Part shown: positions 1-56,532 of the stretch, piece by piece
Numbering within the stretch: position 1 is the stretch's first letter
Layout: the number at the start of each line of letters is the position of its first letter
Origin: Seison nebaliae
Lineage: Eukaryota > Rotifera > Pararotatoria > Seisonacea > Seisonidae
DNA length: 56,532 nt
Direction: 5' to 3'
NCBI GenBank assembly: GCA_023231475.1
Contig: JALJEE010001598.1
Span: forward strand, 1 to 56,532
Notes under the pieces: generated by a model
What the model was told of the DNA's origin: nothing
What the model saw: the letters and a program-made list of their open reading frames with translations, nothing else
Databases searched by the model: none
Translations under genes and position numbers: made by a program

Positions 1-143
1 ATTACATCTCTTATTCCGTCTTATTTACGAGATGAAATTGAAATTGGAAGAAAACTTATAAATGATAATGTGTACAGCCAGTTATCTTATTTTCTTTTTA
101 ATTTACCCCGAGGGGATTTGATTTTATAATAAATAAATAAAAG
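1..143 (+). mobile_element. 3' end of a LINE (non-LTR) retrotransposon
   Basis: From base 1 an open frame runs to a TAA near 128-130. It encodes the extreme C-terminus of a LINE reverse-transcriptase ORF, ending in the residues QLSYFLFNLPRGDLIL. The stop is followed at once by a TAATAAATAAATAAA-type tail. The same peptide ending (ELSYFLLHLPPGNLVL, stop, TAATAAAA) recurs at about 21460-21515, so two copies of one family share the 3' terminus. The element is cut off by the window edge, so nothing can be said of its 5' part. Confidence 0.6.
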
Positions 144-1582
144 TTAAAAAACGAAGGAAATAAAAAAAATTTTGAAAATTTTTAATATTTTTGGTGCTTC
201 TTCTATTCTTATTTTATTCGAGTTTTATTATTGAATATACCGATATTAATTTTAGTTCTTCCGATCCTTCTAATCTTTCCAGCATTTCATCTTTTAACTG
301 TTCTTCTTCATCCCCAACCCACGATTCTCTCGGTTTATCATCGATATCATCGTCAATTCCACAAAGGTCATGTAACTCCAAATTACTGGATAATTTTAAA
401 ACCATTTGTATCCGTCATAATTTTTCACAAGTGGCTATAAATGTGTAAGAGGTCAAAATACCTTAAGGACAGAACAAGAGACAACGGACAAATGATATGA
501 ATTTCTAGAAGAATGACACAATGATGGATCACCTGATAAGAAGCCGTAACGGCATTACTGTTTATAATCTATAACATGGATGTCAAGTTGGGAGGAACGA
601 AGAGACAAATCATGTCATTCTGTAGTTTTTACATTAGAAGATCTCTATAACGCAGAGGAAGCTGAAAACTGTTTTTTTCTCTTTCTTGCTCCCGATTTGA
701 CATCCATGATATAGAGGGATGTCAAATTGGGAGGAAATGAACAAATATAGCTCCCAAATTGCTCCCAATTTGACATCCCTGATATAGATCCTCCTTTTTT
801 CCGACATACAATGCTCTTGATCAAAGCTATTAGAATTTTAAGTAATTTTAAATCATGTGTATTTTTAGATTTAGCTTCAAACCTATTATTGAAATTTGTT
901 AAAAATTTCCCAAAATTATATGGAAATAATATGACGATTAATATACACCTCTCCTTCTTCATCTCGTTGATTGGGTTAAAAAATTTGGAAGCGTTAACAA
1001 ATTTTCAGCATTTCCTTTTGAAAGTTATTACGGAGTTTTAAAAAATAAACTTAACTCCGGTAATCTTCCTCTACCTCAAATAATAAATCGAATTTACGAT
1101 GCGAACGGCTTTCTTCCACCCACTAATATTAACAAACAATTTTCCGACAGTTCTCATCCAAATCCCTATTTGCATTATTTTAAATATATTTCCGAGAGAC
1201 AAAATTGTACATACGGATATCTTTATTATTCGGATGATGATGAAAGTATCTGGACCGGTATCGTAAAGCAACCTATTAAAATTCCTATTCCTGAGAACCG
1301 GAATCCGATATTTTGTATTTATTATGAAAAAAAAATAATTTCATTTTTGCAGTATTTTTTAAATTTTCTATTTTTGATTTCAAATATAATTTCTTTATTT
1401 CAAATAAAATTCATCATCTCTTCTTATGAACATTTGTTTTATTATAAACATTAAATAGTATATTTTTTTCATGCTTTCATAGTTCTTTCAAGCTCTAAAT
1501 ACAGCTAGAAAATAGATCTTATTTAGCCGCTAAATAATATGTTTTTTTAAGGCTCTAAATATACTTACAAATTAGATCTTAT
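144..1582. other. intergenic stretch, no supported gene
   Basis: No frame in this stretch carries a domain I recognise. It holds the inverted-repeat cluster at 574-787 and the 60-base tandem repeat at 1491-1611, listed separately. An open stretch on the + strand at about 1041-1310 reads like ordinary protein (it includes YLHYFKYISERQNCTYGYLY) but matches no family I know and has no clear start, so I do not call it a gene. Confidence 0.5.
574..787. repeat. alternating inverted repeats, foldback cluster
   Basis: One motif, GGATGTCAAATTGGGAGG with small variations, occurs four times in alternating orientation: forward at 577-595, reverse at 689-705, forward at 716-734 and reverse at 762-779. 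The inner pair (about 709-733 with 762-787, including a shared ATATAG flank) pairs almost perfectly around a loop of about 28 nt. The pattern looks like nested or tandem copies of the ends of a small foldback (MITE-like) element. Confidence 0.7.
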
Positions 1583-1611
1583 TTAGCCGCTAAATAAGAT
1601 GTTTTTTTTGA
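1491..1611. repeat. 60-base tandem duplication
   Basis: Two adjacent copies start at 1491 and 1551 with a period of 60 bases. Both contain GCTCTAAATA, TAGATCTTATTTAGCCGC, TAAATAA and a T-run. A third degenerate half-copy (TAAATAGTATATTTTTTT) precedes them near 1453. Function unknown. Confidence 0.7.
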
Positions 1612-2000
1612 GGCCTTTATAATGATCATACATTGTGGATTCGAACAAGATCTTGAATTCATTGATGTCAATTTTTGAAATAACGTTATCTTTATTTCTC
1701 AATAAGGACCAGAAATTTGCAGAATTTCCACCATTCAAAACATCGAAATATTTCCTTTCTTCGTTCCTCCGGATTAGATCTCTAACTGCTAATCTAAAGA
1801 TCTTTCTTGCATTCTTTCTTTCAATATAAGAACTCTCTGTCTTATCATTCACATATTTAGAGTTTGCTACGATCATTCTTTTCTTTAAATGTCGAATAGT
1901 TCCGAAATTTGGAAGTTTCCGATTGATAGAGCAACCATTCGCCGCATGTACCTTTTCAGACGAACCAGACTTTGTTTTATAATGTTTTTCTATAATAGTT
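1583..2000 (-). pseudogene. LINE ORF2 linker fragment (between endonuclease and RT)
   Basis: A minus-strand frame from about 2000 to 1583 reads as the basic linker between the endonuclease and reverse-transcriptase domains of a LINE ORF2. It has charged helices (KNARKIFRLAVRDLIRRNEE) and a FWSLLRNKD stretch that normally precedes the RT palm. The ORF proper starts at 1876 but the frame appears open further upstream. There is no RT catalytic YxDD motif here, so this is only a relic. It lies opposite in strand to the LINE end at 1-143 and may be a separate insertion. Confidence 0.5.
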
Positions 2001-4689
2001 TCGAAATAGAATCTTAAATGTATATGAAGAGTTTGATGAAATTTAACTTCTTTAATTTAATTTCGGTTTACATCTGAGGAGAAATTTAAATTTTAATGAA
2101 TGATTTAATGAATTTAAGCAAAGGATGGTGGATTAAGCACTTTTATATTTAACTTCATATGTCCTACTTTTTAAATTTATTATTAATGGTATCCTCAGTA
2201 TACTGTAAATATTGTAATGTATATTTCTGTTTCTAAAATTTATAATATTTATTTTTTGTAACTCGATTTTCAAAGAAAACATAAAAATAAAAAGGTGGAG
2301 ATTACGTTAAACAAGTTATATTAGACGTGGGGTTAGATTTTCAAGATTTCCCATTGAAGAATTATGATCAATAGTCATCAATATCTACGAATAAGAATTT
2401 ATAAAATCTTCAATCAATTAAATTCAAATCAACTAAATGTTACTAACGGAGAATAAATTTTCTGTTGGTTAAAAACATCTTATGGATTCTTGCAAAATCT
2501 TATCTAATGAACTTTATATTATTTTTACAATATAAGATCATGAAAGATTTCCCTTGATAAATAAATTGAAACTTTATCTTCTGCATTCTATGCCTGATCT
2601 TGTACGAAGTTCATCATGGGTAACAATTGTAATAACAGATATAACACTAGTAAGTTAGATACGTTAAAAAAATAAACATCAAAATGAAAATAACCACAAT
2701 ATCCATCCTATAACAATACAACTCCTCCATTTACCAATCATATTCCTGTTATTCTCCTTCGATTGATCGATTTCTTCATTATGTAGATTAACCTACCGCA
2801 GTCCATTATACTCAAAAGTTCTTCGCAAATTTCTATTTTCTTTAACGGTTTCTTCTTTTAATATTACGATTGTACAAATTAAATAATTAATTAATTTTCA
2901 TCTATAAATATGAAAATATTCGAAGGATATTTCATTACAAAAATTTAAAATATTTTTTAGACGAATAATTTTTGCGCTCATAATGACAATTATTTTATAT
3001 CGTTTGATATACTATGTGTTTTTGTGGAATGTTCTACCAATCCAGTTCTGCGACCCCATCATATTCCAGCTTACAGATGTACCGTCTTCAACGAATTCAG
3101 ACAATTTAATTACTAAACATTCGTTAATTCAAGTTCTTCTTGTTGTGGCTGTACATCAAATAATAATAATTATTATTTATTTATTGAAATTCGCTATGGA
3201 ATAAATTAGAAAATAAATTATAAAAATTTGGGTCTTCGCCAACATTGATCAAATGCTGTAATGTACATGTAGGTGATCACTTACAGATTCCTGATTAATT
3301 TGCAAGGTTATGGTTGGGTCTCGGGGTAGTTCGCAATAACGGATAGTATGAGAAAAAACTGACAAAGTGAAGGATAAAATCAGTAATAATAACAGAACAA
3401 AAGGAAAAAAATGTCCAGTATGGAAGAAATTATGATTCGGCAATGTATCGGAATTATGTTCGGCAGTTAGTAAGAAATGCCCAAGAGACAAAGACTCCAC
3501 GCCGAAAGTTATATACCTTTATATATATATTATAAATATTATATAACCTATAAAGTTTATATATTACCATAAAGTCATCGTCTTTCATTTAAATTGCAGA
3601 AAGATTCATAACTCATAAGTTATAACAAGTTTGAGGTTCATTGATGAAGTTTCTCCGATTAGGAGGAGGTTCATATGAACAGGAGAACTTAAGAAGTTCA
3701 AGAAAACGAACGACTATTCATCTTCAATTCAATTGGATAAAACAAAATCATCGTAATACTTCCCCAGCCGTCTGTAAAGTGATAATTTTAATGTCCTGTT
3801 CAAATGTCACAAACAATATGGAAAACTTTATTTTATTATTTTTCGAAAAATCTACTGAACGTATGAGACTATTCGAGACGTCTGTATTTGTTGATATTCA
3901 TTTAACATTATAGTAGTAATCGAAGTCTTCTATGATGTAGATAACCTCAGTAAAACGAAGTTATTCTCGACTTTTCTCTTACCTAAAGAAATATAGGACA
4001 AAGGAAGTAATCTCACCTTTTTTCATTTTCAAAATTTCCTATCTATTTTTAGATTTCGGTGAAAAAATCGAGGATAACTTCCTTTGTTCTATATTTCCTT
4101 AGGAAAAGGAATGATCGGAGATATACATATTATCAACATTGTCTAATGATATTGTGAATGTCATATGGGTAGTTTTCGGAAACCCTCCAATTATAAATTA
4201 TATATTTATTATAAAACACTTCATTTACATTTAATTTTTTTGTAATAATAAACCAAAATCAATATCAGATAAATTATACCTGATTGTCGAAGTTCGTCGA
4301 AAGTGTGTAGAAAAGAGGGGTGTTTTTTATACAAATTTTCTAACAAATTAAAAAATTGTAAGTTTTAGAAAAAGATATAAAACGGTGTCTTTTATACTGA
4401 GATTCGGTTAATATCATCAATTTTCTCTTAATCCATATTTTGCAAGAATAATTAATAGGCTGCCTTTCACTAGTTCATTCAGTTGCGTTAGATTGCGGTT
4501 AACAAGTTCTTGGATGGCTGTTGTTTGTTGAGAACCCAAGGGTAGATTAACATATGAGAATTTTTGGTTTTCAGGTGTCATATATATATCATTTTTACCA
4601 TTAGTTGTATTATTATAAATACATATTATGTATAACAATTTACTTGAAATATAAAATCAAAATTGTTTTGCTAAGTAAAAATAAACATA
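2001..4689. other. intergenic stretch with one foldback repeat
   Basis: This is AT-rich sequence. Short open frames at 2983-3204 (+, 73 aa, hydrophobic at both ends) and 3249-3500 (-, 83 aa, one hydrophobic segment) have no recognisable motif and are not called. An inverted repeat at 3956-4103 is listed separately. I see nothing else. Confidence 0.5.
3956..4103. repeat. imperfect inverted repeat (foldback)
   Basis: The arm at 3982-4007 (CCTAAAGAAATATAGGACAA, then AGGAAG) pairs with 4078-4103 with about two mismatches in 26. A second arm at 3956-3970 (CGAAGTTATTCTCGA) pairs with 4068-4082. The arms overlap on the right side, so the structure is compound. It is consistent with a degenerate MITE. 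Confidence 0.6.
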
Positions 4690-4704
4690 TCGGTGTAAAA
4701 TGTT

Positions 4705-5466
4705 TTGCTTGAACGAATACATAAATTGAACGAAAGTTCGCAGAATATGGAGGAACCTCACGAAATAAACTTTTCTGCAATCAACAGACAAATAGCAAAA
4801 ATTATTTCCGATAATGGTTATCCGCTCAACTGCAATAACGTCGACGAAACAACAGATTCCACTAACCATTCGCAACTAGTCATATTTATTAAATACTGCG
4901 ATAAATCTTTCAAATGTAAGGAAAGCTTGTTGGATCTAATATCGTTAGAGAATACTATTACTGCTCAAGATATTTATCAAGCGTTCAATCAAATTATTAA
5001 CAAATACACTCTCGATTAAAAAAATAAAATGATAAATATTTGTATCGATGGTGCACCTTCTATGGTGGGACGGTACAATGGATTTGTAACGATTTTGAAG
5101 CAGTCAATTCCTGAACTTGATGTTATTCATTGTAGTATACACAGATTTGCACTTTGTGTTAAACACAAAGAAGTTAAGTTAATTACAGATAATGTTTGGA
5201 AGTATATCAAACTGTTATCTAATAGGAGCAGTTTGATTTATCGACAATATGAATTGTATAGAAAAAGTTGCGGATTGAAGGTCGGAATTAAGAAATTTAC
5301 AGCTGTCCGATGGTTATCAGCGTTTGAAATGCTGCAAAGATTTTTCGACCAACATGATTGTATAATGAAATTTTTCGATCAGAAACAATTAATTTTCAAA
5401 GATGAAATTGTTCATCTCTCTTCTTTTCAATGGAGAATCGGGACTTCCTTCATTCTTAACATTTAG
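4705..5466 (+). pseudogene. hAT transposase relic 1 (ZBED/FAM200-like)
   Basis: Two open stretches (4705-5019 and 5029-5466) are in the same frame, separated by one TAA at 5017-5019. The motif IDGAPSMVGRYNGF and then HCSIHRFALCVKH are hallmarks of the hAT RNase-H core in ZBED5/FAM200/SCAND3-type transposases. The VRWLSAFEMLQRFF stretch matches the family's downstream W-containing motif. An in-frame nonsense codon and the loss of both ends show it is dead. It is followed directly by a second, different hAT core. Confidence 0.7.
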
Positions 5467-5639
5467 GAACAAACTTATCGATGTAACAAGAGTTTACAAG
5501 GATGTCATCCATTATTTATCATCTTTAATCAAATCAAAAAATTTAGAACGATATTCGGTCGAATGCTGACAGACTTAGAAAATAGATCATATAATTTTTT
5601 TCCGAGAGTCGGTAAACTAATATCGAATAAAGAAAACCA

Positions 5640-6490
5640 TTGAGACGAAAATATTTTCAGCAAATGGCAAAAGAAATCAATCCATTGCTGGATTCACAGA
5701 CTCCATTTGTGCGGAAAAGTAAGAGAGCTGAATGAATTTATAAATAAAATGTGGAGCATTGTTAAAGGGATTAGAAATGCAAGTCCACTAACCCATCGAC
5801 AATTCAAATTGCATTTACTCGAAGAAAATAATGAATATCACGATCTTCGTCCTCACTGCAGTGTGAGATGGTGTTCTGCATATTTAATGGTTGAAAGATA
5901 TATTGAAATTAAATCTTCTGTTCAATCATTTATTGAGCAACATAAGTTAACGAATCTACAATTTGCGTGCAATAATGATTTCAATACTAAAACAACTAAT
6001 TTTTTTAAAATATTGAAGCTGCTATATTTCGCAAATAAAAGTTGGCAGGGAAAATCATAATGATCAACGAATTATGTCAGCTTCTCAAGGACATTAAAGG
6101 TCTTAATTGCACACCGATTTCTGATGTTCTAGCTGAAATTATACGCAATATTGAAAATTATTTTGAAGAAGAATTAAGAGAAATTTCGATTTACCGAAAT
6201 TTTTGGGCTAACCCATTTAATGTTGAGCAAGAAAATATTCCTTCCGAAATTTTGGAAGAAATAATAGTTCTTAAAAATTACTATTACCAAAAATCTAAAT
6301 TTGATTCTTTTCTTCAAACAAAGAGTAATTATGACTGGTTAGTTGATTTTTGGATTTAATTAATAATTTAAAACTAACTAAAAAGGATGTCGCAGGATAT
6401 TGCACAACCTATAACTGCGAGAGTCTTTTTTCAACAGTCAAATAAGTGAAAAACCATTATCGAAACAGGTTGACAAACCAAAATCTTTCG
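5640..6490 (+). pseudogene. hAT transposase relic 2 with C-terminal dimerisation region
   Basis: The frames at about 5640-6060, 6042-6359 and 6360-6490 join into one decayed hAT transposase. It shows CWIHRLHLCGKV, then HCSVRWCSAYLMVERYIE, and at 6410-6480 the C-terminal dimerisation motif ESLFSTVK (stop) VKNHYRNRLTNQNL. The first two motifs are homologous to the core in relic 1 but clearly diverged from it, so a second element is present. At least one frameshift (near 6050) and one stop interrupt it. Confidence 0.7.
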
Positions 6491-7043
6491 AACATACTTT
6501 TCTTATATGACGAAAAATCGTAATTACTTTTTTGATATTTTCATTCTCCATAATAAAGAATCTTGAATTAAGATTTTCAAATAAAAATTTTGGTAATTAT
6601 TTAATTATTTAATAGCACATTTTTTTCTAAGCTTTACCCAAATGTGAAAATGGCGTGAAACCCTGCCTCCAAGGAATACATCGGTAGAACTAAACTCTTA
6701 AGAAGCGAAAGACGGATCTTCAATGGAACGAATTTGGATTGAGGAGAAAACGAGAAGAACGCTCTACAAAATTTATTTCGAATACGATCGAGAAAAATGA
6801 CCGAATATCGAACAATGAGCCAAGAAAGACGTTGGAAGAACTGAGAGGAATGTTAGAGAAAGAACGATTGCCAGTCGACAACAACCAACATTTCGATTCA
6901 TTAATGGAAATACCTCTTTCGGCGAGAAGATGATTGATGCATATTAGTGGATTATAGATGAGAAATTGGAAACAGGAGGACGAGAAAAATATTTTTGATG
7001 AGACATTACAGAAGTTGAACGATGGGCAATAAGAGAAAGTTGT
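6491..7043. other. gap between hAT and LINE relics
   Basis: No supported gene. A 64-aa charged open frame at 6739-6933 (+) has low-complexity basic and acidic residues and no recognisable motif. It may be decayed transposon sequence. Confidence 0.4.
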
Positions 7044-8486
7044 TCAGATATCTTGTCGAATGGGAGACAATTTGCAATATTTTTTACAAATATTGACTTG
7101 ACAGTGTTTATTCAGCGAAGGAAGATCTTTTGACACAGATTGGGATGAGATGGGAATGATTAGAGCGATAGGAAGATGATCGGACAGGGAGAATAAGAAG
7201 GAATCGTGAATAATCTCGCAGACAACTGCAGATGTACTTAGACTATCATTAATGATAAAGTGATCAATCCAGGAACTGCCAGAATGGGATGTAAACGTTA
7301 CGGAGTCGTTCTTACATAATTTGTAGTCGATGAAATGAGAATAGGTGGACGAGAGGAGTTGAGAGAGACGATTTGATGCGGGAAAATGTTTCCGGACATC
7401 ACAATTGAAATCACTTCCTATTAAAAAATGAGAATTGTTGTCATTCAAGATGGTAGATTCAATTACGGAGAGGGATGAAGAGAAACTCGAGTGATCGTTC
7501 GGTCGAAGATAAACGTTGAAACATAGAATGTTTTGGATAATAAAACAGACGACGTCGGGCGAAAGTTCACTAAACGAAGTTGGATGGAGATCCTTAGAAA
7601 TCAACGCGCAGAGACATAGAAACCCGCCAGACGGTCGGCCGGACCCGTTAGCAGAATTCGGAGGAGAAGCTGAAGTAATGTAACAAAGATGGTCATTAAC
7701 TTCCAGCCAAGTAGGTTTAGCATCCACGAGCCAAGTCTCTTGGCAAAATATGATGTCGAATCCGGAGAGAAACAGAATAGATGATCGGAGGTTCGTAGAA
7801 CCATGGGCGTTAAAAGAAAGGAAAGGAATATTACGGTGAATGGAAGAGATGTGATTGTCGGAAGACGGTATTACGTCAGGAGAGGAAATATATCAAAAAG
7901 ATGTGACGGGGTCGGATAAATTGGACGAATAAGAGTTGATCGGAATAGTTGAGAGAGGGGCGTCGTTCACAACACCTGTGGAAGAATTATTAGTGAATTC
8001 GATACATCTATCTCGTAGAAAGTCGTTGGTGGAAGATGAGAAGTAAGAACGGCCGTACCAACGTGTTTTGGGGTCATAGATTCGGATTATGAAGGAGCGT
8101 GGAGTGGTCAGCGCTTCGTCACGCAATTTACTTTTCATTCGCCAAAGTTTAGTTGCTTGAAGATTGGAATCAGAGATGAGTTTAGCTACATCGGTTGTGG
8201 TGGTCATCGGATGAAAATTGGTCACCAATACAGAACGAAAGATGGGTTTCGGAGGACGCATCTGAGCGCCCGTCACGAAACAGCATGTACGGGTTCCGGG
8301 ACGAACATTGACGGATCTTTTCTTTTCTTTTTCCCGCACTGGTTTTCCCGTTAGCTTCGCGTTAGTTAGATTCGAAGAAGAGCCAGACGAAGAAGGATAC
8401 CTAATACCTAACATATTTTCTGAAACTTCAGAAAAAATCCTATCTAACATTGTCAAAATTATCTTCCTACGTACTATACAGATCAA
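7044..8486 (-). mobile_element. LINE retrotransposon: ORF1-like region plus EEP endonuclease
   Basis: A single minus-strand frame runs from 8486 to 7044, broken only by one TGA at 7893-7895. The downstream part is an exonuclease/endonuclease/phosphatase-fold LINE endonuclease. It begins with IPFLSFNAHG and IIFCQETWL, then has IGSDFNCD (the GDFN motif) and ends with LSDHLPIALI (the SDHxP motif). The upstream part has the shape of a LINE ORF1 (RSVLVTNFHPMTTTTDVAKL, a likely RNA-binding fold). Reverse transcriptase is missing, because the frame ends at 7044. This is 5' sequence of an element whose 3' part has been lost or lies elsewhere. Confidence 0.75.
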
Positions 8487-8493
8487 CGTCTAA

Positions 8494-9087
8494 TCATCGC
8501 AGTTGAAAAAATATTTCTAAATGTTTTGGGGATATTTTCCGCACGGGGATTTTTCAATCGAAAAATTCTCAATAGGATTAAGGTTAAATTTGAGTGCAAG
8601 ATCTTGAGATATTGACTTGCATTGTATTTTCGTGGAAGAATTATCAAGAATTTTCTTGATTCTCATAGACATCTCACTTGGAGGTATTATGAGATGAATC
8701 ATTTTTTGCAAATTACTACAATTTTAAATCAAAATAAATTAAGAATTATTTTGCCATTAATTGTTCATCTAACCTAAATAAGAAAGTTTCAAAAGTTTAT
8801 TTGTTTCAGAATGAAGCATGCTTAGTGAATTGAAGAAATTGTAGAGAATAAAATTACAGGAAAGAAAGGATTATAAATGATTTGTTTAGTTAATGAACTA
8901 TTCTGAGAATAAGGGATAAGTTAAAGGGAAATGAGGAAGTGATTTATCAGAAATTTGAAAAATAGAAAGAATATACAAACGAATGAAAATTGAGATTCGG
9001 TTAACGAAATAATAAATATGAGGATAAAGGACATGGAAGAAAGGAAGGAAAACAATTCTCATTTGATGGTGGCTATCAATAAATATG
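8494..9087. other. intergenic, downstream of SCAI
   Basis: No supported gene. This is the 3' flank of SCAI on the minus strand and the 5' flank of the LINE. The short frame at 8517-8711 has no recognisable motif. Confidence 0.5.
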
Positions 9088-11355
9088 TTAAATTAATTCT
9101 CGTTGTTGCAACTGTTTCTGATGTTGGTTTCTAATACTGTTCAAATCGGTCAGATCTAAGAAAGATGTACGGACATGGAGAGCTGCTGCCAAGTCTAAAA
9201 CGTCGCCTAACAACCGTCGAGACGATACGATTTCAGGAGGTAATATTGGAGAGGATGTTGGTTGATGTGTTGATGATGTGAATGCACGATGTAATGATAT
9301 GACGAGTGAAGCGAATGTATGACGAAGGATTAATGCACGACTGAAATCATCATAGAAAAATCGAATTAATCGTCGATAATCATTCGTTTTATCATCGTCT
9401 ACTTTAACACGTTCAAACGTATTGGCGATATCGATGAGAATACGTTGAACGCCATGTCGACATAAAGACCACATCGGAGCAGATATCTCTTTATTTAACC
9501 CAGTGATTCGACAGAATCCAGCTACAGGAGAACTTAGGAAAAGTGTATAGAGACTACCCGAACGATTTTCATCTTGGAATGCTGTTGGCCATTCAGCAGG
9601 AGAAATTAATGCGACGAAAGATTCATTGAAAAAATTACAATTTAAATTAGCGAACGAATGACTTGTATTATTATTTGAATCGATAATTAAGAGCATTGGT
9701 TTCCGTAGAAACGGTATGAAATCATTCGAATAAATTGTATTTGACGTGGAGGTATTGGAGGATATATTGGCAGTCGATTCATTATCAACTGATCCATCTA
9801 ATTTCATTTCAGCTGAATCAATCTCCTCATCAGTTCCATTTGCATCACTATCATTTCCGTTTTGATTTCCATCATCATTCTCACGATTATTCGATGACGA
9901 TGATGTTGTTCCAGTAGATGACGAATTGTTAGTTCCTGATAATAATAAACCGCTAAAACGTTGATCATTAATCATATGATGGATTCCATCAGCTGATACA
10001 TAAACGAGCATGGCTGTCGTTCCTTTAAATGATCGATTATTTCCACATTTGGTGGCGGAGGCAGCTGCAGCTGAGGTAGCTTCAGGTACGAGAACTTCCG
10101 ATGGTGTATGTAATTCTTTCAAAGCGGCAGATAAATATGTTAAGAATAATGATGTGGTCGGTTTATAGATGACATATTTGTGTGGAGATTTCAATCGTTG
10201 TGCTAATTGTACAAGAGCAGCTGTAGATAATGCTTCTCTCGTTATCACATCATCAATTGTTGTCATTTCATCTAATCCGAGATTTTGTGTTTCTGCTAAT
10301 GATTCGTCACATGGTTCACGTTCAACAGCTTGTAACATTCGGAACATGTCAAGAGTTAATTCAGAAAATTTCACTTGTCTTTGTTTAGCACCAACAATGA
10401 GAACTTCTTGGAGAATATGTCCTTCTTTAATCAACAACGAATAATGAGTACTGGTTGTGAGTGATGGTGGAGGTGGTAATTCGGTGATATCCAATCTGAG
10501 AGATAACGCTTTCTCTTGCATGAGAAGCATATGTTGAGGTGCGAAAAGGATACTCTCACCATCGCCAATATTCTCTTGGACGACGGAAAGAGTTTGATCA
10601 GCTTGAATGAATTCACTTAATTCACTGAGAACTAATTGCCATTCGATTTGATCATCTGGATCATAACTATTGATATAATCATTCACTAATTCATCCAATT
10701 CATCAACTAATTGTTTCACTAATTCATGTCGACGTAATAGAATACAAACGACTATGAATCGTGCATAATATCTCAACTTCTTCACTGCTAAGTCGCCACG
10801 ATTCGCTTCGTCATCCAATCGTTTATAATAACCTCTCATACGAATAGCTAAATAGAATGAGAATGCTTCATTCAAATAACTACTCTCACTTGTACGCAAA
10901 TAATAATGATAATACAACTGTCCAATTTTCGATGCGATCTCTCCGATTTGCCATCGCTTCAATTTATAGGAACCGTCCAGAATTGCACGATGCTGTTGTT
11001 GAAATCGCCACACTTTCGTGTAAATATCAAATGCACGTACGAAATATGATTGCCAATGACTCTTTCCGTATTGAGGCAAATCTCTCAATCCATTAAACAA
11101 TTGTCTTGACTTCTCCAACAAATACACGAACTCATTCACCACATCCACATTCAAATGATTCTCATTCGATATCGTATTGTTGTTGTTGTTGTTGTTAGTG
11201 TTGTTTTTTAAGTCATGTTTGTTCATACCATTCTCTTCACTTCTCGTATCTTTTTTTTGTGTCGATGTGGAAATTGTTGAATGATTGGAAGACTCGCTCG
11301 TATATACATCATCATCCGCCATCACTGATAAATCGATAAGTTCCGATAAGCTCAA
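9088..11355 (-). CDS. SCAI: SCAI, suppressor of MRTF/cancer cell invasion homolog
   Basis: 755 aa, no intron. SCAI is a nuclear cofactor that in mammals represses MRTF/SRF transcription and also acts with 53BP1 in DNA break repair. Recognition rests on long near-identical blocks: SRQLFNGLRDLPQYGKSHWQ, QIGEIASKIGQLYYHYYLRT, SYLNEAFSFY, VKKLRYYARFIVVC, QVKFSELTLDMFRMLQA and the C-terminal region with RGS(L)YTLFL. It is longer than human SCAI (606 aa). The extra length is an acidic Asn-rich N-terminus (residues 1-70) and a Ser/Asn/Asp-rich insert around 450-540. The start is the first ATG of the frame; a second Met lies at residue 12. Some low-complexity repeats are CAA/AAC runs. Confidence 0.95.
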   Translation of the reverse strand: MSLSELIDLSVMADDDVYTSESSNHSTISTSTQKKDTRSEENGMNKHDLKNNTNNNNNNNTISNENHLNVDVVNEFVYLLEKSRQLFNGLRDLPQYGKSHWQSYFVRAFDIYTKVWRFQQQHRAILDGSYKLKRWQIGEIASKIGQLYYHYYLRTSESSYLNEAFSFYLAIRMRGYYKRLDDEANRGDLAVKKLRYYARFIVVCILLRRHELVKQLVDELDELVNDYINSYDPDDQIEWQLVLSELSEFIQADQTLSVVQENIGDGESILFAPQHMLLMQEKALSLRLDITELPPPPSLTTSTHYSLLIKEGHILQEVLIVGAKQRQVKFSELTLDMFRMLQAVEREPCDESLAETQNLGLDEMTTIDDVITREALSTAALVQLAQRLKSPHKYVIYKPTTSLFLTYLSAALKELHTPSEVLVPEATSAAAASATKCGNNRSFKGTTAMLVYVSADGIHHMINDQRFSGLLLSGTNNSSSTGTTSSSSNNRENDDGNQNGNDSDANGTDEEIDSAEMKLDGSVDNESTANISSNTSTSNTIYSNDFIPFLRKPMLLIIDSNNNTSHSFANLNCNFFNESFVALISPAEWPTAFQDENRSGSLYTLFLSSPVAGFCRITGLNKEISAPMWSLCRHGVQRILIDIANTFERVKVDDDKTNDYRRLIRFFYDDFSRALILRHTFASLVISLHRAFTSSTHQPTSSPILPPEIVSSRRLLGDVLDLAAALHVRTSFLDLTDLNSIRNQHQKQLQQRELI

Positions 11356-12420
11356 TATCAGTAATCACTGTTGTTGTTGGGAATTCAATCAAATTTAATT
11401 AAATCTCTTTCAAAACCAATTAGTATTTACATCACTTCATTGATATAATTCGCCACTTCGAAGTACCTTCATCTCCTTGGTAAAGATACTTGATCATCAT
11501 CAACACATTAATCGTTCCTCCCATTAAAATAATTTTTTTGTTTATTTATAATAATATTTGAATAAATTTCATGATTTTCTCTTTACCATTACCAATTTTT
11601 ATAAGAACATCAATCATAATAATAGGTGACGAAGTTCGTAGCTCTAAAATAAATTTAATTATTTTCTTCAAATTGTCAAGTTTGTTTAAAATGATGGAAA
11701 AACACGTTAATATACAATTTCTGAACTAATTTTGATTATTGAGTATTTGGACCATTAAAAATTCATAATATTTCTAACATATTTCCTTGTGAATATTCAC
11801 GAATGATTTCTCTTTTATTAATGTGTTGGAATCCTCATTAAGGATAGTCGTTACATAACTGTATAAAAGTGAATAATTTAATGCTACCTCCATTCACAAT
11901 ATACATGTTCTTCTTTCGAATTAACAAATTGTAAGTGAAATCAATAGAAATTTATAAAATTTTTCTTTGTACAATCGATCACTTTAAACTGTTGTCACTC
12001 CAATCTTCCACGTCTCCTTCCTACTAATACTTCTCTTTACAATTTCAATCGATGTTGCTGTGGGAGAGCGTTTATGTAATTGGCTAACCATTATTCCACA
12101 TTTTCACATGAATGTGGAGGTAAGTGAACAAATAAGTGGAATGAATGAAACATTTCTTATTGTATGAGAGAAAGGTCAGCATTTATTATTCCCATTCAAT
12201 CTCCTTCATGGTCGTTAAACAAATGGGCAGTTTAGGTACATTCATTCCTTTCTCAAACTGATGAGTAAAAATGAAATGTAGAGGAGGCAGTACATATCTT
12301 CCTTCATATTTCCCAGAATGCGAAACACAAAAACTCCTTTTAAAAGAATTTTAATCAATTAACCATTATTCACATTTCCTAGTTAGAACTGCTAATTGTC
12401 GAGTTGGAAAGGTTTAGCTA
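11356..12420. other. intergenic between divergent SCAI and antistasin/WAP genes
   Basis: About 1 kb between two divergently transcribed genes, so both promoters should lie here. I see AT-rich sequence with no repeat or open frame that stands out. Confidence 0.5.
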
Positions 12421-14197
12421 ATGAAGTTGGCTTTCCAGCCAGCCACCTTCTTCTTCTTCTTCCTTCTGTCCATCGCATTAGTCGGAAGTTTCTTTTCATT
12501 CTCCTTCTTCAACTTCATTCTCCTTAGCAGGTGAGCCAAAATGTCCACGATGCAAAACGATGAGATGTCCATTGGGACAAATTGTCGATCCCGAAACTCA
12601 TTGCAAGTTATGTAGATGTCGCGAGACACTCGATTCGCCTTGTCAAGTTAAAACTATTCAAGTCAACTCTTTCTTCACTAAACTCAACTAGACGATAAGT
12701 TGTAAAGTGGATGAAACTTGTGTGGCAACAGACAACGGTTTACCCAAATGTCTACCAAGTTCCCAATTCGATTTTTTTTTTCAATTTCATTTAAATTTTT
12801 AAAAAAGAAATGGTGGAATTAGATAAATATTGTCCGGTTGCATTCAATTGCCCATCTTCACCATGTTCAACACATTCGCAATGTCAAGATAAATCTTCCC
12901 AATTATTATGTTGTCAAACAAAATGCGGATCTCAAGTTTTCCTCTCAAATTTCTCATCATAAATTCTTCATACTTCTTCTAAAGTGTGTCAAATCTTGCA
13001 ATAAAATGTTTTCATGTAATTTAGAATGTCCCGATGGACTGAAGGAGGACAAATATGGTTGTTCGATTTGTGAGTGTTACCAACCATGTACAAATTTCCA
13101 TTGTCGACGACAATACGAGTTTGAAATTTTTCTTTCTTCAAACAATTCTCTCCTTCTATAGATGTATTGAGATGAATACTCCACGATATTTATCAGATCG
13201 TTGGCTATTCTTCGATTCACCAATAACGGCCAATGTCGGACGTTATAGTATACCGAAGAAAATACCAATTTGTCGTAAAAGTTTCCTCAAATTTACTCAT
13301 TTGACAATTTAAAAATTTGTTCAGTTATCCGAAGTGGTTCCTGTCCGTTGAATGATGTGCCTTTATTGAAATCGTGTGCAAATACGAAATCATGCGAAGG
13401 GGACGGTGAATGCAATATTGGAGAGAAATGTTGCAAACATGAACGCTGTAGGAAAATATGTCGACGTTAGAAAAATTTCTAGTTTTTTTTTAATTTCGAT
13501 TTTTTTCCAGAACAATGTCCTTATTTGAACAATTGTTCATTGAAATGTAAATTCGGTCTGGAAATCCTGGCGAATGCGTGTATGACATGCAAATGTCATG
13601 ATCCTTGTGAAAAATCAAAATGTCCTCCCGGAAAAAAATGTCGTCCATTCACCAAAGATCGAGTTCAATGTGTCGATGGTTCTTCTTTCATAATCTCACA
13701 AATCATTTCCTCCGTTTTTTAAGAGAATAAATATGGACTGTGTCCTTCTAAAGGCAAAGTATCAATCAATATAACTGAAACGACATGCAATGTTGATGCT
13801 GATTGTAAGTGGACACATAAATGTTGTAAAAATTATGTGAATGGGAAGATCTGTGCAAGTTCTCCTTCAACTACTACCTAAAAAGGAATTAATTATTTTC
13901 CATTTCCTGTTCTTTCCAGTTCCTTGTGAGAAGACTAAATGCACCAATAATTGTTTCATGGGAAGTTATAAAGATGACGAATATGGATGTCCCACCTGCA
14001 AATGTAAATATGACGAATTGAAACAAGATAATATTATGCGATATTGTCCAGTTAGGAAATTGAATTGCTTCTAAATTTTTTTCAAAAATTGTTCTTAATT
14101 TTTTTTTTTATTTTAGATCGTCTGTCCAGCTAATATGAAATGTAGATGGAATGTACGATATAATATCCATCATCCAATGTGTGTGCCCATCACCTAA
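12421..14197 (+). CDS. secreted antistasin/WAP multidomain protein
   Basis: Eleven exons give 428 aa: 12421-12487, 12531-12646, 12692-12758, 12808-12935, 12985-13118, 13162-13280, 13325-13465, 13511-13678, 13724-13858, 13920-14050 and 14117-14197. The summed length is an exact multiple of three. Exon 1 is a signal peptide with a Phe-run core. Antistasin-type modules lie in exons 2, 5, 8 and 10 (for example CPDGLKEDKYGCSICEC and YGCPTCKC). Whey-acidic-protein modules lie between them: exons 4 and 7 have eight cysteines including the CC pair, and exon 9 has six. Both families are usually extracellular serine-protease inhibitors, so a secreted inhibitor is inferred. Every intron is 43-66 nt and begins GTT. 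Confidence 0.8.
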
Positions 14198-14345
14198 CAG
14201 AATTATCTAAATTTTATACAAACATTTTTATTAACTAATCTCATAAGTCAAAAGTATTTTATTTTTAATTTATTACAACGTTGAACCTAGATCATTTATT
14301 TTTTACCTTTTTTCGAAATTAACAATAAATATTTATCACCCAATC

Positions 14346-15759
14346 TCAATTAAGATCGTCTTTCATCTCATGTAAATATTGTTCAGTTCGTTTCATATTT
14401 TCAGCTAGTGACCGATGCATTTTGGAATTGCCTCGCAACTTTCCTCCGTAACTGTCTCGATAATCATTCGCTAATATCTGTTTTTTCGGTCTCAATTTAT
14501 TCTTATCCAAATCATTCAACACATCGACATTAATGAGATTCTTTGGCATATTCCCATCGATTGTATATCTCGGTCCTTTCTTCTTCTCCTTCTTCTGAGC
14601 GAGTTCGGGAAGACGAATATCGGAATTTGTAGAACGTCTCCTCGCTGCAGTTCGAATATTCCTTTCTTTCATTCTAATACGTTTCGATACAATTTTATTC
14701 TTAGCTCGACAATATCGATAGATGATGAGTGGGGAAATGATTGCCATTAATAACAATTGAATGATTGCTGTGACGGTTAACATGGCGATGCTCCAATTAC
14801 GATCACGTAGAAAAGTTGGTTGGAGAAAAATACTGTCGACATATTTGACGACAATTGGAACTAATTTTTCCTTAAAAGATCCATCGATAAATGAACTCAC
14901 TTTACCAAATTGAATATTTCGAATACCGCGCAAAATGGCCGCTAAATGATGAGAATGAAAGTGAAATAATTAAATATTAATTAATTAAAATAATTATTAA
15001 TTAAAAATATTATTAAACGATGACATGTTGGACAACGTAAATTGCCCAATTTTATGGGAGTAGTTAAATTACAATGGGAAGTTCCTTCACAAATTTGAGC
15101 TATTTAAATTTAAAACAGTATTTAAAATATTAATTATTAATTAATTAAAACCGTTAGTTAAATAATAATTATGAACAGTTACAAATAAAGTGTCTTGTCT
15201 TACACGACATTGAAGAAATGAATTTGATTGTAGATTAGCTCGATAAACTATGAGTGGACATGAAGCACGATCACATTTTTGAGAATCGAGAATATAATTA
15301 TGATCTGTGTCTTTTATCGTTTTCTTCAATTCATTCCTTCGATGTCGAAAAGTGAGAAATTTGGTGAATTCGACACGCTCCACTATCTGACTACTATGTC
15401 CTTGAATGACGATCCATTCAATGGAAGTTCTCCTCGTCACATCAGTCAAACGGAAACCACAATGTAATTTAACATAATTCTTATCATAAACAATCAGATT
15501 GTCACCTGACCTCAAAAAAATTTTAATTGAACAATGATTCATGATGATTGATAAAATGGAAACGATTCGAATATGTAAAAGGACCGAAATGTTTCGGATC
15601 GGTTATTTCTAATTTGAACGCACAATTCTGATCACTCGATAATGCCGTTTCAGGAATATGATTATTGAATGTCTTCAAAAGACAATTCATCGTCTTATCA
15701 CATCCTCCACCACCCAATAGTGTAAGAATAAAAAACAAATTTAATTTATAACAATTCAT
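14346..15759 (-). CDS. putative single-pass membrane protein, unknown family
   Basis: Four exons on the minus strand. Exon 1 starts at 15759 with a signal peptide (MNCYKLNLFFILTLLGGGGC). Exon 2 begins after an AG at about 15505 and encodes a Cys/Trp region (VKLHCGFRL, SIEWIVIQG, FLQCRV) that could be an Ig-like fold. A short exon at about 15103-15030 encodes ICEGTSHCNLTTPI and NLRCPTCH. The last exon (14940-14346) has a transmembrane segment (AMLTVTAIIQLLLMAIISPL) and a basic cytoplasmic tail of about 120 aa. All three introns start GTT. The ATG lies only about 41 nt after the UCHL5 stop on the same strand. The CEGTSHC stretch hints at a SUEL-type lectin fold, but I cannot assign a family. 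Confidence 0.6.
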
Positions 15760-15800
15760 GGCAAATTTTTTCATTTGCCCCTTTATCTTTTTTGTAACAA

Positions 15801-16778
15801 TTAAAATTTTTGCGCTGACAAAAGTTTGGCACGACGATTTCGAATCTCTTTCGCTTTCCCTAATCTCTCCTTCAAAATTCCACATTTCGCCATCCAATTT
15901 ATTAAGACGACTACCGTCGGCACATAATTGTGACATCGTCGAATATTATCTTGATCTCGACGATTCTTTTTCTCCTCTTCTTGTTGGAGAGCGAATTGTA
16001 ATTTCATCATTTCTTCGTCAGCCTCTTCTGTCGTCTCTTGAGCTAATTCTCCCACTCGTTCCACAATTTCAAGAGCAGTCGAATATTTCAAATACATCAA
16101 ATTGAAACGAATTTCACTTCCATAACTCTGATACATGTCCATTCGTTTGGAGATGATTCCACTCGCAGATGTCAACCAGTTGTCACCGGAATAAGTTCCA
16201 TGATCGATCGGATGAGATCTCGTTCCGTCCAATTCAATAATGTGCTTCTCAAAAGGAATATAAGCGACAAAATGGAAAACATCTTCTTTTTTCCCTGTCA
16301 ATCCTTTCACCGGTTGTGATAATTGATGAATTCTTGCATATTTATTATGGACGAGACGAATATGATCCGAATTTGTGAGAGCTTCACCTTTCATTCGAGA
16401 AGAGAATTCGCCCGTAAATTCCTTAAATTCCGTCAACGTTTTCCCTATTTCGATTTTGTCGTCTCGAATATTCAAAAGAATACTCAAAATGGCTTGTGTA
16501 GCACAAGCATTTTGGATGACTTGTTCAGCGAAGAATAACTTCTCTAAAAGCTCACCATCTTTCAGGTATTTCCCACCAGTCATCGGTTGGCCACCTTTGT
16601 CCTTCTGGAGATTGGACCACTTAAATAAGAAAATTAATCCGTAAGATGATTTTATCGAATTTAACGTCGCCTCATCCATCGAATATAATTCATCCACCTC
16701 CAATTTATTACAACCCAATTCCCCAATGAGATGTGTAAATAATCCCGGGTCCGACTCTATCAAACACCATTCCTCCAT
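15801..16778 (-). CDS. UCHL5: UCHL5/UCH37, proteasome-associated deubiquitinase
   Basis: 325 aa, intronless; human UCHL5 has 329 aa. It is a cysteine protease of the UCH (C12) family that trims ubiquitin chains at the 19S proteasome, and in mammals also works with INO80. The catalytic residues are visible: Gln86 (FFAEQ), Cys92 (QNACATQAIL), His169 (DVFHFVAY) and Asp184 (IELDGT). The C-terminal ULD tail follows a coiled segment and contains DNIRRCHNYVPTVV, matching the human RRKHNYLPF block that binds RPN13. All key residues are present, so it is likely active. The stop is very close to the start of the next gene on the same strand. Confidence 0.95.
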   Translation of the reverse strand: MEEWCLIESDPGLFTHLIGELGCNKLEVDELYSMDEATLNSIKSSYGLIFLFKWSNLQKDKGGQPMTGGKYLKDGELLEKLFFAEQVIQNACATQAILSILLNIRDDKIEIGKTLTEFKEFTGEFSSRMKGEALTNSDHIRLVHNKYARIHQLSQPVKGLTGKKEDVFHFVAYIPFEKHIIELDGTRSHPIDHGTYSGDNWLTSASGIISKRMDMYQSYGSEIRFNLMYLKYSTALEIVERVGELAQETTEEADEEMMKLQFALQQEEEKKNRRDQDNIRRCHNYVPTVVVLINWMAKCGILKERLGKAKEIRNRRAKLLSAQKF

Positions 16779-17462
16779 GAATCTTTTTAGTTAGAAGAAA
16801 TACAGTCAATCAAATTTTTACAAACGCATCCACTAAATAAACTTTTCAAAAAGCTTACTCTTCATCTACATTCCAACTATCATTATCTTCTTTAATAAGG
16901 TAAAAAATTCAAATTATAAAAAATTTCATTTTTCATCTCCTACATTTCATAACTACACAAAATATAACCCTTATTTCAATATTTTTAATTTCTCTTCCGA
17001 TTCTATAATATATTCTTCTATTTACATATAAATTTTCACGGAGTTAATCAATTGAAATTATTCAAGAAATTATACAAAATTTGTTTTTTACGTTAACTTC
17101 AAAATTATAAGAAAATTACTATTGGCGTAAGAAAACTATTATTGTGTAAGAAATGTTTCATTAAACATTGCTGTTAAATTAATTAATTAAACTAACCCTA
17201 AAATTGACAGAGGGGAATGTTTTCAGATTGAAATTTTTGGAGAAGAAACTATAAAATTAATAAATGATAAGTATAAATGATAAGAGTATAAATTGAAAAG
17301 AAAGATAACAGATTTCAAAATAATTTTCTTATTTAAATTAAATGAAATAAATAAAAAATATTAAATGGAAATATTATACTGTTCTCCATTCAATCGTTGG
17401 CCATTACATGAAAATCAAATAGAAGAGAAATATCAAAGTTCATTCTTTTCCAATTAAATGTG
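16779..17462. other. intergenic between divergent UCHL5 and VPS39
   Basis: About 680 bases of AT-rich sequence between two divergent genes. A 30-codon open frame from an ATG at about 17365 on the + strand ends before the VPS39 start and could be an upstream ORF. No other feature seen. Confidence 0.45.
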
Positions 17463-20400
17463 ATGGAGGATTACGAATTGTTTGAACGAGGTCATCATAA
17501 CCTCTTGTTCGAATCGACAAATTATTCGATCGATTCTTTCGCTTATTTCCGTTAGATTTTCATGTGGAATATTTTCATGATTCTCTTCGATATTTCTAGG
17601 AAATAAATTATATTTCGCTTGTCAGAACGATGTGATCAATTACAAATTAGAAGGTGAAATTAAAAATCTGTTGAAATTCATTAATTGATGTAAAATTGAA
17701 AATTGCAGAAGGAAAAATTGAGATGATGAATCGATATCAAAATGTTCTGAAGAAGAAAGTGACACAAATGATGATCGCTGAGGAATTGGCACAAATTCTC
17801 GTGGTGACGAATGGTTGAGAATTTGATTCTTTTTTTTTTAAATTTAATTTTAATATTTCAGATTATTTATTGACATGTCACACATTCTCCAATTTCACTC
17901 AATCACCAATCACCGTCATAAAAGATGTGAAATTTATCGATCTTGATGTTATTTCTATTTAATCATTTCTAATTATTAATTCTAATTAGACTGATGATAA
18001 TCGAAATACTTATCTGTTAATCGCGAATAAAAGAAATTATAGTATTCAATTATTCAAATGGACGGGACAAGATTTCTTCCAACAAACAGTTAAATTCTTT
18101 AATAATTTAAATTAAATAATTAACGCTTAATTTAATAATCATTAATTGAAGGCTCTTTCGTTACCGGGAGCGATAAAATCGGCAAAATTATGTGGGAAGA
18201 GTGTCTATGTTTATGTTGATCGTGAAGGATATTATCAGATCGATATTCAAAGTGGAGCAGCACAACAATTATATGGAAGTAATGGAAATGTTCCACCCAT
18301 TATCGAGACAATCAAATTACAAAATACTGAACGTGATCGATCAATGAGATTATGCATTCTCCAACTATCCAAAGATTCCGTCACCACCAAATCCAAAGAG
18401 AGTTCCAGTGTTGGATTGATATTCGACGAGAATAAAACTTTGTTGACCGACATCGATAATCAAATGACGTGGTCGCAAAATCCGACGAAATTGATATTTC
18501 TCCATCCATTCGTCATCGGTTTTCTCATCGTTTCTTTTTCATTTAAATTCATTTTTTGTTTTCAGGAATTAGTCGTGAGAAAGTACAAATTAAACGATTA
18601 TATGGATTGTTGAAAATGTTGGATAAATTCGAGTATGGTCAATTGGATGTGAAACATATTCAAAATGTCGATGTTTATGCTTTTGTTCGGAGATCCAAAT
18701 CGGAAATGAAACAATTAATTCCCATCAAACATGTGACTGTGGATGAGATGTTGGTGAATTCTCTTTTTTCTTGTATTGGAAATTTTTATTTTTTAATTTA
18801 ATATTTTTTTCAATATTTTTTTCATTTTTAATCAATAGAAATCAATCGATATTCGTCGCTGGTGATCATCGAATGATTAGTATTCAGAAGAAGACGTCAC
18901 ATCAAATTCAACAATATCTCAAATCGAAACGGGAATATGAAACATTGAGAGAATTAATCGAAGAAGATTTACATATTGACGAATTGGAAAAAAAAGATCA
19001 TTTTTTCACTCTCAATAATTTGACTGCGAATTCTCATTTCGGCAACGGGAATTATGGTGCAGCATTCCGTTTATTCAAAGAAGTTCGAACTGATCCAACA
19101 CATATCCTTCATCTCCGTCCTGAATTGTTACCGTCCTCGATAAAAATGGAAAATGAGATATTGGAACATTTATCGATTATGGTCATCGAATCGATTCGAG
19201 ACGATAATCGTCGGAATGATGAACGAATGATTAAACGAATTCAAAACGACGAAACTTTAGAAGAAATGACGAATTTTTTGAAATTTCATCGATCGGAATT
19301 ATTGAAAAAAATGGAAACGATTCAAAACGATTTCGATCCAGAATTCAATCCATTATTGAAGGAACAGAAACCAGTCGATTCGGCTCGTATTTGTCTCATT
19401 CTTATCGATACGGCAATGATGAAAATTTTCATAGGAACAAAAGAATTTGGGAAATTTATTGATCATCCGAAAAATTCCGTTCCGATAAATGAAGTTGAAA
19501 TGGTGATCGGTTTCCAAGAGAATGAATGGGAGGAAATGGATTGGAAGAATTTAGCGAGTTTTTATTTCAATAAAAAATCATATGGGAAATGTTTCGATTT
19601 ATTAAGAAAGAGATTGAAGACGAATGTGAATGAAACGATTTTGGAATATTTGTCAAGAATTGATGATAAACATATCGATATTCTATTCGAACAATCTATT
19701 CAATTAATTAGGAGAAATAATAATATAATTTATGATTTATTTCCGTTGAATTCACCAAAATGTTTAGCAGCAATTCATACGGAAGAAATCATCAAATTCA
19801 TTGAACGAACGATACCCAACGAATTAAGAGATTATCTTCTCCATCTCAAAGAGAATTGGAAAGAATTGTCAATGGAAAATTGTCGATTAATAAACGGAAA
19901 ATTAATTTTGACTTTATTCGGAATTCTTTTAGAATTTATTCAAATGAAAAATGTGAGTTTATCAGAGAAACAAGTTAATAATTATACCAATCAATTAATG
20001 ACAATTATTACGAATGATGACGAGGAATATGATGGAAAGGAAATCATTCATCAATTAAATGTTCATCCAATCACGTCAGTTATGACGAAAATCGATATTT
20101 CACCATCAATTATTACCACATGTCATTATCTGATTTTGGTGAAAGTTCACGTTTATGGACAATTACATCTACATAATGACTCGTTGGATTTACTCATCAC
20201 GCAATTGAATGACGAGAATGCACTACACGAATATCTCGATCGACATTGTCATTCATCCACCATCGAAAATGTTTCCTTCAATTTTCCTGTTCCTCTAACG
20301 AAATTTCCAGTTAACAATGGCGTTGGTGAAGTGTTTGTTGAAGGAGAAGAAAGAAGAAATGTTAGTGAAAGTTCTTGATAATAGAATGATTTATTGGATG

Positions 20401-20847
20401 GATAAATCGATGGACAATTGTCAGGAGAAGATCGGGAAAATTAAAGAAATTCTCAATCTCATCAAAAAATCCCAATTGAATGTTTCGTTGAGAAAAACGA
20501 AAAATTTCATCATCTCTTCTCTAGGTCTTATCGAGAAGAATTTAAAAGAACTTTATTTGCAGAAAACTTTATTACAAACACAACAATTATCTGTTAGAGA
20601 TTTTTTTCATTTGTTTTTTAAATTTTTGTATTGGAAAAGTTGGAAGAGAAAAGAATCGCAGCTGAAAGTGAAGTTTTCATTCTACGAGAAAATACGACAT
20701 GCGCTATTTGCATGAGAAGAATACGTATTAATGAATGGTTAATTTTCTTCATTTATTCTCCATAATTTCATTAAAACATTTAGTGCATTCATCAAATATC
20801 GAAATAAGAATTCGGTTGTTCATTTTGGTTGTCATAAAGAGAATTAA
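17463..20847 (+). CDS. VPS39: VPS39/Vam6, HOPS tethering complex subunit
   Basis: Eleven exons give 808 aa: 17463-17550, 17600-17653, 17709-17813, 17862-17947, 17990-18088, 18152-18518, 18566-18749, 18839-20270, 20311-20592, 20640-20737 and 20784-20847. All exon phases agree. VPS39 is the HOPS subunit that links late endosomes and lysosomes through Rab7. The N-terminal exons encode a citron-homology/beta-propeller region; SIFVAGDHRMISI and QIQQYLKSKREYE match its end. The large exon carries the clathrin-repeat block with FKEVRTDPTHILHLRPELLP, diagnostic for VPS39. The C-terminus has a zinc-binding motif (TTCAICMRRIRINEC, then SAFIKYRN-type and VVHFGCHKE). The start is chosen at 17463 because MEDYELFERG resembles the family N-terminus. 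TGFBRAP1 is the nearest alternative but fits less well. Confidence 0.88.
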
Positions 20848-20983
20848 GAAGCCTTTTTAAATTCTTTTTATTACGAAATTTTTTTAAATTAAATTATATT
20901 TATTTCTTGAAATATATTTAATTAAATTTCATTTATTTTTTGAAATATTTCAAATTAAAATTTAGAATTAATATTGAAATAAA

Positions 20984-21515
20984 TTGAAAAGAGAAAAAAA
21001 GATGAGTACGTCAAATATTGAAAACTGCGACTCACTTTCCAAATCTATTAGTTCTATCGTGGCTCATCAGCTGCAAAATGTGGAGTTAGAAATCTTCCAC
21101 GTACAAAGAGCATATAACCGAGCAATACGTATGTTACTCGGATGTGGCAAGCCTTTTAATAGAGCATTTATGTTCCATGTTAGCGGTCTGAAACCTTTGC
21201 CACTTCTCTTAAGTGGAACGATACTTGAGAATACTCGATTCTGTTGCGACTTCCGAACTCGCCGTACCGTCTTTCGTTCAGTGTGAAAAATTTGTTTCAC
21301 TGCTAAGTTTTTTTTGTCATTACTAAGGTTTAATTACTCCTAATACCATAAATGATTTCCGAATTCTACTGTCAAATTTTAACATATTATTTCATGTGCC
21401 TGATTTGCTGCTTTCAAGAATAGATCAGACCAAATCATTTATTTCCGATGATTCACCTAGTGAGTTATCTTATTTTCTTCTTCATTTACCCCCTGGGAAT
21501 TTGGTTTTATAATAA
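20984..21515 (+). pseudogene. LINE reverse-transcriptase C-terminus and 3' end
   Basis: The frame 20984-21286 contains a LINE RT thumb/post-RT stretch (YNRAIRMLLGCGKPFNRAFM). After a frameshift an open frame from about 21330 runs to a TAA near 21512 (GLITPNTINDFRILL, then ELSYFLLHLPPGNLVL). It is followed by TAATAAAA. The ending matches the element at 1-143. It is truncated at the 5' end, as is usual for LINE insertions, and is inactive. Confidence 0.7.
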
Positions 21516-22538
21516 AAAAAAATTCGTTTAACCTCTTAATTTTGTTTAGTGAAGTTCAATTAATTTAATTTTCTTTTAATTTTAATTCAATTAATTTTCT
21601 CAAATAAAAATTCATATGAAGAATTTACTTTGATAATAATTCACTTCCAAATGACATATCGAGATAATTGGAAGTCGATTAGGACGATTGAAGATCAATT
21701 AATTCGTTTTAGTCTCTCAACTATTATTAATATTGATAACAATAAAAGTATAATTGGAGAATAATTTGAATAATTTTAAATTGAATTGATGAATAATAAA
21801 ATTAAATTCTAATTTGATCATCTTTTAATAAAGAACGATTGGAATAATATAAATTTAACTGTTCTATCTACTATTTCTCATTTCCCTTCACAATTTGCTT
21901 TTTGTCAAAATATTGTTACATAATATTCCGTCATTCGTTTAGAGGAAGCGCAAAAGAAAATATGAGGCAACCTCATTTCTTTCATACATTTCCAATTGAA
22001 CCATTTTACAAAAAAACAAACACCATTTTTTTTTCACTCCTTTTTTCTATTCATTGAAATTTATTGATGAAGTTTTATGTTTTCAGACGAGCGATTCAAT
22101 AGCTGTCAGAGGTGTGTGTGGGTTGACAATAGTCATGTTTATAATTCGTTTCTCCTACTTATTTATGGGTATGTCATTTCCGTTTTATTCTCAAATTATC
22201 ATTTTCACCTTTCAATTCACGTTGACGTCCGAAAAAAAAAGAGCGAGAAAAAAAAGCGTAGGTGTATTATCGGATAGAAATAAATATATCTCGTCTCTTA
22301 AAAGTGCCTCTTGAGATAGGGATAGAGTTTGGTGAATATGATTGGAGAGGATAGAAATTCAATTTGAATAGAAAGCTATGTGAAATATTTTCTTATTGAT
22401 GATCAGGTCTTATAATTTCACATTTGTTTTGACGATGTTCATCTTCACATATTAACGTATGGAATGATTAATCTGTTGAAGTCGTTTTATATTTAATCAG
22501 AAACGAGAAAAAAATCTTTTCTAAATTAAGTCAACAAA
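21516..22538. other. intergenic upstream of the copper transporter gene
   Basis: AT-rich sequence with long A and T runs and no recognisable gene. It should contain the promoter and 5' UTR of the copper transporter gene. The open frames at 22054-22314 have no motif. Confidence 0.5.
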
Positions 22539-23303
22539 ATGATGGATCATTCGAAAATGGATCATTCAAAAATGAATCATTCGATGGCTCCAATGGATCA
22601 CTTAGGAATGGATCATGGTACCATGATGGGAATGGATCATTCAGGAATGATGATGTATTTCCATACAGGAATGAATGAAGTTATTCTATTCAAATGGTGG
22701 AAGACGGATGATCATATCGGAATATTTCTCTTTTCATGTTTCATTCTTTTCGTCATGGGATTCCTGTATGAAGGATTAAAGTATTTCCGAGAATATCTCT
22801 ATCAACTTGACAATATGAACATGTTGAGTTGTGGTCGTTCTTCCCAATACTCACTCGCCAACAACAACAACAACAATAATATTGATAATAATAATAATAA
22901 TAATGACGAATCGTCACGAGTTCAAATTTTACCATCAAATAATCATCAGCCGAATTCGGAGCAGAATATCAATAATTGTTGTTCGGGGGGTGATGGTGAA
23001 AAATCATCTCCCGCAACCACCACACCATTCATTCCAGCCAATAACGACCAAATACGGTTAGATGAACGATGTCATTGTTCAACCATCAGAAAGAAACGAC
23101 AAGTGATGATGAGTCCCTTACATTTGTATCAGACAATTCTACATATCGTACAATTCGTTCTCGCATATCTCCTCATGTTGGCGTTTATGACGTATAATGT
23201 TTGGATTGGAATGGCAATTTCATTAGGAGCTGGTTTCGGTTATTTCTCATTCGGATGGCGTCGTCAAGTTCTTACTCAAACTGACAACGACCATTGTCAT
23301 TAA
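22539..23303 (+). CDS. CTR1: CTR1-type high-affinity copper transporter
   Basis: 254 aa, intronless. CTR proteins form trimers that import Cu(I) across the plasma membrane. The first 40 residues are a Met/His-rich ectodomain (MDHSKMDHSKMNHS and repeats) that captures copper. The first transmembrane segment follows FKWWKTDDH. The second and third are at about residues 195-240 and contain the MxxxM filter (MLAFM) and the GxxxG packing motif (GAGFG). The protein ends in HCH, the metal-binding tail of the family. The cytoplasmic loop is unusually long and contains Asn runs encoded by AAC/AAT repeats. An AATAAA lies at 23407-23412, about 105 bases after the stop. Confidence 0.95.
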   Translation: MMDHSKMDHSKMNHSMAPMDHLGMDHGTMMGMDHSGMMMYFHTGMNEVILFKWWKTDDHIGIFLFSCFILFVMGFLYEGLKYFREYLYQLDNMNMLSCGRSSQYSLANNNNNNNIDNNNNNNDESSRVQILPSNNHQPNSEQNINNCCSGGDGEKSSPATTTPFIPANNDQIRLDERCHCSTIRKKRQVMMSPLHLYQTILHIVQFVLAYLLMLAFMTYNVWIGMAISLGAGFGYFSFGWRRQVLTQTDNDHCH

Positions 23304-23428
23304 TTTCACGAACTTTCTTTTTTGCTATCAGTTAATTTATCTCATTTTATCTTTTCAATTTTAAAACAATCTCCAAATTTTACATTTTTTTTCCATTTTA
23401 TTTCATAATAAATCATATTAATTAATTA

Positions 23429-25045
23429 TCATCTAGTCTTAGTGAGTGAGGAACATCCCAAAAAACTGTTAGCTTGAGTACTCTGTAATTCCAATGCATT
23501 TAATTGGGAGTCGATCGAGAACACTGGTCCATCCAACCACAATAAATCGAACCCTCCAATTTTCGTTTCTTTTCCATTTAATCTAAATTTGTATTTGGAG
23601 AACTATATAGAAAAGGAAGAAAATAAATTTAACTTTCCTTCCATATCAACCACATCGAATACATCCGACAATAAACGATATTTCAACTCGTAATCTTCCT
23701 GATTACTATGAACTAATGATGGAGATGCATTCACTTCCACTAACCATCTGATTTAACCGGAAATTTTGAAAATTTCTAATTTCGAAATTAAATAAAAGTT
23801 CTAACGCTTTTAAATCATCACCTAATAAGATATCATAACCATACAATTCGAAACAATGTTTATCATTGATGATATTCTTTTGAACTGATTTCAATGATGT
23901 GATAATCACATTATCGATTTCTTCCATTAATTTATTGATTCGATCTCTCCCATGAATTGCAGTCAAAAAAATTCTCAGTCGTTTCAATGACCATTTACAT
24001 CCTTTCTCAGCGTCATAATCTGGTGCAGTCTTCTGCACAGCAACATTTGTTAAATGAACATCTAAAAATGAATTTCATGAAACTGAAAATTTGAAAATTC
24101 CAACAAGTATCAGCAATCGATTCCATCGTATATCTCGTATTTGAAAATCGAGCGAAACCTTCTCGATATAACCAAATTTTTAATGGAATATACTAAAAAA
24201 GAATATAATTCACATTTATTTAAAACAACCAACACTTGTTACCACAACATAAATTCTTAAGTCAAATTTCCGTCCGCCAATAAGAAACGGTTTATCGATA
24301 TATTTTTGTACAACATAATCTTTCGGAATTTCCGCTTCTCGTTGTTGTCTTTCGAATTGACTAATATATTCATCACGTCGCCACTCACAAATATCTTTCA
24401 ATTCACGAAATAGAAAAATTCCTTTTCCTTGACTCTTCGCCACCGGTTTCATTATCCATACCGTCTCCGGACATTTTTTATATTCCTCAACGAACATATG
24501 ATATTCCGACTATTCTCAATCCAACAAACATTATTAGTTTTCGTTCACTTTCAATAGTTCAACTAACAGGCAATTCATAAGTTGTCGGATAGAAATCACA
24601 TCTGGAATTAGTTTCCTTATCGAATTTTCAATAACAAGTTTAGAAATTAACTGAGCGGTGTCGGGACTTCCTAATTTTTCTAGCTGTCGTCTATGACGCT
24701 TCAAATTTTTTACCATCAGATTCTTCCTGGTCAATTCGTAATGATTACGAAAATGATTAATTTTAGCACATTCATCAGTAATTCCTTGATCGAAACATTC
24801 TTTCATTATAGTTGTATCTGCCCAAAATATATCCCAAGGCTCGTCACTAAACAACGAACAGCTTTCAATTATTTCCAAATAATCAAATCATCAAACTTTG
24901 CTACTTCTACCCAACCACGGCTGGCCATAACAACATTGACAGTTGGTTGAAACGAACATCTGAAACGAATTGGTCTATCACTAATTCCTGGACGATTCTT
25001 ACCAACTGATGTCTTCACCGGTGCAACTGATTTATATCCCGACAT
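23429..25045 (-). CDS. TTLL9: TTLL9, tubulin tyrosine ligase-like polyglutamylase
   Basis: Eight exons give 421 aa (human 439): 25045-24897, 24846-24652, 24601-24568, 24509-24234, 24192-24105, 24061-23806, 23747-23634 and 23582-23429. The summed length is an exact multiple of three. TTLL9 adds glutamate side chains to tubulin in cilia and flagella. Diagnostic blocks are [37 protein letters not shown] (ATP binding), [38 protein letters not shown] and [11 protein letters not shown]. It matches TTLL9 more closely than TTLL1 at [10 protein letters not shown] and in the C-terminal [12 protein letters not shown]. All seven introns (41-58 nt) begin GTT. The start is the Met of MSGYKSV; an in-frame Met lies 15 codons upstream. 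Confidence 0.93.
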
Positions 25046-25938
25046 TAGGAAGGTAACGATGGCAACTAGGTAAGCCGAATTTTCACACACATTTCAAATT
25101 CCAAAATTCCCATTACAATGAAAATATTTTCTATGTTTAATCGTTACCTAAGATCTTATTTCATCTTAGGCATCAACCTATATAAATATCTTTAGCAAAC
25201 ATTTATTAAACAATTTGAAACTTGAAACAATTTACAGTAAACTCAATTTATTCAATATATTTCTAACTAATAGTTATTGCTCAATTAGAATTAGAGAATT
25301 ATTTTTTTTATAGGAGTGAAGAATAGTTATTAATTATCTTCATTTTATGTTTGATGATAATAAAAATGGATGAAAAAGTGAAATGAAAGCGACTCATAGC
25401 CAAAAAAAAGTTTTCTTGAAAATATAACAGTGTTTTAGGAATTGTATATAAAAAATGCGAACAAACACGGAAATATTGAATGAGAACCGAGGAATAATGG
25501 GAATCAAAACGGTTTCACAAATGACAATTTCCTTATAAAATTCCGAAAGACCATCCCTTTACTTTGATGATGTGAAAGCGGTTAGAATTAATTTCCAATC
25601 TTCGACATAATCAGGAAAAGTTGTTGTGGTAATCTTATAATAATTAGGTTGTGTGCAACGAACAAAAAGGTTATAAATATAAAGAAATTAATTTTGTAAG
25701 AATAATAATAACGAAAGATTAGAAAGAAAAAAATTCTTGAAAGTTTTTTTTTGTTATAAATGTTAATAATAATAATTAGAATAAAAATAAAGGAAAAATT
25801 ATTGTTAGAAAAAAAATTTCATCATTCATATTACTTTTTCTCGTCGTTACTTTTTGCATTTGGATGAAAATAATTTATTTCTTAAAAAAGAGTTATTCTA
25901 TTTTCACAGAAATTTTTTTCAATTGAAATCTTCATTCT
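25046..25938. other. intergenic between TTLL9 and 14-3-3
   Basis: About 890 bases. On the minus strand this is the 3' flank of 14-3-3 and the 5' flank of TTLL9. No open frame or repeat that I can support. Confidence 0.5.
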
Positions 25939-26715
25939 TTACTCTTTATTCTCGCCACCTGCTGCTGGTGCCACGTCGCCACCTCCAGCTGTATCTTCTT
26001 TGTCTTCATTTTCGAGATCGCTCGTCCACAACGTCAGATTATCACGCAACAATTGCATGATTAATGTAGAATCATTATAGTTATTACAATTGATCTTATC
26101 CAAATCAGCCATGGCCTCATCGAAAGCCGTTTTTGCCATATGACACGCACGATCAGGTAGATTCAAAATTTCGTAATAGAATACGGAGAAATTGAGGGCA
26201 AGACCGAGACGAATAGGATGTGTTGATTCCAGTCCTTCCTTAGCGAGAACCATCGCTTCATCATAGGCAGTCTGGGCATTCTTGACTACTTTCTCTCGGA
26301 AATCACCAGTAGCAATTTCAGCGAGATATCGATAGTAATCACCTTTCATTTTGAGGAAGAAGACTTTCGACTCACATTTGGACGCACTAGTTATCAAATA
26401 CTTCTCGAGGAGTTGAATGACTTCTTCACAGATCTCTTGGAGTTCCTTCGCCACTTGTTCTCGATAGTCTTTGATCATTTTTATTTTACTTTCATTCGAA
26501 TCGACCTTCTGCTCAATACCGGTAATAACTCGCCATGATGATCGTCTCTCGCCAATAACGTTCTTGTAGGCGACGCTGAGGAGATTGCGGTCTTCGTTGG
26601 ACAATTCACCACCGATCTCGGTCACCTCTTTCATGGCCTTCGCCATGTCGTGGTATCGTTCGGCTTGTTCGGCTAATTTCGCCTTTTGTATAAGTGCATC
26701 ACGTTCCTTAGTCAT
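25939..26715 (-). CDS. 14-3-3zeta: 14-3-3 protein, zeta-type
   Basis: 258 aa, intronless coding region. 14-3-3 proteins are dimeric cytosolic adaptors that bind phosphoserine/phosphothreonine motifs. The diagnostic signatures are present: [59 protein letters not shown] and [18 protein letters not shown]. The N-terminal [18 protein letters not shown] dimer helices fit the zeta group better than epsilon. The Ala/Gly/Glu-rich tail after residue 235 is slightly longer than usual. The start is the Met directly after a T-run (CATTGTTTTTTTT in the plus sense). An intron could exist in the 5' UTR. Confidence 0.97.
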
Positions 26716-28855
26716 TGTTTTTTTTTAACTGATGATGTGATCACGTTCTTTCCAAAAAGAATTTACAATAAAATAAAAAGATGGAGAATGATATGAAGAG
26801 TACGCGTGTACGTAATCTGTGATGACTAGGAGTGTTTGGGACGATATATAAGAAAAATATTCTTGCGAAAGAAAATTTGTAACAAATTTTATCTTCTCAG
26901 TTAATTCCTGAACGATTTTTATACTGGACCGTATATGTAAAAATTTCTTCGAACAACTCCCAACGAAGCAGCGATGGTGTACGGGCACGATTTGTGGCAG
27001 CGATCCCTTCCCTACATTACCTGTTTCTCTTTCCTTCTCCCTTCCTTACCTATAACCATGTCCATTATCAATCAGACGAGAGATATGCGTCATGCTTCAT
27101 ATGTACAACAGAAACCATTTATTCAGGTTCATATATACGGCATTTTATTATTATTATTATTTCTCTCCCATCAACAATCCGGCCCTCTCTCCCGTTTTCT
27201 ACATATCCACCGGCCATACATATACATAAAATTTAATGACTCGTACTCTCGAACACACACACAGAGAGACATATAAAGATTTCACGTAGGATTTAGTACA
27301 AAATATTTTGTTATGTGGCCACGTCGCCGTCATTCGAATTGAGAAGAATAATTATCATAACAATCATAGAGAGAACATTTAATTTATGAGTTTTCTGTAT
27401 TATTCTTCGATTTTCAAGTAGCAAGAAATGGAGTTCTCTTACGTTTACGCACTTTCCATACTAATATGATTATTATTCTTGTTTGGATGATGGAAGAATA
27501 ATGGTTTTATTAAGTTCAAACCATATTATTGTTGTTTGCGTATATGCGTGTGTGTGTGTGTGTGGAAAGAGAATGGGAAAGAACATTCGATCGAATTCAT
27601 TCCCACAATGTCTCCTATGGCAAATGTTTGGGAAAAGGAAATTGCGGAAGAATATCAATTTTTCCATTTATCAGTTAATGGATCTTACTTCTCCCGTAGT
27701 CGAATGAAGAAATGGAACGAAATAGAAAAGGAGAAAACGATTATGAAAAAAGATTGAAAATATTTCACGATTGACGATCTAACGATCCATTCAACGAAAT
27801 AAATCAAAATTATCAAATTAACATGATTTATTGTGAAGGAATATGTCATGAAGTCAAATGATCCAGAGAACATTTTCCAACAGAAGTTTTCATTCATATT
27901 CTACAAATACTAACTCGCTAGCTAGTTAGTCAGTTGAGAGAGTAAGAATAATAGAATTTACTTAAAAGAGAATGAAATTCTTCTCACACTTTTTTCTACA
28001 TTAAATGTTCGATTGCACATTACAATTCATTCAATCAACTCTTAATCGGGAGCAGTTAGTAAGGAAAAGAACAAATAAGTAAAGAGGCATATTAATGATA
28101 ATAATATTGGTAATTATTATTAGATTGTGCTTTCCACTTCTCCTCTCTCTCTACATTATGCACTACTTGCATCCAGTCCCTTCTCAAAACCTATTTCATT
28201 TCCATGTCGAATATGGCGAGATGATTCTTATTAAACAATCATCTCCATTATTTCCCAATTTCACATTTGCTTTTCCCAATAAATGCAGAATTTTTCCAAC
28301 TATTCGTCATTATTCAATTGAATATATGGAATATAATTCATTCCGTTACATTTCACTCATTTCACATGAATTCACTTTTTGTCCAAAAGCAAACACTTAA
28401 CTACTTAATATCGTCTCAAGAGAATTTGAATATCTAAAGGAAACTTAGAAATTTCTAACTAAACTCAAATTTTCATCAAAAATTACAAGAAAGAATTTAA
28501 GATGAAAATTGAACGAATGTAGATATTGAAATAAGCAGAAAGATGTAAAAATAAATAATTTCTCTTCTTACACTTCACATGTGACAAATAGTGGAAATTC
28601 CAATTTTAACATGCGATTTTTGAATTGAATAAGTTTAATAGTGAAAGTCTTACGTTTCAGTTCGAAGAGTCATGCTAAAAAGTTTCACTAGATGTTAGCA
28701 AGGACGTTCGTTAAAAGTTTTATTTAAATATCATGTCAAAGTTCAGAGTTTTTTTTTGAAAGACATTGAAATTTTTAGAATTTAACATGCTTATTCATCA
28801 AACTTGGAAGAATTGTAAATTTGAAGCTTTAAATAGAAATGGGACTAGAAATAAA
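26716..28855. other. 2.1 kb intergenic between divergent 14-3-3 and mL41
   Basis: No gene is supported. The region between the divergent genes should contain both promoters. A short GT microsatellite lies at 27548-27564. The open frames in 26725-28400 have no recognisable motif and unlikely composition. Confidence 0.5.
27548..27564. repeat. GT dinucleotide microsatellite
   Basis: About eight and a half GT repeats, directly followed by GGAAAG. Confidence 0.85.
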
Positions 28856-29296
28856 ATGAACCCAAACCTTCTTAGACTTTTTCGCTTCAACAAATTGGTT
28901 CAAATTAGTAACAGGAAAATTTTTGGGAAGCCAAAACGATCGACAATTCCTTATGATAAACGATTTAAATTGACACCGAAAAGTGCGGGGCCAGCGAAAC
29001 GTGGTGGATACGAAGAATGGGGTCAATTACCTGAAGTGAAATATGGAACAGAAGAAACGGGTATGTTTATTAATGGTAAATTTTATCATGATAAGAATAT
29101 GGAAATCGAATGGATCGTTCCATCTCAAGAAGATATGAAGAATTGTAAATTAAAACCATACGTCAGTTATAACGTGGAGGAAGTTTGGACGGAAGAATTG
29201 TCAGCGAAAGAATTATATGAGAAATGTTTGATGAATGAAGATATGAATGAGTTTAAGACACTTAAGACGAAGAAGAAGAAAAATGTAATGAACTAA
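28856..29296 (+). CDS. MRPL41: mitochondrial ribosomal protein mL41
   Basis: 146 aa from the Met at 28856; the frame is open further upstream to 28766. mL41 is a protein of the large mitochondrial ribosomal subunit. A basic N-terminus, probably the mitochondrial targeting region, is followed by the conserved core: RFKLTPKSAGPAKRGGY, then IVPSQEDMKNCKLKPYVSYN and EELSAKELYEKC. The KLKPYVSY block is the best identifier. The Lys-rich end is unusual. No intron is needed. It is convergent with the SLC35A gene, 87 bases away. The start at 28856 is preferred because upstream residues look like 5' UTR, but this is not certain. Confidence 0.85.
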   Translation: MNPNLLRLFRFNKLVQISNRKIFGKPKRSTIPYDKRFKLTPKSAGPAKRGGYEEWGQLPEVKYGTEETGMFINGKFYHDKNMEIEWIVPSQEDMKNCKLKPYVSYNVEEVWTEELSAKELYEKCLMNEDMNEFKTLKTKKKKNVMN

Positions 29297-29382
29297 ACTT
29301 TTTTATAGAAAAAACAATTTTTTAAAATACAATTATTCTAAAACCTGAAAATTCTGCAATTTCCTTTCATCTTCTCTCTTAA

Positions 29383-30426
29383 TTAGACGGTTGTCGTATG
29401 TTTGTCATTGTCTTTCTCATTTACCTCGTTCTTCAGAATGGACATGGGAGTATTATTGACAGGATTACTCGCATATAAATACGTCGCTAGTGAGACGAGA
29501 GCGATTGCAAGAAAAGTAAATTTGTCGATCGGTATGGAGAAAATGATCCAAGAGAGAATTCCTGTGAATAACAATTCGAGAGCACTGGCGAATACTTTGA
29601 GAATAGAATTAAGATTGCGAAGGAAAAATGCCGTCACTAATCCGATCAGAGCGTTAATGACAATGATGGAGATGACGGAAGTGTTGAGTAGTTCGGAAGT
29701 GAAAGCCGTTGGTAAATCGTGCATAGAAATGAGAATGATGAAATTTAAAATTGCCGAATCGGCATACATGAACATGTTTTGTAACATGAAATTCACCTTA
29801 AGTCCATCACGTTTCAAAAGATATTCGTTATAAACGCCAGCGAATGATGAACAGAAGACCTGAATGAGAATGTACAATAATGAAATGTTGAAAATGAGTG
29901 ATGAGAGATCGTGTGAAGTTGATGTGGTCTTGTGTACGGAAGAGAATTGTTTCGTGATACATCCCACCATCAGAATGATTAATGACAACCATTGAACTTT
30001 CGACAGATTCTTCTTGAATAGAAATTGAAAAAGAACACCAGTAACAATAACACGTAATTGGAGTAACAAATAATAAGTTGTCGGATCATAAGATTGGAGG
30101 TTGATGAATGTCAAATTATTATAGAAACAATAGAGTAATGACGGAATACCATAAAGTAAGAATAGTTTCTTATACATCACAATTTCCGAGAAGAGTTTTT
30201 TAAATGAACGATTCTCTTTATAATAAGCGGAAACAGCCATGATCAATTTGAGCACTTCCGTCAGGAAAACGGGAACGATCGTTTTATATTTATAAGAATT
30301 GTCACTCGATTGAGACGCCGTTACCATAAGGCCTTGACTCACGAATAATCCCATATAAGAAACGAAAATTACAGCGGATAGTTTAGTAGGAAATAATTCC
30401 TGCAATTTCTCTCCAAACGAGCTCAT
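29383..30426 (-). CDS. nucleotide-sugar transporter, SLC35A family
   Basis: 347 aa from the Met at 30426; an in-frame Met lies 20 codons upstream at 30486. No intron. These are Golgi antiporters that exchange UDP- or CMP-sugars for the monophosphate. About ten hydrophobic segments are visible. Family blocks include FLTEVLKLIMAV, YCFYNNLTFINLQSYDPTTY, QLRVIVTGVLF and SSFAGVYNEYLLKRDGLKVN. The last of these, with QNMFMYADS, resembles the Drosophila senju/SLC35A4-5 branch more than SLC35A1-3. The substrate cannot be told. The KDNDKH tail is cytoplasmic. The upstream gene on the same strand ends about 300 bases away. Confidence 0.88.
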   Translation of the reverse strand: MSSFGEKLQELFPTKLSAVIFVSYMGLFVSQGLMVTASQSSDNSYKYKTIVPVFLTEVLKLIMAVSAYYKENRSFKKLFSEIVMYKKLFLLYGIPSLLYCFYNNLTFINLQSYDPTTYYLLLQLRVIVTGVLFQFLFKKNLSKVQWLSLIILMVGCITKQFSSVHKTTSTSHDLSSLIFNISLLYILIQVFCSSFAGVYNEYLLKRDGLKVNFMLQNMFMYADSAILNFIILISMHDLPTAFTSELLNTSVISIIVINALIGLVTAFFLRNLNSILKVFASALELLFTGILSWIIFSIPIDKFTFLAIALVSLATYLYASNPVNNTPMSILKNEVNEKDNDKHTTTV

Positions 30427-30726
30427 CCTTTTACTTTCGATTTGGATTGAATTAAATAAATTTTTATTTTCGTAAGATAAATGCAAATTTACAAAGCACG
30501 TTCAATGATTAATATGATGTTTTGTGATGTTTGACGATGATAAGAATAAAAAATTTTTTTCTCTTTTCTCCTTATGGGACGTCTCGTAGCTTTGTATTCA
30601 AACTCGCGAAATTGTTTCATAAATTTATTTAAAGAAAATAATAGTTGAAAAATGAGATGTTTAACAAAAGATTATAATATTTGCATTGTTTACCCTGGGA
30701 AACGGAAGAAAAGAAGATGGATAAAT

Positions 30727-31455
30727 TTAACCAAATCTTTTCACGACTTTCGGTGGTTCAGCTGCCACTATGCCAATCTGCGATAATCGTCTTAAACATT
30801 TCTGTGATAAATTCCCAAATTTCTCATGTCGGGGTACTTGTTCGTAGGTAACTAGATCATTATTCTTCTGATCTGAACTTCGTTCTAATAATCGATCGTA
30901 ATAATAAAGCGATTTATCAACACCTGCCATATGAGATTCCATAGCAATAAGTTTCTTCTTTAATGGTTGTTTCTTTTTTTTCGATATGAAGAACTTTTTC
31001 TCATCACCTTTACTGACACGAATAGATGGTGGATATACTCGTGGAATTATCTCACTATTTTTCATGCCATTACTTATCATTTCATTCATGTCAATCATTT
31101 TATCGAGATGAGGAAACGTCGTATCATCCTCACCATCTACATCGGTTGTTTTCTCCGATTCGCTAGTGATGGGAAGATGAGTAGCGGAAATTTTTTGTTC
31201 AAGAGCCGAAAATGTTTTTTGAATATTCAATTCTTTTTTACGATGTAAATTAAGTACTTTTCTCGCCGTAAATGGTTTCTTGTTTGAATTGAAATTGTTT
31301 TTATTTGAGCAAAATGAAACTTGTTTCATCAATGATGATAACGTCGGTTGTTGATATCGAGGAGTGGAATAACAACCTTTTATCGTTGACAAAGAAGACG
31401 GATGATTCTTTAGAAGATTATCCAACTTCATTCCGTAAGAACAGGTGTAATCCAT
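30727..31455 (-). CDS. hypothetical basic protein
   Basis: 242 aa, one uninterrupted frame. I do not recognise it. It has a Ser-rich N-terminus, many Lys clusters (FISKKKKQPLKKKL near residue 165), a patch of acidic residues (DVDGEDD) and no hydrophobic segment, signal peptide or coiled coil. Such composition suits a nuclear or nucleolar protein, but that is only inference. It starts about 85 bases after the QNG1 stop on the same strand. Its codon use resembles the neighbouring real genes, and a 242-codon frame is long for this AT content, which supports it being a gene. Confidence 0.6.
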   Translation of the reverse strand: MDYTCSYGMKLDNLLKNHPSSLSTIKGCYSTPRYQQPTLSSLMKQVSFCSNKNNFNSNKKPFTARKVLNLHRKKELNIQKTFSALEQKISATHLPITSESEKTTDVDGEDDTTFPHLDKMIDMNEMISNGMKNSEIIPRVYPPSIRVSKGDEKKFFISKKKKQPLKKKLIAMESHMAGVDKSLYYYDRLLERSSDQKNNDLVTYEQVPRHEKFGNLSQKCLRRLSQIGIVAAEPPKVVKRFG

Positions 31456-31539
31456 AACGATTTTTCGTGGCCGTTGTAGCCAACAGAAAAATTGAAAAAA
31501 TTAGATGAAATTGAAAATTAAAGAATTCGAATTTTTATT

Positions 31540-32758
31540 CTAATAAAATCGACAGCGGATTTTATGTACCGGCGAGTTGTTAATTAATTGTTGGTATTTC
31601 TTCGCCATTCGCCATAAAACATAATCGATATCGATCGCTTTCAATTTACTCTTTTGTCTCTCCTCAAATAATTTCACTAATTTCTCCACCGCAATTATTG
31701 AGGCTGATCGAATCTCAACTTCCATCGATTCACCTGATTCGAACAAATGTCCATTATTAATTTTATTTAATAATTCTTCCGAATATTTTATCGTACTAAA
31801 ATGAACGAGAATTTGTGGAACTCTTCGAAATATGATGAAATTATGATGATAATTTAATAAAAAAAAATATTTTGAATTTAAAATAAAACCGGTAATCAGC
31901 GAACATTGTCAATAGATTTATATCATTAAATTGACATAATTCATTCTGTGGAAGTTGTGAATGAAGGTCGGAAATTAGAATTTGTGGTTTCTTCATAAAA
32001 TAAACTAAACGAATATAATGAAATTAATTCAATTAAATTCTAATCAAACTAATTTTTCCTTTATAATGAGCAAAATCTCGAAAAAAAGGAAAATTATTCC
32101 ATAATAAACAAAGGCATTTCATGGCACTGTTATCGCCCAATTTCAGGAAATTAGAAAAACTTCCCCCAAACTCCTCCACAAGTATCTTACCAGCTTCTTG
32201 ACAAATTCTCACTCGTTCTTCTTTCATTGGAATATCTAAATTTTCATCAACTAATTCTTCCAATTTCTTCCATTCATCTATCGTCAATTTATGATAAAAT
32301 TCTGGTGACCAAATAGGAACGTTTTTCTTTTCTAACACGTATCGAATTTAATCAATCCACCAAAGTTCTAACTTCGATTAATTGATTGATGAAATTACAA
32401 AAAGAAGCATACCCAGTAAATCTTTTACGATCTATATCGATCGTATTATTTTCAATTGTCTTCGTCTCAACATCTTCTTTCCAGAACGAAAAGTTTAATG
32501 CATCAACAATAAAAATCCTTAAAGGAATAAATTAAAATCTTGAACAATTGAAATTGAAATTAACAAATCTATAAAGTTTGAATCATTTTTAAGTCGATGC
32601 AGTTCCATATTGGACTCTTCGCATTTCTCCTTCGCCATTTCATCAATCAATTTCTCAAAATCTTCTTCTTTTCCTAATTTCACATGATCACTATTATCGA
32701 CGACGAACTGAGTCGAATCGATAATCATTCTATGCGACCATTTACTGATACTTTCCAT
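31540..32758 (-). CDS. QNG1: QNG1, queuosine 5'-phosphate N-glycosylase (queuosine salvage)
   Basis: Five exons: 32758-32565, 32517-32373, 32326-32050, 32004-31890 and 31822-31540. They give 337 aa, close to human QNG1 (C9orf64, DUF2419). The enzyme releases queuine from queuosine phosphate, so the base can be used again for tRNA modification. Conserved blocks are FIVDALNFSFW, RFTGYASFC, ICQEAGKILVEEFGGSF, LLTMFADYRVPQILVHF, GESMEVEIR and the C-terminal VHKIRCRFY. LTMFADYR|VPQ is split by an intron. All introns (45-67 nt) begin GTT, and three of the four end in AAG. A degraded copy of exon 2 lies just upstream at 33010-33210. Confidence 0.93.
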
Positions 32759-33004
32759 TCTTATTTACTTTTCTCAATCACTCTCCGAATTAAAGCTACC
32801 ACACTAAATTTAATAAATAACTTGTCCAAAATGGAATATTGTCACTCAATATTTCCTCAATCTCAAACATCTTTCAATCATCAAAAAATTACAGAAGTTT
32901 AGTTCAAAGTCATCATTCTTTTCTTTACAATTATTTAATAATTTTTATTTTTTTGTACGATAAATATATGATGAAAAAATTGTTAAAAAATGAACAATTT
33001 CCGA

Positions 33005-33210
33005 CTGCGATTAACAGACTGATAAAATTACAAAAAGAAGCATAATATTTTCGGATCAATGTCGATCATATTATTCTCAATTCTCTTATTTTCATCAGCT
33101 TCATTCCAAAAGGAAATGTTTAATGCATCAACAAGAAAAATTCTTCTATTCTTAAAAGTTTTTATTGTTCGTAATTGTTTTTCTTATTTAAAAATTTGAG
33201 ATTTAACAAA
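33005..33210 (-). pseudogene. degraded partial duplicate of QNG1 exon 2 region
   Basis: Plus-strand 33010-33150 aligns with 32389-32520 inside QNG1: both have AATTACAAAAAGAAGCATA, then a GATC-rich block, then TTTAATGCATCAACAA. On the minus strand the copy still reads RIFLVDALNISFWNEA, against RIFIVDALNFSFWKED in the gene. The copy lacks the GYASFC end and is broken by stops. Further similarity (TTAACAAATCTA) extends to about 33210. This is a local tandem duplication of QNG1 that has decayed, or a remnant of a second gene copy. Confidence 0.75.
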
Positions 33211-33456
33211 TCTAATTGAACTTGTCGTTTATTCGATGATTATAAATATCATCTGTATATTTAAATGTGTTTTAAATGTGGGTATTTGTTAAACGTGTAT
33301 TTTGGGGAGACAACATATCATAAGTGTCATTTGAAGAACCATTTCGTTTATATGGATTTCGAAAAGAAGTTACTTTCATCTCTATATAAATATTTCGGAG
33401 AAAATTAAGCATTAGTATTGGATCTTCACAATATAGTTTAAAGTTTTTGTTCAAAA

Positions 33457-34621
33457 ATGAGTTTATCACAAAAAGAAATTTTGTACGAAATTGTAATTCG
33501 AAATATTCCTAATGATTGCGACAGAAAAGTTTTGAATGATTTCATCAATAATTATAATGCAGTATCTTATTCAATTAATGCTATGGACGACAGATATGAT
33601 TTGTTAGTGTTTTTATGATAATTCTTAATTCAAGTTTAATTCTAATAGATTTGAATTGAAATTACATTTCAGTAATCGAATAGACGCAGAGAATTTCGTC
33701 CACAATGACAAGATGCATCAAGTACAGAAGATGCCTGGGACGACATATAATCGTTTGAATGTTCCTGTTGATCAATTAGCGTCGGAAAATCCGATACCTA
33801 TCGAATTGGTAACATTCGTTGATCCAGAATGTGTGGCTCATGCCAGAGTGATTAACACAGGGAAACGTTTACAAATTTTATTGGAAGTTCGACGATCGAA
33901 TTCGAACGAGATGACTCGAATTGAAGAACAACCGATAACACCGATTACAACCGACAAGGTTTCAATTGATGAAATTCCGATAGAAATGACACGAAAGTTT
34001 TGGTGTAATATCACGTCGAAAATATATTTCCTGATAGGACTTGAACATTATTTCCCGAAACATCATGGTCTCTGTGATGATTTCTTTTTGGCACATGCTG
34101 TTAATGAATATTATTTTTTCGGAAGAACATATGCTCAGAATGTGCGTTTACGCATTTTGGAGAAAGAAATGGCTACATTTGATGAAACACAAAGTAACAA
34201 TAAAATTTCACTTAAAGCAGGTGATTTACGAGTCGTTCAATATGCATTCAAATTAGTCAGGTTAATTTTTTCATTTTTCACATTCAAAAATATTTTATTT
34301 TTATATATTTTTTTATTTATTTAAATATTTCTTATCAGAGTGTATGTTGTAGAAAATGAGCCGAAATTATTTCTAATCGATTATGGGAATTTTATCGATT
34401 CAAAAGAAGTGCAATCTTTTCGTGATACCACTCCAAAAATATGGTTCACAGCTCCATTAATGTTTGCTTTTAGATCGAAGAATGAAAATTTCAAAATGGT
34501 AACAAACTCGCAATCTGACACAATCAAATTTCAAATTACACATACCGAATTAAAACGTCAAGAACAAAATCAATTCTATTCGATAATTGAGTTTAATGTG
34601 ACGAACAATATATATAAATAA
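33457..34621 (+). CDS. RRM-like / Tudor-like domain protein
   Basis: Three exons: 33457-33602, 33649-34260 and 34339-34621, 346 aa. Residues 1-75 look like an RNA-recognition fold (YEIVIRNIPNDCDRKVLNDF, then YDLFELKLHFSNRIDAENFV). The C-terminal third has a Tudor core: VYVVENEPKLFLIDYGNFID, matching the family's FIDYGN motif, with a preceding region on KFWCNITSKIYF. Tudor domains of this class bind methylated arginines of Piwi-type proteins, and an RRM plus Tudor arrangement is known in TDRD10. A germline small-RNA role is only a guess. Both introns start GTT (GTTAGT, GTTAAT). The stop codon TAA lies within an AATAAA at 34617-34622. Confidence 0.65.
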
Positions 34622-34698
34622 AGAATATTTGACAATTAATTAATCGTTTTTTTTTGTTTCCTGAATAAATATCTTTTTACAAATACTCACTTTCCTCC

Positions 34699-37600
34699 TC
34701 AAATATCGATGACGGCGCTATGATATTTATTACCGGTTGATCCTTTCAAAAACTGTTTTATTCCACTTGCTTTCCCGAAAATTAATTTCGTTGCAGGATT
34801 CTCACTCGATAATTTTACGCACGAGGTCGTTGAGGTTTCATTGAGTGGAGTATCGAGACTTTCAATTTTCGCATTTTCAATAATTTCCATTTTTTTCTCT
34901 GAAACGATTATGAAATTACCATGAATGAAATAATGAATAACGATCAGGAATACTTGGACGACGAGATCGTTGTTTATTATCGATTGCAGTATTGGAAATC
35001 GATTCCATCACTTTAGAAGAGAATGATTGTTTGTTTTGTAAACGTTTCTGCCACAATTCCCGGAATTCATGGTCGGAGAATTCAGCGGCATCAGATACCA
35101 CTTCAAGTGTTATACGTTCTTCTTCAAGTGTTTTCGATGTGAGAAATTTTGAGATCATTGTTCGTACGAGAGCACATGGAATTAATTCAGATTCACGTAA
35201 CTCATATTGGCGATCTAACGAACAGGTTAATACAGGTTAAATTTTTAAATATTCTTAAATAACTTAAAAGTTTCAACTCGTCGATTTCTTTCTTATAAAC
35301 ATTTACGGATGATAAATCGGAAGATATTTCCAACCATTTTTTTTCCGATTCCTCTTTTTGTCTCTACAATTTCATTATTCTTCTTCAATTCCCAAATCAT
35401 ACCAACTTTTAATTCATTAATTTCCATTCTTTTATTTTCGATTGTCTTATTCAATTCTCGTTCCACATAAATCTTCCTATCCAAATTTTCATTCAACACA
35501 GCACTCTTACCTAAACAGAATCGATAAAGAAATTTATGAGGATAAATTCCAACCGGATAATATACGAATCGTTTCTTCAAGTTCATTGATGCGATTCTCA
35601 TTCTCATTCATCAATTTATTCCAACGTTCCTTTTCTACTTTGTCATGTATTTTCTTCTTTTCCGCCAAATGCAAAATTGCTGTACTTCGTTCTTCTTTCA
35701 TTAACGCTTCTTTCCTATCATAAAATTTAATTTTTATTAATTTTTTAAAGTATCAAAACTTTATCTCATCCATTCGTTGTTTGAGACTAACAAGTTCTAT
35801 CTCGTAATTTTGACATCTTTTTCGTAACTCATCCTCTCGTTCCGCCTGTTTCAAACCAGTTATATCAAGTTCTGATTCTTTCTCTATCAAATGTTGTTTC
35901 AATCGTTCGAATCGATCTTTCCATTGATCTCTTTCATTTTCTGTTGATTGTAATACTAATAATTTATTGTTAATAATTATACATTTCATTTCATTCCATA
36001 AAGAAATTCAAACATTTTTCTATTTTATTAATTTCTTTCTGTTTCCTCGAAATTTCTTCTTGATCAATCTCAAATATGTTCAAATTAGGAAAATTTAGTT
36101 TTCCACAAAAAATACTAACAAATTCATTATTCAAAAAGTTTTCTAATTCCGGTTCCAATTTACTTAAACGGTTCGAATAGTTCTTTATTTCTTTTTCAAT
36201 CTCTTCATGTTGTGTCATCAAATCTAAATTGAGTTCTGGAATCAAAAACATTCAAATATTTTAAGAGCGATCATTGAAATGGAAACTTCTTTCATCTTCG
36301 TAATTTTGGGATAACTCGAAACATTTCTCCTTACGACTAATGAGTTGTTGAAGATATTTTTCTTTTTCGTCAACTGCGATTTGAATTTCTTCTCCTCTTA
36401 TTTCTAATTGAGTATTCAACTCATCAATTTTGTTCTTCATTTTATGAATCTCATTAAATTTCTCCGATAAAATTTCTCCATTTTTTTCTTAAAAAAAACA
36501 TACATTCATTTAATTGAAATATTTTTAGAAACAAACCAATTTTTTCCAATAATTGCTTATTCCTCGATTGTTCATTTACAATTATTTCCTTATATCTCGC
36601 CTCTTCTTTCGTCAATCTTTCATCGACGTCTTCCACCAATTTTTTGAATTCTCCAACTTTCATCTCTAATGATTGATTCTCGTTTCTAATTCTTTCATTT
36701 TCCTGTTCTTGCGATTCATTCTGTTCAGTTAAATTTGCATTCGTTTTCAATAACTGCTCAATTTTTTCATTCATTTCATTTAACGTTTCTATCGTTTTCT
36801 CTTGAACTTCTTCAATTTTATTTTTTTTTTCTAAAAGTTTCGATTCGTAACATTTCTTCATTTCTTCCTTCTCATGAGATATCTTCTCCAGTTCGAATTG
36901 AATTTTTTCAATATTCTGATGGAACTCGTCGTCAGATCTTCGAGAATCAGTTGCAGATAAATTTTTTATTTCATCCAATTCCGACGAAATTTCGATGTTT
37001 TCTATTTTCATTTTTTCCATTTCAGAATGCAATTCAGATTTCTCTTTTTTAACTTCCTCTAAACTCCCAAGCATCTCAATATTCTCCGTTTCCATTTTTT
37101 TTAAATTGGATACAATTTCACATTTTTCATTCCTCACAAATTCCAATTCTGTTAACATTTCCGATTTTTCTTTCTCCATCTTTTCTAAGTGGGAAGAAAT
37201 TTCACAATTCTCCATATTAAATTCTTCGATCTTAGTTGAAAATTCTGAATTTTCTTTCTTCAAATTTTCCAATTCTATTGAAATTTCAGATTTCTCCATT
37301 TTGAACTTATTTAATTCCCGTTTGCAATTATCTTCTTCCGTTGTGTATTGGTCGAGAAGATTTTTCAATTTGTCATTATCATCGTCCAATTCAGTAATAC
37401 GTTCTTGTTGAGCTTGAACGTCGCTAGTTAATGATTCACAGGTATCGATGAGGATCAGTTTCTCCTTCTCAAATTCTTCTTCGATTTGAACTTGTTGAAT
37501 TTGATATTTATCTTCCAACACGATTCTATTTAATTCCATTTCCTTTAATTTTTCATTAAATTTATTTTCATTTTCCAATAATTCATCTTTCAACAATTTA

Positions 37601-38916
37601 TTCTGATTCGATGTCTCAGTCTCTTCCGCATTTACATTTGACGATTCTTTTAGATGTTTTATTCGATTTTCTAATACTTGAATTTTCTCTTGATGGAATT
37701 GAGAACTGCTCATCAAATTTTCGGAAAGACCTTCATTCTTTTCTAATAATTTCACGTATTTTTCTCGTTCATTTGCCAATGAATCGTTTAGGGACTTATT
37801 CTCTTTATCGAAATGTTCCATACGATTCTTATCTGAAATAGGAAATTTATTATATCGATTAAAACTGAAGGAAAAATTTACATTTGTTATCTAATTCTTC
37901 GTATTGTTCGGTAAGATGCAAATGTTGTGTGGTCAATTTCTCGATAATATGGTTCAAATCGTCTTTTAACTTCTGTTGCTTTTCCATCAATTCATCGTTC
38001 GATCTATTAGAAACGATCAAAATTAATTTTTCGATTTTCCCGACAAGATTTTAAGAGAACTTGAGAGATTCGTTTAATTTGTTTTGTAGATTTTCATTTT
38101 CAATCTTAATGGAGTCGGAATGTTTAATTGATGACAATAAACTTTCATTTTCCTCTTTCAATTCATAAATTTCTGCATTTAATTCATTATCTGTCCGTTC
38201 AACTTCTTCTTTCTTTTTCAACAGTTGTTGTAATCGGAAAATTTCCTCGTTTAATACATCAACTACTTTCGAATTAGATTCATTCAAATCTAAAGTAGTG
38301 TTAGAAGATGTGGGTGAATTATCGACCGAATCAATTCGTCTCCTTTAAAACATGAATAAAATTTCTTTAAAATAGAATGAAAGAACTTTAATTTTTTATT
38401 GAGTTCGAGTAACATCGTTATTCTTTTCTCTCTAGTTCCCATCTTTTTTTTCAAGTCTCTAATTTCAGTGTGGTTCTTCAACAATTCTTCGTCATTTTCA
38501 CTGGTTTGTTGAAGCAAATGTTTCCGAAGTCTTTCAATCTCACTTCCCATCTTCTCAATCTGTTCCTCCTTCTCATAATAATTATGTGATAATGTATTCT
38601 GTTTCTAAATGAATTTTTCATGATAATAATTTGTTCAAAACGAAAACTCTAAACTTCTTTATTTAAATTCGCGATTTCTTCATTTGCCAATCGCAATTTT
38701 TCTTTCAATTCATCGACCTTCAATCAAATTCAAACGAAATATTACTTTAATAATTTTCTAACTTCGATAGTATCAGCATCATCATCCTCATCTGTTGATG
38801 TGAGAAGAAATTAAATTAAAAAAAATTTGTCTCAACTGAAAAGAAAAACCTTTCAATGAGTCGAGAACACGATCGGACATTTGTTTAAGGGAACCGGGTA
38901 TAAAATTTGTAAACAT
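34699..38916 (-). CDS. long coiled-coil golgin, GMAP-210/TRIP11-like
   Basis: About 15 exons; the start is the Met at 38916 (MFTNFIPGSLKQMSDR) and the last exon ends at 34699. I place introns at 38849-38792, 38762-38718, 38654-38599, 38386-38343 and ten more downstream. Almost all of the roughly 1100 residues are heptad-rich coiled coil (Leu/Glu/Lys/Asn). Near the C-terminus the coil ends and a compact block follows: IPCALVRTMISKFLTSKTLE and then VVSDAAEFSDHEFREL. This has the pattern of the GRAB/GRIP Arf-binding domain of GMAP-210-type golgins. The short N-terminal segment could be an amphipathic membrane sensor. Assignment to golgins rests on this end; a generic coiled-coil protein is the alternative. 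Twelve of the fourteen introns begin GTT. Confidence 0.65.
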
Positions 38917-40467
38917 TTTCTTTCAATGTGACCAAACAGGAACAAATAACTACTTTAATTATCAAAAAAGTAATAGAACAATATTTAAAAAAACAACTAA
39001 AGAAAAGAAACTTTTGCGCTCAAGTTATTTAGTGGATTTGATTAAAAAGAAAATTTTGTGTATGTTTCAATTGTTATCTGTCATCCTTCTCATTTGACAA
39101 CGACTTTCTTTGAGAAAAAAAGGAAAAATTATTAGATTACGTAGATTTCGGCAAACGAAAAGTGTTGAGAGAAGGAAAATTGTAAAATAATAAATTTCTT
39201 TCGAATTTTTTATTTGAAAATGAAGCTAGACGATGAGCGATGAGGATCTTCTTATTAATTGAGTAAGCGCAACTGTATTGAACTGGCATTAATAAAGGAA
39301 GAATTAATTGATTACATAATTTCCTCAATCAATACTAGTGCGAATACTCAATTAGAATAAGTGGATAAATGAATTGTGTAAAAGAAGAAAACAAAATATT
39401 TCCCTGATTCTTCTTCGAGATATTTCGATTCTTTTATTTATCTTCCAACGAATCGATTAGACAAATTGAACAGCTGTATTTATATTCCTTTATTCATGTT
39501 GATTGTGAAAAGTGCTTTTCTTCTAATTGACTTCTCTCATACATTTTTTTATCGTTCCTAACATATCAATAATCCGTGACAATTGGAACATTTCTTTCAA
39601 ATTAATGAGTCATTTCTTTCCCTAAATTTATCTAATTCCATAAAATTTCCATCATTTACTTCCCATCGTAAACGTCAATATTGATTTGCGATACATCTGC
39701 TTCAGAACTCCTCAGGATTCAGAACTATCAAATTACAGTTATCTAATAGTGAACGAGAATCAGAGAAAGTAATTGACGACCACGCTAAACAATTTAAATA
39801 AGGAAATATTTTCAAACTTAATATTTATTATCAAACGCCTCCGTATCAATTGTCTCTATCACAAATAATTTACTTTCCAATAATTATTTCTCATTCATTC
39901 CCCCAAACTCATGTTTTCTACAAAGCAATTAATCGCAAATAATTGTTAAACTTATTATGGAATAGAATGCCATTGATTCATTTCTTTAGTTAAACTTAAC
40001 GAAAAGTTGTGATAAATTCAATATTTATTTATAAATCGACTCGGAGATGAACATGCGTTTGAACCCCTAACAGTCTCCCCAATGAACCAAATGACACATG
40101 AGAATCCTAAACTAAAATGAGGTGGCAAACGGAAACTATTTATCTTAAAAATTAGAAATAATATTATGGAAATAAATATTGCTTTTCTTTTCGAGATAAT
40201 CTTGAAAAAATTGAATTAATAACTTGCGAGTTTTTAATACATTTCTCTCCCCAATATCATGACAATAATGACACATATCAATCGTTAAGGTCAATTGTTT
40301 TACAGTTATTTTTTAATAATGAAACTAGTTGTAATGAACGAATTGGGAAATTTTGAATATTTTTCGAAAAGTTCATGGTCGAATGAATGGAATATAAGAA
40401 ATGATAATCAAAAATAATTGAAAATCATATATATAAATTTCCATTTTACCGTTTTCATTCGAATCTA

Positions 40468-40640
40468 GGAGCGGTACTCACTTTATAAAGGAACTCACCC
40501 TCTGGTGAAAGGAACTCACCCATTTCCTCTCCGAAATTGAAAAAAATGGGTGAGTTCCGCTCCGAAATATAAAAAATAGGGTGAGTTCCGCTCCGAAAAT
40601 AGAGAAAAGGGTGAACTGAAACGAGGGTGAGTTCCGCTCG
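40468..40640. repeat. GGGTGAGTTCCGCTC repeat cluster with inverted ends
   Basis: GGGTGAGTTCCGCTC occurs in forward orientation at 40548, 40579 and 40625, with a partial copy at 40609. The reverse complement GGAACTCACCC lies at 40490 and 40511. The left edge (GAGCGGTACTCAC near 40470) is the near-complement of the right edge. The whole thing is a symmetric 170-base block of inverted and tandem copies. Confidence 0.8.
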
Positions 40641-42269
40641 TAACTCTTTTCATTCAATATTTCTTGAAGAAATTCTTAGTTGTTTAAATTTTTCATTTTA
40701 AAAAGAAAATTAAAAGAGAATTGTTTCAATTGATATTAGTTCATTTTGCGCGTCAAATTCGAAAATAAATCAGTCTTATCTTGTTAGTTAAAATTATTTG
40801 AATTGAATTAGATATTGGAAATTCAGATGATATTTGGATTCTTGACACATCCATTTACCAGAGACTCACACCACTGCCACCGATGTATAACTGTGAAAGA
40901 TAAGTCGACCAATGCTGTATCAGAACATTAAATCGGAAAAATAATAAACAAAAATCAAACTTCTTAAACTTCCCCAACGTTTCTGGTAAATATGCCTGAT
41001 TCAGACTTTCTTCTCTTTTTTTGTCAATAATATGTTTAATATAATATTCATACTATCATCTAACTTGTGTCTCCAGTTACCTTCATCGACTCTTTAAATT
41101 ACAATAATTAATTATTATGTTGTAAAGTTAAAAAACAAACTTCTCACCTTCCTTACCGACACCTACTCACGTCCTATGAGTTCCAATCCGACATTTTTGA
41201 TTGACCGAGATGGAACTTTAAATTTCGGTAAGATTTAAGATATGGATGGAAAAATATGAAGCAAACTTCTCGTCTTCCATGGTCCTCACCTAGAGAACGA
41301 AAAACGTTCTATTATCTACGGTGGTGGTTATCCCCATGGGATATTATATCTGAATAATAAAATTAGAACTTATAATACAAATAAAAAATTAATAAAAAAA
41401 CCTAATACAAATACAAATGTTATATTCTGAACTTCTATTTGTCTAAATGACTTATATATAGAAGAACGAAAAGCGCAAAAATTTTCGGTTCGTCCCAAAG
41501 GAAATTTTCGTTTTCGATCGAAATAATTATTTTCTATTTTTTATTTATTTTAATCTTGTCATTTTCAATTCTTCAATTTAAGTTTGACTTATTATTCTTG
41601 AACCTCAAAACGGAACGTCAAAATGGAACATTAGAACTGAACGTCAAAATTACTCTGTTGAAATGAAACTCTAGTATTCTAGTAATTAATTGTTATAAAA
41701 AAGAGGAAAAATTATAAATAATTGGTTTTCTATTAGTTTATTAGTAGATAATAATGGAATTCTTAATTATTTACTATCGATATACTGGGAAAAAACTAAA
41801 AAATCTCTCATTCAGAAATAACTCTGGAAATTGTAAATACAACACATACATGTATGCGTATACGCTCATAAAATAACAATATGATAACACTGTACAACAA
41901 AAAAAAAGTAACGCAAAAATGAAACCTGTTTCTAGATCGGAATTTTCCGTAGATTACAAATATACTAACCAATTTTTTTGGGAGGTCGCAGTTTTTTCAG
42001 GAAAACCAATTTTCTAGTTCTGTGTTATATTTTTTTGAAATCGAAAATTTTACCACTAATATTCAACCTTTTTCATTTATTTTTTATGGAGATAGTAGGA
42101 AATTGAAAATATTTTACACAATCGTTAATAAAGTATTATTTAAGTTTATAATAAGGTTGTCTATTTTTTATTTAAGGTGAAAAAATTTCAAAAAATAGGA
42201 AAATTGAGATTTTTAAAAATTTTAAATAGGTAAAATAAATTTTTCTAAACAGTGTAAGAGAATGTGGAA

Positions 42270-42619
42270 GACGCCGTTGGAAAGATTGTAAAATTCTCTT
42301 CAAGATGACCTATAACTTTGAGACATAGAAGTGCAAAATATGTCTTTTCTTGAAGATATGTCTTGTCTATGAAATATGATTTCGAATTTCCATTAAAAAA
42401 AACAGTCTAAAACTGCAACCCGTTGGCCAGAAAGACGATTTCGTTATTTTTTCGTAATCTTTCAAGTTCGTCGCGATGATGATGCTGCTGTTTTCATTGT
42501 TAAGGATTGTACCGTCATTTATCGTCAGCGTCATTCAAGACACCGTTGGAAAGATTGTTAAATTCTCTTCAAGATGACCTATAACTTTAAGACATAGAAG
42601 TGCAAAATATGTCTTTTCT
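42270..42619. repeat. 81-base direct repeat, two copies 269 bases apart
   Basis: 42270-42350 and 42539-42619 are nearly identical (GACGCCGTTGGAAAGATTGT and following, ending TATGTCTTTTCT), with only a few substitutions. Sequence between them is unrelated. The copies could be ends of a larger element or a local duplication. Confidence 0.8.
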
Positions 42620-42810
42620 GCATGAAAATAAAAAATGTATCTAATTTAATTTTTTCCAATTTTTAAATTTATTTTTTAAAATTGGTTATGAATGATGTCA
42701 ATCCAAGAGTTATCTGCATCCCATGCGTCAGAACTAGTAATGAACGAATCTATTAATCAATTATCTGCCGTTTTTCATCTTTCATCATCTATTCTCTGTA
42801 TTGTTTGAAA

Positions 42811-42966
42811 TTGGGGAAAAAAATCACACGTCAACTTACTTAACTACGTCAACAAGGACAAATAGGAATTATCAAATACCTATATATATGAATACGAATA
42901 TGATAATTCCTATTTGTCCTTGTTCAAAAAATAAAAAGTAAGTTGACGTGTGATTTTTTTCCCCAA
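42811..42966. mobile_element. foldback (MITE-like) element
   Basis: Terminal inverted repeats of 29 bases (42811-42839 and 42938-42966; beginning TTGGGGAAAAAAATCACACG) are perfect. An inner pair (42851-42874 with 42901-42924; core CAAGGACAAATAGGAATTAT) is also perfect. Each side has a short unpaired spacer of 11-13 bases, and the loop is 26 bases. Such perfect arms suggest recent insertion. No open frame inside. Confidence 0.8.
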
Positions 42967-45900
42967 TTTTCAAACTTAACGGATTTACTTAATTTTAATT
43001 TTTTTTTAATGACCACAATAATTAAAAAAGGGGGACGAACTGTCCAAATCCTTACCATGAGGGTGAAAAATCAACCAAATTGGTTTAAAATCCAGAAAAT
43101 TTCACTAAAAACTGTGAAACATGGTGACTAAATCACCAAAATCATATAAAATGGGTGACAAAATGACCATTTTCAAGGTGGCGAAATTACCGATTGCCAA
43201 TAAAAATATTATTGGTGACGAAATCAGATAGATTCCTCCCAAAAGGTCGTCTAGCCAATGATTAGTAACCATCTAGCAAATGTTGGTTTTCGTTATAGTG
43301 TAGGGCCTATACCTAATGTTATTTTCCCACGGAAATGTTCAGTGAATCGTTATAAATTATTCCATTTTTTAGAGAATGAATTATAAATTGCTATAAATGA
43401 AGTGTTAAAAATCAAGAATAGATTGATGAAGAACTGCAACTAAAATGATTTAATTCTTAAGATGTTTTGGGAATTAAATATGGAACTCTAAACATTTTTT
43501 TATTAAGAAAGTAAAATAACTTTTTATTCAATTATGAAATGATCAAGAATTTAAATAACATGCAATTATAAATGAATCTGATTAATTTGTATTATTTCTT
43601 CTCTCAATTTCCTTATCTGTCTGACGAGAGTGTTCTGAGAGTATGGAAGAAGTGAAATCGCTTAAACATTAATGAAGAGGAATATAGAAGTATGAATAAC
43701 GAACTTTCGTTTAACGATAACGAAAAGGAATCGTCACGAATGGAAATAATTGGATAAAAGTTGAAATGGAACACTTTCTTTCGACATATTGTAAATTGTG
43801 ATTCTCTCGTGTCACCTAATTCCATTAGGGAAGAAAAGTATCGAAAGCAAACTCTCTGATTTAATTTTACTGTTTTCGTCGTCAATAATCGATGGGAACT
43901 TCTCTTTTTTGATACGATGAAGCAGAAGAAACAGCACTTGTTGAAGATTTCAATCGAGACATCGAATCGAGATTTGGTTGAACAAAATTCTTTCCTTCTT
44001 CAGATATGTAAGAGAATTTTTGTTGAGGAGGAAGGAACAATTAATTGAGTTCGAATCATAGTATTATCATTTAGTGTTGAATTAGGACCAAGTAGAATTG
44101 GGATGAATAATAATAAGAAATATCTCTCATAATAGATAGCATATGATCGACAATCATAGAATCGGATAAAAGATGAAGTGTTTCTTTTTCATTATATATT
44201 CATTAATCTCTCAAGTAGTTGAATGATTCGACCTTTTTCTCCTGTTTCGTTTGATGCATCCTTTCTTTCAATAAGTTTCATTTCATCAATCGTATGGAAA
44301 AAGCAAATAGAAAAAAATCAAATGATCATAATTCTATTAAGATGATGGGGAATGGGAGTTAGCATTTGAAAGAAAATCGATCATTCAAATATTATTATGG
44401 TGATCTTAAATCTATTATCATCACCATCGTCACCGTCGTCTCATATATTATTCATCGACAAACCAATGGGATAATCTTCTACAGTGACTTGCCAAAAACT
44501 ATGTGAATGGAATGTTATTATTCCTTTTCGCCTGCAATTTCTTCTCTATCGATATGGTGGATTCTAATCGATTTATTATCATATTTTTTCCAGTTATCCT
44601 TATGATAAAGAAGACGAAGAAGAAGAAGAGGAGGAAAGTAGAATATGAATTAATTGTGATGATTCTTCTTCTTTTCTTCTCCTCAAATATTTTCCATTTT
44701 TCATATAATTCTTAAAACCACAAAACGAAAAAAAGAACTAAATTAACAGAATTTCACTCCCCCATTGTATTGGGTGGTCGTCGGGGAACGGTATTCTAAT
44801 CAATTTGAGATAATTCGTTAAAATAGAAAAATAATCTTGTTCCTATCGAATTCTTCTCCTTATCCCACTATTCTTATCCTAACTATTCTCTCGAACTCAA
44901 TTCAATCTCTATCATCCTCATCATCATGGTTCGCGAGGATAAAAGTTGTTATTTATGTTACATTGTTTCGATTGATCCTCGAAACGATTGTTTAGATTCA
45001 TAATAATTTCTTATTTCGGAATCTTTAATCAGGTTATTTGCTAGGAGATTTCAATCTTCACTCTATCCACTTAATCTCTCCACGAGAAGTTTCTCTTCAC
45101 ATTTGTTATTGTGGACATGTCGATTGTTTTACTATACTAACTTCGTTCCATGATTTCCACTGCTTTAAACTTTTCCCCTAACTTCTACCAATTTTTAACT
45201 GGCAGAAGAACTGTAGATTCTCCACGTTTATTTTCGTGGATATTGACTTTCTGTAAATTTTTGGAAACTCTCTAGAAAACACTCAAGTTTAAACGACATT
45301 CGCCCATATATAATATCGGAGAATAATAAGTATAAGTAATGAGTTGATATCAAGAAATTGTTGTCGTGTTGATGGAAGTGTATTATGTGCTCAATTAATC
45401 ATAAAGAAAACGGAGAATTGTATTGTCAAAAAATAATCATTTCCAATGTATCAATCAGAGAAATGATTCGATTAATATCAAATAGCAGATAATATTTATA
45501 GGATTGTTCTCGGGAAGATGATGTCGACGAGAGATTCTTCTCGTCGTCAATACACATGTCGATTAAGTGTTAATCAGTCATAAATGGTCTCATCGTCTTT
45601 GTGAATGGGAGATGGTTTCTTCGTCTTTGCATTCACTTGATGATTAAATGAAGATGAGAGTTGGTGAAAATAATCCTTTAAATAATCATTTATTTCATGT
45701 AATTTGTAAATGAATTAATATGAATAAATTGAAAATGATCAAGATGAGTCATCACTTATTATTATGTTAATTGAAGAAGAAATCGAAGTGTATTTTCAAG
45801 TAGATATCGATTTAAAGAATAAAATTAAGAATGCTAAGTATCGTCATCTTCTTCACTTCCATTCCTCCTCATTCCTTCCTAGTTCTGTCATTTAATTACA

Positions 45901-46666
45901 TTTACATCCATTCCACTTTTCGCCTTCCAGACAACAAATTCTTCAAATGATTAAAAACATCTTCATGCTCTTACGGAGAATTGTTGGGGAGAATTTCTCG
46001 GAGAATGGAGAAGTTTCTATCTATCCATCTCATTCGTGATTTCCTTTTTCACTCAATCCATTACTGTCCACCAATCCACATCAAATTATTTTGATGTTCT
46101 TCTCCGTCTCGTCCTCCTCCTCTCCCTCCAAATCAATTAACGAATTCTCAGAACTTTTTCTAATTAGTTTTCACCTTTTTCCTCTCATTTTTCTTATATT
46201 TACATCCATCGTCACATCGTCGATAATAAATTTCATTTTAATTAGAAAAATCGACCGACGAACATCTTCTTTTTTTATTTCGATCAAATTAGTTTTCTGT
46301 TTTCTTTCCATTCATTCCCTTCTCCTTTCGTTGACACGGACCTCAACTATTAGATTTCAAGCACTATTTACTTCCAAAGAGGCCAATCAAATAAAAGAAA
46401 CAGCCGTCAATTTTTCCTTTATAATTCTCGTGCGATAATCCTGTCGGTCGTATGAAATTACTTCTTCTGTAACATTCAATATCCGTCATGTTCAGCTGAT
46501 GTCAAATACTGATTTCATTCAATACTGTTTCTGACAATTCTTCTTACAATCTCTTATCATTAATTTCATTTCCCGCTGTTTACCATTCTTCCATTTCTTT
46601 CCAGATTCTTCTGCTATTTAATTTCTTGGAAGAAAGATTAAAAGAGAGCAGATATTCTCACATAGA

Positions 46667-48764
46667 ATGAATTCAATGATCCTCAACAGCACACCAATGT
46701 TCAATTCATCGATCGAAGAAAATGTGGCTACATCAAACCGAAGTTCTGACGACAGTTCACCATCATCCTCATTCAGTACGAATGTTTCCTCAGCCGATTC
46801 CAACAATCTGATGAAAGTTGATGGAAATAATGGAGAAAAGATGGACATGTCAGAAACGTTGATGAAATTAGCGTTCCATTATATGCAGAATGTCAAGAAA
46901 ACTTGCGATTCAAAAGAAGATCAAAATTTCATCAATAATAAACCGGATAACTTAATTAGATTTGATTGTGGCAAACGTAAAATGCCATCAATCGATCAAC
47001 ACATGATCGGAATGAAATATGAGAAAATCAGTCAGAACGACATTGAGTATAAACGAGAGACAGATATCGGTGGATTGGCGGTGAATGTCGATTGTGTTTT
47101 TCTTCCTTCCGACGAAATCGTTCAACAGAAACAGCAAATTGTCGAATTATCAAGGAAAACAGGAAGTTTCATTTTCTTCATTTCATTACTTGACAATTTT
47201 CCCATTTTTAGATTTAATCTGTTTAGTTTGTGGAGATATTTCCAGTGGAAAACATTACGGCGTTTTAGCTTGTAACGGTTGTAGTGGATTCTTTAAGAGA
47301 AGTGTCCGTCGTAGATTAACTTATCGGTTAATTGATTCAACTTCTTTCCTTACCTTCTAATTGTTATAGATGTCAAGCGAATAATGGTGAATGTTTGGTG
47401 GATAAGGCACATCGGAATCAATGTCAAGCATGTCGTCTAAAGAAATGTATCCAGATGGGAATGAATAAAGAAGGTTCATCATCGTATTTTTAATATAATT
47501 GAAATTCTGAGTTTAGCCGTACAGAACGAACGGCAACCAAGAACCACAACAATTACCGGTTCGAACGGTTTATCTGCTTATCAGAAAGGATCATATTACA
47601 TGAAAGCGAAAGGAAAAATTGATCATTATATTGGCGATCAACAAAACATGATAGATACAAGTTCCATTAAAAATCTTTTTTCATTAAATAATTAAACATA
47701 GATCAAGATTCGTCGTTAGAAAAGATTCAAATGAATTATCGAATGTTAAACGTGTTGAATAATATCTCTGAAGGAAGATCTGCTGAAAAAGTAGTCGGGA
47801 AACAAATAGCAAGTGACTTATTGGATCGTCGTTTATGTCTCATCAAATTCGCTAGTCATTTGGGAATATCGAACCAATTTTATCAAATTATCGAGAATCC
47901 ACTAACCAGTTTCCGTTCAATCAAATCATGGGCAATGAATGTTCCCGAATTCCAATCGTTAAATACCGACAAACAAGTTTCTTATCATTTTCATGAAGTT
48001 TATTATCATTCTTTTTCTTCTTTAATTTTGAAAGAATGAATTACTAAAACAATCATGGTTAAGTATTGTCTTTATCGATATATTAACAGAGAATAAATCG
48101 AGTAATACCAACACCGTTAATGTTAATAACAATGGAACTCGACATAGTGTTGAACGATTAATCATGCCATCTGAAGACAATAGTGAAGAGAAATTTCTTT
48201 TCAATAATTTGAGCAACACTCAAATTTATAATTGTAAAAAATATTTGTTATTTAAAATAGGTTAACATTTATAAAAACTATTCAAATTCGACAAGAAATT
48301 AACATTTTTGCAAATTTTTTAGATGATATTGAATTATTTGGAATTAATATACCCTCTTCAACTTTACATACTACGATTATCGATGAATTTACAACATCGT
48401 TTCTTTATTATCAGAATAATAAACCGTTTGGAATGGAATCGATTGCTGATATGATGAGGAAAGCCTTTATGATAATGGTAGCACTTGAGAATATTTATCA
48501 AAAAACTTATAATTGGTCTCTCAATGTAATCGATGAATAAACAATAAATTATCTAATTATATTCTCCCATTAAACATTTCATCTCAATTCTATCAATTTT
48601 AGATTCTTATTATTAAATTTATTCGCCATCTACCTTCTTTTCATTTTTTCAGTCTTCAGAAATTTACCACTATGAACAATTTGTTAAGAACATTAATAGA
48701 ATTGTTAGGTAATTACGAAGTGGAAGAATATATTATAAGACAAAATGGAAACATCATGATGTGA
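46667..48764 (+). CDS. NR2E3: nuclear receptor, NR2E3/PNR type (Hr51/fax-1 ortholog)
   Basis: Eight exons, 556 aa: 46667-47165, 47212-47326, 47370-47473, 47517-47660, 47702-47976, 48035-48260, 48323-48525 and 48660-48764. All phases agree. It is a ligand-type transcription factor of nervous-system and photoreceptor development in other animals. The DNA-binding domain is nearly identical to the family: [19 protein letters not shown] (P-box [12 protein letters not shown]), then [20 protein letters not shown] and the A/T box [12 protein letters not shown]. The first 166 residues are a Ser/Asn-rich variable region. The ligand-binding domain starts near [10 protein letters not shown] and retains [12 protein letters not shown] and LLKQSW. 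It is divergent, with an AF-2 end of [20 protein letters not shown] and following residues. Six of seven introns start GTT; the last starts GTAATC. Confidence 0.9.
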
Positions 48765-49175
48765 AATAATAAATAAAATAACATCATCACATTTCAAGTT
48801 TTGATACACTATGTGAAACCCTGAATATTTTTGGTTTAAAAACTTTCGAATACAGTATACGTAATTTTCTTTAGTCAAAAAATATGAAATTAAATTATAT
48901 CAGTGATCAATTGAAGTTTTTTACTTTAAAATTATTTTACCTTATCACCGATTGTCAATAAAAAAATTATGGTTGACTAAGTCACTGACAACCACTTCGT
49001 TATGTATAATTTATTTTGGATTTTATAAGAATAATTAGGAAACTAAGGTAACTTATAATCAGTATAAACCTATAAAAAAGTAACAAGTCTAAAAACGATA
49101 TAATGAACTACAATAAGAAAACTTAAAAAGGAGTAATTTTATTTCAATTTTTCATGGGATTATCGTTTAAATTAT
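48765..49175. other. convergent 3' flanks of receptor and monooxygenase genes
   Basis: About 400 bases of AT-rich sequence between the ends of two convergent genes. It contains an AATAAATAAAATAA run just after the receptor stop (48767-48780), a likely polyadenylation region. Confidence 0.5.
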
Positions 49176-50890
49176 TCACAAGAGGAATTCTAAACGTAAA
49201 TGAGCCCGTTTCATTAATTTTAAAACGATTTTGAATCGATTATCTTGCTTCAAGTAATTGTTATAGATTTTTCTACCCTCAGCATTCTGCAATATCATAA
49301 TCAGGTTAATTGTGAATTAATAAAATTAATTAATTAATTATAAACTTTTAGGCAATTATTTGAATTTAAATTCACAAGTGCATTGTAACAACCGAATGAT
49401 ATGGCTGAAGAATCGTAAAGATATTCTTTTTCGCATTTCTCGATAACCTCCTTCGCTATACTCGACATTTGATTGAGGAATTCATTGAAATTACATTTTC
49501 CAGTTACGGGAACTAAAAGAATGAATGTCATTCGAGAATATTTAAAGAAGAACCTCCATATCTGGAGAAAAGACAATTATCTAATTCTTCATATTGAGTA
49601 CATTGGAAGAAACGGTGAATTTTTGGATAATATCCCACAAATGCATAACACATTTCCCCCTGAAATCCCATCAATATTTATGAAATTACAAATTTTAAAA
49701 CATCTGATCCTTCTCCCCAATGGATTGTTCGGTTTCGGTAACGATGGTCCGTAAATGATTCGTAATAGCAAGTAACTTTGATTTCATCTCCACGTTCTAT
49801 TTTAATTGGCTTTTCAAAATTGTGAATTGGAGGATGATGAAAATCATAATTCTGGTCATCGACAACGGTAGAATGGATACTGGTTTTATTATCTATACGA
49901 CGTATCAATTCGACTTTGGCTCGGACTCCTGTTTAGTTACGATTCAGTTTTGGTTATTATCAATTAATTATAAACCTAAATAGTGAGTATGAATATGAAT
50001 TCGATTAAGATAAATATTCGTTTGACTCTCCAGCGCATCATTTACACAGAACGAAGAACAACTACCTTCTACTTTTAAGATTTGTTTACTCTCCGCTGGG
50101 ATGGTAATAGCATCTTGTCCGATTTGTACATTAGCTGCATTAAATCGTCGCAATTTCTTCGTGTAATATACACGCCATCCACTATTATCTAAAGTATATG
50201 AATAATTTGTCGAAAACGAGAGTCGAAGTGAACCATACATATTTTTCAGATGATTTGCATTATTGACATGAAGTTGAATATGAAATGTACGGAAACCGTT
50301 TTCTCCTCCAAGCAGGATTCCTGAATTGTAATGAGGACAAGTCCAAGCTGTCGTACCGTACGACCATTGGGCAGTCCATTCTAAACATTGTGCGCCAGCT
50401 ACCGATGTGAAACAATTCGTCGTAATCTGTTTTTAAATAATTATAAATTGAAGTTTAATTTATTTAACACTGGAAGAAGGAACGCCATTTTCACAACCGA
50501 ATAATATCATATGATGATCAGCTACTCGATTGGATATGAGAGGTTCGAAAGCAACAGCATGATATTCCTCATTCAAATCCAACGGGATCTTTAATGAAAT
50601 TGAACTTTTGTTTTCAAATTTTAATATATTAATTAAACTTCAAATTGTTGACAATAGTAGGTAGTTAATTGGGGAGGTAATGTTGTATTATCCAATCTCA
50701 ATTCGAATGATTGTAGAGGAAGATCATGAAATAAAGCTCTTCGACATTGCGCACCAGGAATGTCGTCGACAATAGCTAAAACAGAAAATACATTTCCCAC
50801 ACACATTAAAAGAAAAATTGTGAAGAGAATACCTAAAAAATTATTCATTCTCTGAAACATTATTCGTTGCAAACAAAGTAAGAAACTCAT
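49176..50890 (-). CDS. copper type II ascorbate-dependent monooxygenase (DBH/MOXD-like, no DOMON)
   Basis: Seven exons from 50890 (or the Met at 50848) to the stop at 49176. A signal peptide (MNNFLGILFTIFLLMCVGNV) leads directly into the catalytic core. All six copper ligands are visible: the HH pair in DHHMILFGC, the third His in FHIQLHVNN, the HTH of IHIHTHYLG, and the Met of GEMCYAFVGYYP. The block SGWRVYYTKKLRRFNAANVQ matches dopamine/tyramine beta-hydroxylase and MOXD1, not peptidylglycine monooxygenase. Those enzymes have an N-terminal DOMON domain, which is absent here. The enzyme hydroxylates a small substrate in secretory vesicles, but the substrate is unknown. All six introns begin GTT. 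The last exon is assigned from reading frame only. Confidence 0.82.
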
Positions 50891-51663
50891 AAACTTAGGA
50901 ACAAAATGGAAAAATATGAATAGTGAACAAATATTTGCTTTAGTTTTATTACTTGGGAACTGCTATTACATGGTGAACCGAGGACTCTTTTCAAACTTTA
51001 TGATATTTTGAACACGCATCATTTATATCGACGATTTTTCTCTAAATTATTTTATTAAATAACGTTTGTTGACGTACATTTGAATCTGGACTTAATAAAA
51101 TAACTCAATTAAATTAACATAAAAATCTTAAAAACCAAAATGCTCTTTATCTTAAAAAATGTAAGATAGAAAATGAAAAACTGAAAAAAATCAATAATTA
51201 TCGGCAATTAACAGTATTCACTGTTACATTTAAAAGGTAATTTTCAGACTTTCCAATCAATTCCAACCTTCTAAAGCATAAACTGTGCTCGTAATTACGG
51301 AAATATTTTTTGATCAGGAATCTAGGAGAAAACGGCACCCTTTCATATTCGTCCTGGTCCTATCCATCAAGTGGATGGGACCCATCCTGGATATGGATAA
51401 ACCAGCCAGGATTCTTGTACGAGTATTATCTCGTATTGTAGAAGGAAAGGTAAACTAGAACCGAGATTCGATGGTCCGTGAGAATTGAAAGCAATTAGTG
51501 AGAGTGTTTTCAATTCGGATGATGGAAGTAATTGTGTTGAATGTGGCGATATGGATGATGCTGTAGAGGGAATTGGGAAAAAAAATGAGGATGTTAGTGG
51601 TGAGGTAAGATGAGATTGGGGTAATAAAGGAAAAGCGGAAGAAATAGAAAAAAAAGGAGATAC
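50891..51663. other. intergenic, upstream of the monooxygenase
   Basis: AT-rich sequence and no supported gene. A short imperfect palindrome (GGATGGGACCCATCC) occurs at about 51373-51387. The frame 51455-51694 is hydrophobic but has no motif. Confidence 0.45.
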
Positions 51664-51984
51664 TCACTTGAGTGAACCATGTTCCACCTTGCAACGAGTC
51701 GACAAGAATTCTTTATCCTTGTTAGGGTGGATGAACTTGAAGAAAGATACACCTTCTGGCCAAGTTTCGGTTGAATTGGGAAGCTGAGACTGGCTTCCCT
51801 TGACCGCGATGTGAAACGTCGCTACATGGAAGAGATGATCAGGGTCTTTGTGAAGGAGTCTTGCGATGGAGATCGGTCGAACCCTTTTGGATACCAAGAA
51901 TTCATTAATCTCTATCGCCATGGTTGAAGTGTTGAACAATTGAACAAACGTGGAAGAACGATTTTGCGGAGGTGATGTTTGCAC
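51664..51984 (-). pseudogene. LINE ORF1 fragment
   Basis: This 106-aa minus-strand frame carries the typical ORF1 (Gag-like) C-terminal block: LLHKDPDHLFHVATFHIAVK and then TWPEGVSFFKFIHP. The WPEG motif after an FHV stretch recurs in LINE ORF1 proteins of CR1/Jockey-type elements. No ORF2 follows, so it is an isolated relic. Its relation to the ORF1-like region at 7893-8486 is not clear from the sequence, although both could be halves of one ORF1 type. Confidence 0.55.
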
Positions 51985-52623
51985 GATGCAACTGATGTGG
52001 GAGATCGGACATGTGGATTTCCTCTTAGAAGAAGAGTTGAAGTCTCTTTAGATGGCTGTGTCGCCACCGACTTCGCTCACCGAACTGCCTAATTCGACTA
52101 AAATGATATTTAATCCTTTATTATTTTTCGATTCTTCTTCAATTCCAAAATATTTTCCTTACTGGCATTCTCTCTTCTACATGAAAGTCTATGACTTTCG
52201 AAGGTGAATTTCCGTTGATTTTTAGACATTTAAGACAAGCACTCCCACCATTCTCTAACATTATAAAATCCTCAAAACTTCCGTTCCCCAGATTTATTTT
52301 TTTTAGAACAATAATTGAGTTAAAATTTTCAATATTTAATTTGCATAAAAATCTTCTTTGTAGAAAGTTCTTCTCCTCGGCAAAGTGTGAAAAAATGTGA
52401 AGATTGGATATAGTATATACCAGGCATGGGCGCGTTGAGTAAAAATCTCTGAATAAATAATTGAGCTAGTGAGTAAATAATGTATGTGTATCATCTATAG
52501 GAGAAATAATAATTCGCGTACATAAGGGAAAAAATAATAGAAGGTAATTGTTTTATTAAAATAATAAATTTCGTTCATCATCAAAAATATCAAAATCCAA
52601 CTCAACATTCTTTGAAGCCTGGT

Positions 52624-53183
52624 TTAGGCAAAGGTGCAAAAGATTTGATAAATTAGATGTGTTAACTTACTTCTGTGTTGGTTTTTGATAAATTTTAGAT
52701 GCGAAAACGCCATTTCACATAAATAGGTGGTTCCAAAGCACGATAAACACTTCTCGGCACCTTCTTTCAAAATGGGAAACTCATTCATCATATCGCATAA
52801 CCAAAAATTCTTCACGTATCGAAAATTTTCAAGCGTTTGGAGCAATGCATCAAAGTTGGATTTAATAAAACTATTATTTTGTAACAAAAACATTTCTCGC
52901 TTTGTTTCGTTATCAATATTTTCAATTCACGATAATAGAAAAAACATTAACTTGAATTTATTAACTGAATTGAAAATTTCCTTTGGAAGGGTAAAAGATC
53001 AAAAAATCGATTTTTCATATTATCAATCAAAATTTCTACTGTTCTCAGAAATGCTATAAATGTTTCTTCTTTTAATTCTAATTGTATTTCTTTTAATGTA
53101 TTCAAACTTCCATATTCATTATTTCTCAAATCCAATGCTGCTAATTTTAATTTATTGAATAAACATTTAGTTGGCGGTTGCAT
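52624..53183 (-). pseudogene. hAT transposase C-terminal relic
   Basis: Two minus-strand frames (53183-52947 and 52893-52624) make up a decayed hAT C-terminal half. The second has the dimerisation block: FWLCDMMNEFPILKEGAEK, then SCFGTTYLCEMAFSHLKFIK, NQHRSKLT. The family pattern is ...STYLCExxFSxLxxIKxxxR, so this is clear. The N-terminal half is missing. A MULE relic begins in the other orientation within 20 bases of its upstream end. Confidence 0.7.
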
Positions 53184-53199
53184 GTGGATATATACTATA

Positions 53200-53931
53200 T
53201 ATCAATCCATTTATTGACGTAGAAAGCGTGGATCATTTTTTTCCTGACGGTACTTTCGATGTCGCGCCGAGTGATTTTGCACAATTATATGTAACAAGTG
53301 GATTATTTTTTCAAAAACCAATAACGTTTAGCTATTGTTGAAAAAGAAAAGACGCAAGTCGTACGAAGAAATGTTTCTTCTCATTAAAGAGGCATGCGGT
53401 TTAAAACCAAGGAGTATTTGTACCGATTTTGAAATTGGGGCAATAAATGCATTCTGTTTTCGAAGCAGTCAAGGTACATGGTTGCTACTTCCACTTGCGG
53501 CAAAGTGTTCTTCGAAAGGTGACCACAAGTGAATTTTCGGAAAGCTGTAGATTTTCTTTCTCTTCTCTTTTATTCCGGAAAAGGTTGTCGCAGAAGCTTT
53601 TGACGCGGTTAATGGGAAGGTATTAGGTGGGAAGAAATTGACGATTACTTCTACGGCAATTTTCCTAATCTCGTTGGGGAATAACTACAAACGAACCGTA
53701 AACAATCTACCAAGAACGAATAATTTTAGCGAAGGAAATAATACAATAAAAACGTTCGTAAAATCCGGAAATCTGACAAGAAAAAACTTCAAAAACAAAG
53801 TTGATGAAATGAGATCGCATTTTTTTCGAAGCATGGAAAAAGGGCGAAATATACCGTCAATCTTAATTAATTATGTTCATAACGATATATTGTTTTATTT
53901 AGATGAAATAAGGAACATATATAAAACTTAA
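53200..53931 (+). pseudogene. MULE (Mutator-like) transposase relic
   Basis: Open stretches on the + strand join as HFFPDGTFDVAPSDFAQLY (the catalytic DGTF/DxxP-type block), then a stop at 53337-53339, then KKKRRKSYEEMFLLIKEACG and PRSICTDFEIGAINAF (the TDFExA motif of MULE transposases). A later frame (53638-53931) has RTNNFSEGNNTIKTF, the C-terminal MULE NNxxEG motif. Stops and a frameshift mean it is dead. The zinc-finger N-terminus is missing. Confidence 0.7.
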
Positions 53932-54151
53932 TTCATCTCCCGATCATTTATTTTCATTGTCTTTTTTGTATTATTTCCTTACGATTTTTTAAAAACAAAA
54001 ACATAATAATAGCCTCCTTGTGATTATTATAAAGATTTACCTCACAAAATTAATAAATTATTAATTAAATTATTTAAATTGTCAGTATAATTGATAAACT
54101 AATAAGGTGATTCTTTCAAGGTTCAATTGTCTGTCTGGGATTTCTAGTCTT
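53932..54151. other. short AT-rich flank
   Basis: No feature seen. It follows the MULE relic and precedes the tandem repeat. Confidence 0.4.
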
Positions 54152-54253
54152 GGCAACTTTCCATTTGAGAAAAAAATCTCGGGAACTTTCCATCTCGAAA
54201 AAAAATTTTGCAACTTTCGATATGAGAGAAAGTTCTTGGCAACTTTCCATCTT
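54152..54253. repeat. tandem repeat, 28-29 base unit, about 3.5 copies
   Basis: Units start at 54152, 54181, 54210 and 54238, each with GGCAACTTTCCAT (or a variant) followed by a GA-rich, A-rich tail. Copies differ by a few bases. The last copy is partial. Confidence 0.75.
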
Positions 54254-56532
54254 AATTTTGTTTTAGAAAAGTTGGCATCTTTTCGGGATTGCTCTGTAAT
54301 GTTCCTAGAAATGTTGCCAACGTTTTTGTTAAATTTTTAACTGTGTTTAACTGTATGTCCATTAGTGTTGCTATGGGACGGTTATTCACATTTACAATAA
54401 CATTTGATTTTCATTGAGACCATTTAAGGTCCATATTTTTCTTACTACGACTTCCTTTGACAATTGATTTATAGTTTCCTCAATTGCTTTTGCACTTTTT
54501 GGAACCACCTTGGTTTTTATATAATTGGTTGTTCTCATTGAATTGTTGATTTTGTCCAATTGGTGAATAGAATCCTTAGATTTATTTCCTCTGTTGTGGT
54601 TGGTGGCATGATGGAGTCTATTAATAAATGATTGATAGCCCATTAAACTTAGAATACCGATAAAATATAAGGATCCTTAAAACTCACTTTCATTCCCTAA
54701 GCTTAGCAAACTTACAAAATTAAGATTTTAACAATTAAAAACTGATAATGAATTCAAAGATAAACTTATTCATTTAAAATTTCAAGTTTCAAATTGACTA
54801 ACAATACCATTGAAAGGATAACGTAAATTTGTCAGAAAGAAGAAGAAACGCAGAAATTTTAAAAACTGAGAAAAGTTTAAAATATTTATTTTTCCGGTTA
54901 ATGGAGTAGTGCCGATATTTGGTTGATAAGAAACCAAAAGTTGAGCAGACCACCACGTGATCCTGCTGATTATATGCAATTTATATAATATATTACATTA
55001 ATACATCTTGATTGATCTTGGTTTTACTCTATTAACCTGAATATAACTTTTATTCTGAACATCTTTCAGTATATTTTCATTCTATAAACTTTTTTCAAAT
55101 GCTTTCTATATCGGATAGTAGATGAATAGAAAGTGGAAAATTGCTTATCTGACCATTTTTTGTTGATTAAACTGACTGTGAAACAGACTGCAAATTCTTC
55201 ACTATATCGATATTCATCTTCTAAACAATCTTTAAGATGATAGATGATGATAAGAAATGATAATTTCTTGAATGGACAAATAGTTGAGAGTGGATACAAG
55301 GAATTTCGTGTTGAACAAGTGTAATTTGTGCATAGAAGTCGACTCACCAGGGAACTCACACATCGAGTTAGGAATGAACCTTAAATATTGAATTCAGAAG
55401 CGAATTTTGTTTTTAATTTATTATACATCATTTTTAGGATAACAATCACTTTTTTCAGCTTTTTTGACGATTGCGAGAACGCGTGGTACCATTGACAAAT
55501 GACATCCGATTTCTAATTTTACTATTTATTAAATCTTAAGATTACTGACTATTTATTTATTTGTTTGTTTGTAATTTGTTTATACTTTACTATCATTTTT
55601 GTTGATACTTTAAAAAGATCTTTACGGTGATTCTCTTGATATTACAATCTTACAGAAAATACGAAGAATCATCGTCAAAATCATCACGTTCAGGATTGTT
55701 ACTAATAGGGGAATCACTATTTATAGTTTAAGAAATTTGATAAGTAGAATAAGAATGAAAGAAAAAGTACGATTGATCAATGAGTTCTTTAGTTTTCGAT
55801 ATAACATTTCATTCGATGCTGCATTTTTTACTTCACCTGGTTCGGGAGATAATTTTAGACCTAAAAGAATTAGAATTATCGACACCAAGTTATTTACTTC
55901 GAAATCAGTCAACCATTCATTAATTTGAACAAAACTCCACCAAAATACGTCATAACTACTCTAAAGAAGTTCCAATAATTTATTTGGGAAGAACAATGTC
56001 GTTATTTATTCAGTAAAAGTTTTGCTTTTACCATAATTTAACGAGCTCATTTTGAACTTGATGACGAAGTATTATGATTAACGATTTCGTTGTCTGGTCA
56101 ACAATATTATCCTACGACAATATGATATTTCCAATGGAAGATAATGAGCTATATAAACTCATCTAAACTCGTTCTTACATGAGTAATCTTCGGTTAAACC
56201 AACAAAGGAGGATAATGACTAAATGTATCCATAAACCATTTGGAATTATCAGATGTAAGATAATTGTGATGCTGAACCACGAAATGAATAGTAAATCTGA
56301 TAATTATCAGATTTATAATTCTTCGTTCAGCAGAATTATCAGAAGCAATATTATTCCATTCAAATACATATTATTTTATTTATTTTATCACATATTTATT
56401 CAAGTTTTTATTGAGTTTTTATTAAGTTTTTATTTTAAGTTTAAACTAAAGTTTTTATTTCGACTAAAAACTTATTTAAGCTTAAATTATTTTGACTAAA
56501 TATCGACTAGTTTTTAACTTTTTGAGTTTTTT
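54254..56532. other. 2.3 kb terminal stretch, no supported gene
   Basis: Several open frames of 60-106 codons occur (for example 55066-55359 on the minus strand) but none has a recognisable motif. From about 56330 the sequence is very AT-rich with TTTTTATT runs. It may contain parts of transposons or exons I cannot identify. Confidence 0.4.

Follow-up and report, generated by a model that had tools for sequence, protein, structure and literature searches.

Genes and introns of the window

The window is a stretch of 56,532 nucleotides of the Seison nebaliae genome, and the genes delimited in it are listed in Table 1. Its assignment to S. nebaliae, in preference to a nematode, a mite or another source, rests on the deposited protein SNEBB_008234, which fits the window exactly, and on the presence in the same genome of two of three published lamin tails; the third, lamin-2, did not turn up, nor did a mitochondrial COX1 in the assembly. 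A SCAI tree places the species beside rotifers, though with a very long branch. Introns were placed by spliced alignment to homologs and by an ab initio gene finder; several gene names were carried over from the initial annotation, which had been made by eye from the sequence. The VPS39-like gene is one of these, with 10 introns in that annotation; a PDB sequence search with it returned no relative. Under other gene-finder settings the golgin-like gene has 10 introns, all of them GTT. The ab initio finder predicts no gene at 12.4–14.3 kb, where 10 introns of an antistasin/WAP gene had been annotated, and the two alignable segments of QNG1, to which 4 introns had been given, contain none.

Table 1. 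Predicted and homology-supported genes and introns of the window
Feature	Position	Strand	Basis
TTLL9 intron 1, GTTTGA...TAG	24847..24896	-	SNEBB_008234 and 5/5 homologs, spliced alignment
TTLL9 intron 2, GTTAAT...CAG	24602..24651	-	spliced alignment, 5/5 homologs
TTLL9 intron 3, GTTAGT...TAG	24510..24567	-	spliced alignment, 5/5 homologs
TTLL9 intron 4, GTTGGT...TAG	24193..24233	-	spliced alignment, 5/5 homologs
TTLL9 intron 5, GTTGGA...TAG	24062..24104	-	spliced alignment, 5/5 homologs
TTLL9 intron 6, GTTAGA...CAG	23748..23805	-	donor same in 5/5 homologs, acceptor differs in one
TTLL9 intron 7, GTTAAA...TAG	23583..23633	-	spliced alignment, 4/5 homologs
NR2E3-like nuclear receptor, DNA-binding-domain intron, GTTAAT...TAG	47327..47369	+	spliced alignment to NR2C2 chain 7xv6
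NR2E3-like nuclear receptor intron, GTTCAT...TAG	47474..47516	+	spliced alignment to NR2C2 chain 7xv6
NR2E3-like gene, 6 predicted introns, 6/6 GTT	46667..48540	+	ab initio; DNA-binding domain matched in PDB
Copper monooxygenase-like intron, GTTCAC...TAG	50189..50233	-	spliced alignment to dopamine beta-hydroxylase 4zel, weak homology
VPS39-like gene, 7 predicted introns, 7/7 GTT	17726..20847	+	ab initio
VPS39-like predicted introns	17814-17861, 17948-17989, 18089-18151, 18519-18565, 18750-18838, 20271-20310, 20613-20783	+	ab initio
Coiled-coil (golgin-like) gene, 13 predicted introns, 12 GTT and 1 GTAAAT	34699..38916	-	ab initio; name from initial annotation
Membrane-protein gene, 2 predicted introns, 2/2 GTT	14346..15690	-	ab initio; name from initial annotation

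All seven TTLL9 donors of the initial annotation were recovered exactly; they lie at the higher-numbered end of each interval in Table 1, from 24896 to 23633. When the deposited S. nebaliae protein SNEBB_008234 is placed on the locus, all 416 whole codons are identical, and introns interrupt the codons of the remaining 5 of its 421 residues. The same seven donors were obtained from four of five TTLL9 homologs of other phyla, and six of the seven from the fifth. When the aligner was free to use any dinucleotide at both intron ends, it kept four of the seven junctions at the same GTT and moved the other three one base onward, with an equal total score.

Donor sites in homology-supported and predicted genes

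Spliced alignment with all GT donors weighted equally places T at +3 in 24 of 25 donors from eight genes, compared with a background in which 41% of GTs are followed by T (binomial P = 7e-9 against 0.409). These include tyrosine hydroxylase (5/5), G6PD (4/4), DDX39B (3/3), the NR2E3-like DNA-binding domain (2/2), HSD10 and a dopamine-beta-hydroxylase-like gene (1/1 each), and AMT (1/2), which has the sole exception, a GTC donor scoring 332 against 328 for a GTT alternative. GT-AG ends fit the homologs in all 25 introns, with an aligner that imposed GT-AG.

The ab initio donor set is larger, although noisy and partly self-reinforcing beyond the first pass; in one run four introns were predicted at TTLL9, of which just two are among the seven true ones. 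From a neutral start, +3 is T in 149 of 170 donors (36/40 in the window and 113/130 in other regions), with 21 donors other than GTT. The first, featureless pass already gave 68% GTT among 112 donors, and a model trained outside the window gave T at +3 in 41 of 43 window donors. An EM start biased by +2/−2 log units toward GTA/GTG moved from 82% A or G at +3 to 81% T. When nine decoy dinucleotides were substituted for GT over three rounds, the fraction of T at +3 was 0.26–0.63, versus 0.89 for GT in the same round. The total score of the gene finder was discarded as a way to tell which dinucleotide is the donor, since the decoys TT (4236) and AA (4221) outscored GT (4199) in the same round. 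Both sets of donors bear out the earlier observation that nearly all introns start with GTT.

Outside the GT itself, +3 is by far the strongest donor position in the ab initio set. Purines, the usual +3 bases of U2-type introns, occupy it in 10% of the 170 donors, and the +5 G typical of such introns is found in 18%, versus 17% after any GT, so that the weakness of +5 G suspected earlier is confirmed. U rather than A is favoured at +4 (45% of donors), +6 U is not enriched, and +8 to +10 are 57–62% T in 115 short GTT introns. On the exon side A is abundant from −3 to −1 and is the commonest base at −1; since this fits the U5 loop, some contribution of U5 is possible.

U1 snRNA genes and other spliceosomal components

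Four full-length U1 genes were identified in the S. nebaliae genome with the RF00003 covariance model, scoring 112.9, 112.4, 108.0 and 97.4 bits, all above the gathering score of 69.5 bits. In three of them (L001, L003 and L004) position 6, which lies opposite +3, is A, and the fourth (L002, 112.4 bits) has the canonical 5' end AUACUUACCUG with U at that position. The recognition sequences are thus ACUAACC, ACUAACC and ACUAACU in the three A6 genes, one of which also has U at position 9, and ACUUACC in L002. The initial annotation had expected U1 to carry a compensating A6, or else recognition to have moved strongly to U6/U5. The A6 form is what three of the four genes contain, whereas neither the U6 ACAGAGA box nor the U5 loop GCCUUUUAC departs from convention. 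That one gene keeps the canonical 5' end had not been foreseen.

The U1 copies look like maintained genes, as in 15 of 41 predicted stem pairs both partners have changed in one or more of the four sequences. The Sm site is AAUUU in all, and the SL2 loop (the U1A site) reads AUUGCAC in the A6 copies and AGAGCAC in L002. A downstream element, AATTAAACT, lies 3' of the A6 genes and also 3' of a U5 gene (L006); L002 has it with one change, as AATTCAACT, and of three U2 genes L027 has it exactly, L028 with one change and L029 lacks it. The contigs that carry A6 genes also carry GTT introns: G6PD, DDX39B and HSD10 on C208, tyrosine hydroxylase on C762, and on C647 a predicted gene of 10 exons in which 7 of 9 donors are GTT.

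In the standard register of U1 and the 5' splice site, A6 forms a Watson-Crick pair with +3 U. The mean number of Watson-Crick pairs with the donor is 4.61 for the A6 form, 3.79 for canonical U1 and 4.81 for the A6/U9 form, whose U9 pairs with A, the commonest −1 base. A6 U1-donor pairing stays weak, with +5 G at background level and U in place of A at +4. The mean duplex energy is −2.06 for A6 and −1.64 for canonical U1, a gain of just 0.4 kcal/mol, and in a free register canonical U1 pairs better with 55 of the 170 donors, with 20 ties; because the effect is small, duplex energies were dropped as strong evidence.

No change is apparent in the pairing elements of U6, U5 and U2, and U1C is present and looks conventional. 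Genes were also found for a METTL16-like protein (PF05971, with NPPF) and for SNRNP27 (with YMNRKGGFNRPLD, the M of which we take to be Met141); both look conventional, leaving loss of either gene unsupported as a cause of the GTT shift. A search for U12 with RF00007 gave no matches in S. nebaliae, and likewise none in the control genomes.

A probable shift of the 5' splice-site code

The donor and U1 sequences together make it very probable that the 5' splice-site code of S. nebaliae has shifted at +3 from A or G to U, with U1 snRNA changing along with it. The A6 U1s would be expressed and supply most of the U1 snRNP, pairing with −2 to +3, and the canonical U1 would be either a remnant or in the service of the few GTA/GTG introns. 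The switch may have passed through a stage with two U1s, during which introns drifted to GTT. We also think it fairly likely that in S. nebaliae, for the first time among known eukaryotes, the otherwise unvarying U1 recognition sequence has mutated and the introns of the whole genome have co-evolved with it, the A6 and canonical forms being two functional U1 classes that preserve an intermediate stage of recoding, and one A6 paralog having gone a step further with a U9 that fits the −1 A.

It is improbable that +3 U is instead selected at the U6 step, together with U5 pairing to A-rich exon ends, with U1 A6 as a minor or passive follower. In the U6 register U+2 pairs with A45, U+3 can wobble with G44 and U+4 pairs with A43, and the frequent +4 U and A-rich exon ends do suit the ACAGA of U6 and the U-loop of U5. 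The introns of Entamoeba begin with GUUUGU. U1 is reported to be absent there, in the cited part of PMC13292270. However, the core U6 contacts, +5 G and +6 U, are unenriched in S. nebaliae, +3 is by a wide margin the dominant position beyond GT, and the exactly matching base is common to three diverged U1 paralogs. A division of labour in which the A6 U1s play a minor or tissue-specific part and L002 does most of the splicing, its weak pairing at +3 aided by U1C and U-rich intron-binding proteins, is very unlikely. L002 is full-length with an intact canonical 5' end, and the T-rich +8 to +10 could bind TIA1-like factors; yet it is the copy without the AUUGCAC loop and with a changed downstream element, it is outnumbered three to one by A6 copies, and its U opposes +3 U. 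We give hardly any credence to an artefact of AT-rich composition, of the choice of GTT in the initial annotation or of misplaced junctions. Intron starts are T-rich, as is the base after GT in general, the first junctions were set by eye, and the gene finder does misplace some, but GTT was reached from neutral and from adversely biased starts and by homology, the deposited protein and the homologs of other phyla concur on TTLL9, and the U1 match is independent of all of these.

It has long been asked whether the end of U1 could change in concert with thousands of donors, because one U1 mutation should disrupt all introns at once. A two-U1 animal with GTT introns would offer a natural example of a splice code being recoded, and U1 duplication followed by intron drift is a plausible route. 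On seisonids, gene predictors that assume canonical donors may fail, and the shift may contribute to the 36.5% of metazoan BUSCOs reported missing in the S. nebaliae genome paper (PMC8351084). Our search, mostly of openly available literature, found no earlier report of GTT introns with a matching U1 change; its sole match on Seison splicing or splice sites is a lamin paper.

Comparison with known systems

At standard metazoan U2-type 5' splice sites the U1 end AUACUUACCUG reads CAG/GURAGU. Seison is like these systems in its GT-AG introns, its U1, U2, U5 and U6 of normal structure and its U1C, and differs in its +3 U, in the A6 of three of four U1 genes and in its unenriched +5 G. The donors of Entamoeba histolytica are GUU as in Seison. 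U1, reported absent there in the part of the paper cited (PMC13292270), is present here in four genes, three of them altered, which sets Seison apart from U1-less splicing. In the B. natans nucleomorph the U1 motif is described as conserved and the introns as without a donor motif beyond GU (PMC6461891, in the part cited).

A lineage-wide change at one intronic donor position is common to Seison and the Saccharomycotina, at +3 here and at +4 there, where the A/U switches are linked to METTL16/SNRNP27K and the U1 ACUUACC is reported as invariant among the U1 candidates found (227/230 species and 9/10 outgroups), in the cited sections of PMC10581693. The diplonemid S. specki, like Seison, has an altered U1, with a run of C at its 5' end, beside a canonical one; both fit its canonical donor logo comparably, and a matching intron shift is not described in the portion of that paper cited (PMC12621601). 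Fritillaria borealis is, like Seison, an animal with a genome-wide splice-site shift, to non-canonical introns; adaptation has been proposed via U2AF paralogs and m6A, and evolving U1 is not the route taken, its U1 5' ends being unchanged according to the cited part of PMC13326754.

Donor sites of homology-supported introns

Introns were delimited by spliced protein-to-DNA alignment, with a purpose-written program that ranks no GT above another as donor and no AG above another as acceptor. The donors are GTT throughout in the genes for tyrosine hydroxylase (5 introns), G6PD (4), DDX39B (3) and HSD10 (1) and in a nuclear-receptor domain (2), and a monooxygenase-like gene adds one further GTT donor. 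The deposited S. nebaliae hypothetical protein SNEBB_008234, the top match in a protein search with joined pieces of TTLL9, aligns codon by codon to the TTLL9 gene in the window and, as query, returns seven GTT donors, matching the seven of seven read in the initial annotation; four of five homologs from other phyla give the identical seven, and the fifth gives six of them. With any dinucleotide permitted, four of the seven TTLL9 junctions stay at the same GTT and three shift by one base at equal total score. AMT has one GTT and one GTC donor (the GTC alignment scores 332, the GTT alternative 328), and no intron was seen within the two aligned segments of QNG1. Across the eight genes, 24 of 25 donors are GTT; since T comes next after 41% of all GTs, the binomial P is 7e-9.

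Donor sites from ab initio gene finding

A semi-Markov gene finder, trained on long open frames with GT and AG sites featureless at the start, was run on 256,530 bases comprising the window and 20 regions. T occupied intron position +3 in 68% of 112 donors at the first pass and in 149 of 170 in the converged model; the latter figure is not independent, because from the second pass on the finder is steered by the motif it has learned. The earlier reading that nearly all introns start GTT holds for the introns examined, by homology and ab initio. Training on the regions outside the window alone reached 90% of 124 donors, and the resulting model, applied to the window, placed T at +3 in 41 of 43; from a start biased against T, the proportion rose from 17% to 81% within six rounds. 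Nine decoy dinucleotides finished at 26% to 63% T, and the total score of the gene finder did not set GT apart from them. Four introns were predicted in TTLL9, of which just two are true, and a model with relaxed settings did worse there. Most introns are short, with 109 of the 170 below 70 bases.

U1 snRNA genes

Infernal identified four U1 genes in the assembly, each full length, and the U1 with A at position 6 (A6) that had been anticipated from the donors, as one of two alternatives, is present in three of them. The two genes on contig C208 are convergent, with about 1.5 kb between them.

Loci located in the window (contig C293) and on other contigs of the assembly
Feature	Contig	Position	Description
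U1 L001	C208	8280-8439	starts AUACUAACCUGG; A6
U1 L003	C647		starts AUACUAACCUGG; A6
U1 L004	C762		starts AUACUAACUUGG; A6, U9
U1 L002	C208	6576-6739	starts AUACUUACCUGG; canonical
Lamin locus L034		about 1100-1530, reverse strand	two lamin C-terminal ends, QKLVRSRKLN and VQYSMNCSEE, ~400 bases apart
hAT-like/ZBED transposase remnant-like open frames	C293	4699-6359 and 52139-52926	by eye
Non-LTR retrotransposon-like open frames	C293	6720-8489 (-)	by eye
SCAI	C293	9088-11322	one open frame, intronless
14-3-3	C293	25939-26715	one open frame, intronless

In the standard register of U1 with the 5' splice site, position 6 lies opposite +3 and position 9 opposite the last exon base (-1), so A6 pairs with U at +3 and the U9 of one A6 gene with A at -1, where A is the most frequent base (45% of donors). 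The four copies are strongly diverged (76% mean column identity across all four), and two-sided changes preserve pairing in 15 of 41 predicted U1 pairs, in at least one sequence each. These compensated stem changes argue against the copies being pseudogenes, and suggest that A6 predates the duplications that made the three A6 copies. The loop AUUGCAC is kept in the A6 genes, with AGAGCAC instead in the canonical gene, and AATTAAACT lies downstream of all three A6 genes; judged on these sequence features, the A6 genes look no less functional than the canonical U1. The same element is found 3' of a U5 gene (L006) and of one U2 gene (L027) and, with one change, after a second (L028); it was not seen in the inspected downstream flank of a third (L029). 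It may represent the lineage's own snRNA 3' box. The corresponding element of the canonical U1 reads AATTCAACT.

The count of U1 genes is at least four, from a single search of an assembly of 36.03 Mb in 846 contigs in which the best candidates were scored. The S. nebaliae genome paper describes 43.9 Mb in 3,301 contigs, with 31.9% GC and compact genes, an extent that differs from that searched here (PMC8351084). Further U1 copies may exist, because the assembly is perhaps incomplete and the best candidates alone were scored.

Other splicing components and neighboring loci

U6 carries ACAGAGA, the U5 loop is GCCUUUUAC, and the U2 branch-site region contains GUGUAGUA. SNRNP27 retains YMNRKGGFNRPLD, the genome encodes a METTL16-like protein that has NPPF, and U1C looks well conserved relative to its human counterpart. 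A search of the assembly for U12 gave no match, and the control search was equally silent.

SCAI forms a very long branch next to rotifers. The back-translated tail of the published S. nebaliae lamin-1a matches the genome once, and that of lamin-1b lies ~400 bases away at the same locus; the lamin-2 tail was not found in the assembly searched (tails from PMC10125929). The two ends agree with the alternative splicing published for this lamin.

Proposed recognition of GTT donors

The donor statistics, the U1 sequences and the maintenance of U1 structure are shown by the sequence data, and the mechanism that we propose is inferred. The A6 U1 snRNP would recognize A-rich exon ends together with GUU, positions +4 to +6 contributing weakly, while U5 would pair with the A-rich exon end and recognition by U6 would be relaxed. 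The canonical U1 may serve the residual GTA and GTG introns, or may be a relic. On the simplest route, U1 would first have been duplicated and one of the copies would have mutated; introns would then have drifted to GTT during a period in which the two U1s coexisted. A simple pairing model is opposed by three observations: G at +5, noted as weak in the initial annotation, is at background; the mean duplex gain of A6 over canonical U1 is small; and in free register the canonical U1 pairs better with 55 of 170 donors.

Literature searches on the altered U1 letters and on Seison and splicing turned up no report of this. A study of 5' splice sites in fungi, animals and plants states that earlier work had been unable to demonstrate definitively that donors vary in correlation with the sequence of U1 (PMC10599564). 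U1 is reported missing in Entamoeba (PMC13292270), and two described nucleomorph U1s retain the U1 motif (PMC6461891). In Fritillaria the U1 5' ends are reported to be unchanged, and U1 evolution is stated not to be the route taken in that animal (PMC13326754). Parker et al. describe ACUUACC as invariant among the U1 candidates, which came from 227 of 230 yeast species and from 9 of 10 outgroups, even though +4 has switched (PMC10581693), and a diplonemid is described with a second U1 carrying a run of C (PMC12621601).
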